DNA of 64,000 bases from the NCBI GenBank assembly GCA_910890315.1, contig CAJVGD010000001.1:1240001-1304000 (forward strand), read 5' to 3'. Positions 1 through 64,000 of the stretch are shown here, one piece after another. The notes under the pieces were generated by a model. It made no database searches, was not told the DNA's origin, and saw only the letters and a list, made by a program, of their open reading frames with translations. The position numbers were made by a program, and so were the translations under genes. The first letter of the stretch is position 1, and the number at the start of each line of letters is the position of its first letter. The DNA is from Serendipita indica DSM 11827. Lineage: Eukaryota; Basidiomycota; Agaricomycetes; Sebacinales; Serendipitaceae.

Positions 1-772
1 TGCACATGGTCACGCCTCGCCATCAGCTACGCTTGCCGAAACCCACGATATTGCCCAAGGCACCTCGCTCGGATATCGAAACGCCACTAGTTCAAACTGC
101 TCAGCTCCCTGTCTCCGTTCTCAAATGTCTCGTCTCAAGTTGTTCGTGTGATTGGATGATCCTCTTATCGGGCCCGCCACCCCTGCTACATCGTGAGTTC
201 GATTCTCACCCTCATCGCCATGCTGTGGAGCTGATATCTCTATAGTGTCTTTTATAACTGATGGGTTTCTGCTGTGTACTTTTCATCGACCTGATATATT
301 ACCACCGGTTTCGTCCTTTTGACGTCGCTTACGTACCGTATGGTCAACGACATCGGGAGCAATGCATGCTCGTTCGATACTGGACAACTAATGATGCTGA
401 CCTTACGGTTACCGATACATATGGTGTTAAGGCGGGTACGTTGAAGTTGACTTCAAGCATGTGAATCTATTCGCTCTTGCGGGGAACCATCGGCACAGAT
501 ACATCTCTGATTGCTCCCGGTAAAGAATTTGATTGACAACTAAATACAGTGACTAATGCTCGAAATGGCTTTTGGGGGTTTAAACAACATGATAGCTAAG
601 CACGTCAATGGCTATAGGATACTTTTGGCCAGTAATAGTCCTGGCACTGATGAAACGTCCACGAGCGATTATTTGAAGAGTCAATGGGAGAGAACAAAGG
701 AGTACCGTCCGCCTATGAATGTTCCAACCCTTGGATCAGACGCACGACCCGCTGGAAGGCTGGGTCGACTTT
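1..772. other. No gene recognised upstream of C2H2 gene A's 3' end
   Basis: Open frames here are short and show no recognisable family. A tRNA-like T-arm hairpin at 193-209 lacks the rest of a tRNA. I see no transposon ends or repeats. Confidence 0.5.
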
Positions 773-2446
773 TTACGAAGCATTGTGAGAAGCCTTTTCT
801 TCTTCTGGCAAAGTTGTGGGCCTTAGACGAGGGACGCTTTGTAAGGGAATGCCACTCACTGGTTGCGCCACTTGAACAACCTCTTGCTGAACTGCATCTG
901 GATGAAGAGTCGTAATGTGTCTCCGAAGATTCTGGCGCGTGAGAACCTTTTCGCAGATTTCGCATTGCTTCTTTGGCTTCTTCTTGCGGTTCACATGATC
1001 GGCGAGCAAGCCCAGGGAGGTATATCGCTCGAGGCTACGTGGGTCCGACATATGTCAGCGGTAGCACAAAGATACACACGCCTTACTCACCACCCATTCT
1101 TCTTGCATGCTCCATTGCAAGCAAATGGACGGTACTCGAAATGCGCTCTGGCATGTGCGGCTGCTCTGTCCCTCCTGGAGCACCTGTGATCACACGGTCC
1201 ATTCTGATCATCTGCAAAGCACAAGTGTCCCTGGGTAGACTCGTGGAAATATTCAAATCTCGTCGTTGCACCCGGGGAGAGGACGCCACTGACGACGAAC
1301 GGATCGTTGTCATCAAGAGCAGGCTCCATCTCGTCATTTTCACACCAAGTCTGCGTGAGGATGTAAAATGCGAGCAATTGCCGACGGGGTTGACTGGGAA
1401 AGGCTCTCAAGATCCGGTTCCGGATCTCTTCGTTGTCGGGCCGCTGGAAATCTGCCAATAGTCGCTTGAAGCAGTCCGATTCTTGATCCTGGTCGGTGCC
1501 CATGGACTGCTCGTCGGACTCTTCGTTGCTTGTCGCGTCGTTAATGCTTGTGTCCTCGTTTTCCTCAGGCTCGACGATCACTGGTGCATTTTGGGCCTCG
1601 GAATCCAGACCAGGAGGATGCATATGATGCCTGAACAATGTACCTGCGCCGATTTCCAGGATATGGGAATTGACTTGAACTGCTCTATATGAGCTAGGCC
1701 TGATCTCCCAGGAGACACGTACCAATATGGGTACCATCTATAAGGAAGGCTGCGCGACTGTCATCGACACGAGGAAAGTATTGGAATACTGTGGCGAGGT
1801 GGGGAGAATGTGGGGGGACATAAACATGATCCACGACCTGGTGAATAGACTGGCCGGTGGGTACGGACTCGGGCTCGCTCAGGGGGAGTGGCGACACGAG
1901 ATGCGGCATGTCTTGAGGAAGCCAGTACACTGGCGCTGACTGGTGGACATCCGACAACTGGCCAAGAGCGACGAGGTTGTGTCCAGCTACAACGATTTCT
2001 CCTTGGATATTACCCATGGTGGTTATTGGTCTTGATGGGGGGATATATGCCGCATGAAGAGGTCTGGCGCTATGGTTGGGGGTTGGCCAACCAGCATCAT
2101 TTGAATTACTTGAGCGTGCGAAATGCGGATGGTCAATATAGGGAGCACTTTGAGCTGTATGGTCGGTATCTACGGTGAAAGAGGTCTCTGCGGTGTTCCC
2201 AGGAGGATCAGCCCCAGGGTGCCAAGTAGATCTAGCTGGGGGAGGATAGCAAGCCTGGTCGCGATGATGTAGGTAGGGTGGTGTATATGAAGGGTATACA
2301 GGCGCGCCATCATGTTCGCGACGTTGATTTTGTGTCGAAAATCTGAAAGGAAGAAAATTGGGATTCTCAGGTGCTCTCTGGTCAGCATCACCAGAACCTG
2401 AGCCGGGATTTGGAGCAAGGCCAGACATCCCTCCCAGCTGAGCCAT
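773..2446 (-). CDS. C2H2-type zinc-finger protein A (lineage family)
   Basis: Three exons: 2446-1723, 1679-1091 and 1034-773. The introns are 1680-1722 (donor GTACGT) and 1035-1090 (donor GTGAGT). The spliced length is 1575 bases, giving 524 aa with an intact frame. The N-terminal ~370 residues are rich in Pro, Ser and His and look disordered, followed by an acidic stretch. The C-terminus holds three Cys/His modules. The first starts CFADDQNGPC and ends HARAH. The second has Cys at FACNGAC and a further Cys whose codon is split by intron 2, ending LADHVNRK. The third is a good C2H2 finger, CEICEKVLTRQNLRRHITTLH. A nuclear DNA-binding role is inferred from the fingers only. The paralogues are genes B-F in this window. 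I chose the ATG at 2446 because it opens the longest frame that splices cleanly. Confidence 0.8.
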
Positions 2447-3537
2447 GCCTAGTATTTCTGAAAGTGACTAGGTCGAGGCCGCGTACCCTTTCGACGTTGG
2501 AGCGAGGGTCGAGTCGCCCCCGACCGGCTGCTTTATAAGTAGATGCAAGAGACTGGCAAGCGGCGGCCGAGGGAAATATATACGAGCAGCAGGAGGCGGT
2601 CTGCTGGTTCGGTGCGCACCCGTGGTGAGACGCCCAACGAAGGGCATGTGGAGTAGTCGGAGTCTGGCAGAACCCATGGCGCGCAATTGCGTCGAGACTG
2701 CCAAAGGAGGTACCCCAGTTGCCTGTCACGAGATATCCCCAGCGACATGTATGTACTCTATAAGTGATACGCGACTTCTTCAAGTATAGGTCCAAAGGCT
2801 CGCGTGGCCAAGATGCCCCAGCAGGGGTGCATTCTGCGTAAGATTCTGACTATGGGTTAGCCGTGCTGTGGGCAAGGGTTTCGTTTGTACGTCTTCTCCG
2901 AATCGCCGAGGCAACAACTAACTACCTACGGCCCATAAAGATTGTGTAGAGAGAAATCCTGTGGGGCGTAATGAGGTCCAATAGCTATCAAGCTCGATGT
3001 TGGGACGACGGAATACCGAAGGCCTTTGTCAGATTGACGTCCTCGGGAAAATGAACAGGTAATTCGGAAATGAGATCTTTGCAGTTAATATGATTATTTC
3101 GCAGAAGTTTATTTGAAGACGTACCAATATTATATGGAACGTCCTCTTCGACCATGCTCGATTCCCGCTCTTGTTCCGGGTGACCGAGTGGCCAAGCGGC
3201 ACATGAAGGGATATTGCAATTCCATGGTTGCGCTGCGGCCGAAGTGAAGGTGGGCCCAAATTCAGATTGTCCATTCGCTGCTAGTTGGGTTTTGTCATCG
3301 GCTTTGCATTGGTGGCTTATTTACTGCGACTCAAATCGTGTCCGGAAACGTGGTTCGTCTTCTTCTTGACAGGTTTTCCCACGACGGAGCCGAGTATAGG
3401 ATTCAGTCGTCTGACTCCCTCCAATGCGAATGATCAGGTGAACTGTCAACCGTTCACAGGTGACATGGTCGCATGACCTTGATCTTGCAACGAACCAGAA
3501 ATGGGAAACAAGAGGTGGAATGGACGAACTTTTGTAT
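2447..3537. other. Intergenic stretch between C2H2 gene A and PER1
   Basis: About 1.1 kb without a supported gene. It must contain the promoter of gene A, which is transcribed leftward, and the 3' end of PER1. A short segment near 3181-3200 resembles a tRNA A box, but no matching T-arm or acceptor stem follows. Confidence 0.45.
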
Positions 3538-4606
3538 TCAGGAGGACTTGTCAGCTTCTTTCCAGGACGCTTCCAATGCGTCATGAAGCAGGAAGCGGTA
3601 CCAAAAGAGTACAATTGGTACGGTGGCAAGATGCCATAATGAATGGGCGTCAATAACGCGGCCCCACGGTGGGAAGTCGAAAATCTCTAAAGAGACGGCG
3701 GCTATCATCGACATGCCGAGTAGGAGCGGTACGTAGACAAAGCGAGGTCGATACGTGTTCGACACGCCAAGGAAACGCGTGTATGGAGGATACGGTAGTG
3801 AGTAGGCCATCCACAGGGAATTGTATGCCAGCCCCACAGCGACGTTGACCTTCATGTTCCACCCGTAGTCGAAACGAGGGAGGAGGGTGAGATAAGACAC
3901 GTGTACGAGGAAGAGAAGACTGAAGAGTGCCGCCAGTGGACGCATCATGCGATGGCGCGCGGCGGTGCGTGGCGTATTGTAGAGATGGAAAAGTCGAACG
4001 ATGGTATAAAATAATCCACAGAGCATGGCGAAAGCGGCAGAGAAGTAATCCAGCTTCTCTGTCAGCGGCATGTCTGCACGAGCTTATTAAGAACGTGGCA
4101 CTCCGTACGCTGGTTGATAGCTTACCGCGCGTGTGGAATACTGCGGACCATATCCAAAGATTCACATTGGACAATGTGAAAGCCAAATAGTATGGTTTCA
4201 TTGCGTGCCGTGGGGGCGTCTGTCGTTGAAGTTTCCGCCCACCCTGTATGTGGACATAGAGATTCAAGAGGGAGAAGAATACAGACGCAGGTTCCTGCAT
4301 TCCACAGAATCTCCAAAATGCCCACTTGCCATAGTACTGCTCTCGACGTCTGTTTTCGGCCAACGCTTTGGTTGTCATTTCGTGTGAACATTGATACTTG
4401 CAATCATCCTCGCAACTCCATCTAGTTAATCGTAAGGCAAGAGTCTGCCATTTCGGAGGGTGAGAAGAGGCAATCGTCGCCGGATGACATTGTTGTGCCA
4501 TCCTTTTTGCAAGACACCATTGAAAGGCGCGATCTCTATCTCCTGAGGAGGCAATTATTGGCCCAGCAAGGCATATTAGAAAAATGACTGGATATGTTGG
4601 GCGCAT
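3538..4606 (-). CDS. PER1: PER1-like GPI-anchor lipid-remodelling protein
   Basis: Two exons, 4606-4126 and 4073-3538, with a 52-base intron (GTAAGC donor), giving 338 aa. It begins with a hydrophobic signal sequence followed by SSGDR and a Cys-rich lumenal part containing WSCEDDCKYQC. Then come YGKWAFWRFCGMQEPASV, the PER1/PGAP3 signature, and several membrane segments. The motifs of the CREST hydrolase superfamily are present: SAVFH just before the intron, an Asp in KLDYF after it, and DAHSLWH near the C-terminus. In yeast and animals this family acts in the ER or Golgi to remove the unsaturated acyl chain from GPI-anchored proteins. The length fits the family. The start is the only upstream ATG that supplies a signal peptide. 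Confidence in the family is high. Confidence 0.93.
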
Positions 4607-6116
4607 CTAGGTGTCACCACCTTCGTGTGACTTTGAGAGTGATAATCCCACGGTTGAGATGACACAGATTACAAACTGAGTAATTTTTAAACTCTGCATC
4701 GTAGCCACATCGCTGAGAGTTCGCTCTTGGATATCTCTCTATGGGTCGATGCAAACCAGAATGTCATCTCTGTGTCAGATAACTGGAGAATGGCTTGCAA
4801 AACAATCGGTTTTGAGGCCAACTAAGGCTGCTTCTATGCGAGCCCTTCGACCCCATTTGAGGAGCGGATCGTCAAATCTGAGACAGTACCAATATATCAC
4901 CCTGAAGCACACGTATCTATACTATTTTAAATATAGTAGTAGCGGCGCATGAACGGTTTCAGAGGTTCGACTTCGCCATTCTGAGTTATCGCGTTGTTTG
5001 CGCACCACTACGTCGCTCGGCTATACCGGAAGATATGCAGTGCTTTGATATTACTTTATGTATAATCTATCGTCAACAACTCCTCGATTCTGCGACCCAA
5101 TGTCACGAAAATTCGCGCGAAAGCTAGCCTATTGTTCAATATTCTTGTGGGGTTGATCACCAGGTTTGAGCTAGCCATCATACAATTCTCAGAATATATC
5201 GCAAGGTGGCTTGCAACCGACATTTTAGGTTGCAAGCCGAGACCCTAGACAAGTCGTTCCGGGCCACCTCATCCGTGCCTATGAGTGCTAACATACGCGT
5301 CTTCACTTTGCTCACGTCTGCGATTTGTATAAGTGGCTATCAAAATCGTGGCTTTAACCCCTAAAATCTGGATGTTATCGTGTCGAGAGGGGTATACTGC
5401 TAACCCCCCATCGTTCTCTGGCTCCTGGAAGGCCGGTAATATTGCTACGTGGGCAATACATCGGCGAATCAAAAGATTGATTTATATCAGACACGGCAAG
5501 ATCCGGTGCGCATCCTTATCTATTATCACGGGCCCGGAAACAGATGCCACAAGACCGGGATTCTTAGTTGCGTCTATCACATTCAGTCTTGCTCAGAGCG
5601 TTTAAATCTGTAGCTTCGGAACTTGCATCATCGGACCTTACGAGTGCTCACCCGCCTCCTCCAGCCCTACTTTTCATGTGGCCCCGTCGTGGTTAACGAG
5701 ACGAATTAAATCCAGCTCTTTCCTCACACCTCAAACGTTGATTTCTCGTCGAAAGATCTGCCGTGCGCGGGTTTCTAGTGCCTCAGAGCACAATTTTCGG
5801 GGCTCAGTGGTGAGATAGTTCCATTTCCACGATAATTGATGATAGTTTTAGTCTTGAGATCGCATTCAGATTAGTTTGAGAGCCGGTTACTGCAGGGTTT
5901 CGAGCATCCCGGGCAGCGATCGCGAGCTACCGCACGGGTGCGGGGTAGTTGAGTGCGGGGGGACAAAGCGTTGATCTGATCGAATCCCCTACCTCATGCC
6001 GTAGCGGAGGGTACTCAAAAGCCAAATAAAATGCAGGACAAGGTTACTTAAACCTGACTGCCACCAGGCATTCCACGCATTCTCTGCGCACCATCGAGAA
6101 CTGGTTCAGAGACTTG
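4607..6116. other. Long gene-free stretch
   Basis: About 1.5 kb with only short open frames and no recognisable domain, repeat or transposon ends. It separates the divergent PER1 and C2H2 gene B, so promoters of both should lie here. Confidence 0.5.
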
Positions 6117-6124
6117 TATATAAA
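6117..6124 (+). promoter_or_regulatory. TATA box of C2H2 gene B
   Basis: The sequence TATATAAA lies about 90 bases upstream of the proposed ATG at 6212, a plausible distance for a fungal promoter with a short leader. The assignment is by sequence and position only. Confidence 0.5.
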
Positions 6125-6211
6125 CCCCCTTGCTGCTCCAGGGCTACATTTACTGGCATCTCTTCATCTCCGAACGAGCCTTGGTGCCTCGCGCTCACGT
6201 TGTCGCTCGCA

Positions 6212-8594
6212 ATGAATTCTCCCACCTTCTCCTGGTCTCCTTCTTCCATTGGTGGTTCGTTTTAATTTTCATTTCTACTCGTAATCGAGCTTTCCTAGTC
6301 TCGGCCGCGGGCGCACCGGGGCGACTCTCTGCTTTACTCTACTGGAACTGACTATCTGCATAGATACAGGTGCCACGAGCCCCCAGATTACTTTTCCTGC
6401 GTCTCTATATGAACCAGGATTCCACAACGCGGGCAGTTTCCTGGGCGCAAGTCATCCGGCCTCGTCAAACGTAGACCCCCTGTGGGCACCATCCAGCAGT
6501 CCCGGATCCCATTCTGATAATACCAGTCGTTCATTATGGGGTGATTTCACATTATCTCAAGGCTTTTCATCCCATGACACCGCCTACCCAACCCCAAGCG
6601 ACACGGAGGGTCGGTCCGACCAACATGCGGAAATGCTTTTGACTGAGCAATTCTCTAGGTGGTAGCTATCAATACATCAAACTGCCCTCCAATCACACAA
6701 TGCCGCTCGTCCCATTCTACGATTCCGTTATGCCGGCCAGTAGTATGTCTTTTCGGACTTCTGATCTAGAGTCTCTGATTGCCCTTCTAGATATGGGCGG
6801 ACATGCGTCTATCTCTCAGTCGGACGTCTTGCGTTTGTCAACCCTGTATCCGGAATCCGCGATGCCTCTGACTGTCAAGCATCCAGAATTATCGCCCCCA
6901 AAGTCCAACATGCAACTTGAGACCAGCGAAGACCGTGCGTGCATTGTTGTCGTCTTCCTTCCCTCAATTTACTGAATTATGGCCCTAGAAGTCTGGACCG
7001 AATCGATCTGGGGCAATGTATCCAGATTGGAACGTACACAACCCATGACGCAAGCACAAATGCAACCGGCGCTCACTCTGAGTAACCAAGTCGCCGAACC
7101 AAACCAGTTACCTACCTATCCGCAATCGAGCCTAGAGGCTCAGCGACTTTTGGAGAGAGAGCAGCAATCAGCTCAAGAGGCCTTGAACCAGCAGCGAGCT
7201 CTTTCTCATCTCTATCCTGCTGTGTCACCGTCGGGCTACGCCATCGAAGAGTTTGCCGAGACCGCTCAGCTAAACGACTTCATGCAGGATCGTCTAAACG
7301 TCGGAGCCAAAGAAAATCAAATACTTCCCTCGGGGCTTCCATCTATTCCCATGTTCTCCGTTCGACCTCGCTCCCATCCGTATAGCATCTCATCTCGGTT
7401 CCCCGGCTCACCACGGCTGGTTGCTGGCTCAGGGATGGCAATCCTTGGGGGTGGTCCAGGTACTTTGCTGGAACGTCGGGGAAGCAACCGTTCAATCCGA
7501 CCTCGTCAGACAAAGTCGCCGGCGTTCAACACGGCATACCTTGCGAATCTCCGACGACCGATGCCATTTGCCGCCTCCGCCTTGGAGAGGGCACCGGCAG
7601 ATCTCTATGGACGCCCTCTCAGTGATTCAGTGAGCACTATGTCTATCCCAGGGTCAACGTCCACGGTAGCAGCGACTCTTCCACCGGAAAGCCCGTTTTC
7701 TCCCGCGAGATCTATCAATGTTCTCGAATCGCCAAATCCTCACCGTGCATCTATCACTGGTCAACCCATGTCACCTATCAAGGAATCAACGTCCTTTTTA
7801 TACGGCTCGACGATGCCTCCTGCGTCTATGACCGGTGGCTCGTTACGCCTGGATCGTGGACAAAGTGTTGGACAGATTAGCCGCCCGACAACGGCAACCA
7901 AGACATCCTCTACCGCCGGATCCTCGCCACCCTCGGCTCCGGAGACGAGCCCCAGGATACCAGGTGCATCCTCTACAAACACGTTTGGTGCAGGGCCCGG
8001 TCCAACGACAGAACGACTGCAATCTCAACCGCGCGCCACAGCAACTCGGAAGCGAGCCGACGAAGACATTATCTCTGTATCTTTCCGCACAGAGGGTGAC
8101 TGGCAACGACGAGCTGTTCTGGACAACATTCTTCATGCACCTTTCCTCGCAAACCATACGATGGAACCCAATAACACTGGTGCAGACGACCCACTGACGA
8201 TGGGCTTGGGACCAGAGGGCAAGAGCGTGTACGCAGTCTTCTTGGAACAGACGGAGAGAAGTCAGTGGCGATGCCTCTTTGGTGATCGTGAGCGGCCATG
8301 CGGAAGCCAAGCGACGAGCTTCAAGAGGCTCGAGAGGGCCCTTGATCACGTTCGCAGCCACCTCAACCATCGACCGTACGCGTGCAACAAGGAGTGTCAG
8401 AAGGGGGATGCCTGGTATGTTCCTGCCTTGTCATTTCGGGATAGGGCTGACTCGAGCATAGCGACGCGAGATTCTTTGCTCGCAGCCACCTTCAAGACCA
8501 TGTGAAACGAACAGAAAGCGCATGCTGCGAAACATGGTATGAACAATTTGCGTCAGGTGCCCTAGATGCTCATATGTTTGTAGCGGCCAGGTGA
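6212..8594 (+). CDS. C2H2-type zinc-finger protein B (lineage family)
   Basis: Five exons are proposed: 6212-6254, 6364-6658, 6741-6934, 6989-8414 and 8462-8594. They sum to 2091 bases, or 696 aa, with no internal stop. The first two introns have weaker donors (GTTCGT, GTGGTA), so the 5' end is less certain. The N-terminal ~570 residues are Ser/Pro/Gln-rich with a Gln-rich coiled-coil-like patch (LEREQQSAQEALNQQ). The finger region begins CLFGDRERPC, continues to HVRSH and HRPYACNKEC, and then crosses the last intron. That intron splits a Cys codon as TG|C and leads into DARFFARSHLQDHVKR. This is the same intron position as in genes A and C-F. A transcription-factor role is inferred. Confidence 0.78.
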
Positions 8595-9170
8595 TTCGCA
8601 TCCAAAATATGCCTCGGCATCGATTGGCCCACTGAATATACCCATCTCATTCGACGAATCGTGCTTAGCACATGTCCCACACGTTTCCATCATCGATCAG
8701 TTATAGGTTGCCTGATTACCTTTGTCTTACGACGCTCGCTCTGGGCGTGCATTCCAATACTTCACAGGATTCTCGCTCGGTCGCTGTACATATGAATATC
8801 TCATCAACATTCAGCACAAGAATCTCTTTATCAGTCACACATCTCTATATCACATCTCCTCGTCTTCATTTTGTAATGGATGTTCGTATTGGCATTCTCA
8901 AATAATCACTGTAGCTACTTCTTCCTGAAACGTGCAAGTTGTCTATCAAACTGCATTATCTATTTGAGACCTACGTAACATCTGAATTGGGAGCTTATGA
9001 GCCTGGAAACAATGAGGGAACTGAAATATAAGAAAGGAAAGATTCATCTCAAGAGGGCAAGATCACAGGCAACGTGATCTCCTAGCCTGCTCGCCGGCGA
9101 GGGGGGTAGAGATCACGATGTCTGAGAGCTTCGATTGGGAAGAGTATGTACAGGAACTATAAGTTCGACA
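8595..9170. other. 3'-to-3' intergenic stretch between C2H2 genes B and C
   Basis: Genes B and C converge here. The segment should hold both 3' untranslated regions. I see no further coding or repeat structure. Confidence 0.5.
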
Positions 9171-10162
9171 TCACTTTTTATGACGCTTCTTAATATGTTT
9201 TTGAAGGTCTGACTGTTGCCAGAATCCTTTTGGCTTGGCTTGAATTTCATGACTGATGCTTTCTTGGTCAGCTAGAAACGCAGTTAGTGATAGCTCACCA
9301 CTTATCACAGACATGTGGGCGAGCATCAATATGATGCAATGCATGATAGATTCCTGCAGAGCGGGTGCTCTCGTGGCCGCAGCCTTCAAATTTGCATCTT
9401 GTCTTGTTGCGACCCATATTATTTCTTGTGACGTTTAAGAGCTTGGTTGGAACAGGTTTCCCAGTTTTCCCATAGTATTCCATAAGAGAGGGAAATTGTA
9501 GTTCCACCTGTTCGGGAGGCGTGGCCTCCTGACGCTTATGGGAGCGCTTTATGTTTATAGCCCTGTTGTCATCTTGAACGATTGGTGAAGATAAACCGCT
9601 CGACAAAGATGCTGTTTCCTGGTCGTTAAAATAGTTCTGGTAGTCACTGGATGAACTCTGGACTGGGACAACTGCCGTATTATGGCCTGGAAAACCTGCC
9701 TTGAATGAAATTAGCCTTTGCAAACATCCTCTCTAATGTTTGGAGACTTACTCCATATGTTGAAACACCCAGTATACCCTGGAATTGTTCGGGGGATGCA
9801 GCGACTCCGTATATTCCGAGGTTTGGAAAAGCGTCAGCCGCAGTTGGTTGGTAAGACTGAGCCCATGGAGGCTCTTGGTTGGTCGATTGGATATATTCTT
9901 GCGACGGGAATTGTCCCACCAAGAAGGGCCGCCAGTTGTTGGACCAGGGAGTCTGACTGAGCGTCTCAAAGTCATGGGTAGTGCTCGTCGCCATTCGACT
10001 ATGAATACTTTCTTGATCCATCACATTTGGTGGGGCAATATCCTCGCTCATTGCCGGATGCTGCAATCCAGCGACTGGATAATGGGAATAGCTAAGCGGC
10101 TCTGGCGGGTCGGGTTTGTCAGGGGCGAGTTTATATGGATATTTTCCGGTATTTTGCTGCAT
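9171..10162 (-). CDS. C2H2-type zinc-finger protein C (lineage family)
   Basis: Three exons: 10162-9752, 9699-9299 and 9252-9171. The introns are 9700-9751 (GTAAGT) and 9253-9298 (GTGAGC). The total is 894 bases, or 297 aa, with an intact frame. The N-terminal ~200 residues are Pro/Ser/Gln-rich and look disordered. The first finger is CKFEGC followed by YHALHH. The second reads HVCDK, then a Cys split by the intron as TG|T, and later FWQQSDLQKHIKKRH right at the C-terminus. The spacing in the second finger is enlarged by about ten residues relative to a classical C2H2 finger. It lies tail-to-tail with gene B, but the two finger regions are too different for a recent duplication. Confidence 0.78.
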
Positions 10163-11763
10163 TGTCACGGGAAGACGAAGGAGTCTCGGAAGGGACTGCG
10201 GCGAAGTGCTTGAAATCTTGGGGTCTTAAATGCACTCTCAAAGACCTGTACCAGATTCCCGCAGCGTCAAACTGGTATATGAGCTCATGTAAGCTGATTT
10301 GGTTCACGTATTTCCCGCCTCAATGGATACATCTCTCTGCAGCCTGGTAAGGGTAATGCTGAGCAAGGAAATCAATTAATTCATAGCTCCTGTTATATAT
10401 ATTCTATACTGGGACCAATCACAGCCGGGCCTGCGACGGCAAGTATCCTGGGTTTGTTGACTAACTGGATGGGCGCCAGGGGATTGAGCAGTCTGACTTG
10501 CCAGGTTGAAACCTTCTGTCAATTCTGAACAATTCGAGCCCTGTAGGCTGGTTAGATCTCCCATGTACTTGGGTTACCTATGCTGAATCAGTCTCTTAGC
10601 GCAAAAGCCCCTTGCATTGGATTTGCGGGTTCGAGTACTTGACTGGCACCTCCGAGTCAGAAATGGGTGACCAGACCAACCCTATTGACACGTGTCCTGG
10701 TCGAATTGTGCCAACGTAATTGCGTAAAGTCGGCGTCTTCGCCTTAGGTACTCGGGTGGCTATGGGTCGTGCGCAGCCCTGCTTTGATCAAATGTAAGAG
10801 GACATTATGCATTTCTGTTTGAACGCTGATTTGTTCTGTTGAGCGACGTACTACGCTTTGTCGTCTTCGTTCATGAGGGCCGACCTGCACTCGTGATCTA
10901 GACGAACTATCAGATTGTAAAATTGGAACTAAAGATACGATCTTGTCAGTCGACTGTCGTCTGATGTCCCAGATCAAGTTTCTGATCAATCTCGAGCAGC
11001 TATGTTGGTGAGTGCGTACATTGTGGTTCCAAACACGTTGTTTCTGCGAGTTTTGAGCATGTACGAATTGAGAGAAGTGATTTCATAGAATGGTGCAGGA
11101 GCCTACCTCGGCGAGTCGAATTGCGAGACGCCACGGCGTCCTTGCTGAAGCTCAAATTTGTACGGGAAGCTCCCGACTTCTCCCCTTAAGGCTTGGCGGA
11201 CGTGTGTGTGGGGAGGCTCAATGAGCCGACGAGCTCCTGCCATACGAGAGCCCAGAGACTTCCGGAAATGGGACTGTAACAGGAAATGAGAACGGTTTAA
11301 ACGCAAGAGTGACGTTTTATCCGACAATTGTCGCCAGGGGTGTGCGTGTAATTCTGGTCGATTGGGCGGGAGACGGCGGCGAGAACCAACTAATTCTTGA
11401 AGGAGATTGGAAGAGCAGATGTATCCGGCAGCAGGTTCACACTTCGGATCATGATCATACGATCCGGCTTCTGTAAAATTGACTTCCGAATCGTTCATAA
11501 GCCGACTGGTTGGGATCCGTATCAACGCTCTCCTTCAGTTCGCTCGCATATATTATCCAGTCGTCAAAAGGTAACATTGTGAGCGGCGACCGCAAAAGGT
11601 GGGCACAAAAGTTGACTCTCTACTCTTTGGCACTGACGACGACCTTGGTTTTTGCCATTTGGCCTGTACAACTGTAACAACCAGCAGTTTCCTCTTCTCT
11701 CAGACATCAAGAATCATCATTTGATTATCTGTTTTTATTCTCGTGTCACTATCGCACTCCATC
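10163..11763. other. Gene-poor stretch with possible unresolved minus-strand exons
   Basis: Minus-strand open segments at about 11525-11400, 10989-10744 and 10564-10376 have coding-like composition. I could not join them into a single gene with convincing splice sites, and no domain is recognisable. They could be a small unidentified gene or upstream exons of gene C. Confidence 0.3.
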
Positions 11764-11979
11764 ATGAGTCGCAGCCGCCCACCGAGTCCACCGCGCGCTA
11801 CAGAGGAGCACACCGCCATCCATTTCGAATTCTCCATCGAAACCAGCTCTCCCAAGCGCTCTTCATCAACAGATTCAGCTTCTAGCAGCGCATCGCTCAA
11901 GGCAAGCCGCACAGATTAAAACGGTCAAAGTGCTAAATTCTGATCCTGTCCGCGACTTTTATTTTTTTTAGATCTTGGA

Positions 11980-13554
11980 ATGGAACGCAAACCCTCCGTT
12001 TCAGAGCCCACCAATACCCTCATCATCACGCCCCTCCCTCTCCCCTTTTTTGAACCAAGGATCTTGGACGCGCTTCGTGCACATTTTGCCAGTTTTAGCA
12101 CTACCTTTCTTCATCGACGTAGTCCATACAGCCCCAGCAGTGCCTACGGGCCAGGAGCGTCCATCAGAGGCGACGCTGCCGCCAGATCAGGCGATGATTC
12201 GGACGACCCACTCAGTATGGAGGATGATGAAGAGGTTCTACCAGAGCAAGAGCCAGAAGGAGACCTCTACTCATTTGTTCCCCTAAAGTCCTTCAAACGC
12301 GCCATTGTCGTATACTATTCGAACGAGGATGCAGAGCGAGCACGACTAGCATCGGATAGACTTTTCATTCCCGAGACTCCCCGATGTCCTGCTGTGACGC
12401 TGCGGGCGTTTCGAGGCCCACCGACCGTCTTGGTAGAAGATGGCTGGTTCCCCGGGACCAAGCGACGACATATAATCAGTGATGATGGTGTGTTATCTAT
12501 ATCTCTTAGGTATCCGGATGACTGACCGTCTGTAGCCGAGGAAGGCTCATGGTATTTTGGAGGCTTCCCCATGGTCTCGTCGCTCAACTATGATGACGAT
12601 GATGGCGAAATCAAAGAGTCTCCTTTTCATCTTCGACCTCCAGTACCGGAACGCAACTTCCTCATCTCTCCCCCTGGCTCTCCTCCCGTTGGATGGGTCG
12701 CTGTCAGAGAGGATCCGCCCAACGAGGTGCCGTTGGCGGAAGACTTGATGGAGGCTCTCGAGAGAGTAAAGGCACAACGAATGGCTGCTTCAGCCCAGCG
12801 TGTGCAGAAGCGGCGACGATTCTCGGGAGACGGTCCTCGATCAGTCACCAGCTCGAGCAAAAGCCGTAGCCGCAGTGGATCCGATAGCGATTCGGATGAC
12901 ATGGAAGAACTGGAGCAAGAAGGAGTTATGCTCATTCCCGAGAGCGCGGCTGGACTTTGTGTCCGTGTCGAAAACTGGAGCACTCGGCGTCTGATAAGGC
13001 TACATCAGAGTCGGGAAAAAACGCGGAGACAGCGAGAACGCGCAAACTCGAATCCATTGGATAAGAAGAAGACGAGGGACACCGTGGTCGAGGTTCAAAC
13101 CTCGATAACGGAGATGGAAATTGAACTCGACGAAGAATTGGATGATGGTCGATACGCATCTGGTGTAGACTGGAATCGTATTGATCATGCACGAACTATA
13201 ATCCCGGTTGTCGATATTCCCATCGACGACGCCGAAGGAGGTGGAACGGATAACTCACTGTTCCTCAGCGAGCGTGCGATCAAAGGAGCACCGGCCAAAG
13301 CTCCTAAATTGGGTGCCAAGCCGGCTCCTGCCAGGATGCCTCCCGTACCCTCGATTGGCTTGGACTTTCCGGGGATCAACAATGGTCTCGGCATGGCGGG
13401 ATTCAAGCCTACCGCGATGCCGCCGCTACGACCAACCGCGATGCCCCCGTTTCCCGGCCGGGAGGCTACTGAATCGTCGGCATCGCTTGCTTCCATCTCC
13501 TCCACAGCTGTTGAACCAAGTTTGACGCCGACTCATACACCATCTGTATTGTAA
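11980..13554 (+). CDS. RCN1: Calcipressin (regulator of calcineurin) with long C-terminal extension
   Basis: Exons 11980-12487 and 12536-13554 give 508 aa. NTLIITPLPLPFFEPRILDA and LKSFKRAIVVYYS mark the RRM-like calcipressin domain. NFLISPPGSPPVGW near residue 210 is the conserved phospho-regulated calcineurin-binding motif. Two features are unusual. One is an acidic insertion of about 50 residues between the first helix and LKSFKR. The other is a ~270-residue Ser/Arg-, Glu- and Pro-rich tail after PLAEDLMEALERV; yeast Rcn1 is only about 210 aa. The 5' end has two models. The ATG at 11980 is the simple one. Alternatively, an upstream ATG at 11764 encodes an Arg/Ser-rich segment ending at 11901 that could join at 12007 through a GC-AG intron in phase 0. 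Binding and inhibition of calcineurin in the cytosol is known for the family. Confidence 0.9.
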
Positions 13555-13974
13555 TCTCGTACCCTTGTGGTGAGTTATTCTCCATAGTCTCCCCAATGCG
13601 CGGATTGCGCACTCCTTCATGATGAATCAATCTTTACAGACCTGTTCTGACTCTTATGGAGAGAACGGAGTTGTTATTGCCTATTTCTGATCCATTATCT
13701 TCTGCTTCGAACCCCTGTCAAACAGTACTGACTAGCCATGCAGATCTCGAGACCGCCAGTTTGCATAGAAACCTACATCAACACTCGAATATTGTGTATA
13801 ATAGCCCATACACGATGCTATACATTATTTGGCATTCTTCACGTCGCATCATATCAGCTCGCCCGTCGAGCTCGAGGTCAGTTACAATAGACAGGAACCG
13901 AACCGACTCAATCATCCATTCACAACTCAAGAACCTAATCGTTGGTGTAGCTATATTACGAATACAATATTCCT
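13555..13974. other. Convergent 3' region between calcipressin and aldo-keto reductase 1
   Basis: About 420 bases between two convergent genes. It should hold both 3' untranslated regions. Nothing else is seen. Confidence 0.5.
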
Positions 13975-15319
13975 TCAGTAGCCAACTTGGGCCTTTGGTG
14001 TATAGAGCTCTTCCAAGTACTTGATCTCACTCGGCTCGAGTGTGAGGTCGAGTGCTTCTAGAGATTGAGTTAGGTTTAGGAATGCAGTGTATGGACGACT
14101 CGACATACTGATCATGTCTCCAAGATGCTTGATGTTGGTTGTCCCGACTATGGGCGCGGCGACGGGGTCTTTCGTATAAATTAGCCAGGCCAGAGATATT
14201 TCCGCCATGGTAACGCCTCGCTTTTTTGCCAGCTCTTCAACGCTATTAGGGCTATTAGTAAACTGATTGGTGTCATAGAGCTAAGTGACGGACCGATCAA
14301 TGATGAGGAGGTTGGGATCTTCATTACTCTGTAGACCGGGAGTGTATGGGTCTGTCTTGGATCGTATCGTTGAATCTTTATCTTTCCTTGGACGAGTGAG
14401 GAGACCTCTGGAAAGAGGGGACCAGGGAATTGTACCGACGCCAAACAGCTAACGACACTGAATTAGCGCCAGTAACACGATATTCTAGAAGTAAGTCACC
14501 TTGCACGTTGGTAGCATCTCGTCCTCTTCTTGACGATACAACAGAGAGTGGTAGTTTTGCATCGAGATGAACGGCGTCAGCTTGTTCGTAATTGCATAGT
14601 CTGTCCAAGCATTAGCATCAACCGGCTACACGAATACGTGATACGTACTTTGCATCATATGGAACTGCCAGGCCGCACACGAGCTCATTCCGATGTAGCG
14701 CGCGTAGCCAGCCTTGACGACGTCGTGCAACGCCTGCATCGTTTCCTCGATGGGAGTTTCTGGGTCAAACCTATGGCACTGGAACACGTCGACATAGTCT
14801 AGCTGAAGACGCTCAAGGCTAGCCTTGATCGATTCGAAGATATGCTTCCTGGAGAGGCCCTTGTGGTTGTGATAATCAGAAGCACCCAAGGTATCGAGAA
14901 GTTCTTTGGAAGCACCGTCTGGTGGGGTTGGGAGTCCGACTTTGGTCAGAATGACAAAGGACGAGCGCGGGGCCCCAATTTCTTTGATTGCTTTACCCAG
15001 GATGCGCTCAGATTCGCCTAGGGAGTAAAAGTTGGCGGTGTCGAATGTCTATACCAGGATTTAGAAAGTTTGATGGCAGGAGTCGTTATACCTACGTTGA
15101 TTCCAAGCCTGTATGCCTCTTTGATTTGTTCAATGGCCTCTTTCTCCTCGATCACCCAGCCTTGCCAGGATTTCAAGCCGTAGCTCATGCATCCTAGGAT
15201 CAAGCGGGATACTTTCAAACCCGAGTTGCCCAAACGCACTGTCGACGTGTCAGAATAATGGCCCCTTCCAAAGGGGATATGTCCATACCGTATTTCATCT
15301 GATTGGTAGTTGAAGACAT
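13975..15319 (-). CDS. Aldo-keto reductase 1
   Basis: Seven exons of 31, 143, 400, 101, 155, 134 and 83 bases (15319-15289, 15238-15096, 15048-14649, 14600-14500, 14448-14294, 14242-14109, 14057-13975) give 348 aa. The catalytic tetrad of the superfamily is present: Asp and Tyr in TFDTANFYS, Lys in VILTKVG and His in DVFQCHRFD. NADPH-site segments such as PIVGTTNIKHL are also present. It is most like the fungal YakC/versiconal-hemiacetal-acetate-reductase type of AKR, a soluble NADPH-dependent carbonyl or aryl-alcohol reductase. The substrate cannot be told from sequence. A TATA box lies just upstream. The gene at 39517-40857 is a close paralogue with the same exon pattern. Confidence 0.93.
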
Positions 15320-15355
15320 GTTTGATACTGTCGAGAGATGCGTTCCAGAGAGCAT

Positions 15356-15365
15356 CCCTTTTATA
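15356..15365 (-). promoter_or_regulatory. TATA box of aldo-keto reductase 1
   Basis: TATAAAAGGG on the minus strand, 37-46 bases before the ATG at 15319. The close spacing implies a very short leader. Confidence 0.55.
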
Positions 15366-15893
15366 TGGCGCGGCAACGGACGTCCGCATAGGTGCTTGTC
15401 GTACTTCCGAGGGCCACATTATTAACTCCGTTGTTCATCGAACCGCCATATAATAATATGGATGAGGCAAAGGATGACAAACAATCACTTCTGAGCGCAG
15501 TCTTGGGGCGACTTAGAGGATCCAAGCGGTGGAATCGTGATAAGGATGGCGTCTATCAATGTATCATCACTTCATTGCCCTTTTATGATCTACTGGCTTG
15601 CTGCTTGTGTAGATAATCCAAGAAGAGGTCGAGCTCCAAGCGGGTGCTCGGGAGTAATGGACGACTCTGTGTAGTCTTTCATCTATTCTATATTTACTAC
15701 TCCAACGCGGTCTTACCGCGGCTGGTTGATGGAAGTCGCTATGACTTCGAAATGTCCGTCTTTTTTGGGATTGGAATACTCCAAAGTCTCGTGTCCAATG
15801 CCAAGCCTGTTGAGACTTTCAGGGTGCCAGGCCCGCGTCGTGACTAGCTTTGGTCCCTGCCACTACTGCGTTTGCTCGCAGTCTTATCTCTCC

Positions 15894-18200
15894 ATGGAAA
15901 TAGACACAAAATCTATCGAGAACAATGGCCGAAATACTGTTCAGCAGCGCGATCCCTCGCGGACGCCTTCGACAGACGAGAAGCGGCCCTCCCTCAGTGG
16001 CTCAGCAAAGGAAAAGGAGCACAGCTTGAAAGCTGGGAATGTCGATCCAGTCAAGGAGGATGCGATTCTCGAGCACGACGCGTTTGCCAACACCAGCGTC
16101 CATTGGACTGTAGAGGAGGAAAAGGCGCTCGTCCGACGGCTTGGTAAGCGTTTCTCTCACTTCTTCACCGTGTCCTTTACGTGTTCTACCTACTGACTAC
16201 TGGCCAGACTGGCATATCGTTCCATTGGTTACAATCCTTTATCTGTCCAATTTCATCGAGTAAGCTTCTCTCCTTTTTGGCTGCCCAATACAAGTCCAAG
16301 GGCGGTGCTAGAGTTGAGCATGAAACCTTCTCTGGAAGCCATCCTCGATTGGCGCTCAATTCAGCCAGTTCCACCTGGTTGCTTGTCTCAGTCATGCGTT
16401 CATAAGTCTAGTCTCGCGATTCACCGCCCCTGTCAAATTACTCTTACTGACAGCACTTTGTCCCTGGACAGCCGAGCTAACATTGGCAATGCAAAGTACG
16501 TATTATTTCCTGCGCCAGATTGACTCGACCTGACATATTTACCAATTTACAGAGTCGCCGGTTTGAACACCGACCTCGGGCTCGTTGGTTTCCAATGTAC
16601 GTTATTGCAACCGAGGGAGACCGGCTAATGCTCCACACTAGACAATATTGGGTTATCCGTGTTCTACGTTGCCTACATTCTCGTTGAAGTGCCGTCAAAT
16701 TTGCTCCTGAAGCGTTTCGGGGCCAAGGTCTGGTGTAGGTGCTCTCCATTGGTCCCAACTGTTTCTGAATAATGTCTAGTATCGATCCTTGTACTCTCAT
16801 TCGGAACTGTTTGCTTCTGTACCGCCTTTATCACCAACTTTGGCGAGTTTATGGTTATCCGAATTCTGCTGGGCGTCGCAGAGGGCGGTATGATGCCCGG
16901 TGTGGCGTACTATCTATCGACATGGTACACCCGCGACGAGTTGGCACTTCGAATAGGCATATTTGGTATGTCAAAGACCTATTGGTGTGGGGGCCGCTCT
17001 TAATTGTGTGTAGTTTCCGCTGCGAGTATGGCCGGTGCTTTTGGAGGTCTACTCGCGACAGCTTTCCTCTCCATACCCCAGATCAGTGTCCTGTATGTCT
17101 CTCACTCTCCTCTATGCTGCTGCTAATTGCTATTAGGCCCCATGGCCGTTGGCGAAACATCTTCCTGATTGAAGGAGCAATCACGATACTCTTGGGCTTT
17201 GTGGGATTCATGTTTCTGCCACGCTCACCAGACGATTCTGGCTTCCTAACGGAACGGGAACGGACCATTGCGATGGAGAGAATTCGTGTTGAAAATGCTG
17301 GCTTGGTAGGTGATATCCCTCTTTGCTCGACTCTATCTGATGCCGTATAGGTTGAGGAGGAAAGCACAGATTTTGAGCTCGTCCTCCGTGCTTGGTTCAA
17401 CATGACCAACTGGATATGTGCAGTGGGTCCCCCGGCTTGTCTGCTCTACTACGGCTCATCGTTTCATAGCTCTGCTTTTTATTAACGAACATATCGATCC
17501 AAGGAATGGTTCTTTTCATGCCCTCACTCATCGCCGGAATGGGATATACAGAAATCGAGTCGCAATTGCTCACTGTGCCCCCGTACATCCTCGCTTCAAT
17601 ATTTTGCATTGGCATTGCATGGCAGAGTCAACGGTCTTCTCGACGAGGTATCTGGATCTTACTTTCAGCGCCGATTTGTATCGTCGGAAGTAGCATGCTC
17701 ATCGGTTCGCCTGACCGAAAGGTCGAGTATGCGGGTATCTTCCTACTCGCTATGGGAGGCAAGTCATACACAGGGGCATAGGACAGTTACACTGACGGAT
17801 CATGCTAGCGTTCCCTCTTGGACCGATTTTCCTGACGTGGGCAAATAACAACTCTGCACCCTACACGACGCGCGCCGTCAGCTCTGCCATGGTCGTGGCC
17901 ATTGGATCTTTAGGTCCTATAGTCTCCGCTTGGGTTTATTTACCAAAAGACAAGCCGCGCTACATCACTGGGTTGTCAGTCCAACTTGGCGGCCAAATTG
18001 CGCTGCTCCTTCTAACGGCAAGCATTTCCTTTCCTGCCAAGCTCCTTACTCAACGTACAATGTAGGTTTTCTTGATTATGTGGAACATGCGCGAGAACCG
18101 TTTGCGCAAGGCTGGTAGCAGAGACTATCGACTAGATGCAGATGATGAAACGGTTGCGAGGCTCGGCAATCTTCATCCACGGTTCATGTTGACCATTTAG
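15894..18200 (+). CDS. MFS transporter, anion:cation symporter (ACS, Dal5/TNA1-like) family
   Basis: A gene of about ten exons. The translated pieces line up as a 12-helix transporter. A hydrophilic acidic N-terminus is followed by DWHIVPLVTILYLSNFIDRA and NIGNAK, the ACS-family first-helix signature. Later pieces include YNIGLSVFYVAYILVEVPSN, LLKRFGAKVW, LGVAEGGMMPG with YYLSTWY, and GRWRNIFLIEGAITILLG. After the central loop come PFPLGPIFLTWANNN-type helices and a C-terminus beginning MWNMRENRLRKAG. Family members take up small organic anions such as allantoate, nicotinate or pantothenate at the plasma membrane. The substrate here is unknown. The last intron, 18018-18065, starts with GCAAGC instead of GT. 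The frame can only be kept by splicing it. Confidence 0.88.
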
Positions 18201-18332
18201 AAGCGAATAGTTTCAAGATGCACTGGTCTGCAGCGTTACTTCACTGTATTTTACCACACAAATCTCATCAAGGTTGTTCGCAATACACTTCCATTTGATA
18301 TACTTTCATACTTGTAGCATTCGTCAGGGATA

Positions 18333-19047
18333 TTAGAACCTACGCAGCTTTGCGTTGAGGGTCTCTTCGGTGAGTTCGTCTGCGTCGGTGATTTGGATTA
18401 CCTGAAGGAAATGAGATATGCAGAATCGGAGGCAGAGTCGCTTACCTTTGGGTTCCTTGCCTATGCAACAGTCAGCTTGGTGGCATTGGCTCTTCTGGTC
18501 CACTTACGAGGCGTTCAATAGCAGGCAGTGTCCCGACGTGAAGCATCGAGGAACCAGTCTCACATCCATTGGGTATCCAATCTATGAGAATGATCTTTGG
18601 AAAGTCTTCGCCCTTGGGCTTGTATGGGAGGACAATAACCCGCGGGGCAGTTGGGAGGTCTTTGATCGTGTCCATCATCCATCAATACACATGAGATGTA
18701 GACACACTTGCGGCCAATGCCTCGATCGAAAAGTCTTCATCTTCGTCAAGGACGTTTGTGTCCAGTTTGACGGTTGGGGTGCTGCTGGACTTTCTGTCGA
18801 CGTATAGAATCTAGAAGACCAATTTAAATTGAGTTATATCAACAGATGTAGCTGACAGTTGGCGGCGACGACATTCTGAACCCTCTTAGGACGGCCTCGA
18901 TGTCCTTTGGGATCAGTGCGATAGTGGCCTGTAAGCATGATTTGTCAATAATTTGCTCATGGGATAGCGAATAGGGGCGTGCCATGACGAAACAAGTCCG
19001 ATCGTGGTGGTAAGCAAGTAGCGCATGGTCATGACCAAGCTGACCAT
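18333..19047 (-). CDS. ADF-H domain protein, glia maturation factor (Aim7)-like
   Basis: A small gene of six short exons. After a 5' intron ending at 18930, the protein reads ATIALIPKDIEAVLRGFRM, then ILYVDRKSSS, FSIEALAANLPTAPRVIVLP, IILIDWIPNGCETGSSMLHV, and ends DADELTEETLNAKLRRF. The total of about 140 aa is right for a single ADF-H domain. The order IPKDIEAVL, LPTAPR, PNGC, ML and the final LTEETL helix match the GMF/Aim7 branch better than cofilin. GMFs bind Arp2/3 and debranch actin filaments. The first exon is proposed to be only the ATG at 19047-19045, followed by a GTCAGC donor, and is the least certain part. The gene is divergent from the MFS gene that starts 98 bases away. Confidence 0.78.
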
Positions 19048-19144
19048 TAGGTCCGCAGGCCGCAGCGATCCAAAGGTTTGAACCCGCCCCCGACTTGGGC
19101 AACTTGGGACTAATACATCCTTCGCCTCGGCAACGAAGATACCC

Positions 19145-21452
19145 ATGTCCAAATTATCCACGAGCCCGCATAGGATATCTGACGACGCCCAGAGGCAGCA
19201 GGACGAGCCTCTGCTTGGCCTAAGCGACGACCCAGACGCATACAATTTTGTTCATGGTGCATCTGAGTCCACTCCGGTCGTCTCTGCCTTGAGCGGAGAC
19301 GCGAGCGTACCCTGGTACCGGCGTCCATCGCCCGCATGGTGAGCTCAGCAGAACCGGGGCATATGGTACTTATGATCATAGGGTACTTGTTGGCACATTT
19401 CTTGCAGCAATAGCTCTCTCTTCTACCATTGCACCGAGAGTAGAACTCTTTGTCAAGCTTGCTTGCCAGGTACGTATGGCAATCTACATTACATAAGCAC
19501 CACTCATGTAAAGTATAGGAAATCCATCCGGACTATGAGCCAATGCGCGTATATCATCCTGCCGGGGGAGTAATGGATTGGCCATCGAGCATTGGCACAG
19601 TCACCATACCCCGACCCTCCGCCAAATGTCAGTCAGATCCTGCCGTCCAGGTAACGCATTTCAAATCCATTCGAGGAAGATTCTAACCTCCTTCGCAGCA
19701 AGCCGCCGCGCGTTTGGGGGCAACCCTCACGACCATTATGGGTTCAATCAGCTGCGTGACAGCTGGATGGTGGGGAAAGGTGCGGTTTCAAACGACTGAT
19801 AGAATTTTTACTCAGTATATGTTCAGTTTAGCGACCGTTACGGTCGTGTCCGCCTACTTGCTCTCACTCTTGTTGGAGGAGTCTGCTCGTAAGTTGCAAA
19901 GGGCCCTCTAGACGCTGCTAATTGGGCCTAGCGACTTGATTCTAGTGTTTGTTGCACTGGCATCGGACAGACTTCCTGGAGGCTATCGCTTCTTGACTGT
20001 CGCTCCCGTTATCGATGGTCTCATGGGGGGTAAGGCGGTTATACACAATGACCTCGATCTAAATTGCACCTAGGTATTGCAACTGGATCTGCCGCAACGC
20101 ACGCCTACTTGAGCGACACGACAAGCTCTGCCAATCGGTCAGTCTGATCACCGTTACTCATAACGCGCTCACTTTCAGTAGATCTCGCGTATTTTCCCTG
20201 CTACTCGGTCTTCTGTTCACAGGAATGGCATGTGGTCCTCTCATAGGTGCCCAACTCATTAGCTGGAGCGGCGACCTCCTTTCCGTGTTTTATCTGGCTG
20301 CCCTCGTACATTTTACATACCTTCTTCTCACCATCTTCATCTTACCAGAGTCTCTCACCAAAGAGCGTGCAGCCGCGAACACGGAGCAAGCAAGAAAGCA
20401 GGCAGAAGACAAGAAACTCCGGCGTCAGCAAGAAGTCTGGCAGGACATGAGCGTTGTCCAGCGCATTTTACGGGTGCTAGGCCATGTATTCTTCTTCCTT
20501 GAGCCACTATCAATCTTCGTCCCTCGTAAGCGGGGCCCTGGAGGACGAAGAAATTGGAATTTGTTGATTATTGCGATCACATACGGATGTGTCGCGCTGA
20601 TTGTGGTGCGTCTTTTGGCTTCAGGGTTGCCCTATGACGCTGAGGTTCCTCTTCTCTAGGGCTCGTACCAGTTCAAGTTTCAATACGCCAACTACGTCTA
20701 TGGGTGGACATCTCAGCAGCTTGGAACCTGGCTCAGTATCGTTGGTACGCTACGTGCCATCAATCTCATTGTTATCCTTCCCGGTATGTCCCTCCTCGCG
20801 TGTTTCCGCCACATACTGATGTTGTTTAGCATTCATCAAATACTTTGGTCCCAAACCACAATCCTCTCAGACCCCGGGAGACGGAAACTCGTTGCCTGGA
20901 GGTCTTCCTCACAGCGCGAGGTTTGACCTCCTTGTGATCCGGCTATGTCTCTGTCTCGAACTTGTCCAATACTCCATCGCCATCGCATCTCAAACTGCGC
21001 TCGTATGGGCTAGTGCCACCATCGTCAGCTCATTTACGGGAGGAATTGGGCCGTCGCTTCAAGCGCTCGCTGTCGAGACCTTTAGCGCGAGTGAGAAATC
21101 TCATGTCGTTCGCGATAACGATACACAGTCTGGTGGAGATACCCAAGCTTCTGGAGAGGAAGATGGGCCGCGAAGAGAGAGCGATGAAAGGAAACGAAGC
21201 GGGCAAAATTATGGACAACTATTCGGCGCGATGGCTGTCGTGCAAGCGCTCTGCTCGCAAATGCTTGGACCAGCCTTCTTCGGCGCCGTCTTTGTAGCGA
21301 GCATCAAAACGTTTCCAAAAGGGATATTCGTGGCAGGGATGTGTATCATCGGACTGGCGCTCGTCTTCATCTCCTTCGTTCGCATTCCTCGTCCATCGCC
21401 TATTGACTCTGAACGCGAACCGCTCCTCTCGCCGAGTCACGAAGGCGAATAA
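19145..21452 (+). CDS. MFS general substrate transporter (tetracycline-resistance/TCR-like type)
   Basis: Multi-exon transporter. The hydrophilic N-terminus is followed by VLVGTFLAAIALSSTIAPRV and a loop with a C...SDPAVQ stretch. Next come LGATLTTIMGSISCVTAGWW and, after an intron, FSDRYGRVRLLALTLVGG, which is MFS motif A. SLPGGYRFLTVAPVIDGLMG and SRVFSLLLGLLFTGMACGPL follow, then a large central loop rich in Lys, Arg and Glu and the C-terminal six helices. This order is typical of a fungal family of putative drug or solute exporters. The loop before the last two helices carries a charged insertion. The gene ends in an acidic tail with REPLLSPSHEGE. The substrate is unknown. The start at 19145 is the first ATG in frame. 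Confidence 0.87.
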
Positions 21453-21609
21453 ACGATGGTTTGTGACGTATCCTATTGGTAATATTCATGAACGCATATG
21501 CATGGAGTAGATGTATGTAGCACAACCATATACATGCACTATTGTATACCTCCTAAACATATAAATGGATAGATTAGATGTCCGTACAGGAAGTGGTAGG
21601 TATCGTCTG

Positions 21610-22957
21610 TTAGGCGTTGGGTTTGTTCCACCATACGACGCCAAGGCTACCGAGCAACGATCCAGCAACGCCAACGACTGCGTTTCCAGCTCCAACAAAC
21701 CAGAAGAGACACCAAGTCCACCCAACAATCCAGCCAAGCAATTTGCCGATGTAGCGTTTCCAGATCCACCCAGGATCGTTGACGTATTGCACAGGTGTCG
21801 GTAAAAATGGCGCTAAACTTGCAGTGGTGGTGGTGCTTGGAGCTGGAAGTTGAAGGAGTGCAACGACGGGTTTGTGATCAGATGCTACATAGGACGGAAC
21901 AGCCGAGTAGACCAGCGGAGTGATCTGGGAAGTCGATAGGTTGTTGGCATCATCACTGACTGTAGTGAAGAGTATTCGGTCTGTCCATGAGGGTGTTCGC
22001 TTCGGACTGCATGGCATTAGTGTCTATTTGGCAGTCTGAGCGAGAACATACTGGTATTGATCGATTTGGCCATGCTTGTACTTGTATGTGCATTGAAACT
22101 TCCAGAAATCACCCTCACGGAGACCAACAAGAGCTTTGGCCTGGTTCCGGACGAGGCTCAATTGGTCAAACTGACGTAGCTCATCACGGCCCTCTTCAGT
22201 GCGAACCATCGCCTCTAATCTTTCTCTTGCGATGGAAACCGGCGGTTCTATCCGGAAATTCAAGTCGCCGAAAAAGAAGAGGTGCGTAGTTTGGTACATA
22301 TTGGCGTGCTTGGAGGTTTCTGAGGGGTCCGAGAATAAGAGGGTTTGGACAATATGCTGATAGTCCGCGATGCGTTGTTGAAGATGGGTCAAGTGAGCCG
22401 TCAAATGTGCATTGACAAAGGTGTACACCTCGCCGGGACCGTCTCCACCACCATAGAGCGCAGAGGAGACTTTGAAGCGTATCCCTACTGCTCCTTTATT
22501 CCCCATCCATCCGGGACCACATCCTGTCCATTGCGTCTGGACCTCGGTGACATGCTTGGCCACAGTATCGTCGCGTGCATAGACTAGCAACGCAATTCCA
22601 ACGTTGACCGATTTAGCAACGAGAGAGTACCGTTCTTTGTTCGGCGCATGGTGCTCTAGTTGAGAACGTATGAGCTCATCGCGGGAGCGCATCACCGCCT
22701 GAGAGAGGCCGGTGACTATGAGAATGTTAGAACGTCCCGACATAAAGCGGATAGAACTCCTTACACCCAAATTGTAGAGGCAAGAGCTCTTGGAAACCAA
22801 TGGCGACAATATCCGGCGCGGTGCGCATGTTGGCGAGAAAGCTCGACACTTTGAGTGACGGTACGAGCCAGTCTACTAGGTTTTGAGGAAGACCTTCATG
22901 TCCTTGGAGATTTGCATTGTATGTTCCAATCTGTACTGTTACGCGATTATTGAGCAT
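21610..22957 (-). CDS. INP54: Inositol polyphosphate 5-phosphatase, INP54-like, with C-terminal membrane tail
   Basis: Three exons. The first intron is 22716-22764 (GTAAGG donor, phase 1). The second joins GQIDQYQ-like sequence to PKRTPSWTDRIL. The family's catalytic motifs are all visible: IGFQEL, GPGWMGNKGAVGIR, FVNAHLTAH, FFGDLNFRI, PSWTDRIL and SDHKPV. The protein ends with about 40 hydrophobic residues (LLGWIVGWTWCLFWFVGAG onward) just before the stop. This tail is the hallmark of yeast Inp54, a phosphatidylinositol-4,5-bisphosphate 5-phosphatase anchored in the ER by its C-terminus. The family assignment is firm and the INP54 orthology is inferred from the tail and the absence of a SAC domain. 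The start is the first ATG before RVTVQIGTYN. Confidence 0.9.
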
Positions 22958-25770
22958 TTTGTTGAGACAAACGGGTCGGAGACCAAAGTTGTTCAACCTT
23001 CTTTGACTGTTACCACATTCTAATTGGACCTTTGATACTGAAATATTGACACAAATATGCTACTCGGCTTTGTTATAACCTCGCAAGGGTTGCAGAAACC
23101 CGTGGTTGGCACACTCTGGCCAAGACGAGCACGTTTACAGGTTCGTGATACAATACCAAAATGAAAGCTTCTGCACTCAGTTTCCAACTTGACTAGTAGA
23201 ACGGTTCGCTCTATTGACAACTAATGAAGCCCAGCGGGCTATCAGAGTATGCTGCCCAAAGGGTACTGTTTTATGCACTGAAATTGGCCTCGTGTGTGTG
23301 AAGGCGCCGGAACTCGTCAGTCTTGCCTCTCACCCGGATCGTCGGTAAGTAGAGTAGCTATCTGACATGAAAGCATCATTTCTATTGTTTCAAGGTTTCC
23401 AAAACTGTCATTCTACGAGGTACTGACCACCGTCGAGTGCCTAGGACTGAAGTGGTTAAGCAGGATTGACATACGAACAAGAATTACTAGATCAAGGCTA
23501 TCACATGTCGAAGACGTACGTATCAACTCTGAGATTCCTTTTGGGCAAGAATGAAAGACTTCTGCAACTGCGACAGCGACATTACTTGTGACATCACTTC
23601 CATAACGTTGATCTAATTTCCATATATCTGAGAAAATCAGACGATTCCAATTGACTCGTAGCTTTCCAAATGATACCTTTCTCTCAACAGCCATAGTGAG
23701 ACACCAAGAGCTGCGTCTCGATAGGGCGAAGGGCTGAAACAAGGCAGCCCTGCCGAGATCCTGCTCCTCGAGGACAGAAAGAATATGGCTCACAAGAGCA
23801 CATGTCCCGGATAATCCAGGATTATCGCCTTATTCAGCAAGCCCTCAACGCTAAATGCCACCAATCGCGATAACTTAACTCCTGGATCGTTATTCTGTCG
23901 TTTCAGTATGGAGCTGTCACGATAAATCCCAATCTTGACGGCGTCTTGCTATCTGCGGTCTGCGTGAGGAGGAATGGAGAGCCAGGGTAGCCAAGTTCCG
24001 TCGATCGAAAGGAGAGGAAAGGTCTGGTCTGGACCGTTCCACCTTGTCTGGCATGGCACAGCAGAAGAGGGGGCAGACCTGTCTGCCCAGCGAGAGGTGG
24101 CCATTTGTACCGGTTGCTCGGCGTTCCAAGGAGACGCCGCGACTAAGCATTTTGACGAACATCTACAGGGTCTAGACCATTGTCAGCACACGTTACTGGC
24201 TACATGTGCGGATCATCTATCATTTCGCGGCCGTCAAATGAACCCAGGACTAGAAGAGGATGCCGATGCTGGTTGCGTAGATCGGCGCCACAATCTCTTC
24301 GGAAAGTTGAAACCAATCTACCCATCCTCCCGGAGACGCATGTCTATGCTCCTGAACACTTGAATGGACTGCACCGCACCGGATGGATGCTTTAACCCAA
24401 ATCGGCGCAGGAAATCTCCGGTAAGGCGTTGGCGCCGGACACCATTGAGGGTTTCCCTTGTTGGATCATCCAAAAGCATGGTTTGGGCGGGTGGGTTGAC
24501 ATTGCGAATAGCAAATGGCGCACGACGGGTTTCAAGCAGGTGGCCCTGGTTGGTGTCCAAGCCTTGTACCCTGCCTTCACCTTGTGGAATGTTCCATGTC
24601 GCTAATATCCGATACCCGGTTCTCTACTACTTCTTTCATCTAGCATTCATATATTCCGTTTACCGCATTAGATTCCTTTGAGAGGAGTTTCCTCGGACTC
24701 GGCCTCGCGGGTAACCGGTGGAATAACCCTACTAACCATAAGTAGTTAAAAAACATCCAGATCATGATAGATTAATTTCAAACACAACGCAAACGCCTCC
24801 TGATGCCTGACCTTATTCAGCTTATGGGCAGTTGGGAGGCTTTAATTATTTAGCACAGGGCCCAATACGCTTCTGAACAACTCGTTCAATCAGGGAAGCA
24901 TTCTGGCAGACTCCTAACTGGAATGTCGCACGACGCATGGCACAAAGAAAGGGAACGACGTCGGGTATCACGACCAATGGATGCATGGGCAAGAAGACAC
25001 GCATCTCGTCATTTCATTGTACCGTTTTTTCTGACGAGCGCACACGGCCCGCCCCTTCGTCCAATCGCCAATCACGAAACATGGCTCACCCTGCAGGATA
25101 CGGGGGGATTGGGGCGAGGATCTGCACACAGTTCTGATATAGTGCCGCGGTACCGTAAGGCAACTATTTTTCAGTTTGTTTCGCACCCATCAAGTTAGTG
25201 CAACAGAAGATGAAACGCGCCCGTCGTAGAATAGACCAACGCAACGCGCGCACCCGGCTTCCCCCACATGTCAATGATTACCAACCGACTACACGTTGTA
25301 ATCAAATTCGAACCGTAACGTGTCTCAAGGGCTCAATGTTCTTCAACTTTGTCAATTACTGGTATTCCCATCTTTGCTCTTCGTCTTGAGTGGTTGACCC
25401 GTCCTTTCGAGGTTCCATTGTCCATGCCAAATTCCATCCGACAGCGAGGGGCCTCGTCGATTCTTATTCATCTACAACTGGTGTCGTAATCGTAGTCCTC
25501 GACGTGGGAAACCGGACCGCAGATTAAAAGGTACTTGTTGGGAGCGCCGCGTAGATCTCTGGTATTGCGGGGCGCTCTAAGCATATCTGCACCTGGGCGG
25601 CCCGGGCACTCCCATGGATCAGATAATAATGTCGTTGGGGATATCGGGTACACAGAAGAGACGGAGCCGTATGTGATCAAGTAGCAACGCACAGCTTGTG
25701 TGATGTTCACGGCTTGCTTCTGAGGCTTTGGGTATGTTTCCCATGGATACTGAGTGGCATGCTTGTATAC
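22958..25770. other. Long gene-free stretch (about 2.8 kb)
   Basis: Open frames on both strands are short, overlap in shadow patterns and show no domain. I find no terminal repeats or transposase motifs. It may hold decayed sequence or untranslated regions. Confidence 0.45.
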
Positions 25771-25771
25771 A

Positions 25772-27544
25772 TCATGAGGGATCAAGGGGATGAAAGATGG
25801 ATTCGGTGGCGGAATAGTACCACGAATCCATCGACGGCGTGTCAGAGCTCGTATCATAGGGCATTACTGTCTCCTCGACGTTGATACTATCCACTCCCAG
25901 CAGTGATACCACCTCCGACTCTTCCATCGAGGCCTCCTGATTGGTAAGAGGAACGGGCTCGAGTTCGTCGACTCCTTCGTCGATTGTTACTCTTCGTAGA
26001 TCACCAATGTGCTCCAATATATCAATTTCCCTTTGAAGGGCCCTATACCCATCGTTATCGATCAAGCCCTCGTCAATGACAGCCTGACGGCCCATGGGCG
26101 ACGTAAGAACAAGGCCAAGGATCAAGCGTACTTCCGAACGTTGCGTCTGCCAGTCGACAGTTTATCAGCGGGCTGTATGGAGTGGGAGATATCGATTACC
26201 TTTCTGCCAGAGTTTGAATGCTGCCAGTAGTGACGAGTGGTCGGGTACATGGCCACATACTGTTCAACGTACCACTCGATTGATGGTAATTGTCGTTGCG
26301 TAGGTGTTTCATAACGTTGCTTAATGCTGCGCATCCATGACAGCACAGCGTGCGCCCTGAGTGCCGACTTTGATAGCCTGAGAGTGTCCCGAGATTCTAA
26401 ACTGTCCACGCGCCATTCCCTTATCGTACCAAGAACCCCGACGGATCTAGGTCTAGGACGGGTTAAGGGTGGGAGTGAACTGTAGAGTTGGGTCGAGGCT
26501 CTTTGGTTCGGGCCTGTAGGCGGGACTGTATAGATAGATTATTCTTTTCTGATAGTTATTTCGGCGACTTGGAGTTATTTTCGAAATGAAGCAGTAGTTC
26601 TTGCGCGGGCCGTCGGCACCGTTTGGTCATGGAGGAAGGTGACAAAAGTACAGAAGAAGCACACTTACTCCAATGGTAGCCCACGGCAACACCCTGAATG
26701 AGGAGATCAAAGCGAGGGTAGAGCATGATGCCCAGTGCATTCGCATAGTCCAATACGAGTCTGGAACCACGGCTGGAAAGGTACGGGATTAGCCTATGCC
26801 CTTCCTCATTACTGTTGCCAAATTCTTTGACTATGTGTAAGAGTATCATGTGCTGATTCCTATTCTAAGACGTTGTCACGCACTGTCAGTCAGACTTTCC
26901 CCTGGCGATGTGTCGTCGTCATCATCTTGGTCAGTCTGGTTGCTTGAGCGATTCCAACCTTGTGGGAGATTGATGCGAAATCTACCTCGCCAGAATATAG
27001 AACGCTCCTGCCGTTCGGCGTGAGGGGGAGATGGGGGGGTGCGTCGTGACACATGCCTCTACACGTGTAATACTCACCGATTGAGTAGGGGAATTACAGA
27101 GTGTAGGCGTCGAAGGATCTATTGGAAGGCCGTGGGGTGAGAACTTGGTAGCTGGTTTGGGACGCGTGCGTGATTTTTACATTGTCCCTGGACTCGCCTG
27201 CTTCTCCGATCGATGGGAGTGTTGTAGAGTGCAAGTTTGTCAAGACCTATGGGCCGTCCAATAGCCTCGCCAGAAGAGACAGCACCCCCTTCGAACAACT
27301 GCACGCGGTGGAGAACAAACGGCATCAAGCCCGAGGACATAGTCGACGGCTGTGTGGGTGTTGTTTCACCAATCTCGGCCCCGATTCCGGTCACCGTTGT
27401 CTTGTTCGTCTTCGCGGTTGCCTTGGGCTTTGCACGCGGGGTTCCTAGATGGACCCACGATGGATCGTCGGGAGTTACGGTAGACTGCAGAGGAAATACA
27501 TCGTGTTCTTCAAACGGACCCACGACGGGGACAGTGGTGTACAT
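25772..27544 (-). CDS. Unidentified multi-exon protein
   Basis: Coding-like segments on the minus strand can be ordered as one gene. The first exon runs from the ATG at 27544 to about 27180, is Thr/Pro-rich, and has VLHRVQLFEGGAVSSGEAIG. Short middle exons include FRINLPQGWNRS followed by an Asp run. An exon around 26849-26670 contains ILLHIVKEFG, LIPYLSSRGSRLVLDYANAL and LYPRFDLLIQGVAVGYHW. Another around 26409-26160 contains LPSIEWYVEQYVAMYP. A last one ending at 25772 is acidic. I do not recognise the family and several splice sites are unproven. The middle exon has the look of a folded helical domain. A further frame at 25857-25468 could be an alternative last exon. Confidence 0.4.
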
Positions 27545-28017
27545 GCTGCTCGTTGGAGCCAAGGGCCAAGGAGCGGGAGGCAGTCACACTCGATGAAAAT
27601 CCCAACGTTGAGTGGCGCATCTTCCAGCAAAGAATAAGAAATATTAATAAGAATAAAATATTTGGGGAAATAAATAAAATATAAAATAATAGAAACACCA
27701 AAGTTTAATTCCAGACAGATCCGGCAGTTTTCTTTCCTGTGACGAGTTCCTGATCGAAGCCGTTTGAGGTAGGTAAATTCGAGAGAAGCAAACAGCCAGA
27801 CGACAGGTGGACAGCCTTTTACGTTAGCCCGCAAAGGGATTTGCAGAGAGGGAGCTCACTGGATCTCTGGAAATAAAATAATTAAATATTCCCTATTTCA
27901 TGGCAGAATGGTTAACCCAACAGGGCAACTCACATCATCACTAAACGCCGAACGCGCTAGCCCTTATAAATCATTCGTCCCAGGGAGCGAGTCGTTGATC
28001 AACTTTGGACCCGACCC
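27545..28017. other. AT-rich intergenic segment with TATA-like box
   Basis: A strongly AT-rich patch lies at about 27630-27690. TTATAAAT at 27964-27971 lies about 50 bases before the ATG of the Zn2Cys6 gene and is a likely core promoter element. Confidence 0.45.
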
Positions 28018-31000
28018 ATGAAGTCGCTACAGACGCGGGCGACGGGCGCATCCTGTAAAGAATGCAGACGCGTATGTATCACACATCTCGATACAACACG
28101 GACACTTACACTCTTTACAGCTCAAGATTAAATGCGACAAGTAAGGTTCAAATCCGATGCTGCGTGCCCCTCTAACGGGCTTTTACAACAGGCAGGTCCC
28201 ATGCGGGACATGTACCAAGCGAGGCCTTCAGAGTGCGTTTAGTTTGGATACCTATATAAATGTCCTGACGCCGCATTTTTTTTTCTCCTAGGCCTCTGTC
28301 CCGACGGTCAGCTCAGCGGCACAAAGGGCTCTAGATACGTCCTTGCGTCTGCAGAAGAGTCATGGCATCGTATCCAGGCTCTCTGCGTTCGGGTCCAGGA
28401 CCTCGAGTATGCACTCGAAAAGGCCCATGCCGCTGCCCGCCTCAACTTTGCACAACACCAGCACTCTGATTTTACTTCTTCTTCGTCTTCTGTTGCTTCC
28501 ACATCATCTTACCCGCTTGCTGCCTCGGAGCGGCATCCCCTCCTCGAGCCAGAATTGATCAAGATTGGTCAGGATCCTCGTGCTGTGGTTGTCAAGAGCC
28601 CCGAGAGCCAACATTCAGGATCTATGCCTCCCTCGACCCCCGACCTCTCTACGTCCTCGCCTATGCCCATGACAGCAGTGGCAAAGAGCATCAGGCCGCC
28701 GGACGAAGTCCCTATCGCTCAAATGGGAACTATGAAAATTTCAAAGCCCGGCTCCTATCGTTGGCTAGGTGTACGTCCAAAACCCTTGCTATTTCACTGC
28801 TCCAAGTCGTACTGACACGCCGCGAATTCTCGATTTTCGTCCAATCAATCTATAGACGACCGCCATTCCTGCCATGGTTCTCGATGTGAGTTTAGCCTTT
28901 TACCGTAGACACGCCCCTCTTGCAGACTGTGGGCGCTCTTTTGCATTTGCCCTTGCCTGAATCTGCATTGTGCCAATTAGCCAACCGGGCTTTTAGCACC
29001 CGGACGGCTCCACGCTCGTACCGAGATCTCGATATAGGGGTACTGACATAATCGATTATTCCCTTAGATCGGCGATGTTGCTCATGACAATGAGTACCCT
29101 TTCCCATCTCGCCTCCTCAACGATCTTCCCACTCTTCCCCCCGACCTCCTCCAGTCCCCAGAGCGTCATGGCGTTATTTGCGCAACAAAGCACTCGGCTG
29201 ATGAGCTGAAAAAACTCGCATTTGATCATCTTCCACCACCACAGGAAGCACTCCACCTTATCGACAAGTATTTCCAGTTTTCGGTGCGTTTCCTCTTTCG
29301 TGTCCTTTGTAGAGCATTGTTGCTAATTCGTTCTTCTATTCTCAGTGGCAATGGTATGTATTTCAACATTGGTCCGAGCCCTCGGGATGCTTATATCACA
29401 AAGGCCCATCATTATCGACCGCCCAACGGTCCTCTCCACACTCTATCATCCAGCCTACTCAGTCAACGCATACGCGATGAGCACGTACAACCTCTCCGCC
29501 CTCTTCTCTCTCCTCGCCATGGGCTCACTATATGATCCCAACATTGATTCGTCTTGTCACGAGTTCAAATCTCGCCGCCAGCTCGCCCGTGCCCTCTTCT
29601 TTTACAACTGGCCGCGTGGTCCGACAGCAATAGACGAGATGGAGAGCTTGCTCCTCTTGTTCCGAACAAGTTGGCCGTTCCTTGATACGAGCGCGGCTGC
29701 CAACTATGAGCTCCTCGCATGGGGAATCAAATTGGGTGGCAAGGTAAATGTCTCGATAAAAAGGATATTTCATGGGTTCTCATTGGTTCTTTTTCTTTAG
29801 CTTGGACTCCGTACGTTATAGTGACACCCATCCGTGGCGCGTGATTCTCAAACATTTGGCAGATCGTGACCCCGAACCACTCAAACTTTCCGTCGAAGAA
29901 GCAGAACGTCGTCGGCGTGTTTTCTGGGGGGTATGTGCTAGTGCTGTTTTGGAAGAGTAACCCTCGATGGCTGACGCTTGGCTCCCTTGCGCAGATGTGG
30001 TTCCATGACTCAATCTTGGTACGCTCTTCTTTCATATTTCCTTTTCTCCCCCTGAGGGCAACCGCGGTGCCGCATGTCCATCGCCACCTCTTACCCGATC
30101 ATTTCGTGCTCCTCGTTCCTTGTTCTCTCTAGTAAGGGCGGCTCCGCTCGGCTTTTGTTCGTTTCACTATCGAAACTCTCTTGCCTCGCGTAGTGCTCGC
30201 CGTCGACGTGACGATGACAGGTCATCGCATAGCTCGACTTATCCCTGGGAATAACCTTCATGTAACCTCTGGAGCTTATTCCGACTTTTTGTTTTGCCTA
30301 GCGCACCCAATTCCCTCCTTCGTTTCCCTCGCCGACCATAAGACACACCCTTGCTGACATTTCCATTCCGTTGCTACTTGCAGAGCTTGAACTTTGGACA
30401 ACCACCCACGCTGGCAAAGGGCTTCGTTAACTGTCGCCCCCCGCAAGAAGCGTCCGCCGAGTCAAGTAAGTTGACACGCTCTAGACCCCCTCGTCCACAT
30501 TCTTCGTTCATTTCGTTCCTTAATATGGTACTATGGCTTCACCGCCATAGCCCGAGGATTCCGCTGCTTTGTGGACAGCCTGATCTCTCCACCGGAATTG
30601 CACCCGCCGCCCTCTCGTCGTCGATGATGCTAACGACCATTCTAGTTGATGGCGACCTCCACCCACAGCTCACGCTTATCCTGCAAGATATGCTCGCACA
30701 CTTTATGGAGTCTGGACCTTCGCCACCTTACGCTGCTGTCCTCCGTCTTGACAGAAAGATTCGTGAAGTCGATGCTACCCGGCATATGCCCGCGCAAGAC
30801 CTCTTGGGTCGCGACATCCTGGGCAATCCCATTGAAACCAAACCGCATTCAGTCTCCCCCTCCTCGGCCTCTGCGCCACCCTCTGCCATACCATCAACCC
30901 CCGCAACGACGGCGGCCTCGATGGAAGGTGGAGACTATAAGCCAAAGCTTAAGATACCGGATACACGGCCACCCTGGCTGCGCGAGATTGCAAATGCGTT

Positions 31001-32854
31001 TAACCGTGGCCTCAAGTGCTTGATGCTCCTTACGCTCCACAAGACGTATTTCTCCTATGCAATTCTTCGTCCCGAGGAAAACGCAGTCGAGGGTAAACTG
31101 GCACTGTCTGTCAGCGCGACGTGAGTGTTCTCCTTATCCACGCCAATGAGCAGTTAGGCTGATCTATCGATAGATACGAGGCTGCAACAGGCTTACTCGA
31201 GTGCGCGCTTGTCGTCTCTCGCCACGCACCTTGGCTACAAGTACGCTATTCGCCAAATTGGGTGCACTACCAGACTGCATGCGTAAGTCTATGAGGCTCA
31301 TCTTGGATACAATACTCATTACTTTGCACAGATGGTCCTTTATGCATTTGCAATCTACACCCCTGGATACCCCAAAGTCGAGGAAGCAATGGCTGCTGCG
31401 GACAAGGCAGTCAACGACTTGTTCCTCGCACACGGGCGAGACTCTGCCATCGCCACCGCTAGTCTGGTATGAATACGAGTCATCTCTCGTATTCCATTCG
31501 CTGATTCCTTTTCCTAGCCATCCGTTCTCAAGTGCCAGACAAAGGCAAAGGAGTCGCTCGCCAAATGGCGCGTCGGACGCTGGTCGCATCCTACGTCGCA
31601 GCAAGATGTACCAGAGGATGAGCTGCCGACCGAGGCCCTCTTCAACGAAAAGCTAATCATTACAAACTCGCTCCCTCCTCCGTCGGCGCCGACGCCACGC
31701 ATCTTGCGACACCACAACTCTGGAAGTATCAGTCTCAGTCTAAGCAACAGCACAGGTGCGAGTAACGGGAACGGGAACGGAACGCATAATGTAGGAAGCA
31801 CGAATCATGGAGGTGATGGGTCTCGTGGAAGTACTCCGAGTGACATGGTGGCAACCTCGTCCTCGATGTATGGAGAGGGTTCGTCTGGCTCCTCTGCTTT
31901 CCATGGGCATCAATGGATGAATACGGATATTGACTCGCCATTGGTCGTCACTCCAGATCTCAGCTCCGTCACGGCAGCCACCGTAGCTGGCATGAACCCT
32001 TCCCCGTCGACGTATGGGGGCATGGGCAGTTCCTATTTCCCGCAGCAGCCAAGCCATGGTCACCTTGAGAGTGCGCCACAGGCCTCAGTCCCAGTAAATG
32101 ATGGCTATGGACATACCCAGAACCATTCGATGGACTGGTCAAATGCCGCTCCTGTCATGAAGGTCGAGTCGCCTCCACCACAGCCCGAGCTGGTCTATGG
32201 CAACCAGTATACGTCCTCGTCGACGGCTTCGGTAAGTTCGGTTTACAAAGAGGTGTTTTTTTTTTGTTCTCATAGCTGTTTCAGATGCCTGGTGCTGGTT
32301 TACTCCAGGTTCCTTCTCCCGTAGAAGATTACCAAGCAGCGATTCCTCCTGTTCGTCGTATACGTGGTTTATCGAGGGCCCGCTCCTTCCCCAGCGACCA
32401 CCATCACATCGCAAGCCCAAATGTCTATCCACCGACGGCAGGGATGCACTCACAACTCTACCAGCCGATGATGCTCTCACCTGTGCACTCGGTGTCCTCC
32501 GTCACGCCGTCGACAATGACACCAGATCACCAAGGAAGCTTTATGCATCAGCAATCGTACCTTTCACACTCTATCCCGCATTCACAGCACCCTCAGCATC
32601 CCCAAACGCTTCCTCCGCTATCCTCCCGTCCCCCTGCGCATGAACCGTATGGTCAGTGGATCAACCACTCACCGTCTTCGCCAGATGATTATGGAACGCG
32701 TGTGCACACATCCTCTTCGGGTCATTTTTCACCCACGACAGATATGCATGCGCATCATCAATCGAGTTACCTCGAACCGCGTCGGACGTCTGCGTCCATT
32801 CCTCTCCATGCACTCGAGCAGGCATGGTCGAGTCTCAACGTCCAGCAACGCTGA
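28018..32854 (+). CDS. Zn2Cys6 fungal transcription factor
   Basis: A long multi-exon gene. The first three small exons encode the binuclear cluster: GASCKECRR, LKIKCDK, QVPCGTCTKRGLQ, then SLCPDGQ. The six Cys have spacing C-x2-C-x6-C-x5-C-x2-C-x8-C. Two introns cut the cluster itself, as is common in basidiomycetes. A short coiled-coil linker follows (RIQALCVRVQDLEYALEKAH). Next is a Ser/Pro-rich region, then a fungal-specific middle homology domain with TYNLSALFSLLAMGSLYDPN and LSVEEAERRRRVFW, a hallmark of that domain. The C-terminal ~350 residues are Ser/His/Pro-rich and probably activating. It would act as a nuclear DNA-binding regulator. The target pathway is unknown, and neighbours give no clear hint. 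Confidence 0.87.
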
Positions 32855-33336
32855 TCGTAAATTGGCCCTAGCCATGTTTGGCCACCCATATATCCCACCA
32901 ACACTAATACCACCGGAACTGGATCTAGCCTGTGTCTTCTGGCTATCTATACGCTGGACGCCTTCTCCAGCTTTCAAGCGGCTCTTGACCGTGTCCCGCT
33001 TACTCTCGGCAGTTGCGCGTGTCTAGTTTACGCACATCGTAATGATACGACTTCCTGGTTGATGTTGTATATGCGTTCTGCTCTTCTTGGGGATGTCATT
33101 TTGTACCTCGACCAACGGTGTTTGTATCGACCATTACTTTATTTAGATATGGGTCGCGCTAGTGTATTCTAGTATTCACAGTATAGTCATAGAGCGTTTA
33201 ATCCATTCGTCCTCTATGCTTCAAGGGTACCTCCAACGTGCACGAACTGAACTTTGGACAGCCACCATAACTGTATTCCTCACTTTGCCAGCTCACGGGG
33301 CCTCGTAAAATCGAAAATCGAATAAAGAATCGCGTT
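32855..33336. other. Intergenic region between the Zn2Cys6 gene and VPS74
   Basis: About 480 bases containing the 3' untranslated region of one gene and the promoter of the next. No other signal is seen. Confidence 0.5.
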
Positions 33337-34942
<1,606 letters not shown>

Positions 34943-36040
34943 AATCGGCACCTCTGGCGTTATGTGTGTTCTATTCTTTTTTCTTTCTTTCTCGCTGCTT
35001 GTGTCGAGCTCGTTGCTGTTATCTGTTGCCAGTGGTGATTGTGATTCTCATCTTGCTAGAGATGTCAGACTGTGGGCTGTTCTCGCCTCCACGAAGACAC
35101 CCAACCTCGCCGGCCCGATTAAATAAAAAGTAGATGAGTCTCCGGATCGGTTAACTGGAGTGAAACGTCGGGAGCTAAAGAGTGCACATGATGCGCTATA
35201 GAAGAATGAATGGGCTGATGGCGAGTGGAGTGATGAAAGGTTGATTCTGAAGAAATAGCAATGCGAGGAGGAGGAGGATGGTTCCTTTGGTAATTGAGGG
35301 CTCAGTTCCGTCCTAAACGTTACTCCGCTGGATATGCGAAATGAACCGCCCGGCAACCAATGTCAATAAAAGGTGGCGTAGTAATAGGTATTCACGCGTG
35401 TCAAAGGGGCAATGGCAAGCGACCGTCTGCATAACGTATAACCGGGGATAACTAGTTAACTAGTTATATGCAGATAAGTAGATATCTCCACAAGTGGATT
35501 GTAACTCGCCCGATCGAGTTGTCTGATGCGTTTCATGGCGCTGGTTGGATGAGTTCACTGCCATGATGCATCCCGTGGCGTCCCGAGCTGCCTGCAGGAC
35601 TATACCTCATGTCCGGATGAGCTAGATATGGGCGCAGATACAGATGTAGAGCATCTCTACACGAACCAGCCCATGAAACACTCTGTGTGTGCGCGACTAG
35701 TTACAGTCCAACTGAGAGCCATCCTCGATAGTATGATACTCGCATGGCTGGAGTGTATTTGACCATCACTAGGGCCATGACGTGGACATGACAGCCCATT
35801 GCCAATCCACGCTTCACCAGACGTCTCGTCGGGTCGGTCATTGCCGTGGCACCGCTCAATCAGGCTAGCAGGCGCTCAGCCAAGAAACGCGTCCTACCGA
35901 TTTAACACCCCCACATCTACGGTCAAATGAAATATTAATCGCCGGGTAAGGAGTTTCAAGGTACAAATCTTGCATCATACATTAGTGGGAGACGACGGGC
36001 TAGATTCACCAAGAGGGCGCACGACATGATATTAAAAGGT
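34943..36040. other. Intergenic stretch containing a short perfect palindrome
   Basis: About 1.1 kb between the convergent VPS74 and thioredoxin genes. There is no coding signal. A 20-base perfect palindrome sits at 35448-35467. Confidence 0.5.
35448..35467. repeat. 20-base perfect palindrome (two ACTAGT cores around TTAA)
   Basis: The bases ATAACTAGTT are followed immediately by their reverse complement AACTAGTTAT. It lies downstream of VPS74 and downstream of the thioredoxin gene, so a promoter role is unlikely. It may simply be chance or part of a 3' region. Confidence 0.6.
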
Positions 36041-36627
36041 CTATGCAGATAGCTTCTTGATCCATTCCTGGACGACATTGGCTGGTGCCGCGCCTACAAA
36101 GTGCTCAATCGGCTTGCCATCACGAAAGGCAATGACAGTCGGAAGTCCTCGAACCTTTGAAGATGGAAAATATCAGAGTTGTTGTTGTACTACTCAGATA
36201 ATGACACCTACTTGAAATTTCTCCGTGAGACCTGGTTCTTCGTCTGCATTGATAGTGACGAGGTCTACTTCTTTGCCATTGCTATACGTAGTATCTGACG
36301 TTATACGCTCGAGGATGGGCGAGAGCATCTTGCAGGGACCACACCAACTAACTCGAGCCATCAGTAATCCTCGACAAGCAGGTCAGAAGTGGACCGTACT
36401 CGGCGTAAAAGTCGACAATAACGAGTCTCCCATCTTGATCCTTCATTCTTGCATCAAACGTCTGTGCTTTGGGCTCTCAAATGACTGTTTATAAAAGTGA
36501 CGAGGCAACCTTCCTTTGAATCTGCAGCAAGGTAATGCTTTGACCGTTGCTGTGCCCCCCGTTGGATAATATTTGATGTTCTAGATGCCAGAGAAAAGAG
36601 TGAAGAAACTCTACGAGATGCCGACAT
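36041..36627 (-). CDS. Thioredoxin, probably mitochondrial
   Basis: The first exon, from the ATG at 36627, encodes a basic Ser/Arg-rich leader (MSASRRVSSLFSLASRTSN) that looks like a mitochondrial presequence. Following exons encode QTFDARMKDQDGRLVIVDFY, then A-D-WCGPCKMLSPILERI, in which an intron splits the Asp codon just before the WCGPC active site. The remainder reads DLVTINADEEPGLTEKFQ, VRGLPTVIAFRDGKP with the cis-Pro, and IEHFVGAAPANVVQEWIKKL. It is a protein-disulfide reductase. The mature domain is the usual ~105 residues. The stop TAG is at 36041-36043. It lies 98 bases downstream of the UPF0045 gene on the same strand. Confidence 0.92.
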
Positions 36628-36724
36628 GATTTGGTAAGGCTCCAAGTTATTCACCAACACAACAAAATAGATTGTATCGAGAACATCGTGTGTATGTCCG
36701 TCTCCAGACGTTGTATATTGCAAT

Positions 36725-37363
36725 CTACTCTTGTGAAACACCTTCCCCCTCCTTGAGAAGTTGTTGCACCCTTGCCAGTTTACCGTCATTAACGGTTCCT
36801 GGAACGGCATCTCTATCTGTCCTCGTCCCGATACGAATGTCTGTCGCAATTCTTGGAGCTCCCTGCTCGTGGACAGCCTTGTGGCAGTCTTGGATGGCCT
36901 TGCAAACCTCGGTCCATGGTCCTTCTGAGTCGAGTTAGAGATTATATCTCGATGAGACTCAGCCTTGTACCAATATTTGTCCCATAGCCACTGATGGTCA
37001 GAGGTTTGAGCGCCGCTAGGCAATCAGGCAATGAACGTACTGCATCTAGGGAATGTGCATGATGAGTGCTCGAAATGATGAATGATGTGTGACGTACTGT
37101 AAACTTGAGGCCAGACTTTTCCAACACCTGATGGCACTTGTATGGGCTCGCGTGAGTAGAATTCCTCCAGTTTGATGACATGCCTTACCTTTGCAATGTA
37201 CGGTCCAACCTTGTGATGTTAGAGCCTCAATCTCGTATTGCAAAAATGCACTCACTGACGCCTCTACGCCCATGGGGATTAGGCAAAAGTCTGTGCCGTG
37301 TCAAATCTCCTTGAAATGTTTGATGTAGTCCCTACCCGCTGCTGCATACAGATCTTCAGACAT
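36725..37363 (-). CDS. UPF0045 (YqgV/Ecm15, thiamine-binding-like) protein
   Basis: A small gene of several very short exons: MSEDLYAAAG, then DFCLIPMGVEASVS, VLEKSGLKF, and a final larger exon with GPWTEVCKAIQDCHKAVHE, QGAPRIATDIRIGTRTDRD and GKLARVQQLLKEGEGV. The DFCLIPMG start, the SGL..TMH centre and the GAPR.ATDIRIGTRTDR end match the UPF0045 family. The bacterial and yeast members of this family (YqgV, Ecm15) are ~100-aa ferredoxin-like proteins reported to bind thiamine. The exact ends of the middle exons are not certain. Its cytosolic function in fungi is poorly known. It is divergent from the IRS4-like gene, with 141 bases between start codons. Confidence 0.82.
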
Positions 37364-37504
37364 GGTAGAGATCAAAGAGGTGGCGAAGCATTCTCTGACG
37401 CGGCCGCATTCGTCACCAGTTCTCTTCGTCCGTTTGGCGAGGGAGAGAGCCACAAAGTATCTCTGGGAGATTCATAGCATTCCCATCCATCTCGCGGCAG
37501 AGTC

Positions 37505-39050
37505 ATGTCCGCCATCCAAGCGCGTATCAAAGCGTTTGAGTCGCTCGGCACGGAATCCACCAGCCAAACTGCAAGCCGTAAACCACCAGTCAGCTTATAT
37601 GAAACAGAAGAGGATATACCGAACGTATCTCATGTCTCCGATGGGACGCCAGCGCGGCAGAGTAGTCTAAATGTCGACGAAAAGGCAGATGAGGACGCAC
37701 GGAGTCTTGCTGTTGGTTCCATTACAAGTGACTTTGTTAAAGTATCACCACCGAGGAGTAGACCGCCGCCCCTACCGCCGAGAAAGGGCAGCGAGAACAG
37801 CGCATCCTCGAGCGGCAGCGGACAAGGCGGTATTGATGTAGGCTCGTTCAAGAGCGTGTCGTCGACATCCTCAATTCCGAAAGGACCACCGACCCCGCGT
37901 CCAATTCCACTCAAATCGATTGGACGCAATAGCCCATCAAACGGTTCTTCATCCTCACTAGCCGTTCAGGTTCGCGGACATCAACATGCAGTTTCGACAT
38001 CCTCTTTCCACTCGGTATCCTTGTCAGAGCAGGAATACCACGAAAAGGACGAGTCAGAAGTCGGGCTTGGCGGGTCGTATGAAGCAGTTTCGCCCCACGC
38101 AAGTAGCGTGTTCACAATGGTGGATAGGAGTAGTAGTGTCATGTCATCGCCGGCATTAAGTGCAGTGAGCCTTGGCCCACCGGCACTTCCTCCACGACCG
38201 TCGCCTTCTCCTAGCGCACTGGGTACATCTACCCTTACCTTGGTCGAGCCACCACTGTCACATCCTGCAATACCAGTACCGTATGCTGTCAGAAAAGTGC
38301 CCCCTCCTCCTCCCTCGGGCCTACAGTCCAATCGATCGCTTCGTGGGACTCACAGACGTATGCATGCTATGTCCATGCGATTAGCGCTGACTTTTTCCAG
38401 CTCCACCTCTAGAAAACATATCCCGAAACTCTCCTCGCTCTTCCATGACGTCCATGACTGGGGCCATAAACTCGCCCTTGGGATCTTCTCATTACAGTTC
38501 CGAAGAGAAACGATCCTCAACGTCGACTAGTGCCTCTAATTTCAACGCGAGGTCGATGGCCAAGAGTAAACGACCACCCCTCCCCCTCCAGCGGCCCGAG
38601 CGCGATATGAGGCCGTGTTTGACGCCAATATTCGAGCTCAGCAAGAGTGGCTGAGAGCAGGAGGTCCTGGTGCGAAGCGTTTGTCCTCCACTCGACGTGC
38701 TGTTGGATGGCGTGGAACAAGTGTCGATCTCACAACAACTGATGTTCAGACAATTGGAGAAGTGAGCGGGGGGCAAGAGCAGCAACTGAGCGGAAGTGTC
38801 ATCAAACTTATCTGGCGATGCTCCAAGCTACCGAGGTCGACGCTCAAGGCGATTTGGTAAGAGTTTCGTATGCCTGCTCTGGAATTTGACTCAAAGGGAT
38901 AGGGATGAGTGTGATACGGCGAAGAAAGGGAGCCTCAATAAACAGGCGTTTGTGGCCGGGATGTGGAGAATCGATAATGAGCTCCTAGCTGCCGCCTCTA
39001 TCCGCACGCCCTCTGCAACCCCGTTCCGCGGTCCTGCAAAGGTTTCCTGA
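37505..39050 (+). CDS. IRS4: EH-domain protein, IRS4/TAX4-like
   Basis: The protein is mostly disordered, Ser/Pro-rich and full of polyproline patches (RSRPPPLPPRKGSE, PPALPPRPSPSP, RKVPPPPPSG). The C-terminus is a single EH domain containing FDANIRAQQEWLR upstream, then SGSVIKLIWRCSKLPRSTLK, AIWDECDTAKKGSLNKQAF and VAGMWRIDNEL. This architecture matches yeast Irs4 and Tax4, which bind and activate the PI(4,5)P2 5-phosphatase Inp51 and also act in autophagy. Two or three introns lie in the second half, after the long first exon. Function in this fungus is inferred by family. A 5-phosphatase gene also occurs at 21.6-23.0 kb, but it is of the INP54 type. Confidence 0.82.
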
Positions 39051-39447
39051 ACGAAATTCACTTATATTTATTGCTTTATGTCTAAGCTAATAATGGTATA
39101 ATGGCAGACGCCCTTTGCAGTGGACAGAGGGACCATTTCCTTGGTTGCACATGCTTCAATCTATTTCAGCTCCACTCTTAATGCAGAGAACTGTGTCACT
39201 GATGCAGCAATTTCAGGCCCAGACGGCTGACTCTGCTCTCCGCCAAGGCCACGCACTACTCACTCGTCGGGCAGGGAAGTTGGCCGTGATACAGTTTCAT
39301 CATATGTTACTCATCGAGGGGCCGCATCCGTCCCCTCCTCCTGCTTTCTCAGCTCCTCGACTCTCCCTATTGGCTACTGCCCCTCGCCAATTCATCGGAC
39401 GTGCGATTGGACATAGACGCTTTGGTCATCACCTCCCGAATACCACC

Positions 39448-39454
39448 TATAAAA
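39448..39454 (+). promoter_or_regulatory. TATA box of aldo-keto reductase 2
   Basis: TATAAAA lies 63 bases before the ATG at 39517. The paralogue at 15.3 kb also has TATAAAA close to its ATG, suggesting a shared promoter type. Confidence 0.5.
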
Positions 39455-39516
39455 CCCCAGTGGATCTGTTCCCTCACTCCTCACTCATCTCCAAGAGTAT
39501 CTTCAGCATTCTAACA

Positions 39517-40857
39517 ATGTCAGCTACCAAAGTCTCAATGCCATATGGTACGTCGTAGCCTATCCAACGTTTACAAGCTTATCTTTTCGAGAATAGTCCG
39601 CCTGGGCAACTCTGGCCTCAAAGTATCTCGGTTGATTCTCGGATGTATGAGCTATGGCTCGAAGTCGTGGCAGGAGTGGGTCCTCGAGGAGGAAGAGGGC
39701 ATCGAGCAAATCAAAGAGGCATACAAACTTGGAATCAATGTCAGTTTCCTGTGTTCCGCCCTTCTCTCGCGCTCATGTCTCGTCTAGACCTTTGACACGG
39801 CCGATGTGTATTCACAAGGGGTATCAGAGCGCATTCTAGGCAAGGCTGTTAAAGCCATTGGCGCTCCTCGCTCGTCCTTTGTTATAATGACCAAGGTCTT
39901 TGGCTCTGTCCCACCAGAGGGCGTCCCCAAAGAGGTTTGCGACTCTCCCGAGGAGTATGGCTACGTCAACTACAAAGGTCTCTCCAGGAAGCACATCTTC
40001 GAATCGATCAAAGCCAGTTTGGAACGCCTTCAGATGGACTATGTCGACGTGCTGCAATGCCATCGCTTTGACCCGGAGACACCATACCAAGAGACGATGC
40101 GTGCTCTTCATGACGTCGTACAGGCTGGCTATGCACGGTATATTGGCATGAGCTCGTGTGCGGCTTGGCAGTTCCACGCAATGCAGAGTACGTCCTCGCA
40201 TTCGTCTTCCAAACCTTGAGCTGACAAAGCTGTAGACTACGCAATTGCAAACAATCTGACACCTTTCATCTCCATGCAAAATTACCACTCGCTCATTTAT
40301 CGCGAAGAGGAGAACGAGATGTTGCCAACGTGTAGAGTGAGTATCTTTATTGCGAAGGAGATGAAGCTTATTTTGTACCCAGCTGTTTGGTGTCGGCACG
40401 ATCCCGTGGTCGCCGCTCGCCAAAGGCCTGCTCAGTCGGCCACTTCGTGACCAGCATGCGACCTTCAGAAGCACCAATGATCCTTGGCTTGCAATTATCC
40501 AACCAGCTGGCGATCCGAATCTCCAGATTGTGCATCGGTGAGTGCCATTTCTGTTGCCCATCAAGAGTCTATGTGACTCACTCGAATCTATTTAGCGTGG
40601 AAGAGATTGCGAACAAGAAAGGCATCTCTATGACCCAGGTCGCATTGGCATGGCTGTTCACAAAGGATCCGGTTGCAGCTCCTATAGTTGGTACGACCAA
40701 GATGGAGCATCTATTGGACATGATCAGTTAGTAGTTTCCTCTGGGAGATGATACGGAACTTATAAGCTCCACAGAGGCAGTAAATGTCAAGCTCGATGAA
40801 GAGGATATCAAATATCTGGAGGAAATGTATACTCCTAGGACCAAGCTGGGGTACTAA
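39517..40857 (+). CDS. Aldo-keto reductase 2
   Basis: Seven exons of 31, 143, 400, 101, 155, 131 and 83 bases (39517-39547, 39597-39739, 39788-40187, 40236-40336, 40383-40537, 40596-40726, 40775-40857) give 347 aa. The catalytic tetrad is present: Asp and Tyr in TFDTADVYS, Lys in VIMTKVF and His in DVLQCHRFD. The C-terminal PIVGTTKMEHLLDMI is the cofactor-binding segment. It is the paralogue of the gene at 13975-15319 and also of the YakC/versiconal-reductase-like AKR type. The protein is soluble and NADPH-dependent, with unknown substrate. All splice sites are GT-AG. The regular structure makes the model secure. Confidence 0.94.
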
Positions 40858-41197
40858 ATGTAGGAGAAGCAGATGGGTTACATATCTTGTCGCCTGAAGA
40901 ACGTGCAGGTCCCGATGCTCAAACATTGTTCTGGACACGAGATGTAGATATCTGTGTTCTAAATATATTTACGTGTAGGAGGTAAAAAGAAGCGATCCCC
41001 ACCGTTGAGTGACCGTTCGACGGGTCATGGAGGGACTCAGTGCTCTTGGCTTGCTACGGTAGTGGATCCGTCCTAAAGCTGAACTACGCAGCGTCTATGC
41101 GGAAATAACAACTGAAACTTTCACGTGTCGGCGTCTACTTACTCGGGAGGTCCTCTAATCAGGTCTCGAATCTAGACATCAAAAGTCAGACTCCACT
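40858..41197. other. Short intergenic region before the F-box gene
   Basis: About 340 bases with the 3' untranslated region of AKR2 and the F-box promoter. No other feature is seen. Confidence 0.5.
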
Positions 41198-42973
41198 ATG
41201 ACCAGTAGTATTCGAAGTCTTAGAATACTCGATCTCCCAACAGAAATTCTACTCTCTATTACTCAGGATATAGACCCAGAAGACTCCCTTCGTCTCCTCC
41301 AAGTAAGCTAATAAGTCGAGCGAAGTGGGACGACTCGACTGACCACCCCCGATGATAGTGTTGCAGAGCTTTACACTGTCTCGGTGACATAAAGGCTTTC
41401 TGGATCAACGTCTGCACGCGTCTCCAGCAGCGCATCCGTATTCATCGAAAGCAACTGCAAGACTTATCAATAGATGAACTGCGCGCGTCTATGAAGCGTG
41501 GTCTACGGCTGGAACGCAAGTGGTCTGGTGCACCTGAAGTTGATCCGAGTCCAATACGACGGATTGTACTCGATACAACGCAGCATCACGTCGTCGGCGC
41601 TCGCGACATTGCCGTGACTTGGATCTGGTTTCTAGACGACGGAAAGCACGTCCTCTGCGTTATCGATGATAGGATCATCCAGCTGTGGAATATACCGGTG
41701 AACCGCATGCTCGTTTGCTTCTTTGTTGGTGGCGAGCTGGAGCGAGCTGCAAAGCATATCGTTGGTGATCATATACTCATTGCTGGGAGCGTTAGTCTGG
41801 AGGAAGATGGTGTTCAGTGAGTTTGTTAATCATGTGGAACGTGCAAGATTCTGAGCTACCTCTAGCGTAGATCGTTTCCGAGTCTGGAAGTTGGAGATAA
41901 ACGAGTTTCCCACTGAGGAGGAGCCAACTCGTCTCATCGACATTATAGTTCCGCAGCGAACAGAATTCACGATGGTCACCGACACGTTCGCTGGGGCCGT
42001 CTACCTGGATTCACCCTCGTCAGCGAAAAGGAGCGATCTGCATCCAAACTATTCAGATGACCTACACATGATCCTGATTGATCTGGACTCATCATCAAGA
42101 TATGTGCAAGCATATACGCCTCTTCGGTATTTTGACAAGCACGAAACGAACTTGAGGATGGATCACTTTCGAATCACGAAATCAGAGACGAGGATGTACG
42201 TCCACATTACCACAGGGACTATGGATTTGGTCACGTATGCCTACGACTTTCAACAATTGGCAGCGGCTCTCCCGACGATGGGGCCGCAAAGACCAAAACT
42301 TGTCATTAAACCATACCTCCTCGTTCACTACTCTCTACCACCACATTTGTCCGCCTTATTCAATGAACCCACGTGTGGATTCTGGGGAGACTCTTGCCTT
42401 TGGAATAGGAGACAAATCGGCATGTTCGGTGCCTTCTCCCAAATAAACAGCGAGAGCACAATAAACGAGCTTGGTATTACTCTCAGTGTCCTCGGCCTGG
42501 ACCATGAGGACCAGATTGCAACTGTCCAGGACAAGCTGGATGTGCGTCATGAAGTATACGACATGCCAGTGATCTATGTCATACCAGAGCACTACATCAT
42601 GTCTCGGACGCCAGACGCCTTTGTATTGGTGGGCCAGCCAAAGAAGAGTCGCAGTGTCGCCTGGGCAATGACTGACCGGGACTCAGATAGACAGATCACA
42701 ACACTCGCAATCTCTCACTTCTCTACCAAGACGATTCCGGATTCAGGTGATGAGGATGTCCGGATGCGACTGGATGGTGATACGGCCCCACCTCACCCCA
42801 TGGATCACCACCCTTCTCAGGTGTCGATGAACCGCGGCCAGGTTATTCTGATCGACACCGAAAACTGGATTCTGGACAGCGAGGAAATCCATGACATGGA
42901 CCTGGATGATTTCCACGGACGAGTGGGGGTTGGGGCGGGAAATGGTAAAGCATTGATACTAGAATTTGTATGA
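41198..42973 (+). CDS. F-box protein with beta-propeller-like C-terminus
   Basis: Three exons. The N-terminus LRILDLPTEILLSITQDIDP, then EDSLRLLQ, is an F-box. After the first intron it continues CRALHCLGDIKAFWINVC. The remaining ~480 residues alternate short hydrophobic strands (AVTWIWFLDDGKHVLCVIDD, IIQLWNIPVNRML, FRVWKLEINEF). They resemble degenerate WD-type blades, but no canonical WD40 repeats are clear. Such F-box proteins are expanded in Agaricomycetes and would recruit substrates to an SCF ubiquitin ligase. The substrate is unknown. The second intron, GTGAGT, follows SLEEDGV. The stop is at 42971-42973. Confidence 0.8.
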
Positions 42974-44202
42974 GATGCTCAGGAAGTGTATCCAGGGATA
43001 GATTATGTGCCTACTACCAGAATCAGACTTGCACCCCGGCCACGCCAAGGGTGGATACCTGTTTGGAGAGCCTTGACCTACCACAGGTTGATACGCATCT
43101 CATCGCTCGCGATGCATCTCTATAAGCGTTCAAGCCCTTTTTTGTTCAAGTGACAACAGATGAGATGATCATCGATGAGCTGGTGACACGCCGGGACAGC
43201 ACCGCTCGTGAAAGAAGCGTCAACTATGGCTCTCTCCATCAAGGCGTCTCTTCTCTTCAAGCCCGTTGCCCAGCTTTCAATGTCTGTACCTTGGGGAATA
43301 CAACCGCCCGGTGACCTATGGGGACGCCCAAAATGTCTCAAGTCCTTCATAGACGCTTTTATCACTCAATTTCTTCTTTTGGACAGGCGTGTTGCTTTCT
43401 CGAAGCCCCACTGGCCCCGCCCGCCACTCCTAGGAAATGCCGGGTGTGCAGCAGGAAGCCAGCATTGCTTGCCACTATGCGGGGGTGAGGACTCGATCTC
43501 TGAGACTGCTCAAACCGAACTCTCACGCGCTGGCCTCATGCCTTCCGATTGTTGTGGCGTCGTCACGGACGAAACCCCTCTTTGATCTTGGAGGTTCTCC
43601 ATCGCAAACCCCAGTACAAGGAGCCGATACCCCTTACGAGAGAATGAAGATTCGCTCAAGTCGAGTCGACATCGCCGTCGTGTTCTCCTCGTACCCTCTT
43701 GCGGATCTCGGAAACCCCAGGTAGTTTCGCTCGATGCCGAACGTCACCGAACTTGCTGGAGGGATTCACACAGTGGAGTGTATTCATGTGGATAGCCCAG
43801 ATGATGATTTCATCACCCGAGTGGGCCCTTCCCCTTTGAGACTAATAAGCCTACTGTTGCCTCGGATAGTTCGCCATTGGGCTCAGTCTGCTGATCAACC
43901 GCTCAAGGGATCTCTATGCGCACGGTATGTAGATGATTTGAATTCCCCCGGGTCCTCTGACTTGACGAAAGTAGATCCTGACGTCGTCCCGCTCGTTTAC
44001 ACGGGATATCAGGCTGCGTAGAGGGCATGTAATTGGTTGAAACTGTACAAGGAACACCCAACTATGGTCTCCAATCTGGTCTGATGACCGAATACAGAAT
44101 GCCGATGAAGGGGAATGTCCTCTCAGCTCGCCTCTGTTGAGCTTTGACCTCGGGTCCTGCTCACGGAGTCCATGTGCTCCACGGGATTCTCCATACTGAT
44201 TC
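42974..44202. other. Gene-free stretch after the F-box gene
   Basis: About 1.2 kb with scattered short frames on both strands. No splice-supported gene or domain is recognised. Confidence 0.4.
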
Positions 44203-44637
44203 ATGGATGGCGAGGAGCCAGCAGTTTTCCAGCGAGAGAGGATTTCGACCGTCGAGCGGTTGGGTCTGAAATTTCCGGAATTGACCCTGGCCGTGCAGCA
44301 AGCCGGCGAGCTGATCAGAGCGCTCGATCAGATAATACGCCTGATGTAAGTGCATCTCTCGAGACGGTCCAACGGCCGGATATGTGACCCAAGCGCAGAC
44401 GTGCGGTGCGGAGCTGCTCAAAGAGGCCTGGAGCAGGCGAGTCTTGCACGTGATGGACGGCGGAAGACGAGATCTCAACGTTCCTACAGGTCGTTTGGGA
44501 TGTGACTACGATGCTGCAGCAGTTCCGATGAGGCCCAGTTGCTGGACAAATGCGTGTCCGATCCGACAGAAAGCTCGCGCCACGCATTCTGTCTTGGGCC
44601 GAGGACGACCGGTCTCATTGTCAGCTTATCATCTTGA
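44203..44637 (+). CDS. Possible small protein with helical N-terminus
   Basis: An ATG at 44203 opens a frame with RERISTVERLGLKFPELTLA and QQAGELIRALDQIIRLM, which looks like a helical coiled segment. It is followed by a strong GTAAGT donor. Downstream, TCGAELLKEAWSRRVLHVMD also looks coding but is in a phase that does not join cleanly. It could be a short gene, a pseudogene or chance. There is no family match. Confidence 0.25.
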
Positions 44638-44817
44638 ATGGTGATTATGGACGATAGCGACAGGGGTGCGCGTGCCACAGCCTGGGCTTATGGTTCTAAT
44701 AAATACCCGCCCGCAGACTCCAAGGCGAGCTCAGATCTTGCTTGGAAACTTGTCCTGCTACGTCGACATTCAACTTTTTTTGGCTACTGCCCACAAAATT
44801 CCCAACAAATTCCGAAC

Positions 44818-46783
44818 ATGGACGACTCGCCCAACGCGACAGTCGCCGTGACGGTCATTGGCCTGGAGCTGCCTGTGTCGGCCCAGGAAATCAAGGCAAA
44901 GAGTAGGCGCTCTTTTCCTGCGCTGGTGATGCCTGTTTTTGACCGCTTTTGGTATCGTTTGAGCAGAGAGACGAGCGACCGACACTCAGGTCACGTCTTT
45001 TCGAGCGGCGACTCCGCTGCGCGACTTGCTCGACCCGCAGGTCTTACTCGAACCTTCGAGCTCGAGCGGTAGCGATCCAAACAGTGGCAGCAGCGATCCA
45101 AGCACGGGTGATGATACCTCTCCTTCCTCGTTTTTGGGAACGCCATATTCGACCTCTCTCCAGTTTGACTATCCATTTCCCATCAGCAATGCGCCCCGGG
45201 ACCCAGTCTATCCTCCCGCTCAGCCGCTTTCAGCACTTCCAATTGCAAGTTCCATAGCCTCTGCACCATCTCTAGTTACCGCTGCGGCCTCTGTCGCGGC
45301 TGAATCCCCGGACCAGGCGGCGTCTAGCCCATTGCCGAGCCTGGTCTCGACGATTGCTGCGAGTATGGAGGTAGCCGTTAACACCACACTCTCAGAGCTA
45401 AGAAATTTGCCCAACAAGAGCACATCGTCACTCGGTTCGACGCACTCTGGTCATACAGCGCCAGCTATGGTCCCTGTTGCGTCATCATCTGCAAGCATAC
45501 ACTCGATTTCACCATCGAGTAGCTACCAGTCGCATTCGCAGAGCTACTCCTCGCCGCCTGGCAGCGCAGCGTCGGCCCCTGGTCGCCAAAAGGCTCGGCA
45601 CAGTCTCGTAATCTCCCCCCTTCCACCTCCCCCTCTGTCAATCCATACGAACATACCGAAGCCAGCTGCGTCTTCACCGAACCACCTGAAGCGACCAAAG
45701 TTTAACAAGGCCCCGTCCAATGCGTCGGATGCATCACATGATTCCAATGCATCTCACTCGCGATCAAGGCCGACTTCGGGTAGCGTTTCCTCGTTATCCA
45801 TTGCGAGCCTTCAGTTCCTTTCGAACCCGGGGGAGCCGCCTATTCCTCCGTCGCTCCTCAACAAGCTCAATCGGCCGCGTCATCAGACTTCTCAGTCTAT
45901 AAACGCAAACTCGTACTTTAGTCCCGTGTCAACAACCCAAAAGACGCAGAACAGCCGAGATTTCTTTGCATCGCCGTACGACTCGAGCGCCGCCGTGTCA
46001 GCACCTTCCTCACCACCGACGACTCTCAACACCGACTCGTCCGTATCCGAGTTCTTCAAACCGGTCTCGCCTCCGGCAAACAAGGCTGGATTTTCCGTGT
46101 TTCGTCCGCCATTGGGTCGGAGCAATTCGACCAATGGGCCGAACCCATCGACCTCGTCGACCTCCTCGTTTAGCCGACCCTTCTTCGGGAGGAGCAATAC
46201 CACTAACTCCCAGCTCCAGAGTCGCGCATACGCACAGCATCTCCGACATCAGCAACAACAACAACTCAAGCAGGAAGAACAACGCAAGAAGGAGGAGCTA
46301 AAGCGAAAGCTAGAGAAGGAGCGCAAGGAGAAGAAGAGCCGTCGAGGCTCTCTTTCACTGTCGCGCTCCGCCTCTGGTTCGTCCATGTCCTCAGCTCGGA
46401 CTCGAAATTCGTCGTCGACAAAATCCAAATCGCCCTCGTCGTCGAATAGTCAGACGGACGGATTCAAGCTCAGCCCGACTCAGACGCAGACGAGCCTCGC
46501 CGAAAGCGCTGTTAGTGAGAGCGAGGGCAGCGCAAGCCCCGAAGGCACGAAGATTCGAAGACGATCGAGCGTGCGACGCATCTTGGAGAAGACCGGCTCC
46601 CTTGTGGGGTTCAACCTCAGTCTCGACAAGGCTCGATATGGCCACGGCAACGGTAACACGTCCCCAAAGGATGGTAAAAAGTCTCCGAAACAACGGTCAG
46701 GAAAGTCGTCTCCCAAGGACGGAGGCGCAAAGTCGCCGAGTCGTAGCGGCCATGTCTCACCCAAACGTAGCGACACCAATTAG
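44818..46783 (+). CDS. Ser-rich intrinsically disordered protein
   Basis: An N-terminal exon from the ATG at 44818 encodes VAVTVIGLELPVSAQEIKAK. A GTAGGC-donor intron of about 60 bases then leads into a single long exon ending at 46783. The ~635-residue protein is dominated by Ser, Pro, Thr and Asn. It has a Gln/Glu/Lys-rich coiled stretch (HQQQQQLKQEEQRKKEEL), many SP and TP sites, and a basic C-terminus with repeated SPKxGxKSP units. No folded domain is recognisable. The repeated S/T-P and basic patches suggest heavy phosphorylation, but this is inference. The function is unknown. Confidence 0.65.
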
Positions 46784-47516
46784 TATGCACTCAGGACGCT
46801 CTCTGGGGTACCCTCATCTGCTCAATTTCCTCTGGTGTGTCAGGCGTGCTCACCGACGCCTAGCACTCTCATCGCATCTGTTCGCCTCTCGGTATGTTCT
46901 TCACCGGCACAGAACACTTTCGGTACCCTTTGTACATGGGTAGGCAACACTTCACCCATCTCAATTTCTTTATGGTCCACGATCCTCCCCCCGTGTGTAG
47001 TCATCCTTTCTGTTTCCCCCCATTCACCACCACGCTGTTCATATATCATAAGCCAATGTCTTTCGACGAGTCCTGCCACGAATACCTTGACTTTGCTCTC
47101 CATGGCTATTGCTGGGAGACATCGTCCGTGTTGTGCGTCTATGTAGCATGAATCAAAAGTCGTTAACTTTACCTTGATTTTGGAAAAAATTGTCCGAGTT
47201 CAAATTGACCGCATCTGGCCAAGCGCCTCCACCGCTCTCAAGAGCGTGTCACTCCGACCGGCTCGTTCTTGGTGCTGACAGCTCCTTCGAGGCGTTTCCC
47301 TTGGACGGCCAACATCGAAAAATAAAAACGAAAATTAAATTCACCACTCTCGAGGAAAATAACTTTTCTCAAGAGTAGCTCATCTCAGCCTCGACTGGCG
47401 GCTGGCTCTTCCAACGATCCGCTGCGGTCCCTTGAACACAAACGGCGAGGTTAGGACACGCCGAATCGTTTTAACTAGACACTAAAATTGTTACAGTGAC
47501 CAATTCCGCGCCCAAG
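46784..47516. other. Intergenic region before C2H2 gene D
   Basis: About 730 bases of 3' untranslated and promoter sequence. An A-rich patch lies at 47320-47345. No gene is supported. Confidence 0.45.
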
Positions 47517-48664
47517 ATGGCCCCACAACGGCGCAGCGCACGATTACAAGAGACAGAAACCGAAGAAACGCAGAGTGTAGAGGCCGGGACAAGCAAAAAG
47601 GTACCGAAGAGCATCAACAGGCCAGTTATCTATGTAAGACAGCGTTCAAACCCGGCATCTCGCAACTCCTCCCCTGCTCCGCCCACGATCCCAACACCGC
47701 CGTGGCTTCACTCGCCCCTTCCAAGCCAATCTGGATCCGAGCATGATAATAGCATCATCACCACCCCACATCCTGCACCAGAGCCTGCCCCTCCGTCCGC
47801 AACGCCCGTTACTCCTGCCGGCATCAAGAATACGATAATGAGGGCCGACCCACAATTTGCAAAAACATCTGATCCTGGTTTGTTGCTGCGTGGTGTCGGC
47901 CCAGATGACTTTGATGGGACGCCTCCCCCACGGGCAGAAGCGTTTCAATCCCGTGCGCGCTCCATGTCACCGCCAGAGGAAGACTTGGAAGTGCTTCAGG
48001 CAGCAGGCGTAGTAAACGGAACGATGGTACCGCTCGGTCCTCTCACGTGCACCACACTCTCTTTGCACGATGCGATGATGCTTCGGATGCAGCTCCAACA
48101 CGATACGCATAGGCTCAATGTCCTGGGCGAGGTCCTCAAGTCCATGCAGGAGCTGAAGATGCCGCACCATGATATGGTCTGGAACTTGTTGCTTGTCACG
48201 GAGGGAGGGTACAATTGTCCTTTCCCCCAATGCAGCCGCCATCAGGAGGGTTGGACGCGTGCGGATCGTACGCGCGCACATATTTATGCGGATCATCTCT
48301 TGATTCGCTACAAATGTGACAAATGGTGAGTGATCGCCTTCCTCTCTCAGTTCTTCTCTGATAATCTCGGCAAAGTAATTCGTACTTCAAGAGGGAACAA
48401 GACTTTAATATCCATGTTGCAAGTCATGATAAGCAACCTGCCTTCGAATGCCCAGTGTGGTTCGCCATCTAACTTATATGTCCCCTATTGGCCACTCACG
48501 TCCCCTCTAGTAACAAGTCATTCCCGAAAAAATTCAATCTCAATCGCCACCTGCGGCAAATTCACGATTATAAACCCACAACCAAGACCCAGTCATCTCA
48601 GGCGCTTCAGCAACAACAGCAGACGCCTCGCGTTGGACCTGTGCCACCACCTCCAGCAGCTTAG
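47517..48664 (+). CDS. C2H2-type zinc-finger protein D (lineage family)
   Basis: Two exons, 47517-48325 and 48511-48664, give 963 bases, or 320 aa. The N-terminus is Arg/Pro/Ser-rich and disordered. A helical segment (LSLHDAMMLRMQLQHDTHRL) precedes the fingers. The first finger is CPFPQCSRHQEG ending HIYADH. The second is a perfect classical finger, CDKCNKSFPKKFNLNRHL ending RQIH, with spacing C-x2-C-x12-H-x4-H. The intron 48326-48510 (GTGAGT) splits the second Cys codon as TG|T, as in the other family members, but at 185 bases it is about four times longer. A Gln/Pro-rich tail ends the protein. It is probably a nuclear DNA-binding protein. Confidence 0.8.
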
Positions 48665-48796
48665 GGGGCTCATGAAGCATTATCACCTCTGACGAACTAT
48701 TATGGCGATGGAGTTTTAGATAGGAAGTCGCCTGTTTGTATTGTCCTTCTAATAGTTCCACTACGAAGCCCCACATATATGCGAGAGAAGTGAGAA

Positions 48797-49701
48797 TTAG
48801 TCCTCAGTAAGTGTCATGACGAGTACATTGGGGCCCTTGTAGCCCAGCCTTTGCTCGCAGTATTCGTCGTCGACTTTAAGGTCATCGAGGTTGACCCGGG
48901 ATTGAAGCCAGGCTATGATCATAGGCATTCAGAAGGGCAGGTGTCATTTGGGTTAATACAACTGACCTTTTCTTGCGAACCTGACGCTCGTCGGATTGGG
49001 GCTTTGATGATAATAACTCCATTGACCGGGCGTCTGCGGCACAGGTCCGCCTAGATTGCCGTCCTATACGATGAGTATGAGCCGAAAACCGTGATTGGTA
49101 CGGGAATCAACATGCCTGCCTTGCCATGCGCTTGATCCTGTCTTGGGTTTTCGGTGGCAGCGCATTCCATTCATCTTCGGTGATAAATTCATTGCTGTGA
49201 AAAGCATAGAGAGAGGTGAACACGTCCTGTGATTTGATTAGTACTATCTAGGAGACGGAAACATACATACTTTGACGGTCACACCGGTGCGGTTCTCAAT
49301 GTGAATACACCACGGCGTCTGGCGGCAGATAATGTACAAGGTCGTACAGCGCGGTAGTACAGCGGGCTGTTCTTGATACGGTTCCCAAGGAGGTTCTTCC
49401 TTGTCGTCCTTTGGATTCTGGGCGGTAATGTCTCCAGTGGAAACGTTGAAATCTATACCGATGGCGATAAGGAGCATCTCATGTTACTGAGAGGGAGTGC
49501 GTACTGATTCTAATATCTGGATGATCTCCTGTGAGCACTGGATTGACAGTCAAAGTGACGCCCAAGAGGAAGATGTCCGTCTGCTTCATCACGGGGCCAT
49601 CTGAGGGATATATACGTTATTCAAAGTCCCCTCTCACTTCACGAATAGCTTGAAGACGTACAGGCTGATCCTTCAAGCCACTTGCCAACCTTGTCCGTCA
49701 T
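48797..49701 (-). CDS. DUF6699 domain protein
   Basis: At least five exons on the minus strand from an ATG at 49701. The translation reads DKVGKWLEGSAY, GPVMKQTDIFLLGVTLTVNP, FNVSTGDITAQN, and LPRCTTLYIICRQTPWCIHI followed by ENRTGVTV. It then continues DVFTSLYAFHSNEFITEDEW, NALPPKTQDRIKRMA, QWSYYHQSPNPTSVRF and SRVNLDDLKVDDEYCEQRLG, and ends YKGPNVLVMTLTED. The order (strands ending in WxI.I.N..GVTV.DV, a helical middle, and a YcEQRLG...N..V..L end) matches DUF6699, a domain of unknown function abundant in Agaricomycetes. The first exon may have further upstream coding, because the N-terminus is short. Confidence 0.75.
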
Positions 49702-49983
49702 TTCGTGGTCGTTTGAGCGATTCCTTGTAGCCTATAATGGTCAGAAGATATGAAATATTGAATGGGAGACATATACGGTAACAGCGGAACAATCGTGGCA
49801 AGGTCCAGTCAGTGGCGACGCCGGTGCTCACAACCTGGAGCCGTCCTCACCACCACCACCTCGTAGTTTCCACCAAATATCTCTAATTTCCAAGAAGGCG
49901 AACTCACGGTCAGGACAAGGTACCAAAACGAGACTTGCGCGCGATATCTGTGACGCCGGCGGATCAACTTGCGGACAGACGTA

Positions 49984-50957
49984 ATGCCTCCAAAGGGTGG
50001 AAACGCAAAGAAAGAGTCTGGGAGAGCGAAAAAGGCGGAAAATGAGGTGAAGAAGAAGGAGGCCGCAGCGGCTGACCGCGAACGACAAGAGGCAAAGAAG
50101 TGGGAAGAGGGTGCACGAGTGGACAAGAGTGCGGATGCTAGAGCAAAACAAGAGGCTGCTGCAGCAAGGAAAGCGGAAGCGGCGAGATTGTTGGCAGAGG
50201 AGGAGGCGAGTATAGGAAGTTCATCCAAGGTGAGCACTCGGCAAGGGTGATTCGACGACATGATTATGATTAAAGAACCAATGTAGGCAAAGGCTCCAAA
50301 GGCTGCGAAACCTGTCAAGAAGACGGTACCTGCACCCTCCATGTCGAGCACGGCCGAGACGAGCGGCAAGGGGAAAGGAAAGGCGGACGAGCCACAGCCG
50401 GCTCCGGCTACGTCGAGTAGGTGATCGTGCTTATCATGAATAGCGTGGGCTCATATGATGCAAAAGGCAGCGTTTACGATATGGTCGAAAGCTTTAGCGC
50501 GTCCAATCTGGATGATGCTTTGGATCTGCTCGAAGTCGTAAATGCAAAGACGGACAAGGATAGCGTTGGCAACATGGCTAGCGGGCTAGAGAAACACCCA
50601 GAGGTACCGTTTATTCGTCAACGGGAAAGCCATAAACTAAGTTCTCTCTCTCTCAGCGCCGATTCAAATCAGCGTTCGAGGCTTACATGGAGAGGGAGCT
50701 CCCAGAGCTCAAGAAGGACCGCCCTGGGCTTCGGCTTCAGCAGTACAAGGAGCTTCTATTCAAGTCGTTCCAGAAGAGTCCAGACAACCCGTGGGTGACG
50801 CTTACACCTGACATATTGCGTACTCACACCCGTCAGATTCAACCAAACTACCGTCTCATATGATGCTACCAAAGAAGAAAAGATAGAGGCATTGAAGAAG
50901 CGACAAGACGAGATCCAGGAGCGTCTGCGAGAGAAGAAGGGACTAGGGAGTCCGTGA
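49984..50957 (+). CDS. CCDC124: CCDC124/Lso2-like ribosome-associated protein
   Basis: The N-terminal half is a Lys/Ala/Glu-rich coiled coil starting MPPKGGNAKKESGRAKKAEN. After introns and a Pro/Lys linker come SNLDDALDLLEVV, GLEKHPERRFKSAFEAYMER, ELPELKKDRPGLRLQQYKEL, and SFQKSPDNPFNQTTVSYDA. This matches the C-terminal domain of CCDC124, including the HPERR and SPDNP motifs. CCDC124 and yeast Lso2 bind the ribosome decoding centre and help during recovery from starvation. The final residues are a second Lys/Glu-rich helix. The start at 49984 is the first ATG and supplies the canonical MPPK. The stop is at 50955-50957. Confidence 0.9.
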
Positions 50958-52372
50958 TCAAATCTTTAGGGACGTGTAATGATGGCGATGAGAAAATCTT
51001 TGACATCGAGAGACACGACGAGTGAGCAGTGGAGGATACTCTCAGCCTTTGGGGTAACGGCGGGGGATCGCTTGTAGCGGCAGAGTGCGTCCATTCGCTC
51101 GTATGAGTGAAGAGTAGTCGGCTAAGCCCGTAAACTCCCCAGAGACACCCCGCATCAATGAGGCACAAGTGATCAGGCTTACACCCTAATGACGCACTGT
51201 TCCTAGTTATGGGCGGCCGGATTTCGTAACGGGTGTAGCGGGAGCGCTGCTTCTGTGGGGAGGGCGCTTCAGAGATACCAACTCATGATCTTCATTCGAC
51301 GGTTGAAAATGTGCGACAAATTCCGCGCAGACCTTTGTCGACGGCATGCAGAGGTCGAACCTGACAGGCGAGGTCGAAACTAGCACGCCTCGTTGCTCGA
51401 CACGGTGCATCGTGTCCTGACACGCCTTGAAACCGGAAAATAACAACATGCGAGGTAATTTTGCCAGAGTTCTCTTGGTCATTCGCGGCCTCCAGCGTCG
51501 AGGCACTCGTCAAGCCACATCCCCACATCACCCCTGGGTATCTTCTTTTTGTCAAAATTTGCATATTCTGGTAATAAATGTGGACGCAAGGAATCACTAC
51601 TCGGCCGAATGGGCGCGGTGCTGCCCACCACTGAGGAAGGAGCTCAGCGAGGTGATCTGATCATTTGTCGGGCAGGAATTCTCCCGATTCGCCGTGAACA
51701 ATCACCAATCGTCGTCATCGATCTGTCTGGTTTACCGCCCGTGTAATCCAAAATACCTTGGTGGTGGCCAAAGCGCGGCTACATACCTTGAACCCTACCG
51801 CCGCCTTTGTCTCTGCCTACACCGCACGCAGAGCTTTGCCTGTAGCACTCTAGCTCTCACCAGCAGCGTCCTTCAAGGCTTGCTCTCGTGTTAGTCGAAT
51901 TTCCTTTGCTCTGACTCCCGTCCCGGGTTGGACGGATGGAAACCGACGAGCAGTGCACTGAACGCGTTGACTCTCTAGGATTATCCCCCGTCTCTTGGGC
52001 TCTCTAAAAGTATCCGGGACGGTCCTCGAGGGCTTCCAACCCACCCCGCGAGTGTGAAACGCTCGATTTTTCACGAGCCCTTGCTTTCTGCTGCTCTCTC
52101 CTCGACGCTCTAGCAGCATCTCTAGACCTAAAAACAGAGGATTTTCACTGGTAAGCTCATGGCCTGACTCATCCTCCCGGTCCGGCTATCGTACCCCACA
52201 TCCCGCTCACCAAGATTTTCCTTGGTTGATTTCTCGGGATGACCTCGCCCATGCCTCTGCCTCGCTGTCATTTTCACGTTTTTAACCGGTTATTACAGAT
52301 ACAGCGGACACCCGCTCACAACTTTTGGCTCCCGCACTCGGACCCAAGACCTCTTCTCCCCAAACGACAAAC
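50958..52372. other. Gene-free stretch; probable 5' leader intron at its right end
   Basis: About 1.4 kb. The part from about 52150 to 52300 (GTAAGC to TTACAG) could be an intron in the leader of the next gene. Minus-strand frames at 51207-51597 have no recognisable family. Confidence 0.4.
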
Positions 52373-54984
52373 ATGGAGATTGAACACTGGTGTCCTGTCT
52401 GCGACCGCCAAATCCTGCCTGGGTCCAGCGTCGCTCAACCCCAAGTGTCTACCTCTGGCGATCAGGGGTCAACCATGTCGAAAGATGGTACGACTCTTGA
52501 TGCCACCCCCACAACAACCTCTCCGACGGCGAAAGTCGACACGGGTGCACTCACTCAACCACGGGCATCCACACCTTCCGGCGTACGCAAACGAGTCACC
52601 GCAGGAGCCGGCAAAGCTTCGCGACCTGGTCTGCGTCGAAGCAAGACGACAAACGGACACGTCTTCACCAAAAAAAGAGCGGCCACGCATGCTGACGTCG
52701 ATAATTTGATCCAAGAATTCATGCTACCTGCCAATCAGAGCCAGGACGACGGAACTGCGACGGGAGCGAAGGCGAGCCGGATGAGGACGATAACACCGGA
52801 TACTGATGGATGTGTTCATGCGCAAGAGGGCGCTGTGGAGCACATCGGTGTATTGCGCAGGGTCGAGAGCGATCGACCGCGCAGTCCCAGAACCAACGAC
52901 CAGTTTGCGCTGCAACCACAGGTATGCCGGTTTTCTTTCCTAACGGTGTGGCTTTGATCAATTGTTGATACGCTTTCCAGGCACCCGGAAATGTAGATAC
53001 GCCTGCAGCCCCACCAGTCCCCCGAATCAAGTCGAGCAGTCGGTTGAAGAATGGGAAACCCAGACCAAAGGCTATCAATCTCTCCACACGCCCAGACGCA
53101 AAGGAAGGCAGCCCTACGAAGAAGATTACTGAATCCTCACAAAGTCCCTTGGGCCAAACTCCTGATGGCGAACGCGCCAATCCGGTCCTAGGGGACAAGG
53201 TTTCACCCCGCGAATTCTCTCATGAAAATTTGGCCGGTCAACTCTTTTGCTCGCAGGCTTGCTACGACGTGGCAGTTCGAGGAGACTCTCCAGATACCTC
53301 GCGACCCCGTACCCCTCTTCCTTCTGGGGACGCCGACTCCGTGGTTGTCAAGTGTAGTGAGCTTAGATACGACATGCCCTGGCTTCGTCCTGGTGCCATT
53401 CGACGAAGGTCACACGCCTTGTTTGGCTTTGACGATGAAGAGGATCCCGACTCACCCTTCTTGCCTTCTCAGGACGACGAGCAAGATGGCCTGTATGCTC
53501 CACCCCTTCGCCCATTCGGACCACCGGCTGAGGAGCCGGCCCAGCCCAAATTGGGAGATAACCGACGACTTTCTACCACCACCGAGCTTTCCCTTTCCTT
53601 CCGTCGCACTCCGGGAGCCTTGCAAGCTTCCCCAACCAAAGGATCCCCAATCGAGACCGGGCGGCCGCTTCTGTTCGAGCGTTCTTCTCACCGCCGGCGC
53701 CAGATTCAGCGCGAAAACGAAGTGGTTGAGAAGAGGCGGCATACGGTCGCATTCGATGGCGTGGAGCGGAGCGATTCCACCCGAACACCGTGGTGGCTTG
53801 TCGATGAGCGCGAGGACTGGAAGACGTACTGGGAGGCTCGGGAGACAGGCTTAGAGCTCACGTTTGAAGAGTGGCAGATTCTGCGCCATCGCAAGCGCGT
53901 GGAACAAGTTCATCGAGAGGAACAAATGCAACGTTTCTACCAAAGCTCTCAACGCAACGCGGCAGATGACCACAAGCTCGCCAAAGCGCCTCTCCTCATC
54001 CGTGTCGCCAGCCAACCAATGCTCCATGGTTTCAAGGCTATGCCCTCTCCAGACCGCTCTACACCAACTAGCCCGACATCCCAACGTCCTCGCCCCTTGA
54101 GCAGGTCAAGCGCTCCACTCGAGATGACGTCGTCGAAACGTACTAGTGCGAAATCGAGGCCGGTGTCTGAAGGACTCAGGATGACCGCAGTTCTTCCCCG
54201 ACGTAGTTCTGCCGGTGTCGACGAGATCCGAGCTTGGGATGAGGTCAACGTCGACTCGTCCCAGCAAACACGACCAGAGATGTTGCCGCAGGGTACTTCC
54301 AAACCTGCACTGCGCCGCAATCGCAGCCTCAAAGCTCTCGCCACCATTATCCCTGTGGAAGCCGAGATGCACGATATCAAAACAGTCTCACCTATCGGAC
54401 CTGGACCTCGTAGTCCTCTAGGAATGCACTCCATCTGCGCCGCGGACGTAACCACCGCTACCGGCATCCTTCAGCGAGTCGACGAGAAAAAGGCGAAGCG
54501 ACATAGCCTCCACGACATTCCAAGCGATGTGTCTGGTCGTGGTAACCCAAGAGCGTTGCCTCCCCTCATTATCAAGGAGCACGCCTCGGTGCGCCTATGC
54601 CCAAGTGCTACCTCCGCCGCACCGCAAAAGCCGACGGAAGATGCGATCACAGAGAAGATGAGTAGTAGTCCCGAGGCTATCACAGCTACGAGCATCAGCG
54701 GGAGCGGGAGCAGTGGTGAGGAGAGTGCCTGCGATCGCATCACCCCACGCCCGACGAAGAAGACTTCAAACACCCGACCGCTTTCTACTGGCGCTCTCAT
54801 CAGTGCCATCAACCCCCTCAGACTTGTGGAAGCAAAGGAGGAGTCGACAGCGTCGCTTTTCATCAAGAACTATCTTCCGACCTTTGGAAGCGTCCCAGAC
54901 CAAACGACAATCTCTCATCGTCAACCCACTCAGACGACTGGTCGCACCAGCCTTTGGGGCATCTTCGGGTCCGCTAAAAACTAG
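52373..54984 (+). CDS. Large disordered protein with CxxC and CSxxC motifs (possibly ECL1-type)
   Basis: Two exons, 52373-52921 and 52981-54984, with a GTATGC intron, give 850 aa in an intact frame. It begins MEIEHWCPVCDRQI and, about 270 residues later, has QLFCSQACYDVA. A CxxC near the start plus a CSxxC resembles the ECL1 life-span regulatory factor zinc-binding site, where the halves normally sit close together. Between and after them the protein is Ser/Pro/Arg-rich and mostly disordered. One possible folded helical patch is WKTYWEAREGTL-like sequence followed by LTFEEWQILRHRKRVEQVHR. The ECL1 relation is an inference from two short motifs. Otherwise the function is unknown. Confidence 0.72.
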
Positions 54985-55441
54985 AGGAGATTGGGAAACG
55001 CCAACACGCCACGACACCAGCAGCTACAATAACTAATCAAGAACGATATATTATCCCTAATCATTTATCAGTCCGCGTGGGCTGCAGTTTCCCATTCTCC
55101 TCGCCGCCAGTCTCCATAACCGACACTGGTCAACCTCTCCTATCATTCCATCGGGCTCTACCGTCTATATCACCTCGTAATTTCACTTGCCCAATAATCG
55201 TCACATAATGCTCTCGACTCTCGTCGGTTTTTTGCATGCCATCCCTCGCCGCCAAGCATTTCATTTGGGCATATCTCTGTTTCATCTCTCTCTCTCTGGT
55301 CATTCAAGCCGTCCGTCGGTGATATAAACGTTCACATACTCGAGCATGATGCCAACCGATCCATTGTACCACTACAAACTTTCCGCTCGCCGCTCCGCAA
55401 CCCGTGTATTGGTATAATGGACCGTCGCGTCGTAGCTCGCG

Positions 55442-55785
55442 TCGTTGCTTTCCTTTGTCTCTTTCTCTCCATATGACCCCATGTGCCCGTTTTTCTTGGG
55501 TCAATTTGTTATAGGGCTCGGATTCAATGTACATGGTACACGGATCCACTGCCACTGGGGTCTCGAAAGCAAAAATGTAAAATAGATGTAAGCTTGCAAT
55601 ACGAATAAGCTATATCGGTATCTTAGCTTCTGTTAATCTGTGCGTTGATCCAATGAGACTGAATTGAGTAAATTGACAGACTTAGATGAATTGCTGTCTC
55701 GGCTCTCAGACTTTTGCAGGTGTGGTCCGCCATGAGGATGAAGAAGGACACCGGCCAGTGGAGCTGGCATGCAATCTTGAAAAGT
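55442..55785 (+). repeat. Direct repeat copy 1
   Basis: It shares with copy 2 the block TTGCTTTCCTTTGTCTCTTT, then ATGACCCCAT, TGCCCGTTTTT, a conserved TTCAATGTA, GGGGTCT, and ATGTAAAATAG. Looser similarity continues to about 55785. Copies are separated by about 800 bases, start to start. There is no open frame in common, so this looks like duplicated non-coding sequence. Confidence 0.75.
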
Positions 55786-56239
55786 ATAAACTGAAACGTG
55801 TTTGCGCGCTTGCTTCCTTGATGGCATGGTGGAAGGTTTGATTCTGTGAATCAATGTCCATTTCCGGGTAGGTTGTTTGCACCGACAAACATGAGTCGTT
55901 TTCTCAACTCGCTCATGAAAATCTTCATCCCTTGCCCAAAAAAAAAGTCAGTGGCTAGGTGATGGCTCGCGTTGGGGGTTGAGTTGAACGACCAACTGCT
56001 TGTCCAATATCCGCACCGAACATAGAGAGAAGGTGCTGACATGATAGCCTCAAAGTCAAGGTTTCTAGCGACATGAAATTCTCCCATCGTGTCCAATGCG
56101 ACCCTCAGCTCTTCTCAACGCCCACGAAGCTGGCTGGCTCATCCTTGGATATCAAGGTGTCACTTCAGTGGGCATAAATGAACGAGGCCTCTCCTATTAG
56201 AGAGCTATTACACATGATATCTTCTATATGAGTCATGGT

Positions 56240-56580
56240 CGTCTTTGCTTTCCTTTGTCTCTTTCTCTCTACATGACCCCATATGCCCGTTTTTTTTCGG
56301 GTCTCTTTATCATTTGGTCTGGAGTTCAATGTATGTGGATGCACAGAACTCCGCCGTTTGGGGTCTTGAAAAGCCAAATGTAAAATAGCTGTAACCTTTG
56401 CAACGCAAATCACTCCTAAAATTGCTTCCGTGAGTATCAAAAGAAGGTTTGAGGCCGAATTGAGTGTGATCCACTGAATTTTCATGAATTGCGTTTTGGG
56501 CTTCTAACTCGTTATGGGCGTGTCCCGCCTTGAGGCTCGTTCCCCGGCGCTTCAGAAGGTGAGTGAAAGTCACAGTATGC
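56240..56580 (+). repeat. Direct repeat copy 2
   Basis: Same orientation as copy 1 and diverged by many substitutions and small gaps. The best matched part is the first ~150 bases. The right edge fades near 56580. Confidence 0.75.
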
Positions 56581-57815
56581 GCTTATTGTTATAGAGTTGC
56601 ATGACACGTTTACCAATGTCCTCCTTTGTGGAAGACTGGACCGAGGTATTTTTTTTGCTTTTGGTTAGTCTGGTACTCAACGCAAAAAACTTTTCTTCCA
56701 CCATGACCGCACAGCGCTCTGAAGAGCATTCGAGCATGTACTCGAAATACTACAAGTTGACGACCTAGCATTGTGGGTTTATCCTCGAACTTATGGAGCT
56801 CGAACACTCTTGGCTGACGAGCGCAGCGAAGCTGACTAACGTGGCGGGTGCAACCAATATTTTCAAGAAAAGAGCACCAGAATGCAGCTTTCAATCTAGC
56901 TGGTGCGCTCACAGGTTGCTTGTTCACAACCTGGCATCTACGACCTCGCCTCGTAGGATACAATGACCCCGAAGTGCTCGAGCGGCCCAGGATGTCTCAG
57001 CCGACAAGCCAGTGGTTATGTTCCTTTGCAACTTTCGTTCCTGCTATGTCGTCGTTCGGCTTGCACCCTGTATAATCAAACAACCACACCTTGCAAGTAG
57101 AATAACCGTACTGTCAACAAAACGGAGTATGTCCATTCCTATACCAATACTGGACGACTGTCTTGACTTTGAGACACAGCCCGTGACAACAGCTTTTGCC
57201 ACCATCATTGCTACCATCAAACCGACAAGATGGCTCCAGGATCGTAACTTGGCAATCAAGAAGAGATTTATTTGTGTTCGAAGACCGAATAAACGCTCGA
57301 TTATAGCCAACAGCAATCGTGATGGGACGATGACGTTCGTCGGAGGGTTTTGATGCCTATTGGGCCGAACCCTCTCCCTCTCGATGTTGAATGTGTATGT
57401 CTCTTCAATTCCACTCAACCCGTCATTCCCCAATTGATATAGATTGCCAGGGTAATGCCGGTCACCCTCCAGCGGCACAGGGTCCCATTCATTAGCGACA
57501 TATCAACATATCGTATAATTCAAATTATCAGCTCGATGCTTGACTGCACACGGTGGAGGATTCCCTCACGTGCTCGGGACTCAGTCAATCTCCGATACTC
57601 CGCTTCAAACGTCCTCACCTGCCTATCTTCGCCCGGATTAAGAATTCTGTGGAAACAATGACTAGCCAAAAGCTAGTTCGAATTTTAACTTGGTTCGCAC
57701 CCACGATAGCCCCAAAACCAGGAACTCCCGTCCATTGGCCACAGCAAACCTCTATCTGAATCGACCGCTCGATAAGCAACTCCAAACGCACTTAATATTC
57801 ATATCCTAAGCTAGA

Positions 57816-59177
57816 ATGTTCCCCTCTCCTCATCATGTTCAATTCCTCCCGGACTGGAGCCCAGACGGAGTCCATTGTGCGTACATCCTATTCCCGACTG
57901 ATGGATATCCGACCCTGCTGACGCCATTTGATGTCCATGTCTCAGACTATGACGATTCGCAGCATCTAGCGATGAGCACCATGCCGTCAACACAACAGCC
58001 ATTTGTTGCTAGCGGGGAATCCGATCATTCATTGGCGCCTGTAGTTCCAGGTCTACTCTTTGAACCTTCTTTTACTCAGACGAACGACGGAGACAGCTCG
58101 GTTCACATTCTGTCTCAGATGCCTGAGTTGGACGGCGTTGGATACTTTTCTATGCACATGCCGCATTTCAGAAACGCCCAACCATATGAACCGACCACCT
58201 TGAGAGGCAAATTACCTCAAACACTACACACAGGTTCCACTCCTGACGAAGGTAAGTTGGCTTTGTCATCTCGACAATCAACCTGACACTTCAACAGAGT
58301 ATGCAAGGACACCTGATTTCTTTCCCGCTGACATCTCGGGAGAGCGCATGTTCCAGAACGTCTCCTTTGCAACTCCACCTCGACCAGGCAACTCGTTCAC
58401 TCCCGACGCAAAGGTCATTCAAGGGGGTACATATGCGTCTGACTCCGTCACCTCTCCTGAGGACTTTGCGGATATCGACCGGAGTGGCGAGGTTTTGTCT
58501 CATGTCGAGCCACAAGCAATGGGGCCCTTGACAGAGCCACCGTCCCAGGGACGCTTTCATTCCAATAGTACAAAAAATCAACCACCACTCACTATGGAGA
58601 GTGATTTCGTCACACGCATCATGCAAGTCCTCACGCCGGACGACCGTGATCTGGTGAAAGACATTGTTGGAGCTCCATGGTACCGAAACAAGAAAGATGA
58701 GCAGATTCTGGGCAGATACAGAGAAAGGCTCCGAAAATTGCCCTCTGGTGGAACGAGCGCGAGCGTTTTCTCCCTTTTTATTATTCGTGGACGGAAGAAC
58801 CGCTGCACGATATGTGAAGCGCTAGGCGAAGATTGGGAGGGCGACTGCTGCCTTGACCGCACCCTCGGACATGTACGCGAGCACTTCAACTGGTATCCCG
58901 TCGATGGTTACTCGTGCGAGACGAAGAAGCGGGAGGTCGAGAGAGTTCGCAAGATTAATTCCAAGCCTCTTAACTGCAAAGCTTGGTGCGCGTTTCCTGG
59001 GGTCGTGCTCTCCTTGACGGTTGACGAACTTGCAGTGGTCGTCGTTACACTTATCAGAATGAGGCGCGCCATAAGCGCACATGCATGGGCATCCAGGTGC
59101 TCGCAAAGGAGGTTATACCAAGGAAGGCCCCGAAAGGAAAAAGGACCGCTCGCGTACCCCCTAGCCCCGATTCTTGA
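57816..59177 (+). CDS. C2H2/C2HC-type zinc-finger protein E (lineage family)
   Basis: Three exons: 57816-58251, 58298-58985 and 59036-59177. The introns start GTAAGT and GTGCGC. The first ~200 residues are acidic and Pro/Ser-rich. A helical domain follows with VLTPDDRDLVKDIVGAPWYR, then RERLRKLPSGGTS and VFSLFIIRGRKNR. The first finger is CTICEALGEDWEG ending GHVREH. The second is CKA, Cys split as TG|T by the intron, then GRRYTYQNEARHKRTC. It therefore ends H-x3-C rather than H-x3-H. A basic tail closes the protein. Gene F, 1 kb downstream, is the closest relative and shares both the helical domain and the finger layout. Confidence 0.8.
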
Positions 59178-60184
59178 TTCGTTGGCACCAGGGCAGCTTA
59201 GGTCTCTCTTCAGCGGCTCTCCGTACTAACGTTCTAATAAACTTTGCGGTTTGGTAGTCTAGGTGTCTCTTCAGTGGAGTATCTTAGTTCTACTAACTAT
59301 TATTCCTCTTTCCAATCACACTTCATCTGGTCCTGGTTTCCATGGCCGTTATGTTTCGCTTCAGTGTGCATAACCAGACTACGGCTCGCTTGTAGGAAGG
59401 TGCTGCGTATCACCTTTTCTATACTGTGCTTGATGAGGGTATGGTATTAACATCTATCTGCACCCGCCACGACCAACAAGTTCAGCGAAATGAGTGTCAT
59501 ATCATGGGGATGCAACAACCTCGATACGTATGTCCAGTCATTTCTCGCCCTGAAGCCTCTTCATTCACCTTTGCCACAGGCCACCTGAATCTCACGATCA
59601 TGCGGGTGCGATTCTTGCGATATAGGCAATATTTTCGACTCTCGTATACGAAACATTGCAAGTTTCATCGATAGTCACCTCACAGCATTCCATGGCATCC
59701 TGATACACGGTTAGTTCGGCGAGTATGGCGACAAACCAATGATCAGATTCAAGACTCGGCCTGTCTCGTAGGTTTGATCAATATCGTTCATTCTCATTTG
59801 GCCACGGTCGACTCGTCATGGCTGAGTACGTCGAGGGCGTGAGTTCGTCGCATTAGCCATATTCATTGGTATCAAAATGTTCTACATAACTGAGTCTTTT
59901 CGTTCCAGGCATTTTCCAAGGCATCGCTCCCCTGCAGGACGCTGGAGGACTGGAGGAACTCGCACCTCCTCATCTCTACTTGGAGGCAACCCCGAAAGCG
60001 GCATATAATAGGCAGCTTGTTATGTTTCTCCATCAACTCCTGACTTAGACTTCTCCTTGTCAGACCTGTCTCCCCTCGTTCTGCGTTATAGAGCAAGAAC
60101 CGTCCCTTTACCTTCGCCAAACTCAGCGAACCGAATCACACATCCACACAGCAACTCTATTCGTTTGATTAAGCCTGCTCCGGG
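59178..60184. other. Intergenic region between tandem genes E and F
   Basis: About 1 kb. It should hold the 3' end of E and the promoter of F. No gene or repeat is seen. Confidence 0.5.
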
Positions 60185-61775
60185 ATGGCTATGTTCTCGT
60201 TTTCTCTTGACCAGCGAACCTTTGCAGACCAGAACACTGCTGTCGGTAAGTAGCAAACGGGTCTACCTGTAAATTATCTGCTAATCGTCTCCAACATACC
60301 TCACAGATGAATCTATTGGGCCGGCTGCAGCTCTCGTGTACCACCTTCAACTAGCTTCACGACCGGCTTTGAGTCTGGCTATAACCTTCCAACTGCGCCA
60401 TATGACGAGTCCGACGACCCATTTGAGATCTCTTCTCATTATATACATAATGGCGGTGGCGTCGGAGATGTTCAGTCTCAGAACTTGCACGACACTCAAT
60501 TACCAGAAAACTTCAATTTCTCCGGACAGACGGAACCTTCAGATGTCGGCCTATCGCATCTCATGGTCGACGGCTTGTTTCAACTCCGCCCAGGTTATCC
60601 CACTCAGTATGGTAACCGAGGCTGTCTTCTCAAGAACCTATCTGATCTTCTCCTAGGCTATGCCGAACACCCTGCGTCGGACTCGCACGACCTTGTCGAA
60701 GGAGGATATGTGAACACTCAATCCTCCACACTGTTTGGAAATCATCTGGATAGCGCTCTGTCCAACGCGTTTGAACAGGTCTTTCCCAATGGCCTCACGA
60801 TTCATGATTATCAATCTAGACATACTTTCGAGACGAGTTGGTGAGCTTGGTCATTTCGACGCATGTCTTACCTGGTGATAGGTCCCATACGGCAAAATGA
60901 ATTCAACCCAGCCGGAACGGCTACTGGGAACATGCGGCTTATCACTGTTCCACCAATTCAACCCAGAGATGCGTTATTTGGCCCCATGGCGGGACCCATT
61001 CAAGAGCATACGCCTGTCCAGGCAGACGATGGGCATAATGAAGTCAGCGATGGAGTTGAAGGTGAACAGGACGGCTCTACTGTGTTCAATTCTACCTATA
61101 CCCCTGGAGCACGGACTAAGACATGGTATGATGGCCAAGGAACGATTCATCCCAAGCTGGAACAGGCCCCTCTTCTACCAGGAGACGATAAGATTTTAGG
61201 GATGCTCAAGGCACTTCCACTACCGATAGGTACCATAGTTCAAGCTGTGGTCCAATTGGATTGGTATCAAAACAAGGGAAAGGAAGAGGTCCCAGACGAG
61301 TATAAGGAGGCCCTTCGGCAAATGCCGACTGCCGAGATGCAGCAGAGCATATTTTCCTTGTTCCTTGAGATCAAGCGAAGTCGGGGTAGGCCAAGATATC
61401 ACTGTCGGATTTGCACCTGGACGGAGGGTGGATGGAAAGGCGAATCATCGTCCACCAGGGCTCTTGGACATGTACGCAAAGTGCACTTTAACCGATGCTC
61501 CGAAGAAGGTTACTCCAACGCGAAGACCAAGCAAGACGTTCAGAACGTTCGTGAAAGGAATTCCAAGGGCCTCGTATGTAAAATTTGGTGCGCATGTTCT
61601 GGGACTGCTTTGCAGTGGTTGACGGACTTATAGCGGCTGCGGCTACACGGTTCAGAATCGATCGCGCCATATGAAGCTCCATATGCGTGATGAGAAACAT
61701 ACAAAGAAGCCCACTTCAAAGAAACCTCACATGGGGAAGGCCACTCGACGTCCCCCCTCTGGATCCAACTCTTAA
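60185..61775 (+). CDS. C2H2-type zinc-finger protein F (lineage family), 5' end uncertain
   Basis: The 3' half is clear. A helical domain (KILGMLKALPLPIGTIVQAV, then LDWYQNKGKEE, QSIFSLFLEIKRSRGR) is followed by CRICTWTEGGWKG ending GHVRKVH. CKI follows, then a Cys split as TG|C by the intron 61588-61633, and GCGYTVQNRSRHMKLH. The stop is at 61773-61775. The 5' half is acidic and low complexity like gene E (TGFESGYNLPTAPYDESDDP). The exon starting at MAMFSFSLDQRTFADQ, ATG 60185, has a perfect GTAAGT donor in phase 1, but every nearby acceptor gives phase 2. Either a weaker donor is used or the frame is broken. The next junction also needs a weak donor (GTTGGT). Confidence 0.65.
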
Positions 61776-61930
61776 TCACCCGGTGCTGGAGCGGCTTCGG
61801 GTTCCCCTTTGAGGACTCCTTCGTAGTGTCTTCCCAACCTTTCTCTCTGCTCCTTGGTCAGAGGCATCTCTTGACTGGAATAACCTAGCTCTACCAAATA
61901 TTAATCGCCTTCTGACCACAAATTCATTGT

Positions 61931-62651
61931 TTACGAACTGAGAGACGCATATTGCAGCGGGATCTGAGGACTGAAAACCGGGAGCGTTGAGAGGTCCAGC
62001 GGGAACGGTGCTCCAATCCAAGCATTACGATGGGAGTGATCCCTAATGGCAGTGAGCTTGTGTACTAGCTGCAGCGTGTACCAACAGTCTCTGTGGACGT
62101 GATCAGATACAAGCGATCATCACCGAGTGACATACTTCGTGTTTTGTCAAGGGGTGGATGAGAACGCTGGCAAAGTTAAGCAATGCCTCGAAACCTTGGA
62201 TAAATCCACCTCAAAGACCCATGATGTTGACACAAGTAAGAGAAAACGGACGAAAACGACTCTGTAGGGCACCAAATCTCATATGAACCTATGCCCGTCC
62301 TTCCGTGTCAGAATCACCATCTAATTAGTAACACGTACCGACTGGATGTGGACCCATTGGCCATTCGTTGACTCTCCATAGAGGAACTGCGACGAATGCA
62401 CCTTGCTTTCGCAATTTGAGAACTGAGTCGCGCAACGCCAGAGCCTCCTTGTGTTCGGCCTCGTTCTTCTGATGGAAGTAGATATGAAAGTGATACTCCT
62501 TGATTTCGTCTTTGAGTACAGTCTCGAGATCTGCTGGTGGCCTGTGTTGCTGTTCCTGCTCGACGGTTCGTGCGTCCTGTACCAGGAATTAGGGACAAGA
62601 TCTCAGTGAAAGAGGAGTATCAACTGTTTTCTCCAGCTCTAGAGTGGTCAT
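61931..62651 (-). CDS. DOPA 4,5-dioxygenase-like protein
   Basis: Several short exons on the minus strand. The first is proposed to be MTTLELEKT, then DARTVEQEQQHRPPAD, LKDEIKEYHFHIYFHQ, and HKEALALRDSVLKLRKQGAF. VPLWRVNEWPMGPHPVG, VLIHPLTKHE, DHSHRNAWIGAPFPLDLSTL and PVF follow. The YHFHIYF, GPHPVG and HPLT histidine motifs match the DOPA-dioxygenase family (PF08883), ring-opening non-heme iron enzymes whose fungal and plant members cleave catecholic substrates in pigment pathways. Here the role is by family only. The middle splice sites are not fully settled. The stop is at 61931-61933. Confidence 0.75.
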
Positions 62652-62852
62652 TTTGTGCTAATGAAGGTCGTGGGGAGTGGATGCAGGACTGGCGAGGTCG
62701 AAGCACGCAAGCAGTCCATACCTCGTGGGTCCCAAGCAAGTTCCAAGGAGAGCATATGGTCCTCAATTCGGTTGACCATTTACAGTGGAATATGTATTGG
62801 ATTCAATGCAGCACATTGAAATCAACTTGAACTCACACCGCAAGGGACTCCT

Positions 62853-64000
62853 TCAAGAACTTCCTGGATGATCCAACAGAGGCACATCTACGAGTTCCAG
62901 AATACCTTTTCTGTCTGCAGTTACTCCGCACCGTAGAACGCCTCTCTCTGCCGTCACCATTGTCGTCGCCTTGACCATTTTCTTCGATTCATGAGACCAT
63001 TTCGCCTCGGAAGGCCTGGCATCGTTGTAATTACGAGGTGTCTCGAAGCAAGAGAGTGTGCCATGAAGGGATAGTGCCAATAAGAGCGATTCGTTTCTCG
63101 AATGAAACTTACTGGAAGAAGCAAGTTGGTTAATGGACAATTTTGTGACTTGGAAACTCACACAGCAACAATTGGCCCATTGCCCGCCCGAAACCAAAGC
63201 CCCTCATCAGTCTTGAGTCCATTCCACTTGCGGCTCTTGCGCTTTCCATTTGGTTCAGAGCGCTTTGATCCACCATACCCCATCCAAATATGACCGGATG
63301 CTGTCGAGCAAGCAATCATGTCGTTTGGCGAAACGGCGATGCTAAGCGCAAAGGGAGGAGAAAGGGATATGGACGCTGTTTCCGAGTCTTCATCCATCTT
63401 CGGTGCTACAGTACATGAGTATGAGACGAACTGATCAGCTAGAGCCCGACCTAAATCTATGTGCGAGAGCAGACTGCCGGTCCTGGCATCAAAGTGGAGC
63501 AAGGTGTTATCGTATCCTCCAGAACATACTAAGGGCATCATTTGTGAACAAAGGCGTGATTGACCACTTACATACACTCAGCCGGGCGTCCAGGAATAAA
63601 AGAGATTGGAAGGGCAACCTTTAGTTTGTCAGAACTATGCCATGGCGAAATATGCGTATGCATACATTTCGGTGCGTCTGTCGCATAAACATAATCTCGA
63701 GAGTCGAGAGGTTCAATAGGCCTATTCTCCCAGAATCCGTTGTGAATGCAAGAGACTCTTTAACGATATCAAACTAGGAGATGTAAGGCATGCTTCTTCG
63801 AGAAACGGTGAACTTACCTCGTTGATCTCATCCTCTTCGGACTCGGGCGGAACCATCACCTTTGCGAGAGCTTGTGCCGGTCGGATTATGGCACTTGAAG
63901 CCACGGATATAATGGATTCTGAAGTAGAAAATCGAAATGAAACAGCTATACATGCGATATGACGTTTCGATAGTGAGTAAAATCGCGCTACTGACATCCA
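62853..64000 (-). CDS. WD40 protein, WDR53-like (5' part beyond the window)
   Basis: The gene enters from the right edge, so the start is missing. The visible exons encode ACIAVSFRFSTSESIISVAS, PESEEDEINE, ESLAFTTDSGRIGLL, and LVCSGGYDNTLLHFDARTGS. SPPFALSIAVSPNDMIACST, ASGHIWMGYGG, RNESLLLALSLHGTLSCFET, and GVLRCGVTADRKGILELVDV complete it. The CSGGYDNTLLHFD and FALSIAVSPND segments are WD blades. A short Lys/Arg-rich loop (RSEPNGKRKSRKW) and the overall order resemble the WDR53 family. It is a beta-propeller scaffold of unknown partner. The stop TGA is at 62853-62855. Confidence 0.7.

Follow-up and report, generated by a model that had tools for sequence, protein, structure and literature searches.

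Two short phase-2 introns at the second cysteine codon of consecutive fingers mark a probable C2H2-type gene family in Serendipita indica

In a 64,000-nucleotide stretch of the Serendipita indica genome (hereafter the window), all six of the genes studied here (A to F) display, in their modelled structures, a phase-2 intron that splits the second Cys codon (Cys2) of finger 2 and/or finger 3 as TG|Y. Our results indicate that these genes are quite probably members of a large three-finger C2H2-type gene family that has expanded in this lineage, with introns inherited through DNA-level duplication. Common descent is secure for A and B; for C, D, E and F it is likely, short of proof. The paired introns look like a structural inheritance of the genes and not like a switch in splicing.

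The six junctions placed by an earlier, sequence-only reading were found to be correct, as each listed interval starts with GT and ends with AG on the coding strand (genes A and C lie on the minus strand), falls in phase 2 and restores Cys, with TG joined to C or T in the spliced codon. That reading took them for one shared intron; the three-finger alignment from which we numbered the introns reveals instead two serially homologous introns, the listed one being located in finger 3 in E and F, in finger 2 in A, B and C, and in both fingers in D. The supposed single 185-nt intron of gene D (48326-48510) is actually a pair of introns of 50 and 51 nt around an 84-nt coding finger exon. The one-intron model of D was dropped, having scored 28.7 vs 43.1 for two introns with a profile that included the D paralogues L072 and L073. 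With the addition of the middle exon, the zf-C2H2 score of D rose from 26.9 bits (one stretch) to 35.6 bits (two stretches). Furthermore, gene B contains a second TG|C intron that had been overlooked (8537-8583), while A and C have the first intron only, and E and F the second only. The features of the six genes are as follows.

1091-1737, minus strand: gene A exon, finger 1 plus the N-terminal half of finger 2; frame open as listed, start putative
1035-1090, minus strand: gene A intron 1, 56 nt, phase 2, TG|C in Cys2 of finger 2
773-1034, minus strand: gene A last exon, with remainder of finger 2 and unbroken finger 3, without intron 2; stop 775-773
8415-8461, plus strand: gene B intron 1, 47 nt, phase 2, TG|C, finger 2
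8462-8536, plus strand: gene B middle exon, 75 nt, symmetric 2-2, linking the C-terminal half of finger 2 to the N-terminal half of finger 3
8537-8583, plus strand: gene B intron 2, 47 nt, phase 2, TG|C, finger 3
8584-8635, plus strand: gene B last exon, with the C-terminal half of finger 3; stop 8633-8635
9253-9298, minus strand: gene C intron 1, 46 nt, phase 2, TG|T, finger 2; without a third finger downstream
9171-9252, minus strand: gene C last exon; stop 9173-9171
47517-48325, plus strand: gene D first exon, with N-terminal region, finger 1 and the N-terminal half of finger 2
48326-48375, plus strand: gene D intron 1, 50 nt, phase 2, TG|T, acceptor AAG
48376-48459, plus strand: gene D middle exon, symmetric 2-2 and 84 nt long, encoding one half each of fingers 2 and 3; also modelled in paralogues L072-L074
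48460-48510, plus strand: gene D intron 2, 51 nt, phase 2, TG|T, finger 3
48511-48664, plus strand: gene D last exon; stop 48662-48664
58986-59035, plus strand: gene E intron 2, 50 nt, phase 2, TG|T, finger 3
59036-59177, plus strand: gene E last exon; stop 59175-59177
61588-61633, plus strand: gene F intron 2, 46 nt, phase 2, TG|C, finger 3
61634-61775, plus strand: gene F last exon; stop 61773-61775

Finger 2 is degenerate-looking in both E and F, and in E it has no intron. The six genes had been described as otherwise very different, which does not hold for three pairs with measurable identity in a search among the six sequences only: A/B (31.8% over 148 aa, E 2.5e-12), E/F (36.2% over 199 aa, E 1.4e-34) and B/C (31.5% over 89 aa, E 1e-6). 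The reading also pointed out that every unspliced codon would give Trp; this does occur, but it is tautological and not a meaningful feature, because TG followed by the G of a GT (or GC) donor always makes TGG.

Protein searches within the same genome, with segments of A, E, B, C and D and of two additional members as queries, led to 64 distinct places, 60 of which were modelled with intron phase left free; outside these models were two places in the control locus L003, together with L005 and L038 (E 0.69, two stops). After curation, 36 of the 60 modelled loci have both introns, 8 have intron 1 only and 4 intron 2 only; the rest comprise L012 (intron 2, with intron 1 unresolved), L087 (neither), seven degenerate or unresolved loci and three other C2H2 genes. 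The label of both introns was rejected for L012, as the acceptor of its intron 1 is one base out of frame. Phase-2 TG|Y introns amount to 84/102 in the best automatic models; in L032 the automatic model gave intron 1 in phase 0, and the TG|T reading was adopted by hand. Five more loci carry the TG|Y intron, L005 and L117 in both positions and L107, L113 and L116 as intron 1. Among the judged loci of the 60 modelled ones, the finger-2 codon is split in 44/46 and the finger-3 codon in 41/44, and common ancestry, already proposed from the shared position, is the most likely explanation; over all judged loci of the genome the counts are 49/52 and 43/47, respectively. As to exceptions, in L087 and L118 finger 2 is intact and lacks the intron, and L052 kept intron 1 though its codon now encodes Asn (AA|C). 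Weak splice sites were found in D (acceptor AAG), L060 (acceptor GAG), and L025 and L063 (GC donors).

The models were scored with a profile of 19 two-intron models, including B and the D paralogues L072 and L073, and compared with decoys in which the DNA downstream of the first donor was shuffled. Two TG|Y junctions appeared in none of 129 decoys, and at least one in 96, since the first donor was retained. No decoy gained more than 10.5; the 43 real loci above 40 bits gained 4.9-62.2, with a median of 41.8.

Regarding family membership, a core-family profile built without C, D, E/F and the distant groups gave 83.0 bits for A and 81.4 bits for B, above unrelated controls. With the same reduced profile, C (24.3), D (27.8), E (21.8) and F (15.9) scored no better than unrelated C2H2 controls (19.7-42.2 bits); thus, sequence alone does not place these four genes in the family. 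The curated cut-off of Pfam PF00096 (25.2 bits) was exceeded by D with its middle exon, L091 (35.2) and L005 (30.5, partial); the core member L017 (13.9) and gene A (15.9) fell below it, and B, C, E and F gave no PF00096 match up to E 1. Gene A narrowly exceeded the zf-BED cut-off (20.7 vs 20.6 bits). The spliced products were also read for the ligand pattern Cys-x2-4-Cys-x11-13-His-x3-5-His/Cys, which is present in finger 3 of A and of B, in fingers 2 and 3 of D, in E (as C2HC) and in F, and is absent from C (18-residue loop) and from finger 2 of A and B, where the second His/Cys at standard spacing is missing. Zinc and DNA binding are predicted properties of these proteins.

We propose that the ancestor would already have carried two short spliceosomal introns, both phase 2 and TG|Y, one in the Cys2 codon of finger 2 and the other in the same codon of finger 3. 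The genes would then have multiplied by DNA duplication, often in local clusters, with the introns carried along, and one intron would have been lost, rather than never gained, in a few members, in the window A, C and E/F. The introns would be ordinary and most likely constitutive, and a complete zinc site in fingers 2 and 3 would need both to be spliced. On a weak tree, with 26/47 inner branches open and very long end branches, intron 1 (47 rows) and intron 2 (44 rows) each require 2 changes; the composite label of both introns, which this tree also assigned to L012, requires 6. The divergent loci L095 and L091 match core members at E 3.5e-5 and 2e-4, respectively. A patchwork was observed among L014, L017 and L019, which together with the local clustering fits DNA-level duplication, the process to which the genome paper of S. 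indica (formerly Piriformospora, hence P. indica), in the part available, attributes expanded families (PMC3192844); the terms "zinc finger" and "C2H2" are both absent from its main text.

Independent insertion of introns into several mutually unrelated C2H2 groups, each time at the TG|Y codon, a site that would suit the spliceosome as an exon end in G before GT, is in our judgement an unlikely origin, for which a number of observations nonetheless speak. C, D and E/F are tied to the core only by generic C2H2 similarity, and a split of the same codon in consecutive fingers requires either module duplication or two insertions at one type of site. Besides, among 24 loci from zf-C2H2 listings, three (L005, L107 and L113) have a TG|Y intron and were then counted as family-like by eye, the sole ground in the case of L107 and L113; L005 was missed by the finger scanner, which demands canonical spacing, and was spotted by eye and then checked. 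Conversely, finger-internal introns lie elsewhere in six C2H2 genes held outside the family (L002, L003, L093, L100, L106 and L111), with 0/6 at TG|Y, a count to be read with a border between inside and outside that is partly circular, because L005, L107 and L113 were reclassed by eye after their intron was found; L094 (intron between fingers) was excluded from this set, and L112 was not resolvable. Independent insertion is also at odds with the recurrence of the intron pair around an exon of 69-102 nt in 36 of 60 loci, with the few tree changes per intron, and with the intron that L052 retains without a Cys codon.

The middle exon between the two introns measures 69-102 nt, and in 35/35 measured cases its length is divisible by three and both its boundaries are in phase 2, a symmetry that follows automatically from two introns at homologous positions. 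It may be pictured as a cassette. Skipping it would fuse the N-terminal half of finger 2 in frame with the C-terminal half of finger 3, and the product would be a two-finger protein with an intact hybrid finger; a C..C..H..[HC] finger is indeed kept in 33/35 predicted skipped products under this loose pattern. The protein that the earlier reading gave for gene D corresponds to the skipped form, and it passes the Pfam cut-off (26.9 vs 25.2 bits). Moreover, according to the text available on S. pombe zas1, two- or three-finger proteins are produced by splicing (PMC3805531, PMC6028546). Against this, exon skipping made up 1% of coding events in a transcript-based count in Schizophyllum commune, as given in the part available (PMC5034255), and we consider such use of the exon quite doubtful and an in-frame three-to-two-finger switch by skipping improbable. 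A wider version, where the family would make two- and three-finger DNA-binding variants by splicing together with intron-bounded exchange during root colonisation, has in our view a slim chance of being right. If it were, the fingers would be interchangeable half-modules, skipping or recombination within introns would give an in-frame hybrid finger, and tens of genes would keep a phase 2-2 exon spanning one zinc-binding Cys codon to the next.

Regulated intron retention as a source of finger-less forms, the switch suggested by the earlier reading, is very improbable: a retained intron would truncate the protein or wreck the finger, and retention is the commonest coding-region splice event reported for the basidiomycete S. 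commune (44%, in the part available of PMC5034255), but the truncation argument applies to most introns and no conserved retained product emerged from length modulo 3, stops or immediate stops. All three length classes are present; an immediate stop would occur in 17/43 cases for intron 1 and 9/39 for intron 2. Retained intron 1 would bring an in-frame stop in 38/43, compared with 28 and 24 in the other two frames (Fisher p 0.001), and intron 2 displayed no frame bias in stops (23/39 in every frame). The excess in intron 1 fits better with quality control, that is, elimination of retained transcripts, than with a designed product. In 12 paralogue pairs, intron identity mostly tracks or falls below exon identity; the exception is intron 1 of L017/L019 (identity 0.96), for which gene conversion would fit.

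Gene structures of this kind have partial counterparts. The plant IDD (INDETERMINATE domain) C2H2 genes also conserve an intron inside a given finger, and in the available text of PMC1586020 ZF4 is described as intron-split throughout the genes of three species, apart from ZmIDD3 and ZmIDD4, and ZF2 only in maize ID1 and sorghum SbID; however, IDD genes have one conserved in-finger intron, compared at the level of the finger, whereas the present family has two, in the same codon of consecutive fingers. The zas1 gene is likewise a fungal C2H2 gene with two vs three fingers set by splicing, but, as far as the accessible text describes it, one in-frame intron holding a finger is kept or removed there, in contrast to the symmetric exon between two introns found here. 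In WRKY genes, the PR and VQR introns are conserved in a zinc-binding domain and used as lineage markers (PMC4350883, part available); this plant domain is unrelated, and the PR intron, as far as it is described there, parts the WRKY portion from the zinc finger without splitting a ligand codon. No account of an intron in the second Cys codon of a finger, and no description of the present C2H2 family in P. indica, was found in literature taken mostly from outside subscription papers and supplements, and the parts available of PMC2837044 and PMC2865497 held nothing relevant.

Fingers of this family may be overlooked or wrongly joined in gene models and domain searches, since two of the three are split within the codon of a metal ligand; the first model of gene D lost one finger in this way. 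The family would offer a test case for serially homologous introns in repeated domains, where module duplication and repeated insertion are the competing origins, and for whether a symmetric finger exon is ever skipped. For the root endophyte itself, the paired introns would serve as a lineage marker for a fast-evolving, regulator-like gene family in which sequence identity has faded.

The six junctions named in the sequence-only reading, one in each of six C2H2 genes of the window (A-F; A and C on the minus strand), hold as candidate splice junctions, all displaying GT...AG on the coding strand and phase 2, with TG joined to C or T. The Trp read upon intron retention, noted for all six, carries no evidential value, since TG followed by the G of a GT or GC donor always gives TGG. 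In place of the proposed single shared intron, a genuine family-wide conserved intron pair exists, wider than first described and of different structure. These phase-2 TG|Y introns split the Cys2 codon of finger 2 (intron 1) and of finger 3 (intron 2), and are distributed in the window as follows:

Introns in the six window genes
Gene A, minus strand: intron 1 only, finger 3 intact
Gene B: both introns, intron 2 at 8537-8583
Gene C, minus strand: intron 1 only, without a third finger
Gene D: both introns, with an 84-nt exon between them; the same exon is modelled in paralogues L072-L074
Genes E and F: only intron 2, with a finger 2 of decayed appearance

Accordingly, the earlier model of gene B had overlooked intron 2, and the 185-nt intron assigned to gene D (window 48326-48510) conceals the 84-nt finger exon, which is why D was the size outlier among the introns first listed; including this exon raises the zf-C2H2 score of D from 26.9 to 35.6 bits.

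Protein searches of the organism's own genome (24.7 Mb, 55 contigs, containing the window), with queries taken from A, E, B, C, D and two further members, in each case the exon leading up to the split Cys, returned 131 rows at 64 distinct places. Sixty of these were modelled, the other four being two in control locus L003, one in L005 (read separately) and one in L038 (dropped). Zero, one or two introns were enumerated with free phase and position, and the products were scored by a profile derived from 19 two-intron models of a first pass, towards which the modelling is biased. In the best models, 84 of 102 introns were phase-2 TG|Y. When the DNA after the first donor was shuffled, two TG|Y introns arose in 0/129 decoys, and the largest decoy gain was 10.5 vs a real median of 41.8 and a real minimum of 4.9 (43 loci scoring above 40 bits); a single TG|Y intron appeared in 96/129 decoys because the first donor was left unshuffled.

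The typical gene encodes three fingers, the first uninterrupted where seen, with intron 1 at Cys2 of finger 2 and intron 2 at Cys2 of finger 3. The middle exon spans 69-102 nt and is a multiple of three in 35/35 measured loci (L012 and L032 omitted). According to a curated reading of the 60 loci, rather than automatic model output alone, both introns are present in 36, and the others are as follows:

Curated intron status of the remaining loci
Intron 1 only (8/60): A, C, L029, L058, L060, L095, L096, L098
Intron 2 only (4/60): L011, E, F, L036
Intron 2 present, intron 1 ambiguous: L012
Neither intron: L087
Degenerate or ambiguous: L055, L056, L064, L065, L068, L090, L092
Other C2H2 genes: L093, L094, L099

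Among the judged loci of this set, finger 2 is interrupted in 44/46, the intact exceptions being L011 and L087, and finger 3 in 41/44, with A, L058 and L060 as the exceptions; L052, tallied as split, keeps intron 1 though its codon is now Asn (AA|C). Among loci added later, L005 and L117 carry both introns, L107, L113 and L116 carry intron 1, and L118 is a further exception with finger 2 intact, bringing the totals to 49/52 for finger 2 and 43/47 for finger 3, the latter intact also in L107.

Several individual loci depart from this arrangement. In L056, too, the split codon now encodes Asn (AA|C) instead of Cys while the intron persists, and the middle exon contains a stop. In L025 and L063 the intron 2 donor is apparently GC (GCAAGT) vs GT in relatives, the read-through codon still being TGG. 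Intron 1 of L023 measures 167 nt, approximately threefold the median length in the family, and visual inspection gave no evident hidden exon. L012 retains the donor of intron 1, whereas its acceptor puts the frame off by one base; the copy may be broken, the sequence may contain an error, or a different splice form may be used. Elsewhere, contig C16 harbors two high-affinity phosphate transporter genes at 201-202 kb and 223-225 kb, approximately 20 kb apart; an exon of one is identical over 247/247 residues to PDB 7sp5, which we take to be PiPT of Serendipita (Piriformospora) indica.

The shared position had been read as common ancestry, and for A and B this is also borne out by sequence: with 83.0 and 81.4 bits, respectively, against a profile of the core three-finger family built without them, both are clearly members as judged from sequence. 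C, D, E and F are not set apart in this way, scoring 16-28 bits, which does not exceed the values of unrelated C2H2 controls (20-42 bits), and the shared introns are therefore the main evidence for their membership. Gene C as query matches L070 at 3.9e-4. Two divergent members outside the window match core members, L095 to C5:174304 (3.5e-5) and L091 to C5:164477 (2e-4), their match lists also including some ordinary C2H2 genes at 0.005-0.03. A tree of 50 rows requires 2 changes per intron (47 rows scored for intron 1, 44 for intron 2); this tree is weak, with 26/47 inner branches open and long end branches, and the label "both" as a whole needs 6 changes.

Repeated insertion at a general TG|Y hotspot is the alternative. 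None of the six finger-internal introns of C2H2 genes held to be outside the family is TG|Y:

Finger-internal introns of C2H2 genes held outside the family
L002: phase 0
L003: phase 1
L100: phase 1
L106: phase 2 at +23
L093: phase 0
L111: phase 2 at +8 (position read by eye)

In a zf-C2H2 comparison set of 24 loci (L001-L008 and L100-L115, part of 111 listed places), three carry a TG|Y intron, and these were placed in the family after the intron was seen: L005 fits the core pattern, L107 resembles L058 and L060, and L113 was assigned on the appearance of finger 1. Because these three joined the family in that order, the argument against a hotspot is suggestive and the case is not closed.

At least one intron is kept in every judged copy except L087 and L118, a pattern that favors copying at the DNA level over copying through mRNA. 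Members occur in local clusters, e.g., a 17-kb stretch of C5 with six core members plus a broken copy. The tandem paralogues L014, L017 and L019 (C5:159-176 kb) form a patchwork of shared stretches: L017 is L014-like upstream (exon 1 identity 0.90 vs 0.80 to L019), resembles L019 over part of finger 1 and over intron 1 (96% identical), and matches neither of them at intron 2, a mosaic that suggests gene conversion. A like account of expanded families is given in the P. indica genome paper (PMC3192844).

Intron retention had further been proposed as a switch producing finger-less forms. If retained, intron 1 contributes an in-frame stop of its own in 38/43 loci (28 and 24 in the other frames; Fisher p 0.001), and intron 2 in 23/39, with an identical count in the other frames. 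The stop follows the Trp immediately in 17/43 and 9/39, respectively, as phase-2 GTRA donors read TGG TRA. No conserved retained product, in stop position and frame, was found among these 43 and 39 introns. Skipping of the middle exon would leave both the reading frame and a loosely defined finger pattern unbroken in 33/35 loci, making this hypothetical event a better switch candidate than retention, with the symmetry of the exon being a necessary result of the homology of the two introns. In S. pombe, zas1 is described as choosing two or three fingers through splicing (PMC3805531, PMC6028546). For Schizophyllum commune, one reported tally puts exon skipping at 1% of coding events, and another in that paper, made from splice junctions, gives 1,527 coding-region exon-skipping events (PMC5034255).

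Conserved introns that split a finger are already known, ZF4 of plant IDD genes being described as such a case (PMC1586020); what is new here is that two such introns occur in series, each within the same metal-ligand codon of its finger. As in gene D, automated models of other genes of this family could likewise drop the middle finger.
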